Assembly (NCBI GenBank): GCA_017554105.1
Contig: JAFZIY010000018.1
Coordinates: 24,204 to 88,203 of the forward strand
From: Prevotella sp.
GTDB taxonomy: Bacteria > Bacteroidota > Bacteroidia > Bacteroidales > Bacteroidaceae
Direction of reading: 5' to 3'
Length of the DNA stretch: 64,000 bases
The notes beneath the pieces were generated by a model. That model saw nothing but the letters and a program-made list of their open reading frames with translations. It was not told the origin of the DNA and ran no database searches. A program made the translations under genes and the position numbers. Shown here piece by piece: positions 1 through 64,000 of this stretch; position 1 is the stretch's first letter, and each line of letters starts with the position of its first letter.

Positions 1-1194
1 GCTGCGGAGCGTGATACCTTGCGCCGTTTCGGTGCCGAGGTCTATGCTGTGCCGGCCACGGTCTTGTCAATAGACGAGTACCAGAAGAAGTTCATGGTGA
101 AGAACCCCACAGCCTCCTTTTGTGCTGCCATTACCTATAGTGCATTGCCGAAGGACAGCGATGACTATGCTGCCGACTATGGTTATCCCACTTTCTCGTT
201 CGGACTGCGTTACAGCGACCACCATCGTGTGAGGATGCATCGTGAGAAAGACAGTGAGTGGGGGAGTTATGTGCCTGTTGATTATGAGTCACGATTAGGT
301 GATATCATCACAGCCTATGCATCGTTCAACCGACCATTGCTGCGTACCCGCCGATGGGAGATAGACTATATGCTGAGCATGGGCGTGGGCTATTCGCACA
401 AGAAATACAACAACCGCGACGACATCGACAATCTGCTGATAGGTTCACGGTGGCTGGTTTATTTCGGAGCGGGAGCGCATGTGACGTATCATTTTGCAAG
501 AGAGTGGGGCATACGTGCCGGTATTGACTACTATCACCACAGCAACGGAGGAATGAACATGCCTAACAAGGGAGTCAATGTACTCGGTCCTTCTATTGGA
601 ATAGTGTATCAGCCATATTATGAGGAGGTGGTGAGTCACAGATATGATTTCCGTCCAGGGGCGTTTCAGCGATACTGGTACCTGAACTTCTCTGCCGCTG
701 CAGGCATAAAGGCACTTAACGAGGAGTTCCAACTGACACAGTTCTACTCGTCGACGGAGTCACCCGATTATTGTAAGAACGATTTCAGGAAATATGTCAC
801 ATGGTCGGCACAGGCAGACCTTATGTATCGTTATGCCCGCCGTTGGGCATCGGGTGTCGGCTTTGATGTTTTCTACGGACGATATACCGATGACGTGAAG
901 GAGATGGAGAAGAACTGGAAACAGGCAGACAGGTATAGCCGTTGGTCGTTAGGCATTGCCGCGAAGCATGAGGTATTCTACCACCAGTGGTCCATTGCCA
1001 TGAGCATCGGGTGGTATCTCTTCCGTCATCAGGGCTTTAAGCCAGAGGCATTGGAACAGCCATACTATGAGCGTGTAGGTCTTTACTACACCTTCTCACA
1101 CTTAGGCAACCTTCGCGTTGGCTTCAATGTGAAGGCACATCGCACCCGTGCCGACTACACCGAGATGTGCCTATCAATACCGATTGTACTATAA
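1..1194 (+). CDS. Acyloxyacyl hydrolase / PagL-like outer-membrane lipid A deacylase (5' truncated by window edge)
   Basis: The frame is open from base 1, so the N-terminus lies outside the window; the TTG at 19 is not a convincing start. Aromatic-rich alternating strands suggest an outer-membrane beta-barrel. The motif HHSNGG at about 535-552 matches the His-Ser active-site region of PagL/acyloxyacyl hydrolases, which remove ester-linked acyl chains from lipid A. The visible part is longer (about 398 codons) than classic PagL (about 170-190 residues): the PagL-like part is roughly the first half and a second barrel-like half follows it. It is convergent with clpB and shares a hairpin terminator with it. 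Family assignment is fairly confident; the substrate is inferred. Confidence 0.72.
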   Translation, partial: AAERDTLRRFGAEVYAVPATVLSIDEYQKKFMVKNPTASFCAAITYSALPKDSDDYAADYGYPTFSFGLRYSDHHRVRMHREKDSEWGSYVPVDYESRLGDIITAYASFNRPLLRTRRWEIDYMLSMGVGYSHKKYNNRDDIDNLLIGSRWLVYFGAGAHVTYHFAREWGIRAGIDYYHHSNGGMNMPNKGVNVLGPSIGIVYQPYYEEVVSHRYDFRPGAFQRYWYLNFSAAAGIKALNEEFQLTQFYSSTESPDYCKNDFRKYVTWSAQADLMYRYARRWASGVGFDVFYGRYTDDVKEMEKNWKQADRYSRWSLGIAAKHEVFYHQWSIAMSIGWYLFRHQGFKPEALEQPYYERVGLYYTFSHLGNLRVGFNVKAHRTRADYTEMCLSIPIVL

Positions 1195-1227
1195 AGGTAT
1201 TGAATCAACCTGCAACTGTCATAACAA

Positions 1228-1270
1228 AAGAAGGTGTTGCAACGTGATGCAACACCTTCTTCCTTTTCTT
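1228..1270. terminator. Bidirectional hairpin terminator
   Basis: A perfect 14-bp stem (1228-1241 with 1248-1261) has a 6-nt loop and is followed by a T-rich run. It lies between the convergent hydrolase gene and clpB and can serve both strands. Confidence 0.85.
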
Positions 1271-1283
1271 GAATAATATTTCT

Positions 1284-3869
1284 TTAGTTCCTGAATATCA
1301 GACCTTCACCATAACTATCAATTGCGATAGGCTTGTTCCTGTCCACTTCTCCTGCAAGGAGTTTCTTAGACAAGTCGTTGAGCACGTGACGTTGGATGGC
1401 ACGTTTCACTGGACGTGCACCGAACTCTGGATCGAATCCCACTTCTGCGAGGAAGTTTATTGCCTCTGAAGTGACTTCAAGTCTTACGTCCTGCTCGGCA
1501 AGCATCTTTCTAACTGCATTTATCTGCAGGTTCACAACGTCGGCGATTTCCTTTTTTGTCAACGGCAGGAACATTATTGTCTCGTCGATACGGTTGAGGA
1601 ACTCAGGACGTATTGTCTTCTTGAGCATGTCCATAACGGTGTGCTTGGTGTTCTCTATCACCTCGTCACGGTTGTCGTCGTTCATCTTCTCGAATTCGCT
1701 TTGTATGTATTGTGAGCCAAGGTTAGACGTCATTATTATGATAGTGTTCTTGAAGTTCACTACACGCCCCTTGTTGTCGGTCAGACGTCCGTCGTCGAGC
1801 ACCTGCAGTAAGATATTGAACACATCGGGATGGGCCTTCTCAATCTCATCGAAGAGCACTACGGAGTATGGTTTGCGGCGTACAGCCTCGGTCAGCTGTC
1901 CTCCCTCATCATAGCCCACGTATCCCGGAGGAGCACCGATAAGTCGGCTCACGCTGAACTTCTCCTGATACTCGGACATGTCTATTCGAGTCATCATCTG
2001 CTCGTCGTTGAACAGATACTCCGCAAGAGCCTTGGCCAGTTCGGTTTTTCCCACGCCAGTCGTTCCCATGAAGATGAACGACGCGATAGGACGTTTCGGG
2101 TCCTGAAGTCCTGCACGGCTTCGTCTTACGGCATCACTTACGGCAGTTATTGCCTCATCTTGTCCGATAACACGGCGGTGTAGTTCTTCCTCGAGGTTCA
2201 GCAGTTTCTCACGTTCGCTCTGCAGCATTCGTGTCACGGGAATTCCCGTCCATCGACTCACTACCTCGGCAATATCGTCGGCAGTTACTTCCTCGCGCAC
2301 CATACGGTTGCCTTCTCCCTGAGCCAGTTGCTCGGTAAGGCTGTTGATGTCGTCCTCGAGAGCCTTGAGTTTGCTATACCTTATCTCTGCCACTCTTGCG
2401 TAGTCGCCTTCACGCTCTGCGCGTTCAGCCTCGAACTTCATCTGCTCTATCTGCTGCTTGTCCTGCTGAATCTTGTTTACCAGGCCTTTCTCGCTTTCCC
2501 ACTTGGCACGGAACTGGTTCTCGCGCTCACGCAGTTCGGCAATCTCCTTGTCGAGTTGTGTCAGTTTTGCCTCGTCGTTCTCGCGCTTTATTGCCTCGCG
2601 TTCAATCTCCAGTTGCTTCAGTTGTCGCACGATGTCGTCAAGTTCCTCGGGAACAGAGTCACGCTCCATGCGCAGTTTGGCAGCAGCCTCGTCCATCAGG
2701 TCTATTGCCTTGTCAGGCAGGAACCTGTCGCTGATGTATCGCTCGGAAAGTTTCACCGCTGCTATGCAGGCATCATCCTGGATACGCACCTTGTGGTGGT
2801 TCTCGTAGCGTTCCTTCAGTCCACGCAGGATACTGATTGCCGACATCTCGTCAGGTTCATCTACCATAACCGTCTGGAAACGGCGTTCCAAAGCCTTGTC
2901 TTTCTCGAAGTACTTCTGGTATTCGTTCAGGGTGGTGGCACCAATCGAGCGCAGTTCTCCTCGGGCAAGTGCCGGTTTCAGTATGTTGGCAGCATCCATA
3001 GCGCCTTGTCCGCCTCCGGCACCCACGAGAGTGTGTATCTCGTCGATGAATAGTATTATGCGTCCCTCGCTCTTGGTCACCTCGTTGATGACGCTTTTAA
3101 GGCGTTCCTCGAACTCTCCCTTGTACTTAGCGCCTGCAAGCAGGGCACCCATATCAAGGCTGTAGAGTTGTTTGTCCTTCAGATTCTCAGGCACATCACC
3201 ACGTACGATACGTTCTGCCAGTCCTTCCACGATAGCGGTCTTACCCGTTCCTGGTTCACCGATGAGCACAGGATTGTTCTTTGTCCTTCGTGACAGTATC
3301 TGCAGTACACGGCGAATCTCATCGTCACGTCCGATTACAGGGTCGAGTTTTCCTGTCCGTGCGTCCTCGACAAGATTCTTGGCGTACTTGGATAGACTCT
3401 GATAGTTGTCGTCAGCCGACTGGCTTTTCACGTTCTGTCCCTGTCGCAGTTCCTGTATCGCCTTACGGGTGTCGGCATCATTCATTCCAGCATCCTTCAG
3501 AATGCGGCTGGCCGTGCTGTTGACATTAAGCAAGGCAAGGATAAGGGGCTCCACGCTTACAAACTCGTCGCCCAACTTCTTTGAAATCTCCTCTGCCTTT
3601 ACCAATACTTGGTTGGCATCGTTGCTCAGATAGGGTTGTCCGCCCTGCACACGCGGCTGGTGTTGCAACTCGCTATCCACAAGTTGCTCTACATGCTGTC
3701 CGTTCACTCCCATCTTCTGGAAGAGGAACGTCGTGATGTCCTTTGCCTTTGTCAGCACTCCTTTCAGCAGGTGAGTCGGTTCAATGGTCTGCTGTCCAGA
3801 GCGCTGTGCAACGTTCATGGCTTCCTGAACCGTCTCTTGTGCTTTAATCGTAAAGTTGTCAAGTGTCAT
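1284..3869 (-). CDS. clpB: ATP-dependent chaperone ClpB
   Basis: ClpB is a cytoplasmic AAA+ disaggregase that threads aggregated proteins through a hexameric ring together with DnaK. In order: N-terminal Clp-N repeats (about 1-145), first AAA+ module with Walker A GEPGTGKT near 205 and Walker B FIDEIH, a charged coiled-coil middle domain (about 400-540), and second AAA+ module with Walker A GTTGVGKT near 603 and a C-terminal small domain. The middle domain separates ClpB from ClpA/ClpC. The ATG at 3869 gives 861 residues and the standard N-terminus (MTLDNFT); it has an unusually good Shine-Dalgarno (GGAG) seven bases upstream. An in-frame ATG at 3911 would add a non-conserved basic leader. 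Confidence 0.97.
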
Positions 3870-3997
3870 AGTTGTATCTCCTTTCTTTTTTTGTTTTTGT
3901 TTCTGCCACACAATGTTTCAAATGATGTGCCCTAATCCTTTTTCTGCCATTCTGTCACTTGTGAGTGAAAAGATGTCATGATAATAAAACAACACAC

Positions 3998-4033
3998 CAC
4001 TCATTCGGCAATCGTGCAACCGCCGAATGAGTG
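3998..4033. terminator. Hairpin terminator downstream of the GlsB-like gene
   Basis: A perfect 12-bp stem (3998-4009 with 4022-4033) has a 12-nt loop. On the minus strand it follows the stop of the small membrane protein and leads into a T-rich stretch, insulating clpB from that gene. Confidence 0.75.
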
Positions 4034-4065
4034 ATGTGAAAGGAGAAGTAGACTACTGTTGAAGG

Positions 4066-4332
4066 TTATTTCTTCACGAGTCGTACAATCCAAACGAGCA
4101 ATGATGCTCCGATGATTGCCGTGATTGTCTCTCCAATCCAGTTGCCTCCCAAGAGCCAAGAGTCGCTTGTGCTGATGTGGAATTGCTCGTAGATAAGTTT
4201 GAAGATTAATCCTCCGATTACACCGCCAATGAGACCGATGATAAGATCCCAGATGCAGCCAAATCCTTTACCGTTAATGAGTTTACCAGCAGCCCAACCT
4301 GCTACGATACCTCCGATAATTGCTCCAATCAT
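4066..4332 (-). CDS. GlsB/YeaQ/YmgE-family small membrane protein (transglycosylase-associated protein)
   Basis: This 88-residue, strongly hydrophobic protein has three predicted membrane segments (about 1-20, 28-48 and 63-86). Glycine-rich GAIIGGIVAGWAAGK and LIGGVIGGLI stretches are typical of the GlsB/YeaQ/YmgE family, which is often linked to general stress. No enzymatic activity is established for the family. It follows the GH94 gene on the same strand with a 45-bp gap, so it could be read from the same transcript. Confidence 0.8.
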   Translation of the reverse strand: MIGAIIGGIVAGWAAGKLINGKGFGCIWDLIIGLIGGVIGGLIFKLIYEQFHISTSDSWLLGGNWIGETITAIIGASLLVWIVRLVKK

Positions 4333-4377
4333 TTCTTTAAAGTTTTTAGTTAAATATATGTGTTTATGGGTGTTAGT

Positions 4378-6855
4378 TCATCCCATTACGACTACAACTT
4401 CGTGCTTTCCTTCTGCGTTAGGAACGATGTTGCCGTCGATTTCTTTGCCATCAACGGTAATGCTCTTCACGCCCTTCTGCACTCCGTCAGGGTTCTTCAC
4501 GGTGATGTTGTACTCACCTCCGCGGAAGCGACGGGTAACGTTGTACTCTTTTGCCGTTGCGGGAACACACGGGTCGATGAGCAATCCCTCATAGTGAGGC
4601 TTCACGCCGAGGATGAACTGCGTTATGGTGTACCAGTTCCATGCCGCCGTACCTGTCAGCCATGAGTTCTTTCCCTCGCCTGGCTTTGCCGCATCCTTGC
4701 CGGCCACCATCTGTGAATAAACGTATGGCTCCACCTTGTGCAGGGTCTGGTCCTTAATGAATGCTGGACAAATCTTGGTGTAGTGGTCCCACGCGTCATT
4801 GCCACGTGCTGCCACTGTCTCGCCGATAATCACCCAAGGGTTGTTATGGCAGAATATTCCGGCATTTTCCTTGTAGCCTGCAGGATAGCTTGATATCTCG
4901 CCCATCTCCACGTAATAGCGTGTGAAGGCAGGATTGTTGAGCACCATACCATGTTCGCAGTCGAGATATTTCTTGCATGAGTCGAGGGCTTTGTCAACCA
5001 TACCGTCTTCCAGACCGATGCCAGCCATAGTGCAGAAGCCTTGGCTCTCGATGAATATCTTGCCTTCCTCGTTCTCCTTAGAGCCAATCTTGTTGCCGTA
5101 GAAGTCGTAGGCGCGCAGATACCACTCGCCGTCCCAGCCGTCTTTCTTTACTGCTGCAATCATCTCGTCGATGCATTTCTGTGCGCGTTCAGCCTCGTCG
5201 TTCTTGCCCAGTTGCTGGCACAGTTCTACATAATCCTTGCCGCATACCACGAAAAGACCTGCAATCATCAGCGACTCCGCCTTCGAGCCTACGCTGTTGT
5301 TCTCTGTTGTCTGGAAACTCTCGTTAGGATCCCATGAGAAGCAATTGAGGTTGAGGCAGTCGTTCCAGTCGGCACGTCCGATGAGCGGCAACTTATGAGG
5401 ACCGAGGTTCTCCACAACGTGGTTGAACGAGATGCGCAGATGTTCGAAGAGACTCACCTCTGAGCCTGGCTGGTTGTCCCAAGGCACCATCTCGTCGAGA
5501 ATAGTGAAGTCGCCTGTCTCCTTGATATATGCAACTGTTCCGAAGATGAGCCACATCGGGTCATCGTTGAATCCACCGCCGATATCGTTGTTGCCGCGTT
5601 TCGTCAGAGGCTGGTACTGATGGTAGCAACCGCCGTCGGGGAACTGTGTCGAGGCGATGTCGATGATGCGCTGGCGTGCTCGTGATGGAATCTGGTGTAC
5701 GAATCCCACGAGGTCTTGGTTGGAGTCGCGGAATCCCATGCCGCGTCCGATGCCGCTCTCGAAGAACGATGCCGAGCGCGAGAAGTTGAATGTCACCATG
5801 CATTGGTACTGGTTCCAGATGTTCACCATGCGGTCGAGTTTCTCGTTTCCGCTCTTCACGGAGTAGCGGCTGAGCAGTTCGTCCCAGTACTCGTTCAGTT
5901 CCTTGAATGCCTTGTTCACCTTCTCAGCCGTGTCGAACTCAGCGATGGTCTCCTGAGCGCGCACCTTATTAATAATGGTATTGTCGAGTTCGCCGAGAGA
6001 AGTAATCAGTCCTTCTGTCTTCTCGGCATATTTCTCCTCCTGTGGTTGTTCCACATAACCGAGCAGGAACACGAAATCACGGCTCTCGCCCGGCTCCAGT
6101 GTAACCTCGATGTAGTGGCTTGCTATTGGGCTCCATCCGTGAGCCACGCTGTTCTTGGGTGCTCCCGCCATCACGCAGTCGGGATTGGCGAACTCATTAT
6201 ACAGTCCGATGAACGACTCGCGGTCGGTATCGAATCCCTTTACTGGTACGTTCACCGAGTAGTAGGCATAGTGGTTGCGGCGCTCCTTGTACTCTGTCTT
6301 ATGATAGATTACGCTACCGTCAATCTCCACCTCGCCAGTAGAGAAGTTGCGCTGGAAGTTCTCCATGTCGGTGGCTGCATTCCACAGGCACCATTCTGCG
6401 AAGGAGAATAGTTTCAGCGAGCGTTTCTCCGCTGTGGTGTTCTTGAGCGTCAGTTTCTGCACCTCGCACCATTTCTTCAGTGGTACGAAGAATAGCGCGC
6501 TTGCCTCGATGCCGTCCTTTCGGCCTGTGATGCGCGTGTAACTCATGCCGTGGCGGCACTCATAGAAGTCGAGAGGTGTCTTGCATGGCTTCCATCCCGG
6601 GCTCCAAACCGTTCCGTTGTCGTTGATGTAGAAGTAACGTCCGCCGTTGTCCATCGGCACGCCATTGTAGCGATAGCGTGTAATGCGTCGGAACTTGGCG
6701 TCCTTGAAGAATGAGTAGCCTCCCGCTGTGTTAGATATTAGCGAGAAGAAGTCCTCGTTGCCGAGATAGTTAATCCATGGCCACGGAGTGCGTGGGTCGG
6801 TTATAACATACTCTCTTGCTTTGTCGTCGAAATGTCCGTAGGTCTTGTTATTCAT
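4378..6855 (-). CDS. GH94 cellobiose phosphorylase-like enzyme
   Basis: The 825-residue protein has the GH94 layout: N-terminal beta-sandwich (opening around [20 protein letters not shown]), linker helices, an (alpha/alpha)6 barrel and a C-terminal jelly-roll. The motif ADWNDCLN holds the expected general-acid aspartate near residue 496. GH94 enzymes cleave beta-glucosides with phosphate to give glucose 1-phosphate plus a sugar. The overall sequence looks most like cellobiose phosphorylase, but related acceptors cannot be excluded. No signal peptide, so it is cytoplasmic. A -7 promoter box and a direct-repeat operator candidate lie upstream. Confidence 0.9.
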
Positions 6856-6899
6856 AATTATTAAATCGTTATTTGAAATATCATGATTGATTACGAGTG

Positions 6900-6907
6900 C
6901 AAAGATA
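6900..6907 (-). promoter_or_regulatory. -7 promoter element of the GH94 gene
   Basis: TATCTTTG on the minus strand matches the Bacteroidetes TAnnTTTG box and lies about 45 nt before the GH94 start codon. No good TTTG is seen at the -33 spacing. Confidence 0.6.
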
Positions 6908-7005
6908 TAATTTTTATTGCGAAAAGCATGATACTATTCTGCTCAAAATATGTTCTTTTTTCACAATTAGTATCTTCTTGCGTTCTCAGGAGTATCAAGT
7001 GGCAC

Positions 7006-7047
7006 AACAATCTTATTAACTTTGTTGAACAATGTTATTAACTTTGT
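7006..7047. promoter_or_regulatory. Tandem 20-bp direct repeat, possible operator of the GH94 gene
   Basis: AACAAT(C/G)TTATTAACTTTGT occurs at 7006-7025 and 7028-7047 with one mismatch. The period is 22 bp, about two helical turns, so both copies face the same side. The pair is flanked by an 8-bp inverted repeat ATCAAGTG/CACTTGAT (6994-7001, 7053-7060). It lies upstream of the GH94 promoter and just past the end of bcp. Binding-site function is inferred. Confidence 0.4.
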
Positions 7048-7067
7048 CTGGTCACTTGATGCTTGTA

Positions 7068-7517
7068 TCAGCCTAATATCTGCTTGGCGTGTGTCTTAGT
7101 CTTTATCTCCTTCGGCAGGAACACTTTCTCGATGATGCCCTCTTCGTTGATGATGAATGTGGTGCGCATGGTTCCGAAGTATTTCCTTCCATACATGCTT
7201 TTCTCTCCCCATACGCCCATCTGCTCGTTAAGAGTCTTCTCGGTGTCGGCAATCAGCGGGAAGGGCAGTTGGTTCTTCTCGATGAACTTCTGATGCGATT
7301 TCTCGTCCTGTATGCTCACTCCTACCACCTCATAGCCCTGCCGGCGCAGTTCCGTGTAGTTGTCACGCAGCGAGCATGCCTCGGCGGTGCATCCGCTGGT
7401 GCTGTCCTTGGGATAGAAATAGAGCACTAGTTTGCGTCCTGCGAAGTCGGACAACTTGATTTCATTACCGTTCTGGTCGCGTCCCAGAATCTCGGGTGCC
7501 TTGTCTCCAATGTTCAT
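7068..7517 (-). CDS. bcp: Thioredoxin-dependent peroxiredoxin (BCP/PrxQ family)
   Basis: BCP reduces hydrogen peroxide and organic or lipid peroxides in the cytoplasm using thioredoxin. The 149-residue protein has the thioredoxin fold with peroxidatic Cys43 in SGCT and a likely resolving Cys48 five residues on, the atypical two-cysteine pattern of PrxQ. The ATG at 7517 gives the conserved start MNIGDKAPE; upstream in-frame codons run into the promoter and are rejected. Confidence 0.95.
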   Translation of the reverse strand: MNIGDKAPEILGRDQNGNEIKLSDFAGRKLVLYFYPKDSTSGCTAEACSLRDNYTELRRQGYEVVGVSIQDEKSHQKFIEKNQLPFPLIADTEKTLNEQMGVWGEKSMYGRKYFGTMRTTFIINEEGIIEKVFLPKEIKTKTHAKQILG

Positions 7518-7580
7518 AATATTATCTTTGTTGTGGTTAGTGATTTGACGTGGTTTTGCTTGCCTGTTCTCTTTCAAGTG

Positions 7581-7588
7581 CAAAGATA
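7581..7588 (-). promoter_or_regulatory. -7 promoter element of bcp
   Basis: TATCTTTG on the minus strand followed by CA, the usual start-site context in Bacteroidetes, about 64 nt before the ATG at 7517. Confidence 0.55.
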
Positions 7589-7640
7589 ATTCTTTTTTTC
7601 TTGAAACTTCATAACAATCGTAAAAAACTTATAAACAAGT

Positions 7641-7671
7641 TTTGCTGTATGCAATATTTTCTCTACCTTTG
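7641..7671 (+). promoter_or_regulatory. Consensus Bacteroidetes promoter of the alpha-2-macroglobulin gene
   Basis: TTTG at 7641-7644 and TACCTTTG at 7664-7671 are separated by exactly 19 nt, the phylum consensus. The ATG follows 27 nt later. Confidence 0.85.
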
Positions 7672-7698
7672 CATTATACTTGAAAACAACATAAGATT

Positions 7699-10600
7699 AT
7701 GAAAAAAACATTCTTATTAACAGTTTTCGCATTAATTTGTACACCTATGTGGATTTTCGGACAAAGCTACAAGTCACTATGGAGTGAGGTTGAGACGGCG
7801 ATGGACAAGGACCTGCCCCAGACCGCTATCAAGTCACTTGACAAAATCGTTGAGAAGGCTTCGCGCGAGAAGTCGTATGGAAATCTGCTGAAGGCGCAGT
7901 TGATGCGCTCGGGATTCGTGACAGAAGTGAATCCTGATTCTGCCGACACAGAAACTGCAAAGCTCGAGAAGGCTGCTACGGAGACCAATGACCCCGTGCT
8001 GGCCGCTGTTTACAATTGCATCCTGGGCAATTCGTACAGGAATGCCTATGGAAGCAATCGTGAGAAACGTGGCAATGCCCGCACCTATTACGCAAAGGCA
8101 TTGTCCAATCCTGCCCTGCTGGCACGTCACAAGGCCTCGGAGTTGGAACCTCTGACCGAGAAAGGAGTAGATAGCAAGTACTTCAACAACGACCTGCTGA
8201 GCGTCATCGGCTTCGAGGCGGGTGACATGAAGACGCTGCACGACTATTACAAGAGCAAGGGAAACCGCGAGGCGGCATTCATTACCGCTCTTGAGATGAT
8301 TACGTGGGAACACACCAAGCCGTTGGAGTTCGACGACGATGCTCCCACGAATGAGAAAATATATGGCATCGACAAGGTAAAGGCGCTTGATGACCTCATC
8401 AGCGAGTATGGCGACCTCGACATCTGTGGTGCCGCCGCTGTGGAACGCTATGACCACATGTACGGAAGCAGTGAGAAATACAACTTCCTGAATGAGGCCA
8501 TAAAGCGCTGGGGAAAGTGGAAGGGGATAAACCAGTTGCGCAACGAACTGACCGACTTGACAGCCCCCAGCGTGTATATGAGGTCGGATAAGGAGATTGT
8601 ATATCCCAACACTCCTTTTGACATCAAGGTGGAACTGCGCAATCTGGAAGGGCTCACCATGCGCTTCTATCGCATTGACATCAGTCCTGAGGAATATTAT
8701 AAAATGGTTCCCAAGATAGGGCGCAATGGTCTGTTGAGTAAATACGGCAAGACGATGGAGGCCGAGAAGGTGCTCACCTTCGATGCACATCCGCCTTACG
8801 AGTCGTTTGACAACGTGGTTCATATAGACGGCCTGCCCGCAGGCATCTATGTCATAGAGACAACGATGAAGAACAATGCCGTGGAGTCTCTCCATACGGC
8901 ACTGTTCGTAACCAAACTGACATACGTCGCTCTGCCGTTGCCGGGAAAGAACGCGAGGTTCGCCGTGCTCGACCGTAACAGCGGACAGCCTGTATCAGGC
9001 GCGAAGATAGGCGTCGCTCCATACGCGAAAAGGGACGAAGACCTGAAGTTCAGTTATTACACCACAGACGCCAAGGGCGAGGTGATGATACCACAGGAGC
9101 CCTATCCTGCATACGTAATGCTCTCTGCCGGTGGCGACAACTACTATCCCGTGGATAACGCCAGGATGGGCAGTTTCAACTATGACGGCACCCCTGGCAG
9201 CACAGAGATGCTGCAGATATACACAGACCGCTCTATCTATCGTCCGGGACAGACGGTACATGTGGCTGTTCTGGCATACAGTGTGGATAAAGGTACCGAG
9301 GCGAAGCCCGATGCCAACGTGAAGATGAAACTCGAACTGCGCAATGCCAACCGTGAGAGGGTGGCTACGGTAGATGTGGAGACCGATGATTTCGGTGTTG
9401 CCTCCGCCGATTTCGAACTTCCTTCCAACGGTCTTACGGGACGTTTCTCCATCCGTTCAAGTCATCTGGGCACATCGACGTCGTTCAATGTGGAGGAGTA
9501 TAAGCGTCCAACGTTTGAGGTTGAGTTCGACGATTACAAGCAGACATACAAGATAAACGACTCCATAAACGTCAAGGGACGTGCCAAGAGTTATGCCGGA
9601 GTGGCGGTGCAGGGAGCGAAGGTGACCTATACCGTGACACGCGAGCAGGCCTGGTGGGGATGGTGGCGCCATTACAGCCGCGACGAGGTGAAACTCTACG
9701 ACGGCGAGGTGACGTCTGACGAGAACGGAGAGTTCGAGATTCCGTTGAAGTTCATCTATCCTTCCGGCAGCAGCGAGGTGTATAACTACATCGTGAAGGC
9801 TAACGTGACCGATGCCGCAGGCGAGACTCACGAGGGCACGATGTCGTTGCCAGTGGGCAAAAAGGAATACTATTTCGACTTCAACCTGCCCGAGAAGGAG
9901 CGCAAGGACGTGCTTAACAGTGTGGTGTTCGGACTCTACAACTCAGCAGGTAAGGAGGTTGAGGCCGACGTGACATACACCATCGACGGCAAGGACCCCA
10001 AAACCGTGAAGTCAAACGAGACAATAAAACTCGACCTCACCAACCTGCCTTCGGGCAAGCACGTGATGAAGGCGACATGCAAGGGCGAGGAGAAGGAGCA
10101 TAGTTTTGTCATCTTCTCACTCGACGACAAGTCGCCGTGCATTGAGACACACGACTGGTTCTATGCCACCGACAACTCCTATCCGCGCGACGGCAAGCCC
10201 GTGAGCGTTATGGTGGGCTCGTCCGACGAGAACGTGTATGTGCTTTACTCCATCATCTCAGGCGACAAGGAGATAGAGAGCGGTACGATGGAACTCAGCA
10301 ATGCCATCGACACACGTCAGTTCAAATATAAAGAGGAATATGGCACGGGTGTGCTGCTCAACTACGCATGGGTGAAGAATGGCGTGACCTACACACATCA
10401 CCACAGCATAACCAAACCACTGCCGCAGAAAGAGCTCACGGTGAAGTGGACCACCTTCCGCGACCGTCTCACACCGGGACAGAAAGAGGAGTGGAACCTT
10501 AGCGTGCTCACACCTGACGGCAAGCCGGCACGCGCACAACTCATGGCTACGATGTACGACAAGAGTCTTGACCAGATAAAGCCTTACTCTATGAGGTTCG

Positions 10601-13188
10601 GACTGCCGCTGACGCAGAACTATCCGCATACCTCATGGACGAGACCTTCCGTATCATCGCTTTCGGTTTCGAAGATCAAGTATTCTGAAGACCTGAAATT
10701 CGAGGGATTCGACTTCACATCATTATCAAGTCTTGCCGGTGGTATGAGACACTCGACCAGATATGTCGAGTTAGACGCGATGGCTGCCGGTGGTGCGCGG
10801 ATGATGAAGTCGAATGCAATATACGCAGAACCAATGGCCATTAGCGAGGAGGCCGCAGTAGATGACAACGAGGGCAAGGCAGAAGAGCAGAAGTCAGAAA
10901 AGTCTGATAATGCACAGGTGCGCGAGAACCTCAATGAGACGGCATTTTTCTTCCCGGCACTCGTGTCCGACTCGAAGGGTAACGTGAGCCTTAAGTTCAC
11001 CCTGCCCGAAAGCGTCACTACATGGAAGGTGCTGGGTCTGGCACACGACAAGGAAATGAACTACGGTCTGTTCTCAGGTGAGACCATAGCACAGAAGGAT
11101 GTTATGGTGCAGCCGAACATTCCGAGGTTCGTGAGGATGGGCGACAACTCAACCATCTCGACAAGGATATTCAACACCTCTGACAAGAACGCCAGCGGAA
11201 CGGTAACTATGACTCTGCTCGACCCAGAGACCGAGAAAGTGGTGGTTGAGAGCAAGCAGCCGTTCAGCGTTGAGGCTGGAAAGACCGGTGCGGCTACGTT
11301 CTACTTCAACCCAGAGAAAGACCTCAAGGGTAAGGACATCTCGTTGCTCGTATGTCGCATCACGGCATCTGGCAAGACCTTCAGCGACGGCGAGCAGCAC
11401 TACCTGCCGATACTGCCGTCGAAGGAACTGGTGACCAACACCTTGCCTATCACGCAGCACAAGGCAGAACAGCTCAACATAGACCTCTCGAAGTTGATTC
11501 CATCCGGCAAGGACATCAGCAACCCTCGTCTGACACTCGAATACACCAACAACCCAGCATGGCTGATGGTTCAGGCAATACCGTTCGTGGGTAACGTGAA
11601 CGAGAAGAATGCCATCTCGCTGGCAGCAGCCTATTACGCCAACTCGCTCGGCATGTCGCTCATAGGACAGTCGGCTAACATCGAGAAGGTGTTCAAGCAG
11701 TGGCAGCAGGAGTCTGGCAAGGACAACTCACTCGTGTCGCAGTTGGAGAAGAACCAGGAACTGAAGAACCTGGTGCTCGACGAGACTCCATGGGTGGCCG
11801 ACGCTAAGCGCGAGAGCACACAGCGCAGTCAGATAGCCAACTTCTTCGACAAGGGTGCTATGACACAGCGCATCAATACCGCCATCGACGGACTGAAGAT
11901 ACTGCAGAACTCCGACGGCTCGTTCTCATGGTGGAAGGGCATGCACGGCTCACCATGTATGACTGCTGAGGTGATAGAGTTCCTCACACGTCTCAACATG
12001 CTTGCCGGCAAGCAGCGCAACACGCAGGGCATACTCACCCTCGCCAACGACTATCTCAGCAAGATAGTAATAGAGGAGGTTGAGGAGTTCAAGAAACTGG
12101 AGAAGAAAAAGGAACCGGTTTACATCTACGACTATCACGCCCTGCAATGGGTATATATCAATGCCATCTCGGGACGCGAACTCACCGCAAAGGAGAAGGA
12201 GGCAAAGGACTATCTCATCAACCATCTCGAGCAACTGAAACTCTCGCAGAGCATGTATGCAAAGGCCATGATGGCTGTAGTGCTCGCTAAGGACGGACAG
12301 TTGCAGAAGGCTGCCGAGTATGTTCAGAGCCTGAAGGAATACACGGTATATAACGAGGAGAAAGGCCGTTACTTCGAGACTCCACGCGCAGGCTACAGCT
12401 GGTGCAACTACCGCATCCCAACGCAGACCGCAACCATCGAGGCGCTGCAGATAGTTGACTCCAACGACCAGCAGACCATAGACGAGATGCGCCGCTGGCT
12501 GCTCACAGAGAAGCGTACGCAGGCTTGGGACACCCCGATAAACAGCGTCAATGCCGTGTTCGCATTCCTCAACGGAAACGCATCGCTCCTCGACGAGAAG
12601 GAACTGACCACCTTCAAGGTTGACAACCGCCAGATAGAGATTCCTTCATCAACCGCAGGACTGGGATATGTGAAGACCGTGGTCGATGTGGAGAAGCCGA
12701 AGACCCTGACCGTCTCGAAGACCTCCGACGGCACATCATGGGGTGCGGTATATGCGCAGTTCATGCAGCCAAGCACAGAGATTGCCGATGCTGCTTCAGG
12801 TCTCAGCGTGAAGAGGGAGATAATGCAGGTAACTCCAAACGGCGAGGTGAAAGACCCGCAGATGCTTAACGTAGGCGACAAGGTGAAGGTACGTATCACC
12901 ATCACGGCCGACCGCGACTACGACTTCGTGCAGTTGATAGACAAGCGTGCTGCATGTCTTGAGCCCGTGAACCAGCTCAGCGGTTACCATTGGGGCTATT
13001 ACATAGCACCGAAGGACAACACCACGAACTACTACTTCGACCAGATGGCGAAGGGTACATACGTGGTAGAGGCAGAGTATTTCGTTGACCGCGCAGGTGA
13101 GTACACCACAGGCACATGCACAGTACAATGCGCTTACGCTCCGGAGTTCAGCGCCCGCAGCAAGGCATTGACCATTATTGTTAAATGA
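7699..13188 (+). CDS. Alpha-2-macroglobulin family protein, thioester-less
   Basis: An 1829-residue exported protein with an N-terminal signal peptide ending near residue 21. An all-helical N-terminal region of about 250 residues precedes macroglobulin beta-sandwich domains; the MG2 signature DRSIYRPGQTV starts near residue 510. The family motif NETAFFFPAL with PESVTTWK follows near 1079. The helical thioester-type domain carries SDGSFSWWKG near 1405. At the expected thioester position the sequence reads GNVNEKNAISLAAAYY with no CxEQ, so covalent trapping is not possible. An Ala/Met/Glu-rich stretch (about 1030-1075) may be a bait-like linker. Such proteins probably protect the envelope from proteases. 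The last codons overlap the DUF1573 gene by 4 nt. Confidence 0.92.
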   Translation: MKKTFLLTVFALICTPMWIFGQSYKSLWSEVETAMDKDLPQTAIKSLDKIVEKASREKSYGNLLKAQLMRSGFVTEVNPDSADTETAKLEKAATETNDPVLAAVYNCILGNSYRNAYGSNREKRGNARTYYAKALSNPALLARHKASELEPLTEKGVDSKYFNNDLLSVIGFEAGDMKTLHDYYKSKGNREAAFITALEMITWEHTKPLEFDDDAPTNEKIYGIDKVKALDDLISEYGDLDICGAAAVERYDHMYGSSEKYNFLNEAIKRWGKWKGINQLRNELTDLTAPSVYMRSDKEIVYPNTPFDIKVELRNLEGLTMRFYRIDISPEEYYKMVPKIGRNGLLSKYGKTMEAEKVLTFDAHPPYESFDNVVHIDGLPAGIYVIETTMKNNAVESLHTALFVTKLTYVALPLPGKNARFAVLDRNSGQPVSGAKIGVAPYAKRDEDLKFSYYTTDAKGEVMIPQEPYPAYVMLSAGGDNYYPVDNARMGSFNYDGTPGSTEMLQIYTDRSIYRPGQTVHVAVLAYSVDKGTEAKPDANVKMKLELRNANRERVATVDVETDDFGVASADFELPSNGLTGRFSIRSSHLGTSTSFNVEEYKRPTFEVEFDDYKQTYKINDSINVKGRAKSYAGVAVQGAKVTYTVTREQAWWGWWRHYSRDEVKLYDGEVTSDENGEFEIPLKFIYPSGSSEVYNYIVKANVTDAAGETHEGTMSLPVGKKEYYFDFNLPEKERKDVLNSVVFGLYNSAGKEVEADVTYTIDGKDPKTVKSNETIKLDLTNLPSGKHVMKATCKGEEKEHSFVIFSLDDKSPCIETHDWFYATDNSYPRDGKPVSVMVGSSDENVYVLYSIISGDKEIESGTMELSNAIDTRQFKYKEEYGTGVLLNYAWVKNGVTYTHHHSITKPLPQKELTVKWTTFRDRLTPGQKEEWNLSVLTPDGKPARAQLMATMYDKSLDQIKPYSMRFGLPLTQNYPHTSWTRPSVSSLSVSKIKYSEDLKFEGFDFTSLSSLAGGMRHSTRYVELDAMAAGGARMMKSNAIYAEPMAISEEAAVDDNEGKAEEQKSEKSDNAQVRENLNETAFFFPALVSDSKGNVSLKFTLPESVTTWKVLGLAHDKEMNYGLFSGETIAQKDVMVQPNIPRFVRMGDNSTISTRIFNTSDKNASGTVTMTLLDPETEKVVVESKQPFSVEAGKTGAATFYFNPEKDLKGKDISLLVCRITASGKTFSDGEQHYLPILPSKELVTNTLPITQHKAEQLNIDLSKLIPSGKDISNPRLTLEYTNNPAWLMVQAIPFVGNVNEKNAISLAAAYYANSLGMSLIGQSANIEKVFKQWQQESGKDNSLVSQLEKNQELKNLVLDETPWVADAKRESTQRSQIANFFDKGAMTQRINTAIDGLKILQNSDGSFSWWKGMHGSPCMTAEVIEFLTRLNMLAGKQRNTQGILTLANDYLSKIVIEEVEEFKKLEKKKEPVYIYDYHALQWVYINAISGRELTAKEKEAKDYLINHLEQLKLSQSMYAKAMMAVVLAKDGQLQKAAEYVQSLKEYTVYNEEKGRYFETPRAGYSWCNYRIPTQTATIEALQIVDSNDQQTIDEMRRWLLTEKRTQAWDTPINSVNAVFAFLNGNASLLDEKELTTFKVDNRQIEIPSSTAGLGYVKTVVDVEKPKTLTVSKTSDGTSWGAVYAQFMQPSTEIADAASGLSVKREIMQVTPNGEVKDPQMLNVGDKVKVRITITADRDYDFVQLIDKRAACLEPVNQLSGYHWGYYIAPKDNTTNYYFDQMAKGTYVVEAEYFVDRAGEYTTGTCTVQCAYAPEFSARSKALTIIVK

Positions 13189-14252
13189 CTATGAGCAAGA
13201 AAATTATTATATCAACAATGCTGATGATGGCCGCAACAGGCCTCTCGGCACAGGAAATTACCGCAGTTCACCAGACAGTGGACTGCGGTGGCGTTAGGTT
13301 TAATCAACCTGTTACAGTTAATTTTGAGTTGAAGAACAGAGGACAGCAGTTGCAGATAAGCGACGTGCGTCCCGACTGCGGTTGCACCACGGTCAACTTC
13401 CCGCGCCAGCCGATCGGCGACGGTGAGAGCTTCGTCATTTCAGCCACCTACGATGCCCGTCAGATGGGACACTTCAACAAGCAGTTGGCAGTCTATAGCA
13501 ACGCCTCGTCGAAGCCTTACTACCTCACAATGAAGGGTGTGGTTGCCGCAGGCGACGTGTCGTTCTCCGGCGGCTATCCCGTGTCGCTGGGCGATGTCAA
13601 GGCCGATGCCAACCATGTGGAGTTCGACGATGTGAACCGTGGCGAGATGCCTCTGAAGAGGATTCACCTGATGAATAACAGCCATCAGGCCGTGAGTCCT
13701 GTTGTGATGCACCTGCCCGACTATCTCATGGCAAACGTGTCGCCCACCACGATACCCGCAGGCAAGCAGGGTGTACTGGAACTGACGCTGAACTCCAGCA
13801 AGGTACACGACTACGGACTGACTCAGACCAATGTCTATCTCGGAATGAAGCCTGGCGACAAGGTGAGTGCCGACAAGGAGATAGAGGTATCCGTGGTGCT
13901 GCTGCCAGCCTTCAACGAACTGACCGAGGACGAGCTGCGCAATGCTCCACGTCTGAGCATCGACAACACCGTGCTCGACCTTGGCAAGATAGGAAAGAAG
14001 AAAAAGACAGGAACCATCAACCTTGAGAATGTCGGAAAGAGCGAGCTCGACATCTCGTCGCTTCAGATGTTCACGGCAGGTCTCAGCGTGCAGTTGAGCA
14101 AGAGCAAGCTGCGTCCGGGCGAGAAGGCCACGCTGAAGATTACGGCAGACTCGAAGGCGATGAAGAACATCCGTACCGAGCCGCGCGTGCTGATGATTAC
14201 CAACGACCCGAAGAATCCGAAGGTGATTATCAACGTGAAGGTTCAGAAATAA
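13185..14252 (+). CDS. DUF1573 domain secreted protein
   Basis: The ATG at 13185 overlaps the stop of the macroglobulin gene as ATGA, implying translational coupling; a second ATG at 13191 gives a cleaner signal peptide (MSKKIIISTMLMMAATGLSA). The protein has an N-terminal DUF1573 domain with the hallmark DVRPDCGCTTV, and a second Ig-like repeat of the same type near the C-terminus (about 250-355). DUF1573 domains resemble ASH/MSP immunoglobulin folds and are abundant in secreted Bacteroidetes proteins, without defined function. Coupling suggests it acts with the macroglobulin, a link inferred only from position. Confidence 0.85.
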   Translation: MTMSKKIIISTMLMMAATGLSAQEITAVHQTVDCGGVRFNQPVTVNFELKNRGQQLQISDVRPDCGCTTVNFPRQPIGDGESFVISATYDARQMGHFNKQLAVYSNASSKPYYLTMKGVVAAGDVSFSGGYPVSLGDVKADANHVEFDDVNRGEMPLKRIHLMNNSHQAVSPVVMHLPDYLMANVSPTTIPAGKQGVLELTLNSSKVHDYGLTQTNVYLGMKPGDKVSADKEIEVSVVLLPAFNELTEDELRNAPRLSIDNTVLDLGKIGKKKKTGTINLENVGKSELDISSLQMFTAGLSVQLSKSKLRPGEKATLKITADSKAMKNIRTEPRVLMITNDPKNPKVIINVKVQK

Positions 14253-14279
14253 CATTAAACATTAAACTTTAACCCTAAA

Positions 14280-14310
14280 TTTTTCCCCCTCCGGGGGGAT
14301 AAGAAGGGGG
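14280..14310 (+). repeat. G/C palindrome with purine tail just upstream of meaB
   Basis: CCCCCTCCGGGGGG is followed by ATAAGAAGGGGG and ends 7 nt before the meaB ATG, so its purine tail sits where a Shine-Dalgarno would. It has the same head-tail layout as the elements before greA and inside ispH. Confidence 0.7.
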
Positions 14311-14316
14311 CTTAAT

Positions 14317-15414
14317 ATGGAACACCCAGAGAACAACGAAGAATACAAAGGCTTGACCGTTAATGCCGGAGTAGAGCAGCCTTCGATAGTCAATCCCTAT
14401 CTCAGACGTGGTCATTTCCGCCGTCGCGAGTTGACCGTTGCCGAGATGGTCGATGGCATCGTGAAAGGCGATGTCACCATACTGAGTCAGGCGGTCACGC
14501 TTGTCGAGAGTGTAAATCCCGCGCATCAGCAGAAGGCACAGGAGGTGATAGAGAAGTGTCTGCCATACAGCGGCAGCTCCATCCGTGTGGGCATCAGCGG
14601 AGTGCCGGGAGCGGGCAAGAGCACCAGCATCGACCAGTTCGGCATTCATGTGCTCGACCGTACCGGCGGCAAACTTGCTGTCCTTGCCATCGACCCCAGC
14701 TCGGAGCGTAGCAAGGGAAGTATCCTCGGCGACAAGACACGTATGGAGAAGTTGTCGCAGCATCCCAAGGCCTTCATCCGTCCTTCGCCAACGGCAGGCT
14801 CTCTGGGTGGTGTGGCACGCAAGACGCGCGAGTCCATAATACTCTGTGAGGCAGCGGGCTTCGACAAGATATTCGTGGAGACCGTCGGAGTGGGGCAGAG
14901 CGAGACCGCCTGTCATTCTATGGTCGATTTCTTCCTTCTGATACAGTTGGCAGGAACGGGCGATGAACTGCAGGGCATCAAGCGCGGCATCATGGAGATT
15001 TCCGACGGCATCGTCATCAATAAGTGCGACGGCAACAACGTCGACAAGTGCCAGATGGCTGCCACCAACTTCCGCAACGCCCTCCATTTCTTCCCTATGC
15101 CCGACAGCGGCTGGCTGCCCAAGGTGCTGTGCTACAGCGGCTTCTATGGCACGGGAGTGAAGGAGATATGGGACATGATTTACGAGTATATCGACTTCGT
15201 GAAGCACAACGGCTACTTCAACTATCGTCGCAACGAGCAGGCCAAGTACTGGATGTATGAGAGCATCAACGAGCACCTGCGCAACTCGTTCTATAACAAC
15301 ACGATAATACAGGAGAACATCCTGCGTGCAGAGCAGTCGGTATTAAACGGCGAGAAAACCAGCTTCGCTGCCGCCGGCGATTTGCTGGAGATGTATTTTA
15401 GGAGTTTGAGTTGA
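14317..15414 (+). CDS. meaB: Methylmalonyl-CoA mutase-associated GTPase MeaB
   Basis: MeaB is a G3E-family P-loop GTPase that guards and reloads adenosylcobalamin-dependent methylmalonyl-CoA mutase, used in the succinate-propionate pathway. Walker A is GVPGAGKS at residues 95-102. The conserved LAIDPSS, GSILGDKTRM, FIRPSP and ETVGVGQSE segments and NKCD (guanine specificity) follow in order. Length 365 fits the family. The mutase genes are not in the window. The C-terminal stop TGA (15412-15414) is part of a tandem GTTGACGA repeat, so the final residues RSLS may be repeat-derived. Confidence 0.95.
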   Translation: MEHPENNEEYKGLTVNAGVEQPSIVNPYLRRGHFRRRELTVAEMVDGIVKGDVTILSQAVTLVESVNPAHQQKAQEVIEKCLPYSGSSIRVGISGVPGAGKSTSIDQFGIHVLDRTGGKLAVLAIDPSSERSKGSILGDKTRMEKLSQHPKAFIRPSPTAGSLGGVARKTRESIILCEAAGFDKIFVETVGVGQSETACHSMVDFFLLIQLAGTGDELQGIKRGIMEISDGIVINKCDGNNVDKCQMAATNFRNALHFFPMPDSGWLPKVLCYSGFYGTGVKEIWDMIYEYIDFVKHNGYFNYRRNEQAKYWMYESINEHLRNSFYNNTIIQENILRAEQSVLNGEKTSFAAAGDLLEMYFRSLS

Positions 15415-15560
15415 CGAGTTGACGAGTTGACAAGTTGACGAGTTGCTTGTTACTGGGTCGCTTGTTCACACGATACAAAGCATTTAACTCGTCAACTTGT
15501 CAACTCGTCAACTAAGGAAGCAACTCGTCAACTTGTCAACTCGTCAACTTGTCAACTTAA
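15408..15560. repeat. GTTGACGA/AACTCGTC tandem repeats forming a 28-bp perfect inverted repeat
   Basis: Tandem copies of an 8-nt word (GTTGACGA/GTTGACAA) run from the meaB stop codon; the complementary words run up to the ispH start. 15417-15444 and 15486-15513 are perfect reverse complements (28 bp) around a 41-nt spacer, and further AACTTGTC words fill 15520-15556. The whole spacer between the two genes consists of these words plus the spacer. Confidence 0.9.
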
Positions 15561-15565
15561 AGAGT

Positions 15566-16507
15566 ATGCAAATAGAAATAGATAACGGTAGCGGATTCTG
15601 CTTCGGTGTGACCACAGCCATACGCAAGGCAGAGGAGGAACTGGCAAAGGGCAGCAGGCTCTATTGCCTCGGCGACATAGTGCATAACGGCATGGAGTGC
15701 GAGCGACTGCGTAACATGGGACTCGTCACCATCAACCACGAGGAGATGAAAAGCCTGCACGATGTCAAGGTGCTGCTGCGCGCTCACGGTGAGCCGCCCG
15801 AGACATACGCCCTTGCCGAGAAGAACAACATCGAGATAATCGATGCCACCTGTCCTGTGGTACTGCAGTTGCAGCGCCGTATAAAGAAACAGTATGAAAG
15901 CCATCTGACGGAACAGGAGCAGAATTCTCTCTCCCCCCAGGGGGAGTTAGGAGGGGGCCATCCCCAGGGGGAGTCAGGAGGGGGCATTCCTCAAATAGTA
16001 ATCTTCGGCAAGCCAGGTCATGCTGAGGTGCTGGGACTGGTGGGACAGACGAAGGGCGACGCCATAGTGCTTGCCCATTTCGATGATGTCAGCAAGCTGG
16101 ACATGAACCGCGATATCTACCTGTACTCACAGACCACGAAGTCGCTCGATGAGTTCCAGCGCATCATAGAGTACATCAGGGAGCACATCTCGCCCGATGC
16201 CGAGTTCAAGAGCTTCGACACCATCTGCCGTCAGGTGGCCAACCGCATGCCTAACGTCAGCGCCTTCGCCAAGCGTCACGACCTTGTGCTCTTCGTATGC
16301 GGGCGCAAGAGCAGCAACGGCAAGGTGCTGTTCAACGAGTGCCAGCGCGTCAACCCCAACAGCCACCTCATCGAGGGAGCCGACGAGATAGACCCGCAGT
16401 GGCTGCAGGGCATCAACAGCGTGGGCATCTGTGGAGCCACCAGTACACCGAAATGGCTCATGGAACAATGCCGCGACGCCATACTTGCGACGGCTGGAGG
16501 AAATTGA
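15566..16507 (+). CDS. ispH: 4-hydroxy-3-methylbut-2-enyl diphosphate reductase IspH, with an in-frame repeat insertion
   Basis: IspH is the last enzyme of the MEP isoprenoid pathway: it reduces HMBPP to IPP and DMAPP on an iron-sulfur cluster. Cluster cysteines are Cys12 (GSGFCFGV), Cys96 (DATCPVV) and Cys221 (DTICRQ); substrate histidines appear in DIVHN, RAHGEPPE and GKPGHAEV. Start 15566 gives the conserved MQIEIDNGSGFC; an in-frame ATG at 15497 only translates the upstream repeat. About 24 residues from N119 to Q142 (two 9-residue units PQGELGGGH and PQGESGGGI) come from a tandem G/C palindromic element. Cys12 and Cys96 match E. coli numbering, while the third is at 221 instead of 197, a shift of exactly 24. 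The stop codon lies in another repeat. Confidence 0.95.
   Translation: MQIEIDNGSGFCFGVTTAIRKAEEELAKGSRLYCLGDIVHNGMECERLRNMGLVTINHEEMKSLHDVKVLLRAHGEPPETYALAEKNNIEIIDATCPVVLQLQRRIKKQYESHLTEQEQNSLSPQGELGGGHPQGESGGGIPQIVIFGKPGHAEVLGLVGQTKGDAIVLAHFDDVSKLDMNRDIYLYSQTTKSLDEFQRIIEYIREHISPDAEFKSFDTICRQVANRMPNVSAFAKRHDLVLFVCGRKSSNGKVLFNECQRVNPNSHLIEGADEIDPQWLQGINSVGICGATSTPKWLMEQCRDAILATAGGN
15931..15985 (+). repeat. Two tandem G/C palindromic elements inside ispH
   Basis: Two 27-nt units, each of the form CCCCAGGGGGAG-T(T/C)AGGAGGGGGC, lie in frame in ispH between the helix after Cys96 and the strand IVIFGKPGH. 27 nt is nine codons, so unit number does not alter the frame. The same head-tail layout occurs in several intergenic spacers of this window. 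Confidence 0.9.
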
Positions 16508-16641
16508 TAATTGATAATTGACAATTGATAATCGCAGCGAAGCGAGAATAACTCGTAATTCGTAATTCAAAACTTGTAATTTAAAATTCGTAATTTATAT
16601 TTCCTCCCTTAGGGAGGATAAAGGTGGGTTAATATTTTAAT
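16505..16641 (+). repeat. Composite modular spacer between ispH and greA
   Basis: In order: tandem TGATAAT words beginning at the ispH stop codon; the 23-bp CGCAGCGAAGCGAG-type unit at 16532-16554; tandem GTAATTC/AATTCGTAATT words (16555-16600); then CCTCCCTTAGGGAGG with tail ATAAAGGTGGG (about 16602-16626) before the greA ATG. The first three modules recur in the same order at 43131-43199 on the other strand, and in part at 17104-17243 and 20981-21050. Confidence 0.88.
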
Positions 16642-17106
16642 ATGGAATATATGTCACAGGAAGGCTACGACAAACTCGTGGCCGAACTACATGAACTGGA
16701 GAGCGTTGAACTGCCTCGCGTCAAGGAGGCCATAGCAGAGGCACGCGACAAGGGCGACCTCAGCGAGAACTTCGAGTACCATGCCGCCAAGCGCGCACAG
16801 GCACGACTGCTCAGCCAGATAAGCTACAAGCAGAAGGTGCTTGCCAACGCCCGCGTCATCGACATGTCGAGACTCAGCGCCAACAGGGTGCAACTGCTCA
16901 GCAAGGTCGAGATGACCAACATATCAACAAACAAGAAGATGGTCTATACCATCGTCAGCGCCCACGAGGCCAGCCTAAGCGAGGGGAAGATATCCATCAA
17001 GTCGCCCATTGCACAGGCCCTGCTGAACAAGGAGGTGGGCGATGTCGTGGAGGTCAAGGTCCCTGCCGGCGTGATGAAACTACGTGTTGAGAGTATAAAT
17101 CTATGA
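16642..17106 (+). CDS. greA: Transcription elongation factor GreA
   Basis: GreA binds the RNA polymerase secondary channel and stimulates cleavage of backtracked transcripts. The 154-residue protein has an N-terminal antiparallel coiled coil with the acidic tip RDKGDLSENFEYHAAK (residues about 36-51), where the catalytic Asp and Glu lie, and a C-terminal FKBP-like domain (about 85-154). Length is normal. The purine tail AAAGGTGGG of a palindromic element sits 15-20 nt before the ATG. The stop TGA is the first base triplet of a tandem GTTAGGAGTTA repeat. Confidence 0.96.
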   Translation: MEYMSQEGYDKLVAELHELESVELPRVKEAIAEARDKGDLSENFEYHAAKRAQARLLSQISYKQKVLANARVIDMSRLSANRVQLLSKVEMTNISTNKKMVYTIVSAHEASLSEGKISIKSPIAQALLNKEVGDVVEVKVPAGVMKLRVESINL

Positions 17107-17243
17107 GTTAGGAGTTACGAGTTATGAATTAGGAGTTGTCGCCTACGGCGATTATCAAGGAATAATTCATAATTGGATAATTCTTCCTCGCAGCGAAGCG
17201 AGAATAACTCAACATTCAAAATTCATAATTTAAAATTAATTAT
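17104..17243 (+). repeat. Composite modular spacer downstream of greA
   Basis: From the greA stop: tandem GAGTTA(G/C)GAGTT words, a short palindrome around GTCGCCTACGGCGA, an ATTCATAATTGGATAATT stretch, the exact 23-bp CGCAGCGAAGCGAG unit at 17188-17210, and AATTCATAATTTAAAATT up to the next start codon. The order of the last modules matches the ispH-greA spacer. Confidence 0.88.
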
Positions 17244-17741
17244 ATGAAGAAACTGTTATTTATAGCCATTATGATGATGACAGCCCTGTCGGTTAACGCC
17301 CAGGGTGAGGAGAGCATTACCCCACAACAGTACAACATCAAGGGCGCATGGCATTCATTAGACGATGATATGCGTATCTATTTCACGTTTGGGGATAACG
17401 GTCTCGTGAACGCCATGATTAAGGGCTACTTTAATGGCGATGTTTTTTCAACACAGGTGACGATCATGATTCCCGGCACCTATTCCGTGACGGGATCCAA
17501 GATTTACATTGTTGCCGACAAGGAAAGATGCGACATGAAACTAGAGAACCTTAAGATGAAGGGTGATTATGAAGGCATGGAGGATAATGCGAGGCCTATG
17601 TTCGAGGAGTATTTCAGCAAGCATAAGGAGGAACTGATTAGTTCGTTTGACTTTGATGATATTACTATTGTTTCCGTTACCGATGACACGCTCAAACTTA
17701 AAATGGGCAGAGATGACATCATGTTAGAAAGAGTGAAATAG
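17244..17741 (+). CDS. Secreted protein of unknown function (lipocalin-like strand pattern)
   Basis: 165 residues with a signal peptide (MKKLLFIAIMMMTALSVNAQ). The mature part has short alternating strands (GAWHSLDDDMRIYFTFGDNG, GTYSVTGSKIYIVAD, DDTLKLKMG) reminiscent of small lipocalin-like beta-barrels in Bacteroidetes, but no diagnostic motif is recognised. A palindromic double hairpin follows the gene. Function unknown. Confidence 0.6.
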   Translation: MKKLLFIAIMMMTALSVNAQGEESITPQQYNIKGAWHSLDDDMRIYFTFGDNGLVNAMIKGYFNGDVFSTQVTIMIPGTYSVTGSKIYIVADKERCDMKLENLKMKGDYEGMEDNARPMFEEYFSKHKEELISSFDFDDITIVSVTDDTLKLKMGRDDIMLERVK

Positions 17742-17762
17742 GATTTGTGAGGTATGAGGGTC

Positions 17763-17815
17763 GCCCTGAAAGGGCATAGAGAACTTAGCCCAGGGCATCG
17801 CCCTGGGTATTTTTA
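17763..17815. repeat. Double palindrome, terminator-like Bacteroidetes repeat
   Basis: Two adjacent hairpins, GCCCT-GAA-AGGGC (17763-17775) and CCCAGGGC-ATC-GCCCTGGG (17789-17807), are followed by TATTTTT. It follows the 165-residue secreted protein and can act as a terminator. Paired palindromes of this kind recall REP-type elements. Confidence 0.7.
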
Positions 17816-17882
17816 CGCACCAACCATCGCGCTGTAAGTGCAAAAGACTAATTTCATATTAAACCATACCGGCCGAACTTAA

Positions 17883-18806
<924 letters not shown>

Positions 18807-18990
18807 AAGGCCCACCTCCATCTCCTCCCCAAGGGAGGATGGTTGGATTTCATAAAGGTTATAGGTTATAGGTTAAAGGTTAATTCTTCACTCCTAATTC
18901 CTAATTCCTAACTCATAGTTTTCATCCCTAACGACTCCCCGCCCCTCGGAGGGGAGGGGGCCGGGGTGGGGACGTTAAAGAGTGAGGAGT
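18807..18990. repeat. Mosaic of palindromic and tandem repeats
   Basis: A palindromic head-tail element (18811-18838), identical for 28 nt to an inverted copy at 28490-28517, is followed by tandem GGTTATA words (about 18855-18883), tandem CCTAATT words (about 18889-18915) and a long element at 18916-18990 repeated in the same direction at 20116-20221. No coding sequence is seen here. Confidence 0.85.
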
Positions 18991-19002
18991 TTAGAGTGAA
19001 GA

Positions 19003-19023
19003 GTTCGATTCCCCTATCCACTA
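19003..19023 (+). other. tRNA T-loop-like remnant (possible 3' tRNA fragment)
   Basis: GTTCGATTCCCCTATCCACT fits a T-loop (TTCGATT), the 3' side of a T-stem and an acceptor strand. The 5' side does not pair and is replaced by repeat sequence, so this is not a tRNA gene. It lies ten bases before a terminator hairpin, as at the end of a real tRNA gene. It may be a tRNA fragment cut by a repeat or an old attachment-site scar. Confidence 0.35.
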
Positions 19024-19032
19024 CAAAAAGTC

Positions 19033-19062
19033 CTGCAAGTCAATATGATTTGCAGTTTTTTT
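19033..19062 (+). terminator. Rho-independent terminator
   Basis: Stem CTGCAAGTC/GATTTGCAG (19033-19041, 19047-19055, one G-T pair) with a 5-nt loop and a seven-T run. It follows the tRNA-like fragment rather than an intact gene. Confidence 0.8.
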
Positions 19063-19201
19063 GTGTCTTTATGAAATTAAATATGAAAATGTTTGCACGA
19101 AAACGATAAACATGTTAATTTTGTGGTGTTATACTCGTCTCGTTGGTTCTGAAGAACTAACCGATATGACACTATTGGTTAACAACTTAAAACTAAAAGC
19201 A

Positions 19202-19993
19202 ATGAAGAAAATCTTTATCGTTGTTGTCATGCTGCTTCCCCTCCTTATGTCGGCATGTATCGACTTTGCAAAAATCAAGGAGAAGGTGACTGGCACAGAA
19301 GAACCACAAAAGGAGAATGCCGTTGTGGGAGAAAGTGGACTGAAGGGTGAAGATGCTACAGAGACATCCGAGACTGCCAAGGCAGAGGATGACGCGAGCA
19401 CGAAGGAAGAAATTATTAGCCAGATAAAGAAAGCATGGCGCAACAAGTCCATCAGCGTAGTTTCAAACAGTGGCGCACCGGGCATCAAGGACTTTGCAAA
19501 GGCCTTCTGCCTCGTTTATCCCGACTATGGCCCTAACAAGTGTCTGTTGGAGTATGTCAACAACCCTTCTGGTTATGTGAGGGGCGATGGCAAAAGCGCC
19601 ATCACAGACAAGAGCAGCAATGGCTATTTAAAGAGCGATTTCGAGTATCAGTACGGCTGGCTCACCGAATGCTGCTACTGGAAGCGTAACAATGGCCATC
19701 GCCTTGTGGCATTCTGGCTGGAGGAGAGTCATGAGAGCGGCTGGGAGGACTGCGTGGTGGCTTTCTACGACTACGACCCACAGACTGGAGTGATGACTCC
19801 CGAGACATCGCTTTGCGACATGATCGAGAAAGAAGTGAAACGTTTCCAAACCTATAACCTCCGTCTCCCCATCGAGGGCAAGGATATCGAAATATATGCC
19901 GTTTCTTACGACAACGATGAGAATATGACCGACGAGGGCAACTACAAGCTGGTTTGGAACGGACAAACGTTCAAGATGAAGATTGAACATTGA
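19202..19993 (+). CDS. Putative lipoprotein of unknown function
   Basis: ATG at 19202 gives 263 residues with a lipoprotein signal (MKKIFIVVVMLLPLLMSAC, Cys19). A 60-residue Glu/Thr/Ala-rich linker precedes a globular domain (about 75-263) rich in Trp, Tyr and Asp (YQYGWLTECCYWKRNNGHR, VVAFYDYDPQTG). No family is recognised. The gene lies between two direct copies of a long repeat (18916-18990 and 20116-20221), and its stop TGA falls in an ATTGAACATTGAACATTG tandem. Confidence 0.65.
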   Translation: MKKIFIVVVMLLPLLMSACIDFAKIKEKVTGTEEPQKENAVVGESGLKGEDATETSETAKAEDDASTKEEIISQIKKAWRNKSISVVSNSGAPGIKDFAKAFCLVYPDYGPNKCLLEYVNNPSGYVRGDGKSAITDKSSNGYLKSDFEYQYGWLTECCYWKRNNGHRLVAFWLEESHESGWEDCVVAFYDYDPQTGVMTPETSLCDMIEKEVKRFQTYNLRLPIEGKDIEIYAVSYDNDENMTDEGNYKLVWNGQTFKMKIEH

Positions 19994-20115
19994 ACATTGC
20001 CGAGCGCGTAGTCGCTTAGTTGTTTAGGAGATTAGTCGTTTGGTCGTTTAGGAGTAAATTCTTTCAGTCGCTTCGCTGTGAAGGTATAGCTCGACGGCCG
20101 AGCGCGTATAATCCG

Positions 20116-20221
20116 TAGTTTTCATCCCTAACGTCTCCCCGCCCCTCGGAGGGGAACCAACGGTCGCTGGCCGAAGGGAAAAGCAATTGGGCAGGGGTGG
20201 GGACGTTAAAGAGTGAGGAGT
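20116..20221 (+). repeat. Second copy of the 18.9-kb repeat, carrying a 41-nt guest element
   Basis: 20116-20155 matches 18916-18955 with one mismatch, and 20194-20221 matches 18963-18990 exactly. Between them this copy holds a 41-nt segment (20151-20191) that is the exact reverse complement of 40865-40905. Confidence 0.92.
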
Positions 20222-20316
20222 GAGGAGCTTACTGCTTACAGCTTATTAATTCGTGAAATTCGCTTAATTCGTAGTTTTTCGCCGTAAGCCGTAAGCAGTA
20301 AACTGTAAGCCAAGGA

Positions 20317-20332
20317 GGGGCCTTATGGCCCC
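20317..20332. terminator. Palindrome overlapping the stop codon of the HU-like gene
   Basis: GGGGCC-TTAT-GGCCCC contains the TAA stop of the minus-strand HU-like gene. A second inverted repeat GGCTCT/AGAGCC (about 20339-20354) lies inside the last codons. No T-run follows, so it may be a repeat rather than a true terminator. Confidence 0.45.
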
Positions 20333-20766
20333 GGAGAAGGCTCTGGAGAGCCTACGTCATTTTTGGGCAATTCCTTCGCCGTCACGCCCTGTAGCATGGT
20401 GATGGTGCGTTTGCCGTTCTTGTCCACGGTCCACTCATTGAGGAAGTTCAGGCGCATGCCCTTCACGTTCTGTGCTGCCGAGAACTCCTTTGCGGATGGT
20501 GCCGGAGAAGTCTTCAGTCCCACCTTGAAGATACCCAGTCCTGGTATGCGCACGGCATACGACCGTTTCAGCAGCGCCCTCATCTGCTCCACCATTTCGG
20601 TGAGCACGGCCTGTGCGTCCGCCTTCTTTGCCGTAGTGTTGTCCTGAATGAGCTGAGCCAGCTCGTCGAGTTCGATGATGTCGAGCATCTTAGCGCGAGC
20701 GTACCACATACCCCTGTGGGTAGAGTTCTCGCGATTGTCCTGTTGAAGTTTGTAAAGTACTGCCAT
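20323..20766 (-). CDS. HU-family histone-like DNA-binding protein (Bacteroidetes long form)
   Basis: 147 residues related to HU/IHF: helices with DELAQLIQDNTTAKKADAQAVLTEMVEQM (about 32-60), then RIPGLGIFKVGLK, the beta-arm entry of HU proteins, and a C-terminal extension. Bacteroidetes carry several such longer proteins (starting MAVLYKLQQDN), which presumably bend or coat DNA and often occur near mobile or capsule loci. The last residues EPSPGP are encoded by palindromic sequence and may be an added tail. It is followed by repeats and marks the left side of the accessory island. Confidence 0.85.
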   Translation of the reverse strand: MAVLYKLQQDNRENSTHRGMWYARAKMLDIIELDELAQLIQDNTTAKKADAQAVLTEMVEQMRALLKRSYAVRIPGLGIFKVGLKTSPAPSAKEFSAAQNVKGMRLNFLNEWTVDKNGKRTITMLQGVTAKELPKNDVGSPEPSPGP

Positions 20767-20781
20767 GTTTTTTGTTTTTAA

Positions 20782-20960
20782 TGGTTATAGGTTATAGGTT
20801 ATTGGTTAAAGGATTTTGACTTCGTGACTCGTCATTTGTCCGCGCGCTTTGACATTTAACTTGTCTACTCGTCAACTAGTCCACTTGTCAACTATTGACG
20901 ATACAAAATTAATAAAAATATTCCATATTACCAAATAATTATGGTAATATTTTCAAGTAA
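20782..20960. repeat. Tandem-word repeats upstream of the HU-like gene
   Basis: GGTTATAGGTTATAGGTTAT words (about 20781-20811) are followed by CTTGTC/ACTCGTCAACT words (20860-20895) like those between meaB and ispH, then an AT-rich stretch. No gene is seen between 20767 and 21118. Confidence 0.75.
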
Positions 20961-20980
20961 TTCTTTAATTATTTTATCCT

Positions 20981-21050
20981 TCATAATTTATCATTCTTCC
21001 TCGCAGCGAAGCGAGAATAACTCGTCCTTCACAATTCGTAATTTTTGAAT
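20981..21050 (+). repeat. Composite spacer modules upstream of the dam fragment
   Basis: CATAATTTATCATTCTTCC, the exact 23-bp CGCAGCGAAGCGAG unit (21001-21023) and CACAATTCGTAATTTTT follow in the same order as after ispH and greA, and point toward the plus-strand gene downstream. Confidence 0.85.
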
Positions 21051-21055
21051 ATTAT

Positions 21056-21086
21056 TTTGCACTATCACCACTTTTTTATATCTTTG
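21056..21086 (+). promoter_or_regulatory. Consensus promoter in front of the dam fragment
   Basis: TTTG (21056-21059) and TATCTTTG (21079-21086) are separated by exactly 19 nt. It now drives a 56-codon gene remnant and may read on into the toxin-antitoxin genes. Confidence 0.85.
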
Positions 21087-21118
21087 CAGATTAGAAAAAC
21101 AAAAGATACTAAACCATA

Positions 21119-21289
21119 ATGGCAAGACCAAAAGATAATAATACATCAATTGCAAAACCATTTGTAAAATGGGCAGGAGGCAAGGGGCAGCTGCTTACAC
21201 AACTTGATGCGCTGCTTCCTATTGGTCTTGATGAAAGGGAGTTTACGTATATTGAGCCGTTTGTGGGCGGTGTAACCCCTATCGGGTAA
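21119..21289 (+). pseudogene. Truncated Dam-type DNA adenine methyltransferase
   Basis: The 56-residue reading frame begins normally and carries PFVKWAGGKGQLL and YIEPFVGG. These match the N-terminal AdoMet-binding motif (FxGxG) region of Dam/DpnM alpha-class N6-adenine methyltransferases. It ends right after EPFVGG with VTPIG and a stop; no further dam sequence is found in the 2 kb downstream. Full-length enzymes have about 270-290 residues, so catalytic DPPY and target-recognition regions are missing. The promoter is intact. It is probably the remnant of a modification gene left when the toxin-antitoxin segment arrived. Confidence 0.85.
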
Positions 21290-21377
21290 AACATTTTCTA
21301 CTTTCAATCGAAAATTAATGCACAAAAAGTTGCAAGATACGACAACTTTAATTATATTTGCACACAAATAATCGAAG

Positions 21378-21722
21378 ATGAGAAAAATAATTACATACGG
21401 TGGCTATTTTGAGGCTTTTATGGAGACACTTTCCATTAAAGAGCAGCGAAAGGTGGATTATGTGGTTTCGCTTTTAGCATCACAGGACCGCCTGCCCACA
21501 AAATTCATCAAGCATATTGATGAAGACCTATATGAACTTCGGGTTATGTGGGAGAACAATATATACCGTGTGTTTTTCATCTTCGACGAGGGAAATATCG
21601 TGGTGTTGTTCAGCGGATTCCAGAAGAAAACGCAGAAGACACCTCAGTCGGAAATTAATAAAGCAAAAAAGATAAAGGAGGCATATTATGCAGACAAACA
21701 ATCATCAAATAAAGGACTATAG
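21378..21722 (+). CDS. RelE/HigB-family toxin (Gp49-like)
   Basis: 114 residues with the compact RelE/ParE fold: helices (IKEQRKVDYVVSLLA), then strands LYELRVMWENNIYRVFFIFDEGNIVVLFSGFQKKTQKTP, with the Arg and Lys residues typical of HigB/Gp49 mRNA interferases. A TATATTTG box lies about 30 nt upstream. It overlaps the antitoxin gene by 35 nt, and the toxin-first order is typical of higBA systems. Activity is inferred. Confidence 0.88.
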   Translation: MRKIITYGGYFEAFMETLSIKEQRKVDYVVSLLASQDRLPTKFIKHIDEDLYELRVMWENNIYRVFFIFDEGNIVVLFSGFQKKTQKTPQSEINKAKKIKEAYYADKQSSNKGL

Positions 21723-21993
21723 TGCCGAGCTCGACAAGAAATACGGAGCACCAGGCACTAAAGAGCGTGAAAAATTCGATGAAGAGGCATGGAACTTCTA
21801 TACGGGGCAAATACTCTTGGAAGCACGTAAGGAAGCCAAGGTGACTCAGGCAGAACTGGCAGCACGCACTCAGACAACGAAGTCGTATATCTCGAAGGTT
21901 GAGAACGGAGTTATCACACCTAGCGTAGGTGTGTTCTATCGTCTCGTTGCCGCCCTCGGCATGAGAGTCGAAATAGTGAAACCCATCATCTAA
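21688..21993 (+). CDS. XRE-family antitoxin (HigA-like)
   Basis: 101 residues with a helix-turn-helix XRE domain at about 44-95 (VTQAELAARTQTTKSYISKVENGVITPSV). HigA antitoxins neutralise the toxin and repress their own promoter. It overlaps the toxin gene and ends 5 nt before the putative endonuclease gene, so all three are probably co-transcribed. Because XRE proteins also serve as controller proteins of restriction-modification systems, a double role is possible. Confidence 0.88.
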   Translation: MQTNNHQIKDYSAELDKKYGAPGTKEREKFDEEAWNFYTGQILLEARKEAKVTQAELAARTQTTKSYISKVENGVITPSVGVFYRLVAALGMRVEIVKPII

Positions 21994-21998
21994 CTGTC

Positions 21999-22718
21999 AT
22001 GAAGAAGACCACGCAGGAGCAACAAGTAATAGAAGTGCTTCGCAAGGTTGGAGGTTATGCAACTTTGCGGAAGCTCAATGAACTCGTGGATTTTTCCACA
22101 TGGGCAACAAAGACTCCTGAGGCTTCTGTAAGGCGTATTGTTCAAAACAGCCCTGAGATATTCAAAATTCAGCCAGGTCTTTGGGCTTTGGAAGAAATGC
22201 GAGAAAATGTACTCCGCAAGTTTGAGCTGAAACCCGGAAACAGAAAGAGTGAAGATGTATTCACTCATGGTTATTATCAGGGACTGCTCGTGGAAATTGG
22301 GAAATATAGACATCAGATAACATACGTGCCGGCACAAGACCAGAATCGTTTGTTTATTGACAAACGTTTGGGCGAAATAACGGATACTATTGAATTACCT
22401 AGCTTTACTCACGAAGACTTAAGGCGAAAGGCCAAGACTATTGATGTGATATGGTTCAATGAAAGGCAGATGCCCTCAGGCTTTTATGAGGTAGAACATA
22501 CTACTGACATTAAGAATTCCCTTTCCAAGTTTTACGAACTTCAGGATTTCAATGCAGGTTTCTATATTGTGGCCGATGCATGTCGCATGAAAGAGTATGA
22601 AGATAAATTACATGTGTCGATGTTCAAAGTCATTGAAAACCGTGTAAAATTTTTGGATTACAAGCGTGTCGTTAACATGTACGAAGGTTTGAAGAAAGTT
22701 GATGTATCCGTTTGGTAA
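21999..22718 (+). CDS. Probable restriction endonuclease with N-terminal winged-helix domain
   Basis: 239 residues, not assigned with certainty. The N-terminal 75 residues (QQVIEVLRKVGGYATLRKLN to FKIQPGLWALEE) resemble HARE-HTH/winged-helix domains found on restriction endonucleases. The C-terminal half contains KTIDVIWFNE followed by SGFYEVEHTTD, compatible with a PD-(D/E)xK nuclease core (D, then E-x-E) although the canonical Lys is unclear. It starts 5 nt after the HigA-like gene and is followed by the methyltransferase, the usual arrangement of a type II system. Call based on context and weak motifs. Confidence 0.6.
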   Translation: MKKTTQEQQVIEVLRKVGGYATLRKLNELVDFSTWATKTPEASVRRIVQNSPEIFKIQPGLWALEEMRENVLRKFELKPGNRKSEDVFTHGYYQGLLVEIGKYRHQITYVPAQDQNRLFIDKRLGEITDTIELPSFTHEDLRRKAKTIDVIWFNERQMPSGFYEVEHTTDIKNSLSKFYELQDFNAGFYIVADACRMKEYEDKLHVSMFKVIENRVKFLDYKRVVNMYEGLKKVDVSVW

Positions 22719-22729
22719 TTCGCTGAAAT

Positions 22730-22790
22730 GATCTTTTTTGATCACGAAAGTTAAACAATGATCTAATCCTTTTTTTCTCATTATTTGATC
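22730..22790. promoter_or_regulatory. Cluster of four GATC sites upstream of the methyltransferase
   Basis: GATC occurs at 22730, 22740, 22760 and 22787 in 61 bp; chance predicts about one per 256 bp. The last site ends one base before the TACTTTTG -7 box. This would make the promoter sensitive to adenine methylation if GATC is the target. Confidence 0.55.
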
Positions 22791-22791
22791 A

Positions 22792-22799
22792 TACTTTTG
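22792..22799 (+). promoter_or_regulatory. -7 promoter element of the methyltransferase gene
   Basis: TACTTTTG matches TAnnTTTG and lies 18 nt before the chosen ATG at 22818, so the methyltransferase probably has its own short-leader transcript. No TTTG at the -33 position. Confidence 0.55.
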
Positions 22800-22817
22800 C
22801 GGCAGATTCTGTCGCAA

Positions 22818-23900
22818 ATGGAGTATCAAGTCACAATTACGGAAAAGCTGACTCGAACGGAATATGTCGAGGCATCTTCTGCATCAAAAGCGGAAGAGCA
22901 TATCCGCAGGCGATACTCTGATTGTAATATAATCCTTGACGATACTAATTTCGTTGGTGTTGATTTCGTCGTAGAAAACCATTGGCGTGATGTTCCACAT
23001 TTATGGCAGAAGCCACTAAAAGCCTACTATAAATCTCCTTCCCACGACTTCAACCTGCTCTGTGGCGACACGTTCGAGTTGCTTCCCCGATTCTCGTTCC
23101 AGTTCGACATGATATTTGCCGACCCGCCTTATTTCTTGTCGAGTGGCGGTATCAGCGTCCAGAGCGGAAAGATTGTTTGTGTGGATAAGGGCGACTGGGA
23201 CAAAAGCATGTCTCAGGACGATATCGATGCCTTCAATATGAAATGGCTGTCGCTTTGTCGGGATAAGCTGAAGAAGAATGGTACGATTTGGATTTCTGGC
23301 ACATACCACAACATCTTCTCCATAGCCAACTGCCTGACGCAGTTAGGTTATAAGATTCTGAATGTCATCACATGGGCAAAGACGAATCCGCCGCCCAATA
23401 TCTCGTGCCGTTACTTCACTTACTCAACGGAGTTCATCATCTGGGCGAGAAAATCGCAAAAAGTTGCTCACTACTACAACTATGAATTGATGAAGAAACT
23501 TAATGACGATAAGCAGATGACGGACGTATGGCGACTGCCTGCCATTGCCCCTTGGGAAAAGAGATGCACGAAGCACCCGACGCAGAAACCCATTGGATTG
23601 CTGAGCCGTATTATCATGGCTTCAACGAAAGCTGGTGCTTGGATTCTCGATCCGTTTGCTGGCAGTAGCACAACTGGAATAGCTGCAAACCTTCTTGGGC
23701 GTAGATTCCTGGGCATTGAACGTGAAGAGGAGTTTGCTGCAATCAGTAAGGCCAGACGTGAAGAGATTGAGAACATAAAGACGTTTGCAACTTATCGCCA
23801 CAAGATACCTGACATCGTGAAGGCAGAGGACACACAGACGGATTGCTTTATGTGTAATGAACCTATTATTGAACGACTGCCTTTTTTGGCGGATGAATAG
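22818..23900 (+). CDS. Beta-class DNA N6-adenine methyltransferase (type II modification enzyme)
   Basis: 360 residues. The catalytic motif IV FADPPYFLSSGG (about 105-115) comes before motif I LDPFAGSSTTGIAA (about 281-293), the beta-class order, as in DpnA/HinfI-type enzymes. The segment VDKGDWDKS after motif IV and KHPTQKP before motif I are also typical. The first 65 residues form an unassigned N-terminal domain. Start 22818 is preferred because an in-frame upstream ATG at 22785 lies before the -7 box. It probably protects host DNA against the adjacent endonuclease; the target sequence cannot be read from the protein. A terminator follows. Confidence 0.9.
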   Translation: MEYQVTITEKLTRTEYVEASSASKAEEHIRRRYSDCNIILDDTNFVGVDFVVENHWRDVPHLWQKPLKAYYKSPSHDFNLLCGDTFELLPRFSFQFDMIFADPPYFLSSGGISVQSGKIVCVDKGDWDKSMSQDDIDAFNMKWLSLCRDKLKKNGTIWISGTYHNIFSIANCLTQLGYKILNVITWAKTNPPPNISCRYFTYSTEFIIWARKSQKVAHYYNYELMKKLNDDKQMTDVWRLPAIAPWEKRCTKHPTQKPIGLLSRIIMASTKAGAWILDPFAGSSTTGIAANLLGRRFLGIEREEEFAAISKARREEIENIKTFATYRHKIPDIVKAEDTQTDCFMCNEPIIERLPFLADE

Positions 23901-23936
23901 TTTTTGTGCATTAAGTTTTTTTTTTGAAAATATCTT

Positions 23937-23967
23937 CCCATTCTTTTCTTAAAGAGTGGGATTTTTT
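23937..23967 (+). terminator. Terminator after the methyltransferase gene
   Basis: A 10-bp stem CCCATTCTTT/AAAGAGTGGG with a TCTT loop (23937-23960) is followed by A and six T. Confidence 0.8.
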
Positions 23968-23968
23968 G

Positions 23969-23976
23969 TATTTTTG
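23969..23976 (+). promoter_or_regulatory. -7 promoter element of the 376-residue unknown gene
   Basis: TATTTTTG followed by CG, 39 nt before the ATG at 24015 and directly after the methyltransferase terminator. Confidence 0.45.
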
Positions 23977-24014
23977 CGGGGTTAATATTGTTTTACTTAA
24001 AATCCGGATAACAC

Positions 24015-25145
24015 ATGATTTACTTTACAGACATTGAAAAATCAAAAGAAGGTATTCTCCAGATTCTCGAGGTTATCAAGAACTACGAGAAGGATGGTGA
24101 GGTCAGGTTCATTGCTGGCATTCAAAGCCGTAACTTCTCTGAATATAAAATACAGCAATTGATATGCATCGTGCGCGAACGCCTGAACATGACGCGCCGT
24201 GAACTGCTGCGACTCTCGGAAGTTGCGCTTACGTATAATAAGTTGTGGGCTACTGACGATAATAATTGTTTCCGCGATGCAGAGAAACTGTTTCGCAAGA
24301 TACGCAGTACCCTGAAAGGGACAAAGATTATCTACAAGAGATTTACTCCTATCTGTAGAAAGAACGTACCTGGCAGGGATTTCCGCCCCTCGATATTCGT
24401 AAAGTCAACACTGGCCTACGCAGAATGTGGTCGTGACTTGTACGGACTGGAGTCGTATCCTGACAGCGTGTCGACGCTCTATGCCGAGATGGGTGCCTAT
24501 TTCACCAACGTAGTAGCCGTGCTGCTCATCTGCCATCAGGAACTGGCAAAGGAGGCGATGATTAGCAAGGATGCCGACCTCTGCCTTCAGTTGCTCAACG
24601 AACAATGCAAGAACATCGTTGGAGACATGAAGGATGTGGTGGGCATGTTGTCAAAAGAAGCAGCTAGTAAAGACGAACTGCTAAAGACGAGTAAGAAGAA
24701 AGGCTCACTCAAGGTATTTGCTCAAGAGGGATTCCACAAGTATAGTATTGCCCGAGTAACCCGCTATGCCACATCGCGTGCCATAGAGAACGGTGCTGCT
24801 TTCGGACTGGATGATATTGAGTCGCTTTACTTCGTCAACGACCCAGAGAAAGGCATGAAGGCTAAAGAAATCATGACCTGTTTCGACATCTACGCTGACA
24901 AGGGGCGTGGTACTAAAATGGATACTACGGCTATTGCGGAATTTGTCTGCTGGACGGGGTTGGGCATTGCCAAAGGCTATAAGTATTTCACTTCAACATA
25001 TACTGGCAGTTATGACTTGCCTCAGAAAAAGAGTGTCTGGGCTCGTTTTGACAGCTACAAGAAGGCAGACCCAGAGGCTGCAAAAAACGGAGGTATGGAA
25101 CGTAAATTCGCCTCTGACTTTGAAAACCGTATTAGCAAACGCTGA
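24015..25145 (+). CDS. Unknown protein of the accessory island
   Basis: 376 residues with no recognised family, signal peptide or membrane segment. The N-terminal third is basic and helical (IQQLICIVRERLNMTRRELLRLSEVALTY), possibly nucleic-acid binding. The middle has a long helical region (about 150-220), and the C-terminal part is rich in aromatic and Lys residues. It has its own promoter and terminator between the restriction-modification genes and the replication genes, so it could be a defence accessory or mobile-element gene. No function is proposed. Confidence 0.7.
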   Translation: MIYFTDIEKSKEGILQILEVIKNYEKDGEVRFIAGIQSRNFSEYKIQQLICIVRERLNMTRRELLRLSEVALTYNKLWATDDNNCFRDAEKLFRKIRSTLKGTKIIYKRFTPICRKNVPGRDFRPSIFVKSTLAYAECGRDLYGLESYPDSVSTLYAEMGAYFTNVVAVLLICHQELAKEAMISKDADLCLQLLNEQCKNIVGDMKDVVGMLSKEAASKDELLKTSKKKGSLKVFAQEGFHKYSIARVTRYATSRAIENGAAFGLDDIESLYFVNDPEKGMKAKEIMTCFDIYADKGRGTKMDTTAIAEFVCWTGLGIAKGYKYFTSTYTGSYDLPQKKSVWARFDSYKKADPEAAKNGGMERKFASDFENRISKR

Positions 25146-25168
25146 TTATCAATAAAAATATTAATATT

Positions 25169-25321
25169 TTAATAGACGCTCACCATCTGTGGGCGTTTGT
25201 TTTTTCGTGCATTTAATGGACGTGATTCAATTATTTCGTCTATTTCTTTTGGAGAAATTAAGCCAACATGTCCATTTCTTTTTTTCAACGTTCCTTGTTG
25301 GATAAAATCACTCGCAATCAT
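25169..25321 (-). CDS. Small hypothetical ORF, possibly a gene remnant
   Basis: A 50-codon frame on the minus strand (begins MIASDFIQQGTLKKRNGHVG) is basic and reads like a protein fragment. It has no ribosome-binding site, and a terminator hairpin for the plus-strand gene (25173-25203) falls inside it. Probably a decayed gene piece; low confidence that it is expressed. Confidence 0.22.
   Translation of the reverse strand: MIASDFIQQGTLKKRNGHVGLISPKEIDEIIESRPLNARKNKRPQMVSVY
25173..25203 (+). terminator. Terminator after the 376-residue gene
   Basis: An 8-bp stem ACGCTCAC/GTGGGCGT with loop CATCT (25176-25196) is followed by TTGTTTTTTC. Confidence 0.75.
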
Positions 25322-25390
25322 CTAAAAAACAACGTTTTACATCGTCTATCTGTATTCCTTAAAATAGTAAACTAATAGCCGAATTATGCT

Positions 25391-25490
25391 TATCTTCGCA
25401 GCAGAATTCTACAACCACGACGCTAACCGAGCACGGGTCGTGGGGACGGACAAGATGAAATCGTAACCGCTATGTCAGATGTCCGTTGTG
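25391..25490 (+). promoter_or_regulatory. Promoter-like box and structured leader of the 128-residue gene
   Basis: TATCTTCG (25391-25398, one mismatch to the -7 box) is followed by two stems: CCACGAC/GTCGTGG (25415-25421, 25437-25443) and ACGGACA/TGTCCGT (25446-25452, 25480-25486). They lie in a leader of roughly 115 nt before the ATG at 25521. A small RNA or regulatory leader is possible. The rest of the gap from 25322 shows no gene. Confidence 0.4.
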
Positions 25491-25520
25491 CGAGCGGGTA
25501 TTTTTAATACCATATTTAAA

Positions 25521-25907
25521 ATGAATAATACAAGAAATGCCAACATCGAAAGTTGGAAACGCAACACAGAGTTGGGTTGCGATGTTAAGACAATCCTGCG
25601 TAGTGACAGGCACATGAAAACCGGCAAGGCTTACCAGGGCGTGCTCACACGCGACTCGGATGCCATAACAGAGGAGTATATCTCGCGTGACCCACACCTC
25701 ACGTTCGTGGAGACTATTCCTCAGATTGCCAAGCGCAATCCTCGCGTCTTCGATGGTGAGTTCGTAACTATCACCCGTCACGACGACGGCACCTTACGCC
25801 CAAACCTCAAACCGATGAGGGTTGACCGCTACTTCAGCGTCGACGACTACGCCATCAGAGTGATGGGTGAACTGCGCAGGGCATTGAAAGGCCTCGTAGA
25901 GAGATAA
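25521..25907 (+). CDS. Hypothetical protein of the accessory island
   Basis: 128 residues, soluble and basic, starting at ATG 25521 after a structured leader. Segments such as SWKRNTELGCDVKTILRSDRHMKTGKAYQGVLTRD and RVDRYFSVDDYAIRVMGELRRALKGL are not recognised. It lies 0.2 kb upstream of the replication-like pair and is probably part of the same mobile remnant. Confidence 0.6.
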   Translation: MNNTRNANIESWKRNTELGCDVKTILRSDRHMKTGKAYQGVLTRDSDAITEEYISRDPHLTFVETIPQIAKRNPRVFDGEFVTITRHDDGTLRPNLKPMRVDRYFSVDDYAIRVMGELRRALKGLVER

Positions 25908-25923
25908 GTAATTACGCCGAGTG

Positions 25924-26079
25924 TTTCAGTTGTTTCAGTTTCAAAGCGATTTCAGAGGGTCAGTTATTTTACAACCCCCTTTTATATACTTCATAACTAA
26001 TTAATAATTAATAAGTTATATAAAGAAAGGAGAAATAATACCCCCTTAAATTTTGGCTGAAACAACTGAAACTGAAACG
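25924..26079. repeat. Inverted TTTCAGTTGTTTCAG repeats around an AT-rich region, origin-like
   Basis: A 15-bp sequence at 25924-25938 is repeated inverted at 26057-26071. Each arm is extended by further TTTCAG words and by CAAAGCG/CGCTTTG. The 118-nt interval is AT-rich. The structure lies 40-200 nt upstream of the helicase/primase-like pair, as replication iterons or primase sites often do. Function is inferred. Confidence 0.5.
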
Positions 26080-26119
26080 CTTTGTTTATTAATATATTCA
26101 TCTAAAAAGCAGATTATCA

Positions 26120-27427
26120 ATGACTTACGATATTACAAAACAAACAGCACCGAAGATGCCTAAGCTCGGAAAAGGGCTTGAATGCATCAAACTTCTGGCC
26201 TCCCAGATTTCTCCAGACATGCGTGAGGCTATCGTTCCAATGGTTTTCCCTGCTCTGGGAGCATACGTAAGTGGTTCGGAATTTCAATATGCTGACCTCA
26301 CTTGGAAAGAACTTTGTGGCCAAATGGCCCACTTGGTTGCCGATTCGGGCATGGGAAAGGGTCAATTAACGGCGTGTATTGAAACAATTATGCGAAAGCG
26401 TCGCCAGCATGATGAGGAAGAATTGCAGAAGCTTGTCTTATGGCAAAAAACCGTCAAGACGAAGGGAGCGAACAAGGAGAAGCCTGTCCGTCCCGACGTT
26501 GCGTTTTTCTTCCCACCTTCAGATGTCACCAATCCGGCATTTCTGCAAAATGCCATGGCATGTGAAACGTGTGGTGGCCATACCCAATACTACAACATGA
26601 CTGAGATTGAGATGGCAGATCGCATGTGCGGTGGCCATCGGCAGGTGAGCCAGACCATCCGCAACATCTATGACAAGATGCGTGGCGGGGCTCTTCGTGC
26701 TACTGCCGACGGAGTGACTGGCAACCCTACGCTTCGCGTGAATCTCACCTTCTCATCAACCCCATTCTCTGCCCGCAAGTTCTATAAATACGAGCTTTTC
26801 AACGGAGTTCTCGGGCGTGTGATTTTCTCCTACAAGGCACGTCAGGAACGTAGCGGCAAGATCCCCCGTCATGGAACATACGAAAAGGGATATCTTGAAA
26901 AACTCGATAGGTACATCGTCCGTCTGGAGGCTTGTAAGGGGCGATTTATCATTCCTCAGCTGAACAAACTGGCCGACAAGATGGCCGCCGATATGGCTAC
27001 CATAGCCGACCTTGCCGACGACGACGTTCTGTGGGACATGGGCAAGCGTGCCATTATCTCTGCGTGGAAGAACGGCTGCATCCTCTACATCCTTAATGGG
27101 ATGTGTTGGACTCGCGGCATGGGTGATGTGGTGGAATGGCTTTGCTACAAGGATATATGGAGCAAGCTACAAGTGTTCGGCGACATGCTGAAGGATGGCG
27201 ACACAAGCACATCTGAGGCTGGCAAGAGTGGGCCGAAAAACATGCTGGACGACCTTCGCGACTCGTTCAACGAGGCCGAGCTGGAGGCTCTTCGCATGAG
27301 CATCGGCAAGCCGAAGGAAGGCACCAAGCGACAATTGCGCGTATGGATGAGCCGCGGCTTTATTGAGTTCTCTGCACAAACAGGGCTCTATTCCAAGACA
27401 AAGAAGTATCTTAACCGTACACGATGA
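26120..27427 (+). CDS. DUF3987-like replication helicase-type protein of a mobile element
   Basis: 435 residues. The N-terminal part (LASQISPDMREAIVPMVFPALGAY) followed by the P-loop-like VADSGMGKGQL (about 75-85) and a diverged core resemble DUF3987/YfjI-like proteins, which are carried by integrative elements and associated with primases. The signature is incomplete (GMGKGQ rather than GxxGxGKS/T), so ATPase activity is uncertain. Its stop overlaps the next ATG (ATGA), coupling it to the CHC2 primase. No integrase or mobilisation gene accompanies the pair. Confidence 0.6.
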   Translation: MTYDITKQTAPKMPKLGKGLECIKLLASQISPDMREAIVPMVFPALGAYVSGSEFQYADLTWKELCGQMAHLVADSGMGKGQLTACIETIMRKRRQHDEEELQKLVLWQKTVKTKGANKEKPVRPDVAFFFPPSDVTNPAFLQNAMACETCGGHTQYYNMTEIEMADRMCGGHRQVSQTIRNIYDKMRGGALRATADGVTGNPTLRVNLTFSSTPFSARKFYKYELFNGVLGRVIFSYKARQERSGKIPRHGTYEKGYLEKLDRYIVRLEACKGRFIIPQLNKLADKMAADMATIADLADDDVLWDMGKRAIISAWKNGCILYILNGMCWTRGMGDVVEWLCYKDIWSKLQVFGDMLKDGDTSTSEAGKSGPKNMLDDLRDSFNEAELEALRMSIGKPKEGTKRQLRVWMSRGFIEFSAQTGLYSKTKKYLNRTR

Positions 27428-28443
27428 TGGATAAGTTTGAATTGCAGAAGCTCCGCGACCTTCCCATTGAGGGGGTCGCAGAGCGACTTGGGATGCAGGT
27501 GGTGAGGCATAAGGCGCTGTGCCCGTTCCACGACGACCATCACGCCTCACTGTCGTTCAGCGTGCGCAGGAACACGTTCCGCTGCTTCGCATGCGATGCA
27601 CACGGGGGAACGATTGATTTGGTGATGAAGCAAATGAACATGGACTTCAAAGAGGCCATAAAATGGTTGAGCCTCTCCCCCGACCCCTCCCCCGTAGGGA
27701 GGGGAGACTGGAGAGATGAGAGGGAAGCCTCCCCTACGGGGGGAGGAGGGAGGGGGCTGTCATTCTATGAGCGTTTCTTTGAGCGTCCGTTCTTGAATGT
27801 GGAGGCACGGCGGTTTTTGTTTGATGAGCGGAGGATTGACCCGCGGGTGGTGCGCTGGTGCCGTCTGACATCGTGGAAGGACAAGAGGCAGGTGCCGTGG
27901 CTGCAAGTACCGTATTACGACCGTGAGGGGCGGCTGGTGGGCATACAGAACCGTAACCTCGGCAAGTCCCCCTTGGGGGATTTAGGGGGGTCGGACTTGC
28001 CGCGTTTCCGTTTCCCTCAGGGCTCACAGTGTGGCATATACAACTTGCCTGTGCTGAACCTGCTGCGCCCGGGTGATGAGCTGTGGATTACCGAGGGTTG
28101 CTCGGACTGCTGGGCAATGCTCTCCTCAGGTCGTAAGGCCATCGCCATTCCCTCCGCCACCCTGTTAACGAAAAAAGATAAGGAACAATTGTCAATTATC
28201 AATTCTCAATTATCAATTGAATATCACATGTACCCCGACCGCGACGCACCCGGCGAGCGCCTCTTCATGCAACTGCAGAAGGTGCTGCCGGGGCTCGTGC
28301 ATCATCAGTTGCCCGAAGGGTGCAAGGATTTCGGGGAATACTACACCCACATCGTGGGACCCCACCCCTGCCCACTCCCCTCAAAGGGGCGGGGAAGCAT
28401 TAGGATGAGGTATGAGGTAAGAGGTATGAGGTATGAGGGGTGA
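27424..28443 (+). CDS. CHC2 zinc-finger/Toprim primase-like protein with four repeat-derived insertions
   Basis: 339 residues. An N-terminal CHC2 zinc finger (CPFHDDHHASLSFSVRR, then CFACDAHGG; about 36-65) is followed by a Toprim-like domain with LWITEGCSDCWAM (acidic Glu near 222) and HMYPDRDAPGERL (Asp pair near 271-273), as in DnaG-type primases of mobile elements. The frame is interrupted but never broken by repeat-derived segments: about residues 84-113, 180-193, 254-266 and the C-terminal tail from 311. All are encoded by the palindromes or tandem words found between genes elsewhere here. They fall between domains or at the end, so activity could survive. Confidence 0.82.
   Translation: MMDKFELQKLRDLPIEGVAERLGMQVVRHKALCPFHDDHHASLSFSVRRNTFRCFACDAHGGTIDLVMKQMNMDFKEAIKWLSLSPDPSPVGRGDWRDEREASPTGGGGRGLSFYERFFERPFLNVEARRFLFDERRIDPRVVRWCRLTSWKDKRQVPWLQVPYYDREGRLVGIQNRNLGKSPLGDLGGSDLPRFRFPQGSQCGIYNLPVLNLLRPGDELWITEGCSDCWAMLSSGRKAIAIPSATLLTKKDKEQLSIINSQLSIEYHMYPDRDAPGERLFMQLQKVLPGLVHHQLPEGCKDFGEYYTHIVGPHPCPLPSKGRGSIRMRYEVRGMRYEG
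27673..27758. repeat. In-frame G/C palindromic element 1 in the primase gene
   Basis: CCCCTCCCCCGTAGGGAGGGG and CCTCCCCTACGGGGGGAGGA are imperfect reverse complements about a 20-nt centre. The head/purine-tail structure (ending GGGAGGGGGC) matches the ispH element. It lies between the zinc finger and the Toprim domain. Confidence 0.85.
27961..28001. repeat. In-frame G/C palindromic element 2 in the primase gene
   Basis: GGCAAGTCC and GGACTTGCC form outer 9-bp arms around CCCTTGGGGGATTTAGGGGG, giving a hairpin within a hairpin in the coding frame. Confidence 0.85.
28186..28222. repeat. In-frame AATTATCAATT tandem words in the primase gene
   Basis: CAATTGTCAATTATCAATT and further copies are the reverse complement of the AATTGATAATTGATAATT words that follow the ispH and S41-peptidase stop codons. 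They encode a segment near residues 254-266. Confidence 0.85.
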
Positions 28444-28517
28444 TTCCTTTAGTTTACTGTTTACAGACTCATTTCGGTGTTTAAACCCTCCTCCCTTGGG
28501 GAGGAGATGGAGGTGGG
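28357..28517. repeat. Repeat mosaic forming the primase C-terminus and the spacer to the efflux channel gene
   Basis: A CCCCTCAAAGGGG palindrome and tandem GGTATGA words (28409-28442) encode the last residues and stop of the primase. The words recur at about 40947-40968. The 28-nt palindrome-tail at 28490-28517 is an inverted copy of 18811-18838. 28518-28648 holds another G-rich element and no gene. Confidence 0.85.
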
Positions 28518-28648
28518 TTTCTTAGGAGTCGTTCCTGACTGCCTCAGGAGGCACGGGTGGGGTGGTCAGGAGGCACATCCCAAAGGGGTGGGAAACAAAA
28601 GCGGGAGCCTCGATGAGATTCCCGCTTTCATATTTCAATAGTTACAAA

Positions 28649-30085
28649 TTACTTCGTGGCTCCTCCGAGAGCGATGTAGAGGGCGATGACGGCCTGCGCA
28701 CCGTTGTACATATTCATTGCCTCGCTGAGCTGTGCGCTGAGCAGGCTCTCCTGTGCTGTGAGCACTTCGAGATAGTTCGACTTGCCGTTGTCCATCAGTT
28801 CATGGGTTCCGTTGTATGCCTCGCGCAGCACTTCCACCTGTCGATGGTAGTAGCTGTGCTTCTCACGTGCGGCCTGACAGTCGGCCAGTGCCTCGTTCAC
28901 CTGGTTGCCGGCATCGATGACGGTCTGCACGTACTTGCGCTTCAGGTCTTCCTCGGTGAGCTGTGAAATCTTGTAGTTGGCCTTTATCCTGCCGCGTGCG
29001 AAGATAGGCTGGGTGAGTGATGCTACGGCATTGAGCAGTATCTTGCCCGGGTTCACCACCATGCCTCCTCCGCTGTTGGTCCATCCTGCCGCTCCCTGCA
29101 GCGTGATGGTGGGGAAGAATGCTGCGCGTGCATCCTTGGTGTTGTAGAAGGCCTCCTCCATAGCGTGGTTGGCGAGACGTATGTCTGGGCGCAACTCGAG
29201 CATAGTGGCTGGAACGCCTATCTTAATGAACTCCGAGTCGAACATCCTCTGTCCTGTGGGTGAGTCGGGGTCGTCGGGAAGTGCCGAGCTGCCCCACGCG
29301 TTGCGCTCTATGTGTCTGGGTGTCTCTGCGAGCAGTCGGCAGATGGCATTCTCCACGCTGCGTATGCTGCGCTGTGTGTCAACAATCTGTGTCTTCACGC
29401 TGAGGTACGACGACTCCATCTGATTGACGGCGGTGGAGAATATCTTACCGTTCTCCCACAGCGTCTTCTCGGTCTCCAGCGAGGCGTTCCACAGGCTGTC
29501 GGTGGCTGTGAGTATCTCCAACTGGCGGTCGAGCAACTGCAGCATGTAATACTGCTGAGCCACAGTGGATATGAGGTTGGCACGCAGGGCCTCCTCACGC
29601 ACCTTCGTCTGCAGCAGCACGGCATTGGCAGCACGCTTCTTGTTGGTTATGGAACCGAACACATCGATGTCCATAGACATCTGAAGCGGGATGTTGTATG
29701 TCTTGCTGACGGGTCCGAAGTCGAAGCTTGACAGCGTTCCCTGCGGAGACAGATAGAGCGACGGCAGGTAGGCCAGTTTGGCTGCCTTCAGCGCCGCCTC
29801 GCTCTTCTCCACGGCTATGCGGACAGAGTTCAGGTCGGTGTTGCGCTCCAGAACCTGGTCTATGAGCTGCTGCAGCAGGGGGTCGGTGAAGAACTCACGC
29901 CACGACAGATTGGCAAGCGAGGTTCCTCCTGTGCCCTCGTCAACTCCGAAGAGGGTATCTGTCTCACTCCCCTGGAGAAGGTTCGTGGGGGTTTCGTACT
30001 TGTCGTACAGGCCGCAACCCGTGAGCGTGGCGCCCATGACTGTGGCTACGACGAACGATTTGAATAATTGTCTTTTCAACATCAT
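28649..30085 (-). CDS. Outer-membrane efflux channel lipoprotein (TolC/OprM family)
   Basis: 478 residues. A lipoprotein signal with lipobox LTGC (Cys24) is followed by two repeated OEP helical hairpins separated by a short strand region. Typical NodT/OprM segments are QLIDQVLERNTDL and TMLELRPDIRLANHAMEEA. It forms the trimeric tunnel through the outer membrane for a tripartite RND pump; the MFP and RND genes lie upstream on the same strand but are separated from it by three genes. Two adjacent ATG codons exist at the start. Confidence 0.94.
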   Translation of the reverse strand: MMLKRQLFKSFVVATVMGATLTGCGLYDKYETPTNLLQGSETDTLFGVDEGTGGTSLANLSWREFFTDPLLQQLIDQVLERNTDLNSVRIAVEKSEAALKAAKLAYLPSLYLSPQGTLSSFDFGPVSKTYNIPLQMSMDIDVFGSITNKKRAANAVLLQTKVREEALRANLISTVAQQYYMLQLLDRQLEILTATDSLWNASLETEKTLWENGKIFSTAVNQMESSYLSVKTQIVDTQRSIRSVENAICRLLAETPRHIERNAWGSSALPDDPDSPTGQRMFDSEFIKIGVPATMLELRPDIRLANHAMEEAFYNTKDARAAFFPTITLQGAAGWTNSGGGMVVNPGKILLNAVASLTQPIFARGRIKANYKISQLTEEDLKRKYVQTVIDAGNQVNEALADCQAAREKHSYYHRQVEVLREAYNGTHELMDNGKSNYLEVLTAQESLLSAQLSEAMNMYNGAQAVIALYIALGGATK

Positions 30086-30097
30086 GAGTTATGTGTT

Positions 30098-30307
30098 TTA
30101 TATCTCGAGGTCGTCATCGTCCCATGCCACATAGATGGTAGTAGGTTTGGCGAGGAGGTCGTCAGGATCGTCCACATCATCGTCTTCGTCGGTCTGGCCA
30201 GTAGTGCCACCGTTATGGATAGGCATGGTTACTGATTCTTCCAGTAGAAGCAGATCGTCTCTTATTTCCAAACAACCTATTTCTGGTTGCAAATATGTTT
30301 TCTTCAT
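30098..30307 (-). CDS. Small acidic peptide of unknown function in the efflux cluster
   Basis: 69 residues beginning MKKTYLQPEIGCLEI, with no signal peptide, a short GG-containing segment (HNGGTTGQTDED) and a very acidic C-terminal half with runs of Asp. Short proteins starting MKKTYLxPE are common in Prevotella, and their role is unknown. It lies 12 nt before the outer-membrane channel gene and 55 nt after the large surface protein, so it is probably translated from the same mRNA. A peptide precursor is a speculative option. Confidence 0.6.
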   Translation of the reverse strand: MKKTYLQPEIGCLEIRDDLLLLEESVTMPIHNGGTTGQTDEDDDVDDPDDLLAKPTTIYVAWDDDDLEI

Positions 30308-30362
30308 TTTGCTTATATTTTATGTGAGAGGCATACCGCAGGGCATGCCCCTCGCTTGTTGT

Positions 30363-33300
30363 TTATTTTACAATGACTTTTTTACCGTTGATGATATAGA
30401 TACCCTTTGTAGGTTTGTCCACCCGGCGTCCCTGCAGGTCGTAGAATGTGCCTGCGTTGGTCTTGGTGTCGTCGATGGACTGGATGCCGTTGGTTTCATC
30501 GTCTACGGAGAATCCGCAATACTCGTGGGCACCAGCAGCAGAAGCCTCAACGGGCAGATAGACGCGGCCTGCACCGAGTTCGTCACCAGTCCACCTGTAG
30601 AAGCCGACGCCCTTGCTCTTGTTCGCAAGTACATAGACAGTGGAACCTTCTTTCGTGCCAGCGGTTTGCCTGTTGCTCTTCATAAGCAAGTTACCTTCGG
30701 GAGCATCAAGCTCGTCTGTAGTATAAGGAGTCAACAAGGTCATTGTGTAGTTACCTGGTTGAGAGGTGTGGAGCAGGTAGGGTTCACCGCTTGCCAGTTC
30801 GCTAACCCGCGTGAGGACTGCCAGACTCTGGGTCTCTTCAGGTTGTACCTCCTTCACGATGTAAGCCTCAACATTATCGGGAACCGTCACATCTTTATAG
30901 GTAACGATGGTTCTCCATTCTGTTGCGCCAATTGCGATATCGAATGTTTCATAGGGAACGAAGCGGTAGATGCGTGGCATGAAGCACTTGGGAGCTTTCG
31001 TTTCGCCATCTTCCCCTGTTTGTGCATTCTCATCGCCAGGTTTCTTGGTGTTGAACGAAGCCATGAACATGTCGAAGGAACCCATGTCGAAGGACGATGT
31101 GCTGCTGCCTTGTCCTTCACCTTCACCTTGTTGTCCTTCACCTTCACCTTGTCCACCGAACATCTCCATCATGGCGTCCATGTCGAATGCGCTGGTGAGC
31201 ATGATGGTGTTGTTCTTGTCGTCAGCAATACCATCGAACTTAATGGTGGCAATGTTGTCTGAGAAGCTGATTGTCGCCTTAAGGCTGACGACCACATCTT
31301 CTTCTTCGGCATCTTTTGCGGCATCTTCTTTGGTACCCACTTTCATTCCGGAACTTGGGCTGAACATATCCATTATTCCGTTGCCTTCTTCAGTAGAGGT
31401 ACTGGCAGTTGCATAGAGATAGAGTGGTGTGTCTTTCTCATCTATACCTACATTGAGGTTCCAGAAATTAGCATCATTCTCGTCTTTTTCAAGAACGATC
31501 TCCAGGCCGCCTTTAGAAATAACAGTTGAACTCTGAATCTTATTCTTATCGGTGTTGTTGAATTCAATCTTGCTACCGCTCTTGCCGCCGCCCATCATTG
31601 AGCTGTTATCAACCATCATGTAGTCGGTCTCGTTGCCGTCCTTAACTCTCGTACCAGCAAGTACCAGACGGGTACCCTCAAGCAGGTCATCGGTGTCAGT
31701 TGTCAGTACCCATTCACCATCGTAATAACCGGCTGGAAGGAGGTCTCTTGTCTTCACTGTCAACTTGAACTTGCGCTTCATGGTGTATGACTTCTCCTCT
31801 ATCTTTGGATCTGCGGTGTCGTCAGCTTCCTGCAGAATCACCTTCACCTTGACGGTAATCTTGGCTGTACCTATGTTGACACCTACGATTTTCTTGGTGT
31901 CCTCGTCCCACTTGGCAATATCCTCATCGGATGACTTGTATGTGGGTGCTTCAACCTTCGCTCCTTCAGGAATTTTAACCTCATCATTAAACGCATCAAA
32001 ATAATTATCTATCTCATAGAGGCTATTGCCTGCCATTGGATCGTCAACACTGCCATCCAATGTCTTGTTGACATATATCTCTTTCTCTGGTTCCTTAACC
32101 AGCAAAGTCGGGTCATATACAGCCAGATAATTCATCTCATCAACCTTAGCCGACTTTTTCGGTTCGTTTTCGTCGCCACCACCCATCATACCGGAGAACA
32201 TGCTTGAATCCTCGGTATAGACTATTGGTCCGCAAACTACCACGCAGTCGCCAGGACTTAATTTCGGAATTTCATTGAATTCCATTCCGTCGAAACCATT
32301 TACCTTAACGGTGCCACAACCATTGACCACTTTCATCTGATTGTCTTTCGTGCCATCGTCAGAGATGTAATAGGTCACTTTGTCGGATGAACCGAACAAG
32401 GATGACATATCGAAGCCCAGGGAAGACATGTCGAAGCCCATATCATCCATAGAGTCCATATCGAAGTCCATATCATCCATCATATCGTCAAAGTCCATGC
32501 CTTCGCCGCCGCCTATGCTACCCATATCCATGTCGCCGAACATAGCCATCAGGCCGGAATTCACCTTGCTTACCTTACCCTTGACGTAGTAGTTGACACC
32601 TTCTTCCCAGGTAAGTACGTCGATATCGCCTTCAATCGTAACTTTTCCTGTCTCTGCCAATTGCTTGGCTTCAGCAACAGTTAAAGGATGCGCCAAAGTG
32701 CCCAGGCCTGCCGTTGATGAATCATCGACTATCAAAGTACATTTGGCAGAAGCCTTATCGTGATTTCCTTCCTCTTTCACGATAGCGGTGATTACCGTAG
32801 TACCACGACCTACCAGTGTCAGGCCGCCTTGTTCGTTGATAGTTGCTACAGCAGTATTGCTGCTCGACCATTCAATATCCTCTTTTTCTGCTCCTGTGAT
32901 TGTGACTTTTTCGTTGAAATCATACGCCTCAGAGGCATAAGGCTCATTTATATCATAGTTGTAGTATTCGGCTAACTCTATAGTAACCACTCTCTGGGGA
33001 TCCACTATTTTCTTGAAGATAGCAGCTTGAGTGTTCTTGGCAATGTCATCGTCTCCTTTCACTAACTTCCAAACGTTGCTGAACATGCTTGCATCTACGC
33101 CGGCATAATATTGAGTGCCATCTAAGGTAATACCCATGTAAGGACCATTATCGTTGTTGGAGAAGTCGAACTCATTGTTTGATGTCTCTGTACCTACTCT
33201 CAATCCATCGCTGGTGGCATAGATATTATTTTCCCCGACAGCAAACTTATACTTTCCTCCGTTGTTTGTGAATGTCCACTGCAGTTTCTCGGCAACATCG

Positions 33301-34016
33301 CCCGTAATGCGGTCCTTGTCAATGTTCAGGTCCACGGCTACGGCATCGGGGTCTTTGGTCCCCTTGTCGTTTGACATCGCTCTTCCAGTGGCCAGGTCAA
33401 CAATCACGACATCTTCTTCATTGTCATTGCTGAGAGTGACATCGGTACCATTCACCTTCTTCCATTTCACATAATTCTTTACTGTTATTTTGTAAAGGGT
33501 GAAGCGGTCTGAGGTATTATCACTAATAGAAATCAAATTAGCATCGCTTGAGCTCCAACAGAAATAAGCGTTGCCTTCATTACCTACATAATACAAATAG
33601 CCGCCATCTGCACCATAACTATCCAGCATAAACTCATACGTGACATCAGAAGGAGTATTCGACACACCGACGTTGGGAGTTGTCCTACTGCCCCAAAGAT
33701 TATTGCCATTATTTTTAAACATGAACGAATTGTCGCTTGTTTTTTCTATCGTCCACATTATATTGGCAGGCACATTTTCTATAACATTGTCTTCACCGAT
33801 GGTTATTTTGACACCTCTTAATTGGTTTCCAGAGTTTGATAGAGCGAGGCCTTTGCTCTGATCTACCAAAAGCATAGTTTCGCCATCAGTTACCTCCGAA
33901 GGGTTGGTAACCTTCACACAATCATAATCATAATTTTGTGCATGGGCGCTCAACACTCCTGCTAATAGTGTACATAACAGCAGGAAGATAGATTTTAACG
34001 TAATAGTTCTTTTCAT
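30363..34016 (-). CDS. Large secreted surface protein with Ig-like domain and Met/Asp-rich loops
   Basis: 1217 residues. Signal peptide ends near 26. Two related beta-rich N-terminal modules (about 30-340) are followed by a BIG2-like Ig domain (about 355-430, WSSSNTAVATINEQGGLTLVGRGTTVITA), an OB-like domain (about 435-640, YVKGKVSKV), more strands and a 30-residue C-terminal tail FYDLQGRRVDKPTKGIYIIN ending in KVIVK. That tail is common in Prevotella surface proteins and resembles type IX sorting tails. A Met/Asp/Phe repeat tract (about 495-540) and a GEGEGQ tract (about 952-974) interrupt loops. It starts 18 nt downstream of the preceding gene in the efflux cluster. Ligand unknown. Confidence 0.8.
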   Translation of the reverse strand: MKRTITLKSIFLLLCTLLAGVLSAHAQNYDYDCVKVTNPSEVTDGETMLLVDQSKGLALSNSGNQLRGVKITIGEDNVIENVPANIMWTIEKTSDNSFMFKNNGNNLWGSRTTPNVGVSNTPSDVTYEFMLDSYGADGGYLYYVGNEGNAYFCWSSSDANLISISDNTSDRFTLYKITVKNYVKWKKVNGTDVTLSNDNEEDVVIVDLATGRAMSNDKGTKDPDAVAVDLNIDKDRITGDVAEKLQWTFTNNGGKYKFAVGENNIYATSDGLRVGTETSNNEFDFSNNDNGPYMGITLDGTQYYAGVDASMFSNVWKLVKGDDDIAKNTQAAIFKKIVDPQRVVTIELAEYYNYDINEPYASEAYDFNEKVTITGAEKEDIEWSSSNTAVATINEQGGLTLVGRGTTVITAIVKEEGNHDKASAKCTLIVDDSSTAGLGTLAHPLTVAEAKQLAETGKVTIEGDIDVLTWEEGVNYYVKGKVSKVNSGLMAMFGDMDMGSIGGGEGMDFDDMMDDMDFDMDSMDDMGFDMSSLGFDMSSLFGSSDKVTYYISDDGTKDNQMKVVNGCGTVKVNGFDGMEFNEIPKLSPGDCVVVCGPIVYTEDSSMFSGMMGGGDENEPKKSAKVDEMNYLAVYDPTLLVKEPEKEIYVNKTLDGSVDDPMAGNSLYEIDNYFDAFNDEVKIPEGAKVEAPTYKSSDEDIAKWDEDTKKIVGVNIGTAKITVKVKVILQEADDTADPKIEEKSYTMKRKFKLTVKTRDLLPAGYYDGEWVLTTDTDDLLEGTRLVLAGTRVKDGNETDYMMVDNSSMMGGGKSGSKIEFNNTDKNKIQSSTVISKGGLEIVLEKDENDANFWNLNVGIDEKDTPLYLYATASTSTEEGNGIMDMFSPSSGMKVGTKEDAAKDAEEEDVVVSLKATISFSDNIATIKFDGIADDKNNTIMLTSAFDMDAMMEMFGGQGEGEGQQGEGEGQGSSTSSFDMGSFDMFMASFNTKKPGDENAQTGEDGETKAPKCFMPRIYRFVPYETFDIAIGATEWRTIVTYKDVTVPDNVEAYIVKEVQPEETQSLAVLTRVSELASGEPYLLHTSQPGNYTMTLLTPYTTDELDAPEGNLLMKSNRQTAGTKEGSTVYVLANKSKGVGFYRWTGDELGAGRVYLPVEASAAGAHEYCGFSVDDETNGIQSIDDTKTNAGTFYDLQGRRVDKPTKGIYIINGKKVIVK

Positions 34017-34034
34017 ATCTGTATTGTTTTTATC

Positions 34035-35156
34035 TTATTTCTTATCCTTCTTATTTGTCGTCTGCTTGGTCAATGCCTTGATGGCATCCAACTGCTGAGG
34101 GGCAAGTTCTGGTATCTTATGGGCGCGGGCGTAGGCGGCGAGTTCGTCGAGGCTCATGTCGCCTGCATAGCCTTTGGTGAGTTCCTTGCGGTGTGCCTTG
34201 AACTCGTCCTCGTCCATGTAACTCTTCTCGGTGGCATAGATTTGGATGATGAGTATCTTCCTGCCTTTCTTCGCATTGTACTCCCAGTGGTCCTCCTCCA
34301 TGACGAAGCCGTCGTGTTGCACATTCCCCTCTTCGTTGAGTTTGAACACCTCTGTATATTGATAGGTGTAATCCCTTTCCTCACGGGCTTTTGCCTTTTT
34401 GTCCTCGCCATTCACCTTGTTGGCATAAATCTGGCTGCGGCCGGCATCAAGTGTGGTGATGGACAGACCGTCGTCGTGGATTATCTGGCCCAGCACCTCT
34501 TCGGGATTCTTGATAATCCAGCGGTTCTCGCCGTCGGGCTCAACGCTTGTCTTATAGTAGTCATTGAATTTCTTGCCTTCACGAAGCGATTTCTCTATGG
34601 GCGACGCGTTGCCTTTTGCGCACTGCTCAGCCCTGTCGGCCATGTCCATCGTGTTCCATGCGAGGGCTTTGTTGGCAGCGCCTCCGAATGTCCATACCCC
34701 CTTTGTTATTCCTTTGTACTTGTCGCGTATCTCGTGTGCCACAGGTATGATGCCGGCGGTATAGACGCGCAGCGAGTCGTCGATGTAACTGAAGGCGCGG
34801 AAGTAGTATTCCGTGTAAAAATAGGGCTTGGGCTTAACGACCACCTCGTCGAGTCCGTAGTCGATGTCCTCCATTGTGATTTTTCGCCCCCCCTCATTTC
34901 CCACGGAGGAGGGAAGGTCGGCAATGGTTACCAGTTGCGGCTTGAAGGCGACGTGGGTAAGGGTCACCTTGCTGGCTCCCTTCACGTCGGCGAGCACGCC
35001 GTTGAGGTCGGTGGCTCCGATGAAAAGACCGTCCTCGGTCAGCACACTGACAAGCGGAATGCCGTTGCCGTCGTCGTCAACCACCTGTATCTTCTGCGCC
35101 TGTGCGCTAAGGGCAACCATTATGGCGGCTGCAACCATCATCAGAATCTTTTTCAT
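34035..35156 (-). CDS. Secreted protein with carboxypeptidase-like regulatory domain
   Basis: 373 residues with a signal peptide (ending ALSAQA). The N-terminal 85 residues look like a CarboxypepD_reg-like beta-sandwich (IQVVDDDGNGIPLVSVLTEDGLFIGATDLNGVL), common in Bacteroidetes envelope proteins. The remainder is unassigned, with a Lys-rich C-terminus. A short segment around residues 83-96 (SSVGNEGGR) is encoded by a C/G palindrome-like stretch and may be another repeat insertion. It starts 11 nt after the RND gene, implying co-transcription. Confidence 0.75.
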   Translation of the reverse strand: MKKILMMVAAAIMVALSAQAQKIQVVDDDGNGIPLVSVLTEDGLFIGATDLNGVLADVKGASKVTLTHVAFKPQLVTIADLPSSVGNEGGRKITMEDIDYGLDEVVVKPKPYFYTEYYFRAFSYIDDSLRVYTAGIIPVAHEIRDKYKGITKGVWTFGGAANKALAWNTMDMADRAEQCAKGNASPIEKSLREGKKFNDYYKTSVEPDGENRWIIKNPEEVLGQIIHDDGLSITTLDAGRSQIYANKVNGEDKKAKAREERDYTYQYTEVFKLNEEGNVQHDGFVMEEDHWEYNAKKGRKILIIQIYATEKSYMDEDEFKAHRKELTKGYAGDMSLDELAAYARAHKIPELAPQQLDAIKALTKQTTNKKDKK

Positions 35157-35167
35157 ATTATAGGTTA

Positions 35168-38100
35168 TTAGTTAGTTTCTTCAACTGTCTTTGCCTTGCC
35201 TTGGAAACGTTCATGCAATCCCTGGAACACGATGAAGAAGACAGGGACTACGAAGAGCAGGGCAATGGTTCCTACCGACATACCGCCCACAACGCCAAGG
35301 GCGAGGGCACGGTTACCGTTGGCACCGGCACCACCTTCGATGATGAGCGGAATCATACCGGCAATCATGGTGAGCACCGTCATCAGGATAGGACGCAGAC
35401 GTTCCTTGCATGCCTCGAAGGCGGCATCGCGGATGCTCATGCCCTGGGCACGACGCTCAGAGGCGAACTCCGTAATCAGAATGGCGGTCTTTGAGAGCAG
35501 ACCGATGAGCATGATGACACCCGTCTGCAGGTATATATTGTTGTCCATGCCCGGCAAGTGGAGTAACGACCCCAGGTAGGCGCAGACAAAGGCTCCCATC
35601 AGTCCGAACGGCACGCTGAGCAGCACGGCCCACGGGGTGAACCATGAGTTGTAGAGCGAGGCGAGGATGAGGTAGATGAGAATGACACATATTATATATA
35701 TAAGGGCAGTGGTGTTCGAGCCGGAGGCCTCCTCCAGTTCGCGCGACATGCCGCTGTATTCGTAACTGTAGCCGTTGGGCATGGTCTCCTTGAACACCTC
35801 CGCAATCACCTTATGGGCATCGCCCTCGGTGTATCCACCGGCGGCCTGCACGAAGCAGGTGATGCTCTGGAACAGGTTGAAGTGCTCGATGCTCGACGTA
35901 CCTACCACCTCCTTCAGCGTGACAAACTCTGAGATAGGAGCCATCTTCCCGCCGTGCACCTTCACGAAGATGTTGTTCAGCGACGACGGGTCGAGACGAT
36001 ACTCGGGCGAGGCACTGGCCATGATGCGATAGACCTTACCGAACTGGTTGAAGTTGCCAACGTAGGAACCACCGCAATAGGAACCAAGCGTCCTCAGCAC
36101 AACGGCGGGTGTCACACCGGCACGGTCGCACTGGGTGGCATCAACATCGACCTGATATTTCGGGAAGCGCTCGGAGTAGGACGTCATAGCCATACTTATC
36201 TCAGGACGCTCGCCCAGCTTAGTCAGGAAGTTGGTAGCCAGCTTGGCAAACTCTGACAGGTCACCGTCGTTCAGGTCCTGCAGCACCAGATTGACGCTGT
36301 TGTTAGAACCGTAGCCAGGCACCTGAGGCAACTGGAACGGCATCACCTGTACGTTCTTGATGTCCTTGCAAGCGTAGTACAGACGGCCGATGACCAGGTC
36401 AACATAGTGGTTGAAGCCCTCACGCTCCTCCCATGTCTTCAGACGGATAATCAGGGTGGCGTAGTTGGAGCCCGAACCCGACATCATGCCGTAGCCGCAA
36501 GCCGTTGCAAAGCTTTCCATCTCGGGAATCTCCTGTACCTTTGCCTCTACCTTCTTAACAATCTCACGCGTCTCCTTGAGCGTGGCACCCTCCGGGGCAC
36601 GTATCTCAGCGAGTATAACACCCTGGTCCTCCTGAGGTACGAGTCCTGAAGGCAGGTTCTTCATGAAGAAGATGAGCAGCACGGCTGCCACAGCCAGCAG
36701 ACTCCACGCCAGCACGGGGCGCTTGATGAACTTCTGCACAGCCTTGGAGTACTTCTTATATATGGCGTTATAACTTACGGTATATGCTTTCTTCGTATAG
36801 TAGGTCAGGCTCTTGCGCTCGCCTTCCTTCTCCGATACCTTCAGCATGATGGCACATAGGGCAGGGCAGAGCGTCAGGGCCGACACGCACGACAGACCGA
36901 CGGCCGAGGCAATCGTAACACCGAACTGGGTGAAGAACGAGCCTGACGTGCCGGGCATGAAGGCCACGGGGATGAACACGGCCATGAAGACCAGCGTACA
37001 TGAGACGACGGCCACCGACACATCACTCATGGCCTCGCGGGTGGCCTGCTTGGCATCGGTGATGCCGCCCTCCATCTTAGCCATTACCGCCTCGACCACC
37101 ACAATGGCATCGTCGACTACCGTACCGATGGCCAGCACAAGGGCGAAGAGCGTCAGGATGTTCAATGAGAATCCCGCCAGCGAGACGATTGCAAAGGTTC
37201 CCAACAGGGAAACGATAATCGAGATGGACGGGATAATCGTAGCCTTGAAGTTCTGAAGGAAGAAGAACACCACGAGCACCACCAGAATGATAGCAATGAT
37301 GAGCGTCTCGACCACGTTGCCGATGGCGGCATAGAGGAAGTCGTCGGAAGTCTCGAGCTTTACGAATTCCAGTCCGGCAGGCATCATAGGCTTCAAATCC
37401 TCATAGAGCTGGTCGATGCGGGCATTCACCTCGGTGGCATTGGCTCCCGGCGCCTGGAACACCATGAAGATGGTACCCGGCTTGCCGCCGATGTTCGAGA
37501 TGAAGTTGTAACTCATGGCACCAATCTCCACGTCAGCCACGTCGCTCAGATGGAGCAGGTGACCGCCGTCGCTGGTCTTGAGCACGATGTCGTTGAACTC
37601 ATCGATGGTCTTCAGCGTACCCTTGTACTCCATTGTGTACTGGTAGGCATTATCCGACTGTGCACCCAGCGAACCCGTGGCAGCCACGAAACTCTGGCCG
37701 CCGATGGCTGCGAACACGTCGTTAGGCTCCAGTCCGTACTGTGCCATCACGTCGGGCTTCAGCCAGATGCGCAGGGCATAGGTGTTACCCAGTGACATCA
37801 CGTCGCCCACACCGGTGATACGCATCAGGCGCGGCTTCAGGTTGATGTCGATGTAGTTGGCCACGAAGTCGTCGTCGTACTTGCCGTCAACGCTCCTGAT
37901 GGCTCCGATCTGCAGGATGTTGCTCTGCTGCTTCATCACCTGCACACCCACCTTGGTCACCTCGGCAGGCAGCAGTGCCGTAGCACGACTGACGCGGTTC
38001 TGTACGTTCACCGCCGCGATGTCGGGGTCGGTACCCTGCTTGAAATATACCACGATGCTCACATCGCCTGACGATGAGGCCGACGAGGTCATGTAAGTCA

Positions 38101-38326
38101 TGTCGGGCACACCGTTGATGTTCTCCTCCAATGGCTGTACCACCGACTTCATGATGGTGTTGGCATCGGCACCCGTATAGCTTGTGATGACACGTACCGT
38201 AGGCGGCGCGATGTTCGGGTATTGCTCGATGGGCAGCGACTTCATGCAGATGAAGCCCACCAATGCTATCACGATAGAGATGGCACAGGCCATCACGTAT
38301 CTGTTGATGAATATATTATTCTTCAT
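35168..38326 (-). CDS. RND multidrug efflux pump, inner-membrane permease (AcrB/MexB, HAE1 family)
   Basis: 1052 residues with the RND layout: TM1, first large periplasmic loop, TM2-6, TM7, second loop and TM8-12. The proton-relay Asp pair is seen in VGTVVDDAIVVVE (Asp405-Asp406). RND pumps use proton influx to expel hydrophobic drugs, bile salts and similar compounds. The presence of an Asp-Asp pair and the HAE1-type sequence argue against a metal-exporting HME pump. It follows the MFP gene after a spacer of CTAATT-type tandem words, and the channel gene is three genes downstream. Confidence 0.96.
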   Translation of the reverse strand: MKNNIFINRYVMACAISIVIALVGFICMKSLPIEQYPNIAPPTVRVITSYTGADANTIMKSVVQPLEENINGVPDMTYMTSSASSSGDVSIVVYFKQGTDPDIAAVNVQNRVSRATALLPAEVTKVGVQVMKQQSNILQIGAIRSVDGKYDDDFVANYIDINLKPRLMRITGVGDVMSLGNTYALRIWLKPDVMAQYGLEPNDVFAAIGGQSFVAATGSLGAQSDNAYQYTMEYKGTLKTIDEFNDIVLKTSDGGHLLHLSDVADVEIGAMSYNFISNIGGKPGTIFMVFQAPGANATEVNARIDQLYEDLKPMMPAGLEFVKLETSDDFLYAAIGNVVETLIIAIILVVLVVFFFLQNFKATIIPSISIIVSLLGTFAIVSLAGFSLNILTLFALVLAIGTVVDDAIVVVEAVMAKMEGGITDAKQATREAMSDVSVAVVSCTLVFMAVFIPVAFMPGTSGSFFTQFGVTIASAVGLSCVSALTLCPALCAIMLKVSEKEGERKSLTYYTKKAYTVSYNAIYKKYSKAVQKFIKRPVLAWSLLAVAAVLLIFFMKNLPSGLVPQEDQGVILAEIRAPEGATLKETREIVKKVEAKVQEIPEMESFATACGYGMMSGSGSNYATLIIRLKTWEEREGFNHYVDLVIGRLYYACKDIKNVQVMPFQLPQVPGYGSNNSVNLVLQDLNDGDLSEFAKLATNFLTKLGERPEISMAMTSYSERFPKYQVDVDATQCDRAGVTPAVVLRTLGSYCGGSYVGNFNQFGKVYRIMASASPEYRLDPSSLNNIFVKVHGGKMAPISEFVTLKEVVGTSSIEHFNLFQSITCFVQAAGGYTEGDAHKVIAEVFKETMPNGYSYEYSGMSRELEEASGSNTTALIYIICVILIYLILASLYNSWFTPWAVLLSVPFGLMGAFVCAYLGSLLHLPGMDNNIYLQTGVIMLIGLLSKTAILITEFASERRAQGMSIRDAAFEACKERLRPILMTVLTMIAGMIPLIIEGGAGANGNRALALGVVGGMSVGTIALLFVVPVFFIVFQGLHERFQGKAKTVEETN

Positions 38327-38382
38327 TAGAATATAACTCCTAATTTCTAATTCCTAAGTTCTAACTCCTAATTCATCGCTCT
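38327..38382 (-). repeat. Tandem AATTAGGAGTT-type words between MFP and RND genes
   Basis: Read on the minus strand, GAATTAGGAGTTAGAACTTA and further degenerate copies fill the spacer between the MFP stop and the RND start. Similar words follow greA and the polyprenyl synthase gene. Confidence 0.75.
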
Positions 38383-39549
38383 TTAATCTTTCTTCACTTC
38401 CGGGAACAGCACCTTCTGGCCTTCCTGAACGTTGTTGGCACCTTCGGTCACGATACGGTCGCCGACATTCAGACCACTCGTCACGATGAAGTCCTTACCG
38501 TTGCCAATATCCTGAGTCGTTACGGTAACGGCAGTAGCAGTACTGTCGGCCCTCACCTTATATACTAACGACCTGTCCTGCAGACGTACCACAGCATTTT
38601 GTGGAATAACCATCACGTCCTTTCTCTGAAGCGGAAGAACCACGGTTCCCTGAATACCAGAGAACAGATGACCGTCGGGATTGGGGAACGAGGCCTTAGC
38701 ACCCAGCGAACCTGTGGCGGCATCAACGACACCCGTCAGACTGGTAATGCGGCCCTTGTGCTTATATTCCGTACCATTCTTCATCAAGAATGTCACGTCG
38801 GGCATTTCAGCCAGATGCTTGTCCTTCTCATCAGCCTTCATGCCGGCCTGCACCTGCGACTCAATGATGGCCTCCGTTACCGAGAACTCTGCGTCCATAT
38901 TAGTATTGCCGCTGACGATGGTCAGATGAGAGGCTGGCGATACCTGGTCGCCCGGTCGTACTGGAATCTCACCAATAACACCTGTTACGGGTGATGTGAT
39001 GGTACAGAAACCGAGGTTCACCCTGGCGCGGTTCACAGCCGACTGTGCCTGAGCGACAGAAGCCCTTGCCTGACTGACAGCGGCTAATGCCTGGTTGTAA
39101 TTGTTTCGGGAATTCTCAAGCATATAACTGCTTACTATCTTCTTGTCGAACAGGTTCTTGTTGCTCTCAAACTCCAACTTGGCGCTGTTGGCCTGTGCCT
39201 GTGCAGCCGTAAGATTGGCCTGTGCAGCCTGGAGGTTGGCGCGTGCGGCTTCTACCTCATGCTGTGCATTACGGGAGTCGATGACAAAAAGCACCTGACC
39301 TTTGGTTATCTGCTGACCTTCTGTGACACATATCTTCATCAACTGACCACTTACCTGTGGAGTTATCGTCACGTCGGCCTGTCCCTTCAGTCTGGCGCTG
39401 AATTTCATAGGTATCGTGATGTCCTGTTTCTTCACATTCATTGTCTCGAATGAGGTCTTTACTTCCTTAGGCATATCCAAACCGCAGGATGCCACTCCGA
39501 TAGCTATCCAAAGGATGCTAATCAATAAAACCAGTTCTTTTCTTTTCAT
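38383..39549 (-). CDS. RND efflux membrane fusion protein (periplasmic adaptor)
   Basis: 388 residues from ATG 39549. A lipoprotein-like N-terminus (ISILWIAIGVASC) is followed by the barrel-sandwich lipoyl halves (VSGQLMKICVTEGQQITKGQVLF and SPVTGVIGEIPVRPGDQVS), an Ala/Gln-rich coiled-coil hairpin (about 110-190) and beta-barrel domains. It bridges the RND pump and the outer-membrane channel. Upstream in-frame starts up to 39669 run through the promoter and are rejected. It is the first gene of the efflux cluster. Confidence 0.94.
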   Translation of the reverse strand: MKRKELVLLISILWIAIGVASCGLDMPKEVKTSFETMNVKKQDITIPMKFSARLKGQADVTITPQVSGQLMKICVTEGQQITKGQVLFVIDSRNAQHEVEAARANLQAAQANLTAAQAQANSAKLEFESNKNLFDKKIVSSYMLENSRNNYNQALAAVSQARASVAQAQSAVNRARVNLGFCTITSPVTGVIGEIPVRPGDQVSPASHLTIVSGNTNMDAEFSVTEAIIESQVQAGMKADEKDKHLAEMPDVTFLMKNGTEYKHKGRITSLTGVVDAATGSLGAKASFPNPDGHLFSGIQGTVVLPLQRKDVMVIPQNAVVRLQDRSLVYKVRADSTATAVTVTTQDIGNGKDFIVTSGLNVGDRIVTEGANNVQEGQKVLFPEVKKD

Positions 39550-39582
39550 TACCATTAATAATATAAAATAATATTTCGCATG

Positions 39583-39590
39583 CAAATTTA
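39583..39590 (-). promoter_or_regulatory. -7 promoter element of the efflux cluster
   Basis: TAAATTTG on the minus strand (TAnnTTTG), followed by CATG and about 33 nt before the MFP start codon. It would drive the whole six-gene cluster. Confidence 0.5.
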
Positions 39591-39756
39591 CGATAATATT
39601 ACACTTTGTCTTAATTACACTTATTCGTTTTCTTAAAGTAGTTGCGACAACCGGGTTAATTTGCGACAAATAGCCAGAGCACCCCTGAATATTGTCGTTC
39701 TTCAGATAGATTTTTAGTTCAAAGTTGTCTTTTCCGTACGGTTCTACAGATATCGA

Positions 39757-40746
39757 TTACAGCCTCAAACCAAAGAAGGCTCGTACACGCCATTTCGTAT
39801 TGCGTACCTCAAGATTTTTCTCGTCACCGATGTTGGTAAAGTTGAAGACCATTGACAGGCCTGCGAACTTGTTGCCTATCTGGCGCACGACAGCACCGCG
39901 GCTTGTGATGATGACCTCTGGGAAATGATAGTGCATCGGTATTTTCGTGCCGTCGATGGAGAACGATGTCTTGCTATAGACGATGAATGTGGGTAGGGCA
40001 GAGATATGAATCAGCCAACCGCGATGTGGAACGTAGTTGTAGCCATAGCCCGCTCCGATGCCTATGTTGGTCATCTTGAACATTGTCTCGTGTTCGTCGC
40101 TTACGGTTCCCTTCTGTCCCTGACCTGAGAGGGCTATCATGAAACTGCCTGCAGAGCGACGCTGTATGCAGCTCTGGGTGAAGGCGGCGGGATAAGAGAA
40201 ACGACGATGGTTGAAGACGTAGTATGTGTTCAGGTTGAGTGTCTTCAGCTTGAGCAGGTCTGATGGTAGTTCAATACGCTCCTCGCCATCGGTCTGGTGC
40301 CATCCCTTGAAGTTCTTCGCGTCCTGGTAGATGAGGTCTATGCCGAACCGTTTGCCGTAGGCATTGACATTAAACTCGAAGTCGCTGTATTTACCCATCA
40401 GTTTTGCCGGGTTGAGAGCAAGGTTGAGAGAGAGTCCGAGATAGGATACACCCAGACTAAGCGTGGATTTATAGTCGGCTGTCATCTCGGACTGGAAATG
40501 TCGTCCGTTCTCTACTCCCTGAGACTTTATCTGTGCCCCAGAGATATTAAGCCTCCCTATTATGGTCCACTTTGTTGTTGGCTTGATGACGTAAGCTGTG
40601 TCGATGTCCGAATTATGATACCGCTCGGTCAGTTTTTGGTCAATACGATGCAGGAAACTGTTCTTTTCCTGGGCATTTACATAAGACAAAGCCCCGAAAA
40701 AACAGAATACAATTAGTGTTACAGATAGTCTAAATAGTAATCTCAT
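39757..40746 (-). CDS. DUF4421 family outer-membrane-type protein
   Basis: 329 residues with a signal peptide (cleavage after YVNAQ). The body consists of amphipathic aromatic strands (LSLGVSYLGLSLNLALNP, FGIDLIYQDAKNFKGW, IGIGAGYGYNYV) and ends RVRAFFGLRL, with a terminal hydrophobic residue typical of beta-barrels. The pattern matches DUF4421, a Bacteroidetes family of unknown function. It has its own -7 box (40784-40791, minus strand) and is separate from the efflux cluster. Confidence 0.82.
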   Translation of the reverse strand: MRLLFRLSVTLIVFCFFGALSYVNAQEKNSFLHRIDQKLTERYHNSDIDTAYVIKPTTKWTIIGRLNISGAQIKSQGVENGRHFQSEMTADYKSTLSLGVSYLGLSLNLALNPAKLMGKYSDFEFNVNAYGKRFGIDLIYQDAKNFKGWHQTDGEERIELPSDLLKLKTLNLNTYYVFNHRRFSYPAAFTQSCIQRRSAGSFMIALSGQGQKGTVSDEHETMFKMTNIGIGAGYGYNYVPHRGWLIHISALPTFIVYSKTSFSIDGTKIPMHYHFPEVIITSRGAVVRQIGNKFAGLSMVFNFTNIGDEKNLEVRNTKWRVRAFFGLRL

Positions 40747-40783
40747 TTGTTAATCGTTATTCGTAACAACCCCTGACATAGTG

Positions 40784-40791
40784 CAAAGATA
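40784..40791 (-). promoter_or_regulatory. -7 promoter element of the DUF4421 gene
   Basis: TATCTTTG on the minus strand followed by CAC, 37 nt before the start codon. Confidence 0.55.
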
Positions 40792-40852
40792 CTTATTTTC
40801 ACTCAACTACCAAACTTTTGTCTTCATTTTTTTCGTAATTACATACTTTCAG

Positions 40853-40970
40853 ACCCCACCCCGACCCAATTGCTTTTCCCTTCGGCCAGCGACCGTTGGT
40901 TCCCCTTGAGGGACGGGGAGTCATCAGGATGGGTGATTGGTGAAGGGTATGAGGTAAGAGGTATGAGTGA
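40853..40970. repeat. Palindromic/guest repeat mosaic between the DUF4421 gene and tRNA-Leu
   Basis: ACCCCACCCCGA is followed by the 41-nt element 40865-40905 (exact inverted copy inside 20151-20191), a C/G palindrome flank and GGTATGAGGTAAGAGGTATG words shared with 28409-28442. No gene is seen in 40792-40975. Confidence 0.85.
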
Positions 40971-40977
40971 GAAACGA

Positions 40978-41014
40978 GAAAACGTCAAGTCACGGGGTGT
41001 AACTTGACGTTTTC
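40978..41014 (-). terminator. Terminator of tRNA-Leu
   Basis: A perfect 13-bp stem GAAAACGTCAAGT/ACTTGACGTTTTC (40978-40990, 41002-41014), just past the tRNA 3' end on the minus strand. Confidence 0.85.
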
Positions 41015-41019
41015 GTGTG

Positions 41020-41101
41020 TGCGCCTGATAGGACTCGAACCTACACGACAGGGGTCACTAGATCCTAAGTCTAGCGCGTCTACCAATTCCGCCACAAGCG
41101 C
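41020..41101 (-). tRNA. tRNA-Leu (anticodon UAG)
   Basis: An 82-nt type II tRNA. The 7-bp acceptor stem (GCGCTTG with CAGGCGC) has one G-U pair; D-arm GGAATTGGTAGACGC; anticodon stem-loop CTAGA-CTTAGGA-TCTAG gives UAG; a variable arm follows; T-arm GTAGGTTCGAGTCCTAT. Discriminator base is A, as required for tRNA-Leu. CCA is not encoded. A TACCTTTG box lies at 41134-41141 on the minus strand. Confidence 0.96.
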
Positions 41102-41133
41102 GCTGGCATTTCCCTGTTTTTGGAAATGCGGTG

Positions 41134-41141
41134 CAAAGGTA
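41134..41141 (-). promoter_or_regulatory. -7 promoter element of tRNA-Leu
   Basis: TACCTTTG on the minus strand, followed by CACC, 32 nt before the tRNA 5' end. Confidence 0.6.
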
Positions 41142-41180
41142 GTGTGTTTTTAAATAAAAACCAAATAATAGGCGGACTTT

Positions 41181-42314
41181 TTATTTTATATACTTCACCT
41201 TCGACGCGTCGCGCGGCTTTGCGTCTGGCTGCTCGTCGGGATAGCCTACGGCAAGGATATAGAGTAGCTCATAGCCCTCGCTGAACCCGAGGCGGTAGAT
41301 GTATGGCTTGGCCTCCTCTGACGTGTTGAGGAAGCGCACTGGACCGCCCAGGCAGCATGTGCCCAGTCCGAGTGCCTGTGCCGTGAGCATCATGTTCTCG
41401 CCAAGCAGACCGGCATCGAGTTGTCCGTCGCCCTTAGGCGTTGCCACGCAGATGATGTTGGGTGCGTTGCGGAACATGTTCTTGAAGTCCTTGTCGCGGC
41501 TCACCATGTCGGGATTGGCTTTCTTGAAGATGTCGGTTAGTTCCTGGATGAAGGAATAGTCCTCTACGATGCGTATCTCCCAGGGCTGTCTGTTGATGCC
41601 ACTCGGGGCGTTGATGCCGCACAGGGCTATCTGCTCCAGTTTCTCGTGCTCTACGGGCTGGTCGATGTATTTGCGTATGCTACGGCGTTCCATGATGGCC
41701 TTCACCACCTCGTTGTCAGCATAGGCATTGCCCTTCGTCCATGCTCCCACCACCTCTCCGATGTATTCGGTGTGTACTCCGCCGGGGAAGTTGCCGTACA
41801 TGCGTTTTGGAACGTCGCTCCTGAAGTGGCTCTTGTCGAATGGTGCGGCATACATTGTCTTACATTCGATGACCATAGTGGCTTCCTTGTAATAGGGCGT
41901 TCCGTTGGCCGTGTATGCCGTGTGCAGTCCTAACGCTGCCGCCTTGTCGCCGTCGCGTCCGCTGTGGCTTCCCATGTACTGTAGCACATTGGCCATGCTC
42001 TTGTCGAAGGACATCACGGTGAAATACTCCGACGCGTCCATGAACTTCTTGGTATGGCGCTGCTCTGCGACATATACCGTGAGCGCCGTGCGTCCCCATA
42101 GCGTGCCGATGCCGCCCCAGCCGATGGTCATGGCGTTCTCCTTCGTCTTGTCTCCCGCACATAGCAGTTGTGCGTCGCGGAACCATTGGAACCCGTTGGG
42201 CGAGAAGTCGTCCTCAACGCTTATTTCCGTGAAACCGTTCTCCACCTGTGCTTGTGCACATAGTGGCAGTGTGAGCAGCATGGCTGCTGCGATTGTTCTG
42301 ATAAAACCTTTCAT
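41181..42314 (-). CDS. Exported flavin reductase-like/nitroreductase fusion protein
   Basis: 377 residues with a signal peptide (MKGFIRTIAAAMLLTLPLCAQA), unusual for a flavoenzyme. Residues about 27-200 resemble a flavin-reductase-like FMN-binding domain (NAMTIGWGGIGTLWGR, ALTVYVAEQRHTKKF). Residues about 205-377 are a nitroreductase domain (IMERRSIRKYIDQPV, NAPSGINRQPWEI, AQALGLGTCCLGG, YELLYILAVGYP). Both families bind FMN and use NAD(P)H. The protein would act outside the cytoplasm, where the electron donor is unclear. The two-domain composition was not split by any stop. It lies downstream of the ABC ATPase gene on the same strand, 27 nt away. Confidence 0.85.
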   Translation of the reverse strand: MKGFIRTIAAAMLLTLPLCAQAQVENGFTEISVEDDFSPNGFQWFRDAQLLCAGDKTKENAMTIGWGGIGTLWGRTALTVYVAEQRHTKKFMDASEYFTVMSFDKSMANVLQYMGSHSGRDGDKAAALGLHTAYTANGTPYYKEATMVIECKTMYAAPFDKSHFRSDVPKRMYGNFPGGVHTEYIGEVVGAWTKGNAYADNEVVKAIMERRSIRKYIDQPVEHEKLEQIALCGINAPSGINRQPWEIRIVEDYSFIQELTDIFKKANPDMVSRDKDFKNMFRNAPNIICVATPKGDGQLDAGLLGENMMLTAQALGLGTCCLGGPVRFLNTSEEAKPYIYRLGFSEGYELLYILAVGYPDEQPDAKPRDASKVKYIK

Positions 42315-42341
42315 GAGTTTGATGTTTTTAGGATTGTGAGT

Positions 42342-43130
42342 TTATTTGTCAACACTTATTGTTAATGTCTCGGGATGGAAATGGATGCCCTTGCCCTCGA
42401 TGAACCTTGTCAGCGAACCCGTTGCCGCGAGTTCCCCGGGTGTGCCCACCTCTAATGTGGTGGATTGTTGTTGGGTGTTGGTGGAGAGCAGCCATAGGCG
42501 GTCGGCCAGTTGCAGGGCGAGTTCGAGGTCGTGGGTGGACAGGAATATCGTCTTCTTCGTCTCGTGGGCCAGTTGCCGCAGGAGGAGCAGCATGTCGACC
42601 TTCGACGGATAGTCGAGAAATGCCGTTGGCTCGTCGAGATAGATTACGGGTGTCTGCTGTGCCAGAGCCTTTGCAATCATCACTTTCTGTCTTTCGCCGT
42701 CACTAAGCGTCTGTATCATGCGCTCAGAGAGATGTGAGATACCTGTCTTTGCAATGCTCTCGTCCACTATCTCGCGGTCGTTCTCGTTCAGGGTTCCCCA
42801 GAAGCCTGTATATGGTGAGCGCCCCAGACCTACTAACTCGGTAACCGTGATGTTCTGAACGTCGGGCTTTGAGGTGAGCACCACTCCGATAAGACGTGAC
42901 ACTTCCTTGTCTGAGAGTGTCTCCAGTTGCTTCCCGTCGATGGTGATATTACCGCTGAGGGCTGGCTGGAAGGCGCTCAGAGTGCGCAACAGGGTGCTCT
43001 TGCCGATGCCGTTAGGCCCGATGAGGCAAGTAAGCTCGCCTTCCATAAGTGTGGCATTGATGCCTTCAGCCACCACCTTACGGTTGTTTTTTGACGTATA
43101 TCCTATGGATAGGTTCTCGAGTGTAATCAT
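42342..43130 (-). CDS. ABC transporter ATP-binding protein, FecE/BtuD-like
   Basis: 262 residues. Walker A GPNGIGKST (about 38-46), Q-loop region near VVLTSKPDVQ, signature LSDGERQKV, Walker B VIYLDEPTAFLD and the H-loop STHD are all present, so it should hydrolyse ATP. Its sequence class (metal-siderophore/cobalamin, FecCD-type partners) usually pairs with a permease and binding protein, but neither is adjacent; it stands between an S41 protease and a nitroreductase. It may serve a permease elsewhere. Confidence 0.9.
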   Translation of the reverse strand: MITLENLSIGYTSKNNRKVVAEGINATLMEGELTCLIGPNGIGKSTLLRTLSAFQPALSGNITIDGKQLETLSDKEVSRLIGVVLTSKPDVQNITVTELVGLGRSPYTGFWGTLNENDREIVDESIAKTGISHLSERMIQTLSDGERQKVMIAKALAQQTPVIYLDEPTAFLDYPSKVDMLLLLRQLAHETKKTIFLSTHDLELALQLADRLWLLSTNTQQQSTTLEVGTPGELAATGSLTRFIEGKGIHFHPETLTISVDK

Positions 43131-43199
43131 TCTTTGAATTACGAATTTGGAATGACAAATCTTGAGTTATTCTAGCTTCGCCGCGATTATCAATTATCA
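43131..43199 (-). repeat. Composite modular spacer between S41 peptidase and ABC ATPase genes
   Basis: Read on the minus strand: TGA stop plus TAATTGATAATCGC words, the CGCGGCGAAGCTAG variant of the 23-bp unit (43164-43186, two substitutions), then AATTCGTAATTCAAAG directly before the next ATG. Module order and direction relative to the genes equal those between ispH and greA. Confidence 0.88.
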
Positions 43200-44201
43200 A
43201 TTCCTTAAAAGTGTGCGGGCGAACTCTATTATGGTGTCCTTGCCTTTAAGAAAATCCTCGTCCTTGAGCGACACGTAATGGTCGGGCTCTATGCCGAACT
43301 CGGTCGATTGCTTGTTGCGGTCGTACATGGGACATGCCGAGAAGCGCACCGACCATCCGCAGGGCAGTTCCGACGAGAACGGCAGTCCTGCTCCTCCTCC
43401 TGTCTTATCGCCCACGATGGTGACGTTAGGACAGCACTTCATGTATTTCACGAACTCGTTGGCAGCACTGAATACCGTGCGGTTTGTAAGCACCACGACG
43501 GGCTTCTGCCAGCGCATCCCTGCCGAGGGTTTCAGCCGTTGTTCCTCCATCTTGGAGAAGTCGTCATGTCCGCGTCCTGTCTTATGCTGCATATATCCCA
43601 CCAGTATCTCCTCGTTAGTGAACCGTGCCGCCAGTTGCTCGGCATTGGTTAGATTGCCTCCGCTGTTGTTGCGTATGTCTATTATAAGTCCATTGCACGT
43701 CGCAAGGTTCGACAGGACAGCATCCAGATTCCCTTCGCCTATGCTGTTCGAGAATGAACTGTACCTCACGAATCCGATATTGTCATCGAGGGTAAGGTAC
43801 TCAAGACCCGATGCAATCTTGTATTTCGTGCCCATATATATGCGCATCAGCGAGTCGCTATAGTTCTGGGGGTAGTTCTCGTGCCACGACCAGTTGCGCC
43901 CTACGTCGAACGTGCTGTAGATGTTGACGTGTCCATCGCGCAGTTCTGACAGCATGTTTGCCATCACCTCGAACATCTGTTCCCTGTTCATCTTGTCGGA
44001 GAACTGCGGGGAATATTTCTGATATATGGCATCCCAGTCGAGCCCATATTCCGCTTTCTTGTACGAGAAGAAACAGTAGTGCTCGTCGAAGATGCGCCAC
44101 AGTGCCTCGAAGTTGCCCCGGGGGTTGTCGGAGTACTGCTCCTCGTCGACGCAGCAGCAGAACATTCCGAGTATTGCAATATATATAATGAAGCGTTTCA
44201 T
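43197..44201 (-). CDS. S41-family peptidase lipoprotein
   Basis: 334 residues with a lipoprotein-type N-terminus ending in a Cys cluster (ILGMFCCCVD). A helical N-terminal part contains LRDGHVNIYS. The C-terminal processing-protease core has GLIIDIRNNSGGN and the nucleophile region LTNRTVFSAANEF (Ser), followed by VTIVGDKTGGGAG. No clear PDZ domain is seen. Such lipoproteins degrade or process envelope proteins. It lies 4 nt after the DUF3316 gene. Its stop is the first triplet of a tandem repeat. Confidence 0.88.
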   Translation of the reverse strand: MKRFIIYIAILGMFCCCVDEEQYSDNPRGNFEALWRIFDEHYCFFSYKKAEYGLDWDAIYQKYSPQFSDKMNREQMFEVMANMLSELRDGHVNIYSTFDVGRNWSWHENYPQNYSDSLMRIYMGTKYKIASGLEYLTLDDNIGFVRYSSFSNSIGEGNLDAVLSNLATCNGLIIDIRNNSGGNLTNAEQLAARFTNEEILVGYMQHKTGRGHDDFSKMEEQRLKPSAGMRWQKPVVVLTNRTVFSAANEFVKYMKCCPNVTIVGDKTGGGAGLPFSSELPCGWSVRFSACPMYDRNKQSTEFGIEPDHYVSLKDEDFLKGKDTIIEFARTLLRN

Positions 44202-44205
44202 TGCC

Positions 44206-45066
44206 TTAATGGTTTACTATATGGAAGCGTCGGGTGATGCCGAAAACCACCAAATGAGAGTAGTTGTGATACTTTAATTCATTCACGTCAGACTGCTGAT
44301 AATCACCGAGATACCCCCAATGGATAGACATTTTCTTTAAGTGTAGTTGCAAGGTCAGCGCATGTCGCATCGACGGAGCATTGAAAGGGTGGGAGAGTAC
44401 CACGTTATGGTCGTAGTCGCCACGTGAGAATATCTCGTAATATGACTGTCCGTAGTGGGGCGTGAACATCACTCCGAGAAGCGGAACCTGCACTCTATAG
44501 TTAACCGAGAACCGTTTTCCGAAGGCCATGAAGTCGTAGGACGCGGCGGCTGAGGGAGCGATGTTGAGTCCAAGTCGCAGTTGTCCGGGGTTGTTCCCGT
44601 TGCGGGTGTTATAGAGGAAGCCTATCGCTGCCTCGCCCACGGCACCTGCCTTGAGGTGCAGACGGTTGCCGAGAAGGTCCCAATGGCGGTGTCTTCCTAT
44701 GGTGAGGGTGTAGAGTCCTGCTATGTTGTCGTTGTCGTCGCTGCGCGGAGAGGTGAACGAGAGGTATGCCTGATGGGTTATATCGGTGCTCCAGCGGCGG
44801 TAGTCGGCGGGTGTTATGACGGCATCGCATGATACGGGACTTGCGGTCTTGCGTTGCAGGGTGTTGTCTATGAATCGTATCTCGACACCGTTGTAATGCT
44901 CGGGTGATATGTAAGTGTCCAGAATCTCGGTTGCGCCTATACCGAGCATCGTGGTCTTCGTGATGTCGGTACGCTCCTCATTGCCGCTGCCCTGGGCGAA
45001 AGAGCATAGTGCCTGCATCGACGATGCAAGCACTATAATCATTGATATGATGCGGTTATTCTTCAT
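44206..45066 (-). CDS. DUF3316 family outer-membrane-type protein
   Basis: 286 residues with a signal peptide ending near residue 24 (SFAQ). Many amphipathic strands (LRLGLNIAPSAAASYDFMAFG, VNYRVQVPLLGVMFTP) and the C-terminal HLVVFGITRRFHIVNH suggest a beta-barrel. It matches DUF3316, found in Bacteroidetes, of unknown function. Its start lies 11 nt inside the end of the topoisomerase gene, so the two are translationally linked. Confidence 0.78.
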   Translation of the reverse strand: MKNNRIISMIIVLASSMQALCSFAQGSGNEERTDITKTTMLGIGATEILDTYISPEHYNGVEIRFIDNTLQRKTASPVSCDAVITPADYRRWSTDITHQAYLSFTSPRSDDNDNIAGLYTLTIGRHRHWDLLGNRLHLKAGAVGEAAIGFLYNTRNGNNPGQLRLGLNIAPSAAASYDFMAFGKRFSVNYRVQVPLLGVMFTPHYGQSYYEIFSRGDYDHNVVLSHPFNAPSMRHALTLQLHLKKMSIHWGYLGDYQQSDVNELKYHNYSHLVVFGITRRFHIVNH

Positions 45067-47800
45067 CTGGGAAAAGGCTTAGTTGTCCTGTGGCGTCCTC
45101 ACGAGGTCGTGCCTGGGGTGACGACTCCTCTGCCTGCTCCTCGATGTCAGCGCCTTCCTCAACGTCGTTTTCCTCGTTCTCGTCTTCCTCCTCATCGTTC
45201 TCAGGTTCAGGGAAACGAAGCGGTTCCAACTCCTCGACGCTCTCGATGGTCCATGTGCTGATGCGTTTGCCGTGAGCCTTGAATCCCTTTACGCCCACGA
45301 ACTCCTCTGCCTCAATCTCCATCGGGTCGCGGAAGGCATCGCCACCGCCGAAGGTCACCTTCACACGGGGATATACCTGGCATGTGAGCAGCACGGGCTT
45401 CGACTCGCTTTCGGTGCCCAGATAGTTCTGCTTGTTCTTCTTTGCGTCGAAGAGGAAGCGTTTCAGATAGAGGTAGTTGTTGTTGTCGGCATCGAAGAGT
45501 ACGGCTGTCCACACCTTGTTGGGGTCGAACTTCTCAATCACCTTGATGTTCGTCTCGTAGTGGTTGTTAAGGTCGAAGTTCGTGGTATAGAAGTCTCCGT
45601 TGTCGAGAACCACGAGTATCTGGTCGTCGTCGTTGAACTCTCCGAGATAGCGTCCGTGCTCATCGTAGTTCAGTCGCTGCACATCCTCGTCGAACCATAC
45701 CTTTCGTCCTCCGAGTGTTGAGTGTCCGTGACTCTTCAGGGTGATGCGCGTCACGGGAACCTTTGTGAGCAGACGTCCTGCCGCACCACGTCCCTTGATG
45801 CTTATCTCGCTGAAATCCTTGTCCATAAAGAGTTTCTTACGGAATGCGGAAGGCTGCAGAGCCACCTTTATAACCTCTGCCTCGCCGTTCGGATTGGCTG
45901 TGAAATAGACCACGCGACTGCCCGCCGTGCCCTTCGTGGTGTCGTATTCGCGCTCTCGGGTGACCGAGGGGATGGAGAATCTCTTTATGTAGTAGGCTCC
46001 TGCCTTGCCGTCGCGATACACCATATTATATACGGTACGGTTGTCACCGCGCTTGAATATGCCCACGTGGATTACGTTCTTGCCCACGAAAATCTTCTCG
46101 GCTACTCTCACCACCTTGAACTTTCCGTCGCGATAGAACAGTATCACGTCGTCGATGTCGGAGCAGTTGCACACGAACTCGTCCTTCTTCAGTCCGGTGC
46201 CGATGAATCCCTCGTTGCGGTTGATGTAGAGTTTCTCGTTTGCCTCTGCCACCTTTGCCGCCTCGATGGTGTCGAAGTTGCGTATCTCGGTGCGTCGTGG
46301 GAAGTCCTTTCCGTACTTGTCCTTGATGAAGGTGAACCAGTTGATGGTCACGTCGGTCATGTGTGCCAGGTCGTGGGCTATCTCCTTCAGTTCCGCCTTG
46401 ATGCGTGCCATCAGTTCGTCGGCCTTGTCCTTGCTGAACTTCAGTATGCGCTGCATCTTTATCTCGAGCAGTCTGATGATGTCGTCGCGCGTCACCTCGC
46501 GGATGAGTTTCGGCTTGAAAGGCTCCAACCGCTTGTCGATGTGTGCCACAACCTTGTCCATGTTCTCTGCCGTCTCGAAGCCCTTGTCCTTATAAATGCG
46601 CTCCTCTATGAATATCTTCTCGAGCGAGGCGAAGAACAACTGCTCCTCAAGTTCGCCGCGACGTATCTCAAGTTCCTTGCGCAGGAGTGCCATCGTGCGG
46701 TCTACAGAATGCTTCAGCACGTCGCTGACGGTGAGGAAGCACGGTTTGTTGTCCTCGATGACGCAGCAGTTGGGCGAAAGACTTATCTCGCAGTCGGTGA
46801 AGGCATAGAGCGCGTCGATGGTCTTGTCGCTCGACACTCCGGGTGCCAGATGCACCTGAATCTCCACCTCTGCTGCCGTCAGGTCTTCCACCTTACGAGC
46901 CTTTATCTTACCTCTCTCGATTGCTTTCACTATCGAGTCCTGCAGCGTCTCCGACGTCTTGGAGAACGGTATCTCGCGTATCACGAGCGTCTTCTGGTCG
47001 AGTTTTTCTATTTTAGCACGTACCTTCACTGAGCCTCCGCGCTGTCCGTCGTTGTATTTCGATACGTCGATGCTTCCGCTTGTGGGGAAGTCGGGATAGA
47101 GCGCGAAATCCTCACCGCGAAGATAACTTATCGCGGCATCGCACAGTTCGTTAAAGTTATGTGGTAGAATCTTTGAGGAGAGACCCACGGCGATGCCCTC
47201 CGCACCTTGTGCCAGCAGCAGCGGGAACTTCACGGGCAGGGTTATAGGCTCCTTGTTGCGCCCGTCGTAACTCATCTTCCACTCCGTAGTCTTGGGATTG
47301 AAGACTACATCGAGGGCGAATTTCGACAGACGTGCCTCGATGTAACGTGGTGCTGCGGCAGACGAGCCCGTGAGAATGTTGCCCCAGTTGCCCTGAGTGT
47401 CCACCAGCAGTTCCTTCTGTCCGAGTTGCACGAGGGCATCTCCGATGGAGGCATCTCCGTGAGGGTGGAACTGCATGGTGTGTCCCACGATGTTCGCCAC
47501 CTTGTTGTATCGCCCGTCGTCCATGCGTTTCATGGAGTGCAGGATGCGTCGCTGTACGGGTTTCAGTCCGTCTTCGATGTGCGGAACGGCACGCTCCAGG
47601 ATTACGTATGACGCGTAGTCGAGGAACCAGTTCTGGTACATTCCGCTCAGATGGTGCACGGCAGAAGCGTCGAAACGGCTCACGGGGCGGTAGTCGGAAT
47701 GTACTTCACTCACCGCTTCTTCGTTCTTTTCTTCTTCGGTTCCGTCTTCTACGTTAGGGTTCTCTTCGTTTTGGTTAATATCCTTTATATCGTCGTCCAT
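45056..47800 (-). CDS. parC: DNA topoisomerase IV subunit A
   Basis: 914 residues. Type IIA topoisomerase A subunits cleave both DNA strands through an active-site Tyr, here in SAAAPRYIEARLS (about residue 153). The winged-helix segment GLKPVQRRILHSM and HPHGDASIGDALV precede it. The N-terminal 45 residues and the C-terminal tail are unusually acidic. The C-terminal half lacks an obvious GyrA box, supporting ParC over GyrA in this phylum, but the two are similar and parE is not in the window. A -7 box lies upstream (47840-47847, minus strand). Confidence 0.92.
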   Translation of the reverse strand: MDDDIKDINQNEENPNVEDGTEEEKNEEAVSEVHSDYRPVSRFDASAVHHLSGMYQNWFLDYASYVILERAVPHIEDGLKPVQRRILHSMKRMDDGRYNKVANIVGHTMQFHPHGDASIGDALVQLGQKELLVDTQGNWGNILTGSSAAAPRYIEARLSKFALDVVFNPKTTEWKMSYDGRNKEPITLPVKFPLLLAQGAEGIAVGLSSKILPHNFNELCDAAISYLRGEDFALYPDFPTSGSIDVSKYNDGQRGGSVKVRAKIEKLDQKTLVIREIPFSKTSETLQDSIVKAIERGKIKARKVEDLTAAEVEIQVHLAPGVSSDKTIDALYAFTDCEISLSPNCCVIEDNKPCFLTVSDVLKHSVDRTMALLRKELEIRRGELEEQLFFASLEKIFIEERIYKDKGFETAENMDKVVAHIDKRLEPFKPKLIREVTRDDIIRLLEIKMQRILKFSKDKADELMARIKAELKEIAHDLAHMTDVTINWFTFIKDKYGKDFPRRTEIRNFDTIEAAKVAEANEKLYINRNEGFIGTGLKKDEFVCNCSDIDDVILFYRDGKFKVVRVAEKIFVGKNVIHVGIFKRGDNRTVYNMVYRDGKAGAYYIKRFSIPSVTREREYDTTKGTAGSRVVYFTANPNGEAEVIKVALQPSAFRKKLFMDKDFSEISIKGRGAAGRLLTKVPVTRITLKSHGHSTLGGRKVWFDEDVQRLNYDEHGRYLGEFNDDDQILVVLDNGDFYTTNFDLNNHYETNIKVIEKFDPNKVWTAVLFDADNNNYLYLKRFLFDAKKNKQNYLGTESESKPVLLTCQVYPRVKVTFGGGDAFRDPMEIEAEEFVGVKGFKAHGKRISTWTIESVEELEPLRFPEPENDEEEDENEENDVEEGADIEEQAEESSPQARPREDATGQLSLFPDEE

Positions 47801-47839
47801 GATTGATTAGTTGTTCTCAAATAGAAAATGTTGCGAGTG

Positions 47840-47847
47840 CAAATTTA
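47840..47847 (-). promoter_or_regulatory. -7 promoter element of the topoisomerase gene
   Basis: TAAATTTG on the minus strand followed by CACTCG, about 40 nt before the start codon. Confidence 0.5.
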
Positions 47848-47945
47848 ATAAAATTCTTCGAAACAAACGAAAGATTATGTTTTTTTGTATAAAACGGGCG
47901 TTCTGAGAGTGCACTTTTCATCGCTTAGAATGCAAACAATATAAA

Positions 47946-48024
47946 ATGGCATCCCCAAAGGCCATCTCTGACATTGCCAGAGGTCATCTCTGAGGGTGCC
48001 AGAAGCCATCTTTTGGAGTGCCAC
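47946..48024. repeat. Degenerate 22-bp tandem repeat
   Basis: About 3.5 units of (T/G)GCCAGAGGCCATCTCTGA-like sequence run up to the stop codon region of the lipoprotein gene. They do not resemble the other repeat families of the window. The rest of 47801-48031 holds no gene. Confidence 0.65.
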
Positions 48025-48031
48025 TAAACAC

Positions 48032-48628
48032 CTAATGCTTTATAAATGTGCGGAGATAGGAGTTTATCTCGCTGATGCCCTGACGGAAAGCTTCATATCT
48101 CTGCATGCGCTTCTTGTCCTTTACATGGAACGCCATTATCACGGCACCGGAGAAACTGGTGCCGTTCTTCAGTTTGAAGTAGCAATTCCACGGTCCTACG
48201 TCAGTCACAAACATGTCCGAGTCGGTGTATCTGCCTTGGTTCTCCTGCAGATTGTAGGCCTTCGCAATCTTGCTGATATGCATGAAAACCTCATCATCGA
48301 CGGCAATGGTGTCGCGCTTCACATAATCGTATCTGACGTAGAGCATGCCCCCCTTGTCGGTCTTCTTGAGTGACATTTCTCCGTCGCTGGTGTATATCTC
48401 GCCGTTCTCGTCTTGGTAATACCTCATTCCCGATGCATTGGTGTAGTCGTAACGCTCCACCATCTCCTCTGGTGATACCGTCACTTTGCTCAGGTCAATT
48501 TCGGTGTTTTCCTTGTTGTTGCCGTTGTTTTCACCATTACTGTTACCGTTGCCGTTTATGTTGGTGCATGATTTGCCTCCCGCGAGTGTTATTAACAGGC
48601 AGGCAATCGCCATTATAGTATTTTTCAT
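48032..48628 (-). CDS. Small secreted lipoprotein-like protein, paralogue of the next gene
   Basis: 198 residues. The signal sequence MKNTIMAIACLLITLAGGKSC is lipoprotein-like, followed by an Asn/Gly-rich linker (NGNGNSNGENNGNNKEN). The domain after residue 50 shares FVTDVGPWNCYFKLKNG and VKDKKRMQRYEAFRQG with the neighbouring protein, so the two are tandem duplicates. No known family is recognised. Confidence 0.65.
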   Translation of the reverse strand: MKNTIMAIACLLITLAGGKSCTNINGNGNSNGENNGNNKENTEIDLSKVTVSPEEMVERYDYTNASGMRYYQDENGEIYTSDGEMSLKKTDKGGMLYVRYDYVKRDTIAVDDEVFMHISKIAKAYNLQENQGRYTDSDMFVTDVGPWNCYFKLKNGTSFSGAVIMAFHVKDKKRMQRYEAFRQGISEINSYLRTFIKH

Positions 48629-48686
48629 ATCTTGTGGTTTTTAGTTACATAAGTGATTCTGCACGGGTGTTGTCGGAAAGTATAGC

Positions 48687-49271
48687 CTATTCCTCTTTAT
48701 TGTCAGGATCTAACGTCTTCAGGTATTCGAAAATGGCTATGGCACCACTACTGAATGTCGTGTATCTTTCCATTTTCTTTTCGTCCTTTACTAAGTAAGA
48801 GGCAGAAGGGGAGCAGTTGAATTTGAGACCGTTGTCAAGTTTTCCACTGCAATGCCAACCGCTTACATCGGTGAGAAATACTTCTGAGTCGTCGAAGGAA
48901 TCGCAGTTCTCAAGCATATTGTATCGTGTGATAAGTTCTCCAACACGGCTCATCACGCTGTCTTCCACAAAGATGGTGGTGGTCTTCCTGTCCCTGTTCA
49001 AGTCAAGTTTGTTGCCTTCGTCGGTCTTATTCAAGTAAACTTCGTCTATAGGAGCGGGCACGCTGTCATCAATTCTATAAGACATCATATTCTTTGATTT
49101 CCTATAGTTGAAACTGATGGCTTTCGGGGTGTCTGCCTTTTCTTTCTTGCAACAGCATTCCTTCTCGTTGCATTTCCCCGATTTCTTTTTCTTATCGCAA
49201 CATTTGTCCTGTGCGTAGCACATACTTGCCACAAACATTGTCATAAGTGTAATAAACAGTATTCTTTTCAT
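48687..49271 (-). CDS. Small secreted protein with Cys/Lys-rich segment, paralogue of its neighbour
   Basis: 194 residues. Signal peptide MKRILFITLMTMFVASMCYA is followed by a segment with eight Cys and many Lys (DKCCDKKKKSGKCNEKECCC, 22-42). The globular part shares FLTDVSGWHCSGKLDNG and VKDEKKMERYTTF with the downstream gene. The Cys/Lys segment might bind metals or be disordered; the paralogue has an Asn/Gly linker in that place. A -7 box lies at 49297-49304 (minus strand), so both genes are probably one transcript. Confidence 0.65.
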   Translation of the reverse strand: MKRILFITLMTMFVASMCYAQDKCCDKKKKSGKCNEKECCCKKEKADTPKAISFNYRKSKNMMSYRIDDSVPAPIDEVYLNKTDEGNKLDLNRDRKTTTIFVEDSVMSRVGELITRYNMLENCDSFDDSEVFLTDVSGWHCSGKLDNGLKFNCSPSASYLVKDEKKMERYTTFSSGAIAIFEYLKTLDPDNKEE

Positions 49272-49296
49272 ATCTTTTTTGTTTGGTTTTTCGCCA

Positions 49297-49304
49297 CAAA
49301 GATA
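49297..49304 (-). promoter_or_regulatory. -7 promoter element of the paired small secreted proteins
   Basis: TATCTTTG on the minus strand, 25 nt before the start codon at 49271. Confidence 0.55.
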
Positions 49305-49357
49305 TGAAATATTTATTAATTATCAAATATCAGTTGCCATTTTTAAATTATTATTTG

Positions 49358-49365
49358 TACCTTTG
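49358..49365 (+). promoter_or_regulatory. -7 promoter element of glyS
   Basis: TACCTTTG followed by CAG, 31 nt before the glyS start; GTTG about 21 nt upstream is a partial -33 match. Confidence 0.65.
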
Positions 49366-49396
49366 CAGGCAATTATTCGAATAAACCAATTTAATC

Positions 49397-50938
49397 ATGG
49401 CACAAGAAGACGTTTTTAAGAAGATTATCTCTCATTGCAAGGAATATGGTTTTGTGTTCCCCTCAAGTGAGATTTACGACGGCCTTGCCGCAGTTTACGA
49501 CTACGGACAGAATGGCGTCGAACTGAAGAATAATATCAAGCAATATTGGTGGAAGTCAATGGTGCTGCTGCACGACAACATCGTGGGCATCGACAGCGCC
49601 ATCTTCATGCACCCCACAATATGGAAAGCCAGCGGTCATGTTGACGCTTTCAACGACCCGCTCATCGATAACCGTGACTCCAAGAAGCGCTATCGTGCCG
49701 ATGTCCTCATTGAGGAGCAGATAGCAAAGTACGAGGAGAAGATTGACAAGGAGATTCAGAAGGCTGCCAAGCGATTCGGAGAGAGTTTCGACGAGCAGAA
49801 GTTCCGTGAGACCAATCCACGTGTGTTGGAGAACCAGCAGAAGCGTGACGCCCTGCACGAGCGTTACTCTGTGGCTATGAACGCTATGGACCTTGAGGCA
49901 CTCAAGCAGATAATCATCGACGAGCAGATTGTATGTCCTATCTCAGGAACAAAGAACTGGACCGACGTTCGTCAGTTCAACCTGATGTTCTCTACCGAGA
50001 TGGGTGCCTCTGCCGACAATGCCATGAAGGTATATCTGCGTCCGGAGACGGCACAGGGTATCTTCGTGAACTACCTGAATGTGCAGAAGACGGGCCGTAT
50101 GAAGATTCCTTTCGGTATCGCACAGATAGGTAAGGCGTTCCGTAACGAGATTGTGGCACGACAGTTTATCTTCCGTATGCGTGAGTTCGAGCAGATGGAG
50201 ATGCAGTTCTTCGTAAAGCCTGGTACCGAACTCGACTGGTTCCCGAAGTGGAAGGAGACACGTATGAAGTGGCATCAGGCACTGGGCTTCGGTGCTGAGA
50301 ACTACCGTTTCCATGACCACGAGAAACTGGCTCACTATGCAAATGCTGCAACTGACATCGAGTTTAAGATGCCGTTCGGTTTCAAGGAGGTTGAGGGTAT
50401 CCACTCTCGCACCAACTTCGACCTGTCGCAGCACGAGAAGTACTCAGGCAGGCAGATAAAGTACTTTGACCCGATAACCAACGAGAGCTATACTCCGTTT
50501 GTCATCGAGACCTCTATCGGAGTTGACCGTATGTTCCTCTCCATCATGTGTCACGCATATACCGAGGAGCAGTTGGAGAACGGAGAGTCACGCGTGGTAT
50601 TGAAGTTGCCTGCTGCTCTCGCTCCTATCAAGCTCGCTGTGCTGCCTCTCGTGAAGAAGGGCGGACTGCCAGAGAAGGCTCGTGAGATAATCGACTCGTT
50701 GAAGTTCCACTTCAACTGCACATACGACGAGAAGGACACCATAGGAAAGCGCTATCGTCGTCAAGATGCAATAGGTACTCCTTATTGTGTAACGGTTGAC
50801 TACGACACGCTGAACGACAACTGCGTGACTCTTCGTAACCGCGACACAATGGAGCAGGAGCGTGTGAGCATAGACCAACTGAATGCCCTCATCGAGGACA
50901 AGGTGAGCATCGCTTCACTACTCAAGAAGTTGCAATAA
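49397..50938 (+). CDS. glyS: Glycyl-tRNA synthetase (single-chain alpha2 type)
   Basis: 513 residues. Class II synthetase of the homodimeric type. Motif 2 region includes LRPETAQGIFVNYLNV and PFGIAQIGKAFRNEI, followed by RMREFEQMEMQFFV; motif 3 appears as IETSIGVDRMFLSIM, and the anticodon-binding domain follows (about 410-513). Length and order match the bacterial/eukaryotic-like single-subunit form. It has its own promoter and is followed 12 nt later by an FKBP gene. Confidence 0.97.
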   Translation: MAQEDVFKKIISHCKEYGFVFPSSEIYDGLAAVYDYGQNGVELKNNIKQYWWKSMVLLHDNIVGIDSAIFMHPTIWKASGHVDAFNDPLIDNRDSKKRYRADVLIEEQIAKYEEKIDKEIQKAAKRFGESFDEQKFRETNPRVLENQQKRDALHERYSVAMNAMDLEALKQIIIDEQIVCPISGTKNWTDVRQFNLMFSTEMGASADNAMKVYLRPETAQGIFVNYLNVQKTGRMKIPFGIAQIGKAFRNEIVARQFIFRMREFEQMEMQFFVKPGTELDWFPKWKETRMKWHQALGFGAENYRFHDHEKLAHYANAATDIEFKMPFGFKEVEGIHSRTNFDLSQHEKYSGRQIKYFDPITNESYTPFVIETSIGVDRMFLSIMCHAYTEEQLENGESRVVLKLPAALAPIKLAVLPLVKKGGLPEKAREIIDSLKFHFNCTYDEKDTIGKRYRRQDAIGTPYCVTVDYDTLNDNCVTLRNRDTMEQERVSIDQLNALIEDKVSIASLLKKLQ

Positions 50939-50950
50939 ACAGTATTGACA

Positions 50951-51538
50951 ATGAAAAAGGATATAACCATAGCAATGTTAGTCGCCCTCTTGTCTCTCTG
51001 CATGTTCTCATGTAGCGAGGACGATGGCGAAGGCAGTGAGTTCGACAACTGGAAAGAGCGCAACGAGACTTATTTCAATAACCTTTACAACAAGGCAAAG
51101 GGCTCCACTACAGGTACGTGGAGATCGTATAAGTCATACGCTCTCGAGGAGAGTGCGGCAACAAGTGCCCAAGACCATATCGTGGTCGAGGTGCTCAAGG
51201 AGGGCACGGGTACTGAGTCGCCGATATTCTCTGACGTTGTAAAGATTCACTATCGAGGCAACCTTATCCCGACTGCTTCCTTCCCATTGGGCTATCAGTT
51301 CGATTCTTCATGGTTCGGAGACTATAACCTCGACACTATGTCGCCTGTTAGTGGCAAGGTGTCTTCTTACCTCAAAGGGTTCTCAACCGCTCTTATGAAG
51401 ATGCATGCCGGTGACCGTTGGCGTGTTTATATTCCTGCTGCTCTTGGCTATGGGTCAACTTCACCCAGCACATCCATACCGGCATACAGTACGTTGGTGT
51501 TCGACATCACTCTCGTATCGTTCGAAAATGCGGAATAA
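50951..51538 (+). CDS. FKBP-type peptidyl-prolyl isomerase lipoprotein
   Basis: 195 residues from ATG 50951. A lipoprotein signal ends at Cys (SLCMFSCSED). The FKBP domain covers about 95-192 with VVKIHYRGNLI, F-x-S, GFSTALMKMHAGDRWRVYIPAALGYG and TLVFDITLVSF. It likely helps folding of envelope proteins. Co-directional with glyS and close to it; a terminator follows. Confidence 0.92.
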   Translation: MKKDITIAMLVALLSLCMFSCSEDDGEGSEFDNWKERNETYFNNLYNKAKGSTTGTWRSYKSYALEESAATSAQDHIVVEVLKEGTGTESPIFSDVVKIHYRGNLIPTASFPLGYQFDSSWFGDYNLDTMSPVSGKVSSYLKGFSTALMKMHAGDRWRVYIPAALGYGSTSPSTSIPAYSTLVFDITLVSFENAE

Positions 51539-51612
51539 GTAAGAGCATAAAAAATGGCATAAAATAGCAAAAAACGCGTTTGTGTTCGCACACAACATTG
51601 ATTTAGGTCAAT

Positions 51613-51650
51613 AAAAGTGGCAGTTTTTTATAATTCTGCCACTTTTTTAT
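51613..51650 (+). terminator. Terminator of the glyS-FKBP transcript
   Basis: An 11-bp perfect stem AAAAGTGGCAG/CTGCCACTTTT (51613-51623, 51636-51646) with T-run. Confidence 0.88.
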
Positions 51651-51689
51651 TGTGGCATGTGGAATCGTTTTTAACTTTGCAGTGCAATT

Positions 51690-51947
51690 CAGAATTAAAG
51701 GTATTAGTAAGGTAAAAAAGATTCAGGTTAGTTATAGATTAAGCATAGATTTAGGTTAGTGAAAAGGTAAAAAAAAGATTGTAAGGTCAATAGGTAGTAA
51801 GTTTTAAGGTAGAAGTAAAGATTGGATTAAGGATAACCTGATGCTGGGGGGAGGAGCCCCGCAGTTAAAGAAAAAGGTTAATATTAAGATATGACTGCAC
51901 CGTGAGGCGCAGTCTTTAATTTGAAAAGTAAAGAAAGGACATATATT
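51690..51947 (+). ncRNA. Possible non-coding RNA or long leader
   Basis: A purine-rich stretch with repeated AGGTTAGT/AAGGTAAAAAAG words contains no reading frame. It ends with a GGGG/CCCC-type hairpin (51845-51865) and a stem GACTGC/GCAGTC (51893-51898, 51909-51914) before the 27-codon frame. Terminators stand on both sides of the unit. Nature uncertain. Confidence 0.3.
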
Positions 51948-52031
51948 ATGAGTATTTCAACACTTTGTGCCGTGTTTATGCTTTTTGCAACAACCGGCTT
52001 TGTTATGGACAAAAAAGTGGCAAACCGATAA
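51948..52031 (+). CDS. Very small hydrophobic peptide ORF
   Basis: 27 codons beginning MSISTLCAVFMLFATTGFVM and ending in a basic tail, i.e. one membrane segment. It has a well-placed AAGGAC ribosome site, a structured leader and a terminator 45 nt downstream, so it sits in a unit of its own. It is not a recognised family. Conservation would decide. Confidence 0.4.
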   Translation: MSISTLCAVFMLFATTGFVMDKKVANR

Positions 52032-52076
52032 AGACTGATTTCTTTAAGGTTTAGGTTTTTTCAGGAACAATACAAC

Positions 52077-52116
52077 AACGAGCGACCTCTTATATTGGAG
52101 TCGCCCGTTATTTTTT
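52077..52116 (+). terminator. Terminator after the 27-codon ORF
   Basis: A 10-bp stem AACGAGCGAC/GTCGCCCGTT with one mismatch is followed by ATTTTTTG. Confidence 0.8.
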
Positions 52117-52199
52117 GTAGAAAACGAAGACATTACATACTTTACTATTGGCGATGGGGTTGTCAAAGGTGGCATTTTTCCTTTTTTAGCTTGTTTAAT

Positions 52200-52230
52200 T
52201 TTGTCAGTATAATGAAAAGTAGTAACTTCG
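52200..52230 (+). promoter_or_regulatory. Promoter of the MATE gene
   Basis: TTTG (52200-52203), 19-nt spacer, TAACTTCG (52223-52230; one mismatch to TAnnTTTG), 20 nt before the start codon. Confidence 0.6.
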
Positions 52231-52249
52231 CATCGCAAACCTAATACGG

Positions 52250-53626
52250 ATGTTTTCTAAGAAGAAGAGCGACACCCTGCTTGAGATGATACGTAACAAG
52301 CAGCCGATGACGGGTGGTCAGAAGATGGGTCTGATTGTCCTCCTCAGTGTGCCTGGTATTCTCGCACAGATGACCAGCGTGCTGATGTTCTACATCGATG
52401 CTGCAATGGTGGGGCATCTGGGTGCCAACGAGTCGGCAAGCATCGGTCTGGTGGAGTCTTCGACATGGCTCTTCGGAAGCATCACGGGTGCCACATCCAT
52501 GGGCTTTTCCGTTCAGGTGGCGCATTTCATTGGTGCAAATGATTTCAGTAAGGCCCGTGCCGTGTTCCGACATGCCCTCATATGCACACTTCTTCTCAGT
52601 TTCTGTGTGGCACTTACTGGTGTCATTATCAGTCCACATCTGCCTTACTGGCTTGGAGGCGGCAAGGAGATAGCCCATGATGCCACGATTTATTTTATGG
52701 TGTTTATGTTCGTGATGCCGTTCTTCCAGTTGTCAAGCCTTTCGGGAGCGATGCTCAAGAGTTCTGGTGACATGCGCATCCCGAGTGTGATGAGCATACT
52801 GATGTGCATTTTCGACGTGGCCTTCAACTACATATTTATATTTGTCTTCGGACTTGGTGTGCTCGGTGCTGCTATCGGTACGGCAATAGCCATTGTCATC
52901 GGAGCATTGGGACAGGCCTATTTCGCCATCTTCCGAAGTAAGATTCTCGCTTTGCGACTCGACCGTGACAAATTCCGTTGGGTAGGCGATTACGTGCGTA
53001 ATGCGCTGAAAATAGCATCGCCTATGGCGGCACAGTCGATGCTTATGGGCGGAGCACAGATTGTAAGTACCATCATTGTGGCACCGCTTGGTGTCTTTTC
53101 CATTGCGGCTAACTCGTTTGCCGTTACAGCGGAAAGCCTTTGCTATATGCCTGGTTACGGAATAGGGGAGGCTGCCACGACACTCGTGGGGCAGAGTATT
53201 GGTGCTGGTCAATATCATCTGACCAAGTCGTTTGCCCGCATGACAATATTCCTTGGAATGGCGGTTATGGCTTTCATGGGAGTGGTGATGTATGTTCTTG
53301 CGCCGGAGATGATAGGATTCCTCTCGCCTGTTGACGAGATACGTCAGTTAGGAACAACGGTATTGCGTATCGAGGCATTTGCGGAACCGTTCTTTGCCGC
53401 CTCTATTGTGTGCTATAGTATTTGTGTCGGTGCAGGCGACACGCTACGTCCTGCATTGATGAACCTCGGTTCTATGTGGCTTGTTCGCCTTACCCTTGCC
53501 GCAATTCTCGCACCACGCTATGGCTTGCCTGGCGTCTGGGTTGCTATGGCCATAGAACTAACATTCCGCGGTACGATATTCCTTATAAGAATATTCAAGG
53601 GGAAATGGATGAGGAGTTTTGTTTAA
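52250..53626 (+). CDS. MATE family multidrug efflux transporter
   Basis: 458 residues with twelve predicted membrane segments in two six-helix halves. Family signatures include PGILAQMTSVLMFYIDAAMVGHLG in TM1 and GAGDTLRPALMNLGSM in TM10. MATE pumps expel cationic drugs in exchange for sodium or protons. It has its own promoter and is convergent with cmk, separated by a 38-bp perfect inverted repeat starting right after its stop codon. Confidence 0.94.
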   Translation: MFSKKKSDTLLEMIRNKQPMTGGQKMGLIVLLSVPGILAQMTSVLMFYIDAAMVGHLGANESASIGLVESSTWLFGSITGATSMGFSVQVAHFIGANDFSKARAVFRHALICTLLLSFCVALTGVIISPHLPYWLGGGKEIAHDATIYFMVFMFVMPFFQLSSLSGAMLKSSGDMRIPSVMSILMCIFDVAFNYIFIFVFGLGVLGAAIGTAIAIVIGALGQAYFAIFRSKILALRLDRDKFRWVGDYVRNALKIASPMAAQSMLMGGAQIVSTIIVAPLGVFSIAANSFAVTAESLCYMPGYGIGEAATTLVGQSIGAGQYHLTKSFARMTIFLGMAVMAFMGVVMYVLAPEMIGFLSPVDEIRQLGTTVLRIEAFAEPFFAASIVCYSICVGAGDTLRPALMNLGSMWLVRLTLAAILAPRYGLPGVWVAMAIELTFRGTIFLIRIFKGKWMRSFV

Positions 53627-53738
53627 TGTAGAATGTAAAATGTAGAATGTAGAATTATGATTACAAATATGAGCCATGCCTATGCGCATGTTCTTGAAGG
53701 GTAATCATAATTCTACATTCTACATTTTACATTCTACA
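53627..53738. repeat. 38-bp perfect inverted repeat made of GTAGAAT words
   Basis: 53627-53664 and 53701-53738 are exact reverse complements around a 36-nt loop. Each arm has GTAGAATGTAAAATGTAGAA tandem words plus ATTATGATTAC. It lies between the convergent MATE and cmk genes and would form a very long hairpin in either transcript. Confidence 0.95.
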
Positions 53739-53752
53739 CTAAAGAGAAAGTC

Positions 53753-54442
53753 TTAACGAACTTTCTCCAAATATCTTTCCATGAGCCATTCGTTCTGCTC
53801 TGGAATGGTCATGTTACTGTTATCGAGTTCGATGGCATCATCAGCCTTGCGTAATGGAGACACTTCGCGGTGGCTGTCAAGATAGTCGCGCTCCTGTACG
53901 TTCTTCAATATCTCGTCGTAATCGGCTTCCATTCCCTTACCCTTCAGTTCATCGTAGCGGCGTTGTGCACGCACCTCTGCTGATGCGGTGACAAAGACTT
54001 TCAGTTCGGCATCAGGGAATACAACGGTACCGATGTCACGACCATCCATCACAATACCTTTCTTCTTGCCCATGCGCTGCTGCTGGGCAACAAGTGCCTC
54101 ACGCACGAATGGCAAGGCGGCAATGGCACTCACGCGGTTTGAAACCTCCATTCCACGAATGTCCTTTTCCACTAGTTCTCCGTTAAGATAGGTGTCTGGC
54201 TTGCCTGTCTCAGCATTGAACTTGAATGATATCTCCACCTCAGGCATTTTCTCCTGCAGTTGTTCGGTCATAATCTCACCATCGTCTGTATAGAGATTGT
54301 TGCGCAAAGCATAGAGAGTGACGGCACGGTACATCGCACCCGTGTCAACATACACATATCCGATAGCCTTGGCGAGGTCTTTCGCCATAGTCGATTTTCC
54401 GCACGAAGAGTGCCCATCAATTGCAATAGTAATCTTTTTCAT
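53753..54442 (-). CDS. cmk: Cytidylate kinase
   Basis: 229 residues. The P-loop GHSSCGKST (about 9-17) and conserved [32 protein letters not shown] and the LID region [10 protein letters not shown] identify CMP kinase, which phosphorylates CMP and dCMP. It is cytoplasmic. porQ is 127 nt upstream on the same strand. A -7 box TACCTTTG lies at 54468-54475 on the minus strand, so it probably has its own promoter. Confidence 0.96.
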
Positions 54443-54467
54443 ATCTTGTATAGCGTTTATTTTTCCG

Positions 54468-54475
54468 CAAAGGTA
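54468..54475 (-). promoter_or_regulatory. -7 promoter element of cmk
   Basis: TACCTTTG on the minus strand followed by CGG, 25 nt before the start codon. Confidence 0.6.
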
Positions 54476-54569
54476 GTAAAAAATAAATAAAACAAGAAGT
54501 AAACCATAATAATTTCACATACAAAGTTGCTTATATGGTTTGCTTCTGATGATGTGTGACAGGGTGGTG

Positions 54570-55520
54570 TTAGAGGCTGAATGATACGTTGACCATAAGT
54601 GAACTTGAAGACACGTGGTACTTGGCATATGCAAGATTCAACTTGAAACGGTCCAGCATAATACCTGCACCAATTGACATTCCAGCCCAATGGCTGCTTC
54701 CTTTCTCCTCACCTTCTGAGACGATTGACATCTCATCGGCACGACAGAAGTTATAACCTGCCGCAACATATATCTGTGGTGATAGGATAATGTCAACGCC
54801 GGCTACAAGGTGATTAATAAACTTGTAGTTCCAATGGTTAAGGTCAACAAGAGTTGCAGACAGTCGGAAGGGTGATCCTACGAGTCGTTTCGACACTCCC
54901 ACCTGCACGTCGATAGGCATTTTCTCATAATTGTCATCGTAGGCTTTCAACTGTCCTCCCAGATTCTTGGCTACTGCAGAAAGCGACCATTCGCGTTCAG
55001 GGTCGTAGTAGTTGAGGCCTAAGTCAACGCCCATACCAATGGAGTTATAGTCTCCGATGTATGAAGTGATGAACTTGGCCGTGATACCTCCCACGAGGCG
55101 TTCGGTAAGTTCGTAACTGAAAACTCCACTTATCGCGATGTCCTTGGCCGAAAACTCTCCTTTCTGAACGTTGTTTTCATCCATTTCTTTCATCGAGCCA
55201 TAGTTGACGAACTGCCCCATTACCGCTACTTCTGCTCTTTCGTTTATTGCCTTGTTGAATGATGCGCTTGCCGTGATGGAACCTTTCATGTAGGTCATGA
55301 AATTAAGGTTTATCGTCTTGTCGCTCACCGAACCGAGCAGAGCAGGGTTGTTGAACATAAGTGAAGGGTCGTCTTCTATTATGGTGATGTTGTCTCCTCC
55401 GAGAGCGCCGGCATGAGCGCTGACGGGCAGTCGCAGGAAATTATATTCCGTCTGGCTCTCTTGCGCACCTGCAATGGTTGCGAGAAGAGTCATCAGAACT
55501 GTAAAAACAACTTTTTTCAT
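54570..55520 (-). CDS. porQ: Type IX secretion system protein PorQ
   Basis: 316 residues, signal peptide ending near residue 19. The outer-membrane beta-barrel of the PorV/FadL-like superfamily has the PorQ N-terminus (TEYNFLRLPVSAHAGALGGDNITIIEDDPSLMFNNPALLG). PorQ takes part in the type IX system of Bacteroidetes that exports CTD-bearing proteins. Location next to cmk is as known in Porphyromonas. Its presence supports, but does not prove, type IX export of the surface protein at 30.4-34.0 kb. Confidence 0.9.
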   Translation of the reverse strand: MKKVVFTVLMTLLATIAGAQESQTEYNFLRLPVSAHAGALGGDNITIIEDDPSLMFNNPALLGSVSDKTINLNFMTYMKGSITASASFNKAINERAEVAVMGQFVNYGSMKEMDENNVQKGEFSAKDIAISGVFSYELTERLVGGITAKFITSYIGDYNSIGMGVDLGLNYYDPEREWSLSAVAKNLGGQLKAYDDNYEKMPIDVQVGVSKRLVGSPFRLSATLVDLNHWNYKFINHLVAGVDIILSPQIYVAAGYNFCRADEMSIVSEGEEKGSSHWAGMSIGAGIMLDRFKLNLAYAKYHVSSSSLMVNVSFSL

Positions 55521-55541
55521 CTACTTTCTATATTTTTAATA

Positions 55542-55549
55542 CAAAGATA
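55542..55549 (-). promoter_or_regulatory. -7 promoter element of porQ
   Basis: TATCTTTG on the minus strand, 21 nt before the start codon. Confidence 0.55.
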
Positions 55550-55745
55550 TATCTTTTTTCAAATAAGAGTGTTATTTTTGCAGAGAAATTGTGCGAATAG
55601 GCATGCGGGATATCCGCGAAGGGCGCATTCTTAGTTTCTTGCAAGTGGTCAGATGGAATGTTTTCATGCCAACCGACTTTATAATAACGCAGAAAAACGG
55701 AGTTTAGTACCCGAAGAATTGATATTCATCGTTCATAAATATAAC

Positions 55746-56462
55746 ATGGAAGTGAAAAAATCGGCACAGGCCGACCTCGAACGCCGGAAACCTACGGGAT
55801 TCCTCTTGGGACTGATAGTAGCATTGTCGCTGCTGTTAGTGGCGTTGGAGTTTTCTTCCAATCCCTCTGATGATGGCATGGGCGACAATGAATTCGACGA
55901 GATGGCGCAAGACTATGAGATGATGCCACCCGAAGAGCAGCAGGAATATAATGCCCCCATACCGGTTCTACCTACACCGGCTCTGAGCGAACGGCTCCAT
56001 ATTGTTGAGGAGGATGTGGCAACAGAGTTAAACAAGGATGACGAAAACAAGCAGGACATAACAAACACAGAGGCGGAAGCGCCAAAGAACGAACTTGTGC
56101 CACCCGACGACCCCACAGCACCTACATTGGAGGATGATCCTGACAATCCGCTACATTTCCAGGTGGTGGAGCGACTTCCTGAGTTTCCTGGTGGTCCGTC
56201 TGAGTTGATGAAGTGGCTTACGAAGAACCTGCGCTATCCATCTCAGGCATTGACGTTGAAGCAACAGGGAGAGGTGATTGTGCAGTTCATCATCAATCGC
56301 GATGGTAGTCTTACCGATTTCAAGGTCACGAAGTCAGCAGGAACCGTTCTTGACAACGAGGCATTGCGCGTCATGCGTATGATGCCAAAATGGAAACCGG
56401 GTGAAGACCATGGACAGAAGTGCCGCACGCTGTTCATCATTCCTGTGGTATTCAAGATATAA
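55746..56462 (+). CDS. TonB-family energy transducer
   Basis: 238 residues from ATG 55746 (in-frame codons further upstream lack conservation). One N-terminal membrane anchor (about 16-36), a long Pro/Glu/Asp-rich periplasmic linker (40-145) and a C-terminal TonB domain (about 155-238, LRYPSQALTLKQQGEVIVQFIINRDGSL). TonB transmits proton-motive energy to outer-membrane receptors such as SusC. No ExbB/ExbD genes are nearby. The stop opens a run of TAACCC-like words leading to the next gene. Confidence 0.9.
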   Translation: MEVKKSAQADLERRKPTGFLLGLIVALSLLLVALEFSSNPSDDGMGDNEFDEMAQDYEMMPPEEQQEYNAPIPVLPTPALSERLHIVEEDVATELNKDDENKQDITNTEAEAPKNELVPPDDPTAPTLEDDPDNPLHFQVVERLPEFPGGPSELMKWLTKNLRYPSQALTLKQQGEVIVQFIINRDGSLTDFKVTKSAGTVLDNEALRVMRMMPKWKPGEDHGQKCRTLFIIPVVFKI

Positions 56463-56493
56463 CCCCTTTAACCCATAACCTATAACCCTTATA
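56460..56493 (+). repeat. TAACCC-type tandem words between TonB and polyprenyl synthase genes
   Basis: Starting at the stop codon, TAACCCCTTTAACCCATAAC and CTATAACCC copies fill the 31-nt spacer. The word is the reverse complement of GGTTATAGG runs elsewhere in the window. Confidence 0.75.
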
Positions 56494-57471
56494 ATGATGA
56501 AGACTTCAGAAGAAATATTGAGATTAGTGAACGACTATCTGGCTCAACTGCCGTATGAGCGTGAGCCTCAGAGTCTGTACGAACCTATTAAATATGTACT
56601 CTCGATGGGTGGTAAACGTGTCAGACCAGTACTTATGATGCTCGCATATAACATGTATAAGGACGATCCAGAAAGTATTCTCCCTTCTGCATGTGCTTTG
56701 GAGACATATCATAACTACACGTTGTTGCATGACGACCTCATGGATAATGCTGCCCTCAGACGTGGACATGAGACTGTTCATATGAAATGGGATGCGAATA
56801 CCGCTATCCTCTCTGGCGACTCCATGTTGGTACTTGCCTATGAGCGTATAGCACAATGCCCAAAGGAGAAACTGGCGGGTGTGCTTTCGCTGTTCACAGA
56901 GACGGCTCTGGAGATAGGCGAAGGTCAGCAGTATGACATGGAATTCGAGAACCGTACTGATGTGACCGAGGCGGAGTATATAGAAATGATACGTCTCAAG
57001 ACAAGTGTCCTGCTCGCCTGTGCGGTAAAGATGGGCGCCATGCTCGCGGGTGCCTCTGATGATGATGCGGATAATCTGTATAAGTTCGGTGAGCAGATAG
57101 GACTCGCTTTCCAGTTGCAGGATGACTTCCTTGATGTATATGGCGACTCAGCCGTGTTCGGGAAGGCCATTGGTGGCGATATAACAAGCAACAAGAAAAC
57201 ATTCATGTTGATAAACGCCATTAATCATGCCAATGCGGAACAGAGGGCAGAACTGACGCGATGGATTACTGCCGAGCAGTTTGACGCAAAGGAGAAAGTG
57301 GCAGCCGTCACACGTCTATATAATGAAATAGGTATCGACCGCATGGCGAAAGACAAAATAGAGTATTACTTCGAGCAAAGCACTAAGTATCTCGCACTTG
57401 TCAATGTTCCAGAGGAACGCAAGCAGGAACTCATCGCCTACACTCACGATATGATGAACAGAGAAAAATAA
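56494..57471 (+). CDS. Trans-type polyprenyl diphosphate synthase
   Basis: 325 residues. Two aspartate-rich motifs, DDLMD (80-84) with following NAALRRG and DDFLD (about 212-216), bind the magnesium-diphosphate ions; GGKRVRP marks the substrate site near residue 39. Enzymes of this family make farnesyl to octaprenyl diphosphates from IPP and DMAPP, the products of IspH. Chain length cannot be read with certainty. It is co-directional with the TonB and unknown 232-residue genes. Confidence 0.93.
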   Translation: MMKTSEEILRLVNDYLAQLPYEREPQSLYEPIKYVLSMGGKRVRPVLMMLAYNMYKDDPESILPSACALETYHNYTLLHDDLMDNAALRRGHETVHMKWDANTAILSGDSMLVLAYERIAQCPKEKLAGVLSLFTETALEIGEGQQYDMEFENRTDVTEAEYIEMIRLKTSVLLACAVKMGAMLAGASDDDADNLYKFGEQIGLAFQLQDDFLDVYGDSAVFGKAIGGDITSNKKTFMLINAINHANAEQRAELTRWITAEQFDAKEKVAAVTRLYNEIGIDRMAKDKIEYYFEQSTKYLALVNVPEERKQELIAYTHDMMNREK

Positions 57472-57507
57472 CTCCCAACTTCAAATTCCTAACTCCTAAC
57501 TCACCCT

Positions 57508-58206
57508 ATGCCATACCGACGACTCCCCAAAACCGACTCAGCACGTCTGAAAGCATTGAAGACAGTGCTTGAGAATAACAATGTTTATACAGTACAGAAC
57601 CGTTTCATCGACTGGAAAACACTCAATCGTGCACAACCTGCATACGATAGGTTGCTGACGGCATGTGAGCAGTACAAGATGAGAATGGCGGCCCAGACGA
57701 GGAATGCTCCGAAGATGGACCGACTGATGCGCAATGCCACTATTTATGTGAGTCATTTCATCCAGGTACTGTTGATGACTATTGAACGCGGAGAGATGAA
57801 ACGTTCGATGCTGTCATACTATGGCATGGGTGAAGAGCAGACGGTGCTACCATCATTGAAGTCGGCGGAGAATGTTATACAATGGGGAGAAAAGATTGTC
57901 GAGGGAGAGAAGCGTCGAGTGAAGTCGGGAGGAAGACCGATATATAATCCCTCTATAGGTATGGTTTCCACTCATCTTGACATCTTCCGTGAGCAATATA
58001 ACTCGCAGAAATCGTTGCAGGAACAGTCGGCAAAGGCTCTTGAGAATATCCAGATTCTGAGACCGGAGGTGGATGACATACTTCTTGAACTGTGGAATCA
58101 GATAGAGAAACACTTTGAGAACGAACCTCCAGAGGTGCGTTTTGCCGAGTGCCGGAAGTATGGAGTAGTTTATTATTACCGTCGTCATGAAGAACACCTG
58201 TATTAA
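57508..58206 (+). CDS. Conserved-type hypothetical protein upstream of tatD
   Basis: 232 residues, helical and basic, without signal peptide or membrane segment. Segments such as RLPKTDSARLKALKTVLE, HFIQVLLMTIERGEMKR and VVYYYRRHEEHLY are not recognised. It overlaps tatD by 20 nt, so they are probably co-translated. No function is proposed. Confidence 0.72.
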   Translation: MPYRRLPKTDSARLKALKTVLENNNVYTVQNRFIDWKTLNRAQPAYDRLLTACEQYKMRMAAQTRNAPKMDRLMRNATIYVSHFIQVLLMTIERGEMKRSMLSYYGMGEEQTVLPSLKSAENVIQWGEKIVEGEKRRVKSGGRPIYNPSIGMVSTHLDIFREQYNSQKSLQEQSAKALENIQILRPEVDDILLELWNQIEKHFENEPPEVRFAECRKYGVVYYYRRHEEHLY

Positions 58207-59005
58207 TTTCGTGGATACCCATGCCCACCTTGACGGTGAGGAATATGCAGAAGATCGCAAGGAGATGATTGCCCGGGCGCAAGAGGTGGGTGTGTCGAAG
58301 GTATTTCTGCCTGCCATAGACCTTCCTTCGGTGGAGAGGGTAGTGAAGATGAGCAAAGAATATCCCGGCTATTGCTATCCCATGATAGGACTTCATCCCG
58401 AGGAAGTGCGTGCCGATTATAAGGAGGTACTTGCCGGGATGAAGCAGATATTAGACACTTCTTTGGTTTCTCTTGTTCCTAATGAGCGTTTCATCGCCAT
58501 TGGAGAGGTGGGACTTGACTTTTACTGGAGCCGTGAGTTCGCCGATGAGCAACTCGATGCCTTCGAGCAACAGGTGAAGTGGTCTGTAGAGACGCGACTT
58601 CCGTTGATGATACATTGCCGCAAGGCACAGAACGAGATGGTACATATATTGAAAAAGTATGCTCGTGAACTGCCAGGAGGCGTTTTCCATTGCTTCACTG
58701 GAAATGAGAAAGAGGCTGATGAGTTGTTGCAGTTCGATGGCTTTGTTCTCGGCATCGGTGGCGTTCTTACCTTTAAGAAAAGTCATCTCCCTGAGGTGTT
58801 GCAAAACGTACCCTTGTTGCGTATCGTCCTTGAGACAGACAGTCCGTACATGGCACCTGTCCCGATGCGTGGAAAACGTAATGAGAGTGCCTATGTAATA
58901 TATGTCCTCAGAAAACTCGCTGAGAGTCTTGGCGTCACAGAAGAGGAAGTGGCCCGTCAGACGAATGAGAACGTTAAACGGGTCTTCTCAATAGACACGG
59001 TATGA
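58187..59005 (+). CDS. TatD family metal-dependent hydrolase
   Basis: 272 residues. The metal ligands of the TatD TIM-barrel are visible: HAHLD (residues 12-14 region), GEVGLDFY, MIHCRKA, VFHCFTG and ETDSPYMAP. Members act as 3'-5' DNases on damaged or single-stranded DNA. It overlaps the preceding gene by 20 nt; tRNA-Ser follows. Confidence 0.93.
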   Translation: MKNTCINFVDTHAHLDGEEYAEDRKEMIARAQEVGVSKVFLPAIDLPSVERVVKMSKEYPGYCYPMIGLHPEEVRADYKEVLAGMKQILDTSLVSLVPNERFIAIGEVGLDFYWSREFADEQLDAFEQQVKWSVETRLPLMIHCRKAQNEMVHILKKYARELPGGVFHCFTGNEKEADELLQFDGFVLGIGGVLTFKKSHLPEVLQNVPLLRIVLETDSPYMAPVPMRGKRNESAYVIYVLRKLAESLGVTEEEVARQTNENVKRVFSIDTV

Positions 59006-59090
59006 CAAGTTCTGGCAGAAAAGAATACCGCAAAATAAGGAGGACGCAAAAAAATATCTTCAATCATTCTATTTTTTGAAAGATAAACTG

Positions 59091-59098
59091 TAATTTTG
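59091..59098 (+). promoter_or_regulatory. -7 promoter element of tRNA-Ser
   Basis: TAATTTTG followed by CAACG, 15 nt before the tRNA. Confidence 0.5.
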
Positions 59099-59113
59099 CA
59101 ACGCAAAACAAAA

Positions 59114-59201
59114 GGAGAGATGCTCGAGTGGCTGAAGAGGCACGCCTGGAAAGCGTGTATACGTCAAAAGCGTATCCGGGGTTCGAATCCCCGTCTCTCC
59201 G
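59114..59201 (+). tRNA. tRNA-Ser (anticodon GGA)
   Basis: An 88-nt type II tRNA. Acceptor GGAGAGA/TCTCTCC; anticodon loop CTGGAAA gives GGA; a long variable arm (TATACGTCAAAAGCGTATC) as expected for Ser; T-arm CCGGGGTTCGAATCCCCG. Discriminator G, correct for Ser. CCA is not encoded. Confidence 0.97.
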
Positions 59202-59203
59202 CA

Positions 59204-59241
59204 AAGAAGGCAACCAAAGGATAACGTTTGGTTGCCTTCTT
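59204..59241 (+). terminator. Terminator of tRNA-Ser
   Basis: A perfect 15-bp stem AAGAAGGCAACCAAA/TTTGGTTGCCTTCTT (59204-59218, 59227-59241) with an 8-nt loop. Confidence 0.88.
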
Positions 59242-59309
59242 GGTTATCTGTATGCCAGTGACCTTAATGAGTGTGTTGATTTGTCGTGGAACTGAAATCA
59301 TAGTTGAAT

Positions 59310-59741
59310 ATGCAAATTATAAGAGCAACCAATACCGCAGAACAGGCCGGAGCTTACTATGTACGCATTCAGGCGATGGCTCGGAAGCATAAGATTCCGC
59401 TTCATGTGGAATTTGACGAGCATGACACGCCCGAGACCAAGTATATTGTGATTGTGGATGATTATTTGCCTATTGCCACTTGTCGCTTGTATGCCGTTGA
59501 TGAAAACCGAGTTATGCTGGGGAGGATTGTTGTCCTGCCCGAATACCGCCACAAGGGACTTGGCACGCTTGTCGTAAGTGAGGCGGAGCAGTGGGCAAGG
59601 GAATTAGGTTTCAATACGGCGGTTGTGGAGAGCCGCGATAACAAGATTGCCTTTTATGAGCAGATGGGATATGTGGCTGATTTCTCACAAAAGATTGTAG
59701 GCAACACTTTCACATGCTATAGTATGAAGAAAGAGCTTTAG
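59310..59741 (+). CDS. GNAT family N-acetyltransferase
   Basis: 143 residues from ATG 59310 (a TTG two codons upstream is less likely). The GNAT acetyl-CoA motif LGRIVVLPEYRHKGLGTLVV (about 69-88) and the C-terminal DNKIAFYEQMGY are present. Substrate unknown. It begins a cluster of small-molecule modifying enzymes with two more GNAT proteins downstream. Confidence 0.88.
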   Translation: MQIIRATNTAEQAGAYYVRIQAMARKHKIPLHVEFDEHDTPETKYIVIVDDYLPIATCRLYAVDENRVMLGRIVVLPEYRHKGLGTLVVSEAEQWARELGFNTAVVESRDNKIAFYEQMGYVADFSQKIVGNTFTCYSMKKEL

Positions 59742-59845
59742 GGCCATATGCCATCCTCTCGTCACAAATATGTGCATTTTATCCCAGAAATTTTGCGGTA
59801 GCAACAACTATTCGTATTTTTGCATTGTCAAACTATAAAAAGAAG

Positions 59846-60445
59846 ATGGAAACAAAAAGAATACTATTGCGTCATTGGCAAGATAGTGATGCCGAGACGC
59901 TCTTTAAATATGCCAGTGACCCTGATGTCGGACCTCGTGCAGGATGGCCTCCACACAAGTCAGTGGAGGAAAGTTTAGAGGTTATCCGTACGGTGTTCAA
60001 CAAAGATACGACCACTTGGGCCATCGTTCTCAAAGAAACAGGTCAACCGATGGAGAAGCGAGAGCAAAGTGATGCTTGCATCGACTCTGCCGAGTCACGA
60101 GAGAGGAAGACCGAAGGTCATGTTATTGGTGCTATGGGGTATGGTGCATCGTGTGATTGCAAACTACCTACCCGAGACGGTGAACCTATCGTGGGATATT
60201 GGGTGGCAAAACCCTATTGGAACAAAGGCTACTGTACGGAGGCCCTGCAACTGATGCTTGATTACATCCGCAATAACACCTCGCTGACCTCACTGCTCTG
60301 CGGGCACTTCGTTGATAACCCCGCCTCTGGTCGCGTGATGGAGAAATGCGGCTTCGTTCCTACAGGTGGGGAGTGTTACGACGAAACATTATATACAGGT
60401 AAGGGCAGACCCATTTGTGTGTTAAGGTTAGAAATAAAAAGATGA
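59846..60445 (+). CDS. RimJ/RimL-like GNAT acetyltransferase with a palindromic insertion
   Basis: 199 residues from ATG 59846. It has the RimL-type start RILLRHWQDSDAETLFKYASDPDVG, GYWVAKPYWNKGYCTEAL (acetyl-CoA loop) and NPASGRVMEKCGFV. RimJ/RimL relatives acetylate N-termini of proteins or small amines. Between VLKETGQPMEK and GHVIGAMGYG a segment of about 19 residues (REQSDACIDSAESRERKTE) is unusual for the family and is encoded by two adjacent palindromes. It ends one base before the M28 peptidase start. Confidence 0.85.
   Translation: METKRILLRHWQDSDAETLFKYASDPDVGPRAGWPPHKSVEESLEVIRTVFNKDTTTWAIVLKETGQPMEKREQSDACIDSAESRERKTEGHVIGAMGYGASCDCKLPTRDGEPIVGYWVAKPYWNKGYCTEALQLMLDYIRNNTSLTSLLCGHFVDNPASGRVMEKCGFVPTGGECYDETLYTGKGRPICVLRLEIKR
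60071..60096 (+). repeat. Double palindrome inside the GNAT gene
   Basis: GATGC-TT-GCATC (60071-60082) is directly followed by GACTC-TGCC-GAGTC (60083-60096), in frame at a family-unusual loop. Confidence 0.65.
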
Positions 60446-60446
60446 T

Positions 60447-61706
60447 ATGAAAAGAAAGTTTCAATTGTTTTTGTTGCTGATATGTGCAACCATACAGTTA
60501 CAGGCTCAGGATCTAGCGCATTACAAACGTGTTATAAAGGAGATTACCTCGGCTAAGTACCAAGGGCGCGGTTATGCCAAGGACGGTGCCAACAAAGCCG
60601 GGAAGTTTTTGCAGAAGGAATACAAGAAAGCAGGCGTGGACGAGGTTATACTACAGCCTTTCGCCATTGACATCAATACCTTCTGCGGGAAGATGGAGAT
60701 GTGGGCCGATGGCAAAAAACTCCAAGCAGGTGTGGATTTCTCCATGCGTGAGTATTCACCTGGTGTTCACGGAGAGTTCCCTGTATATCATGTAGATACG
60801 CTGAACTTCGATGCCGACCGTATGTATGCTGACCTGCAGAAACCTGAATATGTCAATGCCTTGGTGTGTTGCGACTTCTGGTTTTCCTACAAACACCGCG
60901 AGGCATTTTCCCGTCTCCAGAAGGCAGGTGAATGTAATAATGCGGGACTTCTTCAGACATGGACCTCGCCTATAAAATTCTATAAGGCATATGGTGAAAG
61001 AGTAGTCGACAAACCTATTATCTGGGTGACACCAGAGGCAATTGAAGGTGTGAAGAGCGTCCGTGTGAACGTGGACAACAAATTCCTGAAGGATTACAAG
61101 TTGTTTAATGTCATCGCCAAAGTGTCTGGCGAGCGGCACGACAGTTGCTATGTCTTTACGGCGCATTATGACCATCTGGGTAACTTGGGTAAGAAGATCT
61201 TCTACGCTGGTGCCAACGACAATGCCTCGGGTACGTCAGCCATCGTCACATTGGCGGCCTATTATGCCAAACATCGTCCGCCATACGATATGTATTTCCT
61301 GGCTTTCTCAGGTGAGGATGCCAACTTGCGCGGCTCGGAATACTTCGCAAATAATCCAATCGTACCATTGGAGCAGATAAAGTACCTGTTTAATATTGAC
61401 ATGATAGGTGACAATAATCCAGTACAGTATTGTGAGGTAAGCGATGAGGGTATGAGAGGCTATCAACTCTTTGAGCAGATTAACGGAGAGAAGCATTATT
61501 TCAAGGCGTTGAATCGCGGCGACTTGGCTGCTAACAGTGACCATTATCCATTTGCTGAACGCCATGTGCCTTGTATCTTCTTGGAAAACGAGAATGGTGA
61601 TGCCTTTCCCTTTTACCACACCATCTATGATGACTGGCAGCATGCCGTCTTTGACAGTTACGAACCCGTATTCCGTCTGGTTGTCGATTTTATAGAGAAA
61701 TATTGA
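60447..61706 (+). CDS. M28 family metallopeptidase, secreted
   Basis: 419 residues with a signal peptide (ending LQLQAQ). The di-zinc M28 ligands are visible in order: TAHYDHLG (His), GANDNASG (bridging Asp), SGEDANLRGSE (catalytic Glu and Glu ligand), NIDMIGDN (Asp) and FPFYHTIYD (His). M28 enzymes are aminopeptidases or glutaminyl-cyclase relatives. The start lies one base after the GNAT stop, so the two are probably translated from one mRNA. Confidence 0.92.
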   Translation: MKRKFQLFLLLICATIQLQAQDLAHYKRVIKEITSAKYQGRGYAKDGANKAGKFLQKEYKKAGVDEVILQPFAIDINTFCGKMEMWADGKKLQAGVDFSMREYSPGVHGEFPVYHVDTLNFDADRMYADLQKPEYVNALVCCDFWFSYKHREAFSRLQKAGECNNAGLLQTWTSPIKFYKAYGERVVDKPIIWVTPEAIEGVKSVRVNVDNKFLKDYKLFNVIAKVSGERHDSCYVFTAHYDHLGNLGKKIFYAGANDNASGTSAIVTLAAYYAKHRPPYDMYFLAFSGEDANLRGSEYFANNPIVPLEQIKYLFNIDMIGDNNPVQYCEVSDEGMRGYQLFEQINGEKHYFKALNRGDLAANSDHYPFAERHVPCIFLENENGDAFPFYHTIYDDWQHAVFDSYEPVFRLVVDFIEKY

Positions 61707-61764
61707 CCGCATACTATTGGAGTTTTCGAGACCAATGAAGTTCCCTTCCTAAGAAAGTAAAGCA

Positions 61765-62907
61765 ATGATGTATAGAACTCGTTTTCTACCCAATACACGA
61801 ATAGATGTGGCAGATGCCTTGCGAGGCATCGCAGTGGCGGGTATTATCCTGTATCACTCCGTTGAGCACTTCAACATTTTCACAAAAGAGACTATTATCC
61901 ATGCACTGCCCAGCGACCAAACGGTAGCCGATGTATTGGCTTGGTTGCTGTCAGGTAAGATGTATGGCATCTTCGCCATGCTCTTTGGTCTTAGTTTCTT
62001 TATTATGAATGACAACCAGCAGCAGAAAGGCAAATGTTTCTCTGGACGGTTTGCTTGGCGTATGTGTTTGTTGTTCATGTTTGGTATCATTAACGTGGCA
62101 TTCTACGATGGAGACATCCTGATGCTATATGCGTGCTATGGATTGTTGCTTATCCCTATCAGCTATCTGCCGTCGCGAGCCGTCTGGTGTATCATTATAC
62201 TTCTTGCTATCCAACCTGTGGAACTGTTTTGTCTGCTTACGGGCTTTGAGATAGACCATACCCGTTTCTATGAGATATCAGGTATTATCAACAGCGCACA
62301 TGAGCATGGCACATTCTGGGAGAACACCCTCACCAACCTACGTTACGGTTTTGAGGTAAATTTCCGTTACAATGTGTTCAGTGGTCGTTTGACGCAGTTG
62401 CTCTGTCTCTTTATCCTCGGTATGCAGTTAGGGCGGCAAAGATTGTTTTATAATGAGGGAAGGAACTTGCACATATGGCATATTATCCTATGTGTATCTG
62501 CCACGCATGTTATCGCTTTGGGATTTGTTGACTTTGGCGGATTGGAAGGATGGCTTAAACCCATTTACAACTTTATCATACTTCTGATGATTGTTTCTGC
62601 AGTAGTATCGTCATGGTATGCTTTCGAGAGTGTGCGCAATGTGCTTCATCACCTGTGCATATTCGGTCGTATGAGTCTCACCAACTATCTGATGCAGTCC
62701 GTCATAGGTTGTTTTATCTTCTGCGGCTATGGACTCGCCTGCTATTATAAACTTGGCATTACCTATGCTGTGCTCGTAGGCTTGTCGATGGTCATCTTCC
62801 AGTACTGCTTTGCACGTTACTGGTTCTGTAGTCATCCTCGCGGTCCGCTTGAGGGTATATGGCGGAAACTTACTTGGATTAATCATGGGAATACCCAGAA
62901 TATATAA
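61765..62907 (+). CDS. DUF418 membrane protein (YeiB-like)
   Basis: 380 residues with about ten membrane segments. The N-terminal DALRGIAVAGIILYHSVEHF and GKMYGIFAMLFGLSFFIM and the C-terminal FGRMSLTNYLMQSVIGCFIF are typical of DUF418, which is related to acyltransferase-3-like proteins. Function is not established. It follows the peptidase gene on the same strand. Confidence 0.88.
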   Translation: MMYRTRFLPNTRIDVADALRGIAVAGIILYHSVEHFNIFTKETIIHALPSDQTVADVLAWLLSGKMYGIFAMLFGLSFFIMNDNQQQKGKCFSGRFAWRMCLLFMFGIINVAFYDGDILMLYACYGLLLIPISYLPSRAVWCIIILLAIQPVELFCLLTGFEIDHTRFYEISGIINSAHEHGTFWENTLTNLRYGFEVNFRYNVFSGRLTQLLCLFILGMQLGRQRLFYNEGRNLHIWHIILCVSATHVIALGFVDFGGLEGWLKPIYNFIILLMIVSAVVSSWYAFESVRNVLHHLCIFGRMSLTNYLMQSVIGCFIFCGYGLACYYKLGITYAVLVGLSMVIFQYCFARYWFCSHPRGPLEGIWRKLTWINHGNTQNI

Positions 62908-62947
62908 AGTTGAATTTTTGGATAAGAAATAAATACAAAGAAAAGAT

Positions 62948-63496
62948 ATGAAACACGAAGTTATAGAGTTGCACGCTGTGCAGATTATTGGCATGGCCAA
63001 GAAGATAGCCTTCAACGAGGCAAAGGAAGAATGCCCTAAGTTCTGGGGTGAGTATGTTGAAAAGATTATCAAGCCAGTGTTCTTTGAGAAGCAGGCCCCC
63101 AATGCCTATCAAAAGGTGGCATTAGACAACGGCGTTGGCGAGTTCGGACTCTGCACTTGTGACATTCCAAACCATAATTGCGCTACATGTTGGGAAGCTA
63201 ACTTTGGTGCTTGCAGCAAGAACACCTTTACCTATGTCATTGGCGGAATATATAAAGGTGGTGATGTGCCCGATGGAATGAAGCTCTTCCCCATTCATAG
63301 CGGAAAGTGGCTAAAGATGCATTTCGAAGGTGGCATGAAAGCATTCCAGGAGCAGTACGAGAAGTTCCATAAGGAATGGTTGCCTGCACACCCAGAATTC
63401 AAGTGCTTGCCAAATTCCTGCTGCATGGAGTGGTATCATGGCACAGACATCCAGTCGCCAGATTATCAGTGTGGTGTATTGATGCCTATATTATAG
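62948..63496 (+). CDS. Stand-alone GyrI-like effector-binding protein
   Basis: 182 residues, no signal peptide. The part after residue 100 (FPIHSGKWLKMHFEGGMKAFQEQYEKFHKEWLPAHPEF and DYQCGVLMPIL) matches the SHS2 module of AraC-type effector-binding/GyrI-like domains, ending in the usual VLMPI strand. The N-terminal part has several Cys (CTCDIPNHNCATCWEANFGACS) that are unusual for the family and could bind a metal. No DNA-binding domain is attached. It probably binds a small molecule; the ligand is unknown. Confidence 0.72.
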   Translation: MKHEVIELHAVQIIGMAKKIAFNEAKEECPKFWGEYVEKIIKPVFFEKQAPNAYQKVALDNGVGEFGLCTCDIPNHNCATCWEANFGACSKNTFTYVIGGIYKGGDVPDGMKLFPIHSGKWLKMHFEGGMKAFQEQYEKFHKEWLPAHPEFKCLPNSCCMEWYHGTDIQSPDYQCGVLMPIL

Positions 63497-63506
63497 TCTA
63501 AATGAC

Positions 63507-64000
63507 ATGAAACTGAACAGAGCAACGATAGAGGATTATGATTCCATCATCGCATTCTACGATGATGTGATGGAACGTACTCCGGATATTAATATATATG
63601 CCCGTTGGCAGAAAGGGAGACATCCAACTCATAATGGTATCAGGATCTATCTTGATGAGGGCAGTATGTACCTATATAAAGAGAATGACGCTATTGTTGG
63701 GGCAATGGCTGTCACGATGTACCAAGGTAAGGATTATCATGCTATCAAATGGTCTCAACAGGTAGAAGATAACGAGGTGGCTGTGATTCATATCCTTGCG
63801 GTGAGTCCTGATGCTCAGGGTAAAGGCATTGGTTCTGAGATGATTCGTGAGGCCATCCGTCTTGCTCGGACAAATGGCATGAAAGCCGTACGTCTCGATG
63901 CACTCGCCTCTAACACACCTGCCCATAAGATATACAAGGCATTAGGCTTTGAATACCGCGGACAGCAGCATCTCTATGCCGAGAATACTGGTTGGACAGA
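63507..64000 (+). CDS. GNAT family N-acetyltransferase (3' end outside window)
   Basis: ATG 63507 opens a frame that runs to the window end (164 codons). IHILAVSPDAQGKGIGSEMI carries the acetyl-CoA-binding R/Q-x-x-G-x-G/A motif; LDALASNTPAHKIYKALGFEYRG is the typical C-terminal part. Substrate unknown. The ATG at 63502 is followed directly by a stop and is not used. Confidence 0.88.
   Translation, partial: MKLNRATIEDYDSIIAFYDDVMERTPDINIYARWQKGRHPTHNGIRIYLDEGSMYLYKENDAIVGAMAVTMYQGKDYHAIKWSQQVEDNEVAVIHILAVSPDAQGKGIGSEMIREAIRLARTNGMKAVRLDALASNTPAHKIYKALGFEYRGQQHLYAENTGWT

Follow-up and report, generated by a model that had tools for sequence, protein, structure and literature searches.

The 23-bp unit in the window

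In the window, the 64-kb stretch of Prevotella DNA analysed here, ispH and greA are followed by a gene without Pfam match, and the spacers behind ispH (16505–16641) and behind greA (17104–17243) are each taken up, from stop codon to start, by a copy of a 23-bp unit, TCGCAGCGAAGCGAGAATAACTC. A third spacer, on the minus strand (43199–43131) between an S41 peptidase gene and an ABC-transporter ATPase gene, is filled in the same manner, as a sequence-only reading of this DNA had pointed out, and a further copy, at 21001, lies in a divergent spacer (Table 1). The three exact copies, all on the plus strand, and the minus-strand copy with two substitutions on which that reading was built were all recovered. 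With up to two mismatches, the 14-bp core of the unit matches five times in the window, as against a mean of 0.55 and a maximum of 3 over 100 shuffles; the fifth match (20067–20080, minus strand) is more loosely related. The words reported to flank each copy are obvious at 16532 and 43164, but those at 17188 and 21001 bear only a loose likeness to them, and since AATTGATAATT occurs 15 times in the window with up to one mismatch, such words are not peculiar to the unit. At gathering score, Rfam returned no structured-RNA family in the window, its single match being a tRNA.

Table 1. Repeat features of the window
Feature	Position	Strand	Evidence
AATTGAT heptamer array, 4.4 copies, including the ispH stop codon (16505–16507)	16502–16532	+	TRF, sequence, Pfam LYTB
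Right-hairpin unit (23-mer), exact	16532–16554	+	Sequence match
C-rich heptamer-type arm with CGTAATT words, before greA	16550–16597	+	TRF
GAGTTAG heptamer array across the greA stop codon (17104–17106)	17105–17137	+	TRF, sequence, Pfam GreA
Left hairpin TCGCC-TAC-GGCGA	17139–17151	+	Sequence, fold
Right-hairpin unit, exact, 36 bp past the left hairpin	17188–17210	+	Sequence match
C-rich heptamer arm; next start codon 6 bp away	17209–17237	+	
Heptamer arrays AGGTTAT then TAATTCC, opposite polarity, without core	18853–18911	+	TRF
Right-hairpin unit, exact, divergent spacer	21001–21023	+	Sequence match
AATTGAT words (reaching into the S41 peptidase gene end), right hairpin and CGTAATT words, to the ABC-transporter ATPase gene start	43131–43202	-	Sequence, Pfam
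Right-hairpin unit, two substitutions	43164–43186	-	Sequence match
Coreless sister element: TGTAGAA heptamer arms, near-perfect inverted repeat, between convergent MatE and cytidylate kinase genes	53625–53738		TRF, RNA fold, Pfam

Modular architecture and heptamer register

The unit belongs to a larger, modular layout, in which heptamer arrays (AATTGAT, AGTTAGG, AATTAAG) are followed by zero or more left hairpins (consensus GAGTTR-TCGCC-NNN-GGCGA-TTA), by the right hairpin, which is the 23-mer (consensus CGCAGCGNAGCGAGAAYAACTC), and by heptamers of reversed polarity. One or more right hairpins follow the polarity switch, and a C-rich heptamer arm then reaches the next gene. The order is fixed, the left hairpin standing ahead of the right one in all 25 mixed neighbours (LR 25, RL 0), and the spacing keeps to a heptamer register. 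When neighbours were taken as hairpins 11–130 bases apart, 13 of 15 left–left gaps (5 of the 15 from a single locus, L046) equalled 3 mod 7 and 7 of 8 right–right gaps 5 mod 7; these counts retain three exceptions, two with an extra hairpin within the gap and one with an 8-base unit. All seven residues are represented among the 25 left–right gaps, which span the polarity switch. Fixed order and register bear out the earlier proposal of an assembled unit as opposed to random low-complexity DNA, and the word modular is apt because an identical heptamer frame carries a different hairpin in one spacer (C29:356956–357055). Reversed, the right hairpin resembles the left one (GAGTT..TCGC..GCGATTA). 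At two loci (L037 and L049) a right hairpin is followed by an inverted left hairpin, which was counted as left on the other strand.

Heptamer arrays are common in their own right. A 464-kb sample of the genome held 33 arrays at lag 7, 11 at lag 8, 6 at lag 9 and none at lags 2–6, and a first-order Markov resample gave no arrays. Triplets of GARTTNN are present in 75 of 148 Bacteroidota genomes, although this is not a universal heptamer, as the reversed-word control also forms arrays in some of them (in G182, for example, 21 matches versus 29 for the control).

Stem pairing and folding

Pairing is preserved in the stem of the left hairpin. Among hairpins defined by their flanks, and not by a tabulation limited to perfect stems, 27 of 35 with 3-nt loops pair perfectly, and compensatory stems (TCGGC/GCCGA, three cases; TTGCC/GGCAA and TCGCT/AGCGA, one each) are found. 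The right hairpin taken alone folds no better than shuffled sequence (z -0.3 as RNA, -0.62 as DNA). Entire spacers vary: 17107–17243 (z -4.8) and locus L006 (z -9.4) fold much better than shuffled sequence, and 16508–16600 (z -0.08) and 43131–43196 (z 0.28) fold like them. The coreless sister element reaches -63.1 kcal/mol (z -12.8). It provides one of three long, near-perfect stems in convergent spacers (C29:358152, window 53627 and C29:228607), the core being present in C29:358152 only; the three strongest stems likewise all lie between convergent genes. A spacer-long RNA hairpin was rejected as a general rule, since a spacer's own arms outscored all swapped arms in only 2 of 19 array spacers, compared with 5 of 38 control spacers.

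Placement relative to genes

Core entries with both neighbours called number 43 (10 from the genome itself, 11 from the related genome G028 and 22 from named contigs). According to a home-made gene finder that missed at least one gene (window 27424–28443, Pfam CHC2 zinc finger), so that placement counts are approximate, 21 of them lie between co-directional genes and point the same way, 16 point the opposite way, 3 are convergent and 3 divergent. Contexts present twice were counted once (L034 with L032, and overlapping G028 loci), L041 was left out because its contig is that of L046, no entries were made for L047 and L048, and seven entries with a single called neighbour stand outside the 43; L019/L021 and L022/L040 are orthologous pairs and hence non-independent. 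It had been predicted that nearly all copies would be co-directional between tandem genes. The tandem position accounts for 37 of 43 entries, not far above the base rate of 119 of 165 spacers of 40–400 bp in the gene-called sample, and with 21 entries along the genes and 16 against them co-orientation was rejected; it holds for the three operon-type copies of the window and fails for the divergent copy at 21001.

The arrays, on the other hand, are placed with respect to gene ends. Of 26 abutting exactly one gene end, 24 have the G-rich strand inward and 21 stand at a stop codon. Stops in all three frames occur within 30 nt of the stop codon at 18 of 24 array-bearing gene ends, as compared with 31 of 227 other gene ends and 9 of 24 when the reverse strand of the array-bearing ends is read. 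Of the 50 arrays, seven fall within a called gene. The array-placement counts were left as first computed; the missed gene contains the array 28184–28220, scored as abutting none, and its stop is overlapped by the array 28402–28444.

Distribution in the genome and the genus

In the 3.12-Mb genome to which the window belongs (G000), 10 copies were found at up to three mismatches and none with the reversed control, fewer than the dozens anticipated from the window; a 22-bp form is exact at 6 sites. Exact matches elsewhere comprise 30 stretches, every one in Prevotella or Prevotellaceae MAGs. With up to one mismatch, 16 of 249 genomes of the genus are carriers, with a maximum of 16 copies in one genome, and many carrier Prevotella are rumen-derived. 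One 191-base element and an exact degenerate pattern had no match in phage records, plasmid records or viral contigs, and carriage by such replicons was rejected on this ground. Among the titles and abstract openings listed in a search of mainly open-access literature, there was no earlier description of an element made of hairpins in Prevotella heptamer arrays.

Turnover between relatives

Presence at the compared spacers is lineage-specific. The core is absent from four of five orthologous spacers of G028, and the remaining one (C14:82508), common to both genomes, is an expanded array in G028. The ispH–greA spacer measures 134 bp in G000 and 5 bp in G028; at the C29:358228 site the element is absent from G028, and at the 43164 and C22:151958 sites G028 has a different sequence. 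The reverse is also seen, with a G028 array where the G000 spacer is 27 bp. The G000 and G028 blocks are ~75–89% identical, so that any single site could equally well have lost the element in G028 or gained it in G000. Neither target-site duplication nor exact excision was seen. In one close pair of loci (L032 and L034, whose flanks align at 97.5% and 91.4% identity) the arrays differ by gaps of 84, 21 and 7 bp, all multiples of 7, and by one whole unit of 51 bp. The greA gene was found at 12 of 22 loci in other members of the genus, where the readable flanks differ and are uninformative on empty sites.

Y1 transposase genes

Y1_Tnp matches number two in G000 and one in G028. These genes adjoin other repeats, GCCCTGAAAGGGC/CCCAGGGC (G000, C29), GGGGTTCGCCCC (G000, C15) and a GGGGCG type (G028, C6), and none of the three loci (2.4–3.3 kb each) contains core-like, left-hairpin-like or heptamer-array matches. 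By eye, no GTAG or CGTC tag stands at the hairpin ends, the left tag being GAGTTR and the right tail AAYAACTC. Copies in G028 do have CGTC farther out, as part of the arm word CGTCATT.

Interpretation

The 23-mer probably belongs, as its right-hand hairpin, to a small non-coding repeat element that is dispersed in the genomes of some Prevotella. We are likewise inclined to see the whole as a non-autonomous, turning-over family of palindromic repeats within heptamer arrays, with a route to new sites that we infer, rather than as a conserved gene switch. The element would begin with a heptamer array whose G-rich strand runs inward from a gene boundary, usually across the stop codon. Array length may then change by slippage or unequal recombination in a 7-bp register, hairpins being carried along, and template switching, or ectopic recombination from one heptamer array to another, could seed new sites, as could a putative transposase acting on an element that itself presumably lacks autonomy. 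Insertions at gene ends might survive partly through the all-frame stops that the inward G-rich orientation provides. A rather unlikely variant is copying without any transposase, tied to replication or repair and proceeding in 7-base steps, which would build inverted heptamer arrays at gene ends, carry interchangeable hairpins and make arrays general landing sites; the self-complementary AATT of many heptamer words could permit fold-back of the 3′ end or an in-register template switch.

The data can be explained without any dedicated regulatory role. Among the functions first suggested for the unit, mRNA processing and translational coupling are disfavoured because four of five orthologous spacers lack the core, and a mobile cassette comes nearest, provided that the element does move. 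A cis-acting mRNA element, in which the folded spacer transcript would offer hairpins for RNase processing, stability or translational coupling, would account for the filling of spacers from stop to start, the preserved pairing of left stems and the strong folding of some spacers; it is nevertheless an unlikely reading, as gene-orientation bias is absent, two of the filled spacers of the window fold no better than shuffles and the arms of one spacer generally complement those of others equally well. Bidirectional terminators, to which the long stems of the three convergent spacers might point, are improbable: the core is not immediately followed by a T run, sits mostly between co-directional genes and, in the ispH–greA case, parts genes that are 5 bp from each other in G028.

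Purely neutral slippage, i.e. heptamer-wise expansion of AT-rich spacers with hairpins arising by quasi-palindrome correction and no dispersal of the core between sites, would suit the dominance of period 7, the frequency of coreless arrays and the GARTTNN triplets in half of the Bacteroidota surveyed. We consider it doubtful to a marked degree, since slippage by itself would not transfer a GC-rich core into new spacers, and the 22-bp unit is exact at six sites of the genome and common to several species. A REP/REPIN family mobilized by a RAYT (Y1) transposase that the genome itself encodes would agree with the inverted pairing of short intergenic palindromes (left then right, 25 of 25) and with the Y1 genes of both genomes; given the other repeats beside all three of these genes, and the lack of any match to the element there, it is very improbable, and a RAYT origin is unsupported at these loci.

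Relation to known repeat systems

For the preferred reading, a turning-over repeat family, the closest counterpart by description is that of the small dispersed repeats (SDR) reportedly found by Elhai et al. in 2008 inside heptameric STRR arrays of Nostoc and Anabaena, which are said to be hairpin-forming units of ~21–27 bp with compensatory changes, set in intergenic heptamer tandem repeats and patchy across species; we know of no transposase for them. These repeats are also mentioned in PMC4390886, PMC2884548 and PMC3116915. The Prevotella unit is similar in size (~20–30 bp), in its dispersal over many unrelated intergenic sites, in its patchiness, in its embedding in heptamers and, for the left hairpin only, in its compensatory changes. 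It differs in belonging to another phylum, in hairpins that hold the heptamer register and a fixed left–right order, and in arrays that often start from gene ends. How period-7 intergenic repeats originate, and how tiny palindromes spread with no transposase in evidence, are open questions in cyanobacteria. The Prevotella element brings both kinds of repeat together within Bacteroidota, with register-locked hairpins, a fixed two-type order and whole-heptamer change in a close locus pair, and owing to these features the process can be tested by strain comparison. The case also advises caution, as such spacers, although they resemble conserved regulatory cassettes when a single genome is viewed, can turn over from one species to another.

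Heptamer direct repeats at gene boundaries are also known from TAACTGA, which occurs in intergenic regions of Beggiatoaceae, Cyanobacteria and five Bacteroidetes, together with other heptamers, and whose hosts have close relatives with shorter intergenic regions and no obvious repeats (MacGregor 2015, PMC4679880, as far as the available text goes). That system involves a single heptamer, in its main genome mostly immediately 5′ of start codons, and the portions available describe neither in-register hairpin modules nor inverted arms, unlike the Prevotella element (PMC4679880). Inverted pairs of short intergenic palindromes are shared with REP/REPIN–RAYT systems, as these are portrayed in excerpts of PMC3116915 and PMC3733652, from which our element differs in the missing RAYT association at the three Y1 loci and in a consensus without the GTAG/CGTC hairpin-base tag. 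The BrickBuilt MITE of Porphyromonas gingivalis is likewise an intergenic element of Bacteroidales; in the excerpted account (PMC4596501) it has inverted-repeat ends and a 23-nt unit that is itself tandem, with no spacers, whereas the Prevotella hairpin is set within heptamer arrays.

Structure of the element

A window search bore out the positions given by the sequence-only reading for a 23-base unit, and its 14-base core gave five window matches against 0.55 expected (at most two mismatches). At up to three mismatches, the whole own genome, from which the window comes, holds 10 copies of the unit, and the reversed control pattern gave 0 matches. Printed with their flanks, the copies reveal the unit to be one hairpin (the right hairpin) of a larger design: 5′ of it come heptamer arrays, in many cases accompanied by another type of hairpin, GAGTTR-TCGCC-NNN-GGCGA-TTA (the left hairpin), and 3′ of it lie heptamers of polarity opposite to the upstream arrays. 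Neighbouring left and right hairpins on one strand are ordered left–right in 25 cases and right–left in none. As read from the printed copies, the heptamer words vary with lineage: AGTTAGG, AATTGAT and CGTAATT in the window's genome, AATTACG and AATGTTG in the related genome G028, and AATTAAG and AATTTAG in most named MAGs. The element frame can house another hairpin, as it does in one spacer of own-genome contig C29 (see table).

Of 15 left–left gaps (five from one locus), 13 measure 38, 45 or 66 bases, all equal to 3 modulo 7; of eight right–right gaps, seven measure 12, 19 or 40, all equal to 5 modulo 7. Among the three exceptions, two enclose a further hairpin and the third encloses an 8-base unit; left–right gaps across the polarity switch show no quantisation. 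In a 464-kb sample of the own genome, consisting of the window and 400 kb of other stretches, arrays numbered 33 at lag 7, 0 at lags 2–6, 11 at lag 8 and 6 at lag 9, and a first-order Markov resample gave 0. Two loci, L032 and L034, with aligned blocks at 97.5% and 91.4% identity, show array gaps of 84, 21 and 7 bases relative to each other, each a multiple of 7; an additional 51-base gap takes out one hairpin unit, and a single-base gap lies outside the arrays. These findings are consistent with a family of very small palindromic repeats, dispersed and carried in heptamer arrays, with changes occurring in steps of seven and in whole units.

Among 35 left hairpins picked on their flanks only, with a 3-base loop, 27 pair perfectly, and five of these are changed on both sides relative to the common stem (TCGGC/GCCGA three times, TTGCC/GGCAA once, TCGCT/AGCGA once), which argues that the stem is maintained despite sequence drift. 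Two of the eight imperfect hairpins are near-consensus with one side altered; the remaining six appear to be matches by chance. In the right hairpin, one loop base is often variable (A, T or C in GCGNAGC). DNA hairpins of the GC-GNA-GC type are known for exceptional stability; in a standard DNA fold the right hairpin did not stand out as stable (z −0.62).

Distribution and known relatives

A 22-mer within the unit occurs exactly in 30 genome-contig stretches. Every one belongs to a MAG with the label Prevotella sp. or uncultured Prevotellaceae; a rumen, reticulum or omasum sample is given in 11 of the 30 titles, and another 17 have RUG names, a designation used for rumen genomes. With at most one mismatch, 16 of 249 genus genomes carry the unit, the own genome counted. 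Phage records, plasmid records and viral contigs yielded no match to the element. Heptamer arrays are more widespread than the element, since GARTTNN three times in tandem was found, very unevenly, in 75 of 148 Bacteroidota genomes. With overlapping matches each counted, the own genome had 124 against 6 for the control, genome G060 95 against 2 and G084 65 against 0; in G182 the control was higher (29 against 21).

The nearest case, likened here by description, appears to be that of the SDR elements that Elhai et al. reportedly described in 2008 within heptameric repeats in Nostoc. In the literature, SDR5 inserts into HIP1 (PMC4390886), small dispersed repeats are treated (PMC2884548), SDR is mentioned in a REPIN paper (PMC3116915), heptamer-type and hairpin-forming intergenic repeats are listed in a Nostoc operon paper (PMC2408588), and five Bacteroidetes are given as having heptamer repeats, relatives having shorter spacers without repeats (PMC4679880).

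Turnover between related genomes

Comparison on both flanks with orthologous G028 spacers covers five of the ten own copies. The ispH–greA spacer measures 134 bp in the own genome versus 5 bp in G028, whose stop codon was read from the alignment; the G028 counterpart of the convergent site at C29:358228 is without the element, and other sequence stands in the counterparts of 43164 and C22:151958. At C14:82508 both genomes have the element, G028 in an expanded form with three or more left and four or more right hairpins. For the copy at 17188, G028 aligned on the greA side only. The reverse case also occurs, a long array in G028 corresponding to a 27-bp spacer in the own genome. Elsewhere in this segment, the same spacer can hold different repeat families in the two genomes: in one spacer, G028 has a TGTAGAA-armed inverted repeat and the own genome a CCTCCCC-type hairpin. 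In two G028 loci (L052 on contig C10, L062 on C15), runs of N adjoin tandem right hairpin units.

Placement and possible roles

The core had been said to point along the flanking genes. This did not hold up: 21 copies lie with the genes, 16 against, three between convergent and three between divergent genes, and the proportion between co-directional genes (37/43) does not greatly exceed the base rate for spacers of 40–400 bp (119/165). Among 50 arrays, taken at a looser threshold, seven lie inside called genes, 13 touch no gene end, four touch both neighbours and 26 exactly one (21 at the stop codon, five at the start); these counts are approximate because our home-made gene finder missed at least one gene (27424–28443). 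The G-rich strand reads inward in 24 of the 26, and 15 of the 26 overlap the neighbouring frame. Stops in all three frames, within 30 bases starting with the stop codon, were present at 18 of 24 array-bearing gene ends versus 31 of 227 others (ends followed by another gene within 27 bases excluded), and on the other strand of the same DNA in 9 of 24. At C29:358228, where the genes converge, the stop codon of the left gene falls within the arm and the stop codon of the right gene on its outer edge. The inward rule and the three-frame stops may reflect a filter on insertions tolerated at gene ends, or may be part of a function. Arrays also enter coding sequence, since two occupy frame 27424–28443 (see table).

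A spacer-long RNA hairpin was considered as a general rule and rejected. Strong folds were found for locus L006 (z −9.4), window 17107–17243 (z −4.8) and the TGTAGAA-armed element at 53627–53752 (z −12.8); 16508–16600 (z −0.08) and 43131–43196 (z 0.28) gave no signal. A spacer's own arms ranked first against swapped arms in two of 19 array spacers and five of 38 control spacers, with a median pairing energy of −13.1, weaker than the −14.6 of swapped arms; in this arm comparison, the three strongest stems all lie in convergent spacers. As folds are uneven and own arms are generally no better partners than those of other spacers, such a hairpin is not the rule.

Repeats and related features in the window, the own genome and G028
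Location	Feature	Details
15408–15557	period-8 array	with inverted words; laid out, like the next, as heptamer elements are
20009–20054	period-8 array	words of the two arrays: GAGTTGAC, AACTCGTC, TAGTCGTT
16532, 17188, 21001 (+); 43164 (−)	right hairpin	
16601–16632	CCTCCCTTAGGGAGG hairpin, then AGGTGGGTT	in the ispH–greA spacer beside the element; lacking in G028; resemble repeats elsewhere in the window
17760–17850	GCCCTGAAAGGGC / CCCAGGGC..GCCCTGGG repeat	
21119–21290	short open frame, then stop	resembles the beginning of a DNA adenine methylase; upstream region similar to that of C22:159013
28184–28220	heptamer array	inside frame 27424–28443 (Pfam CHC2 zinc finger)
28402–28444	heptamer array	over the stop of the same frame
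53625–53738; G028 C20 near 119800–120000	TGTAGAA-armed family	second family; common core AATTATGATTAC..GTAATCATAATT, loop variable; sites differ between genomes
C29:355855–356160 (own genome)	long hairpin in spacer	similar to GGGGCG-type repeats
C29:356956–357055 (own genome)	element frame, different hairpin	AATTGAT arm after stop, CCCCACCCC hairpin, TAATTCG arm before start
L151 (own genome C15:248480); L150 (G028 C6:65204)	Y1 matches	near inverted GGGGCG-type repeats, CGGGCTAACACAGGGGTTCGCCCCTACA and related sequence
L139:2809–3285 (own genome C29)	Y1/RAYT-like transposase gene	flanked by inverted GCCCTGAAAGGGC / CCCAGGGC..GCCCTGGG palindromes

Transposases and other repeats

Core-like, left-hairpin-like and heptamer-array matches were absent from three loci (2.4–3.3 kb each) of Y1 (RAYT-like) transposases, the natural candidates for mobilising the element, of which the own genome has two and G028 one. 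Each of the three adjoins a different palindromic repeat. The gene of L139, together with its palindromes, looks like a REPIN–RAYT pair in Prevotella.
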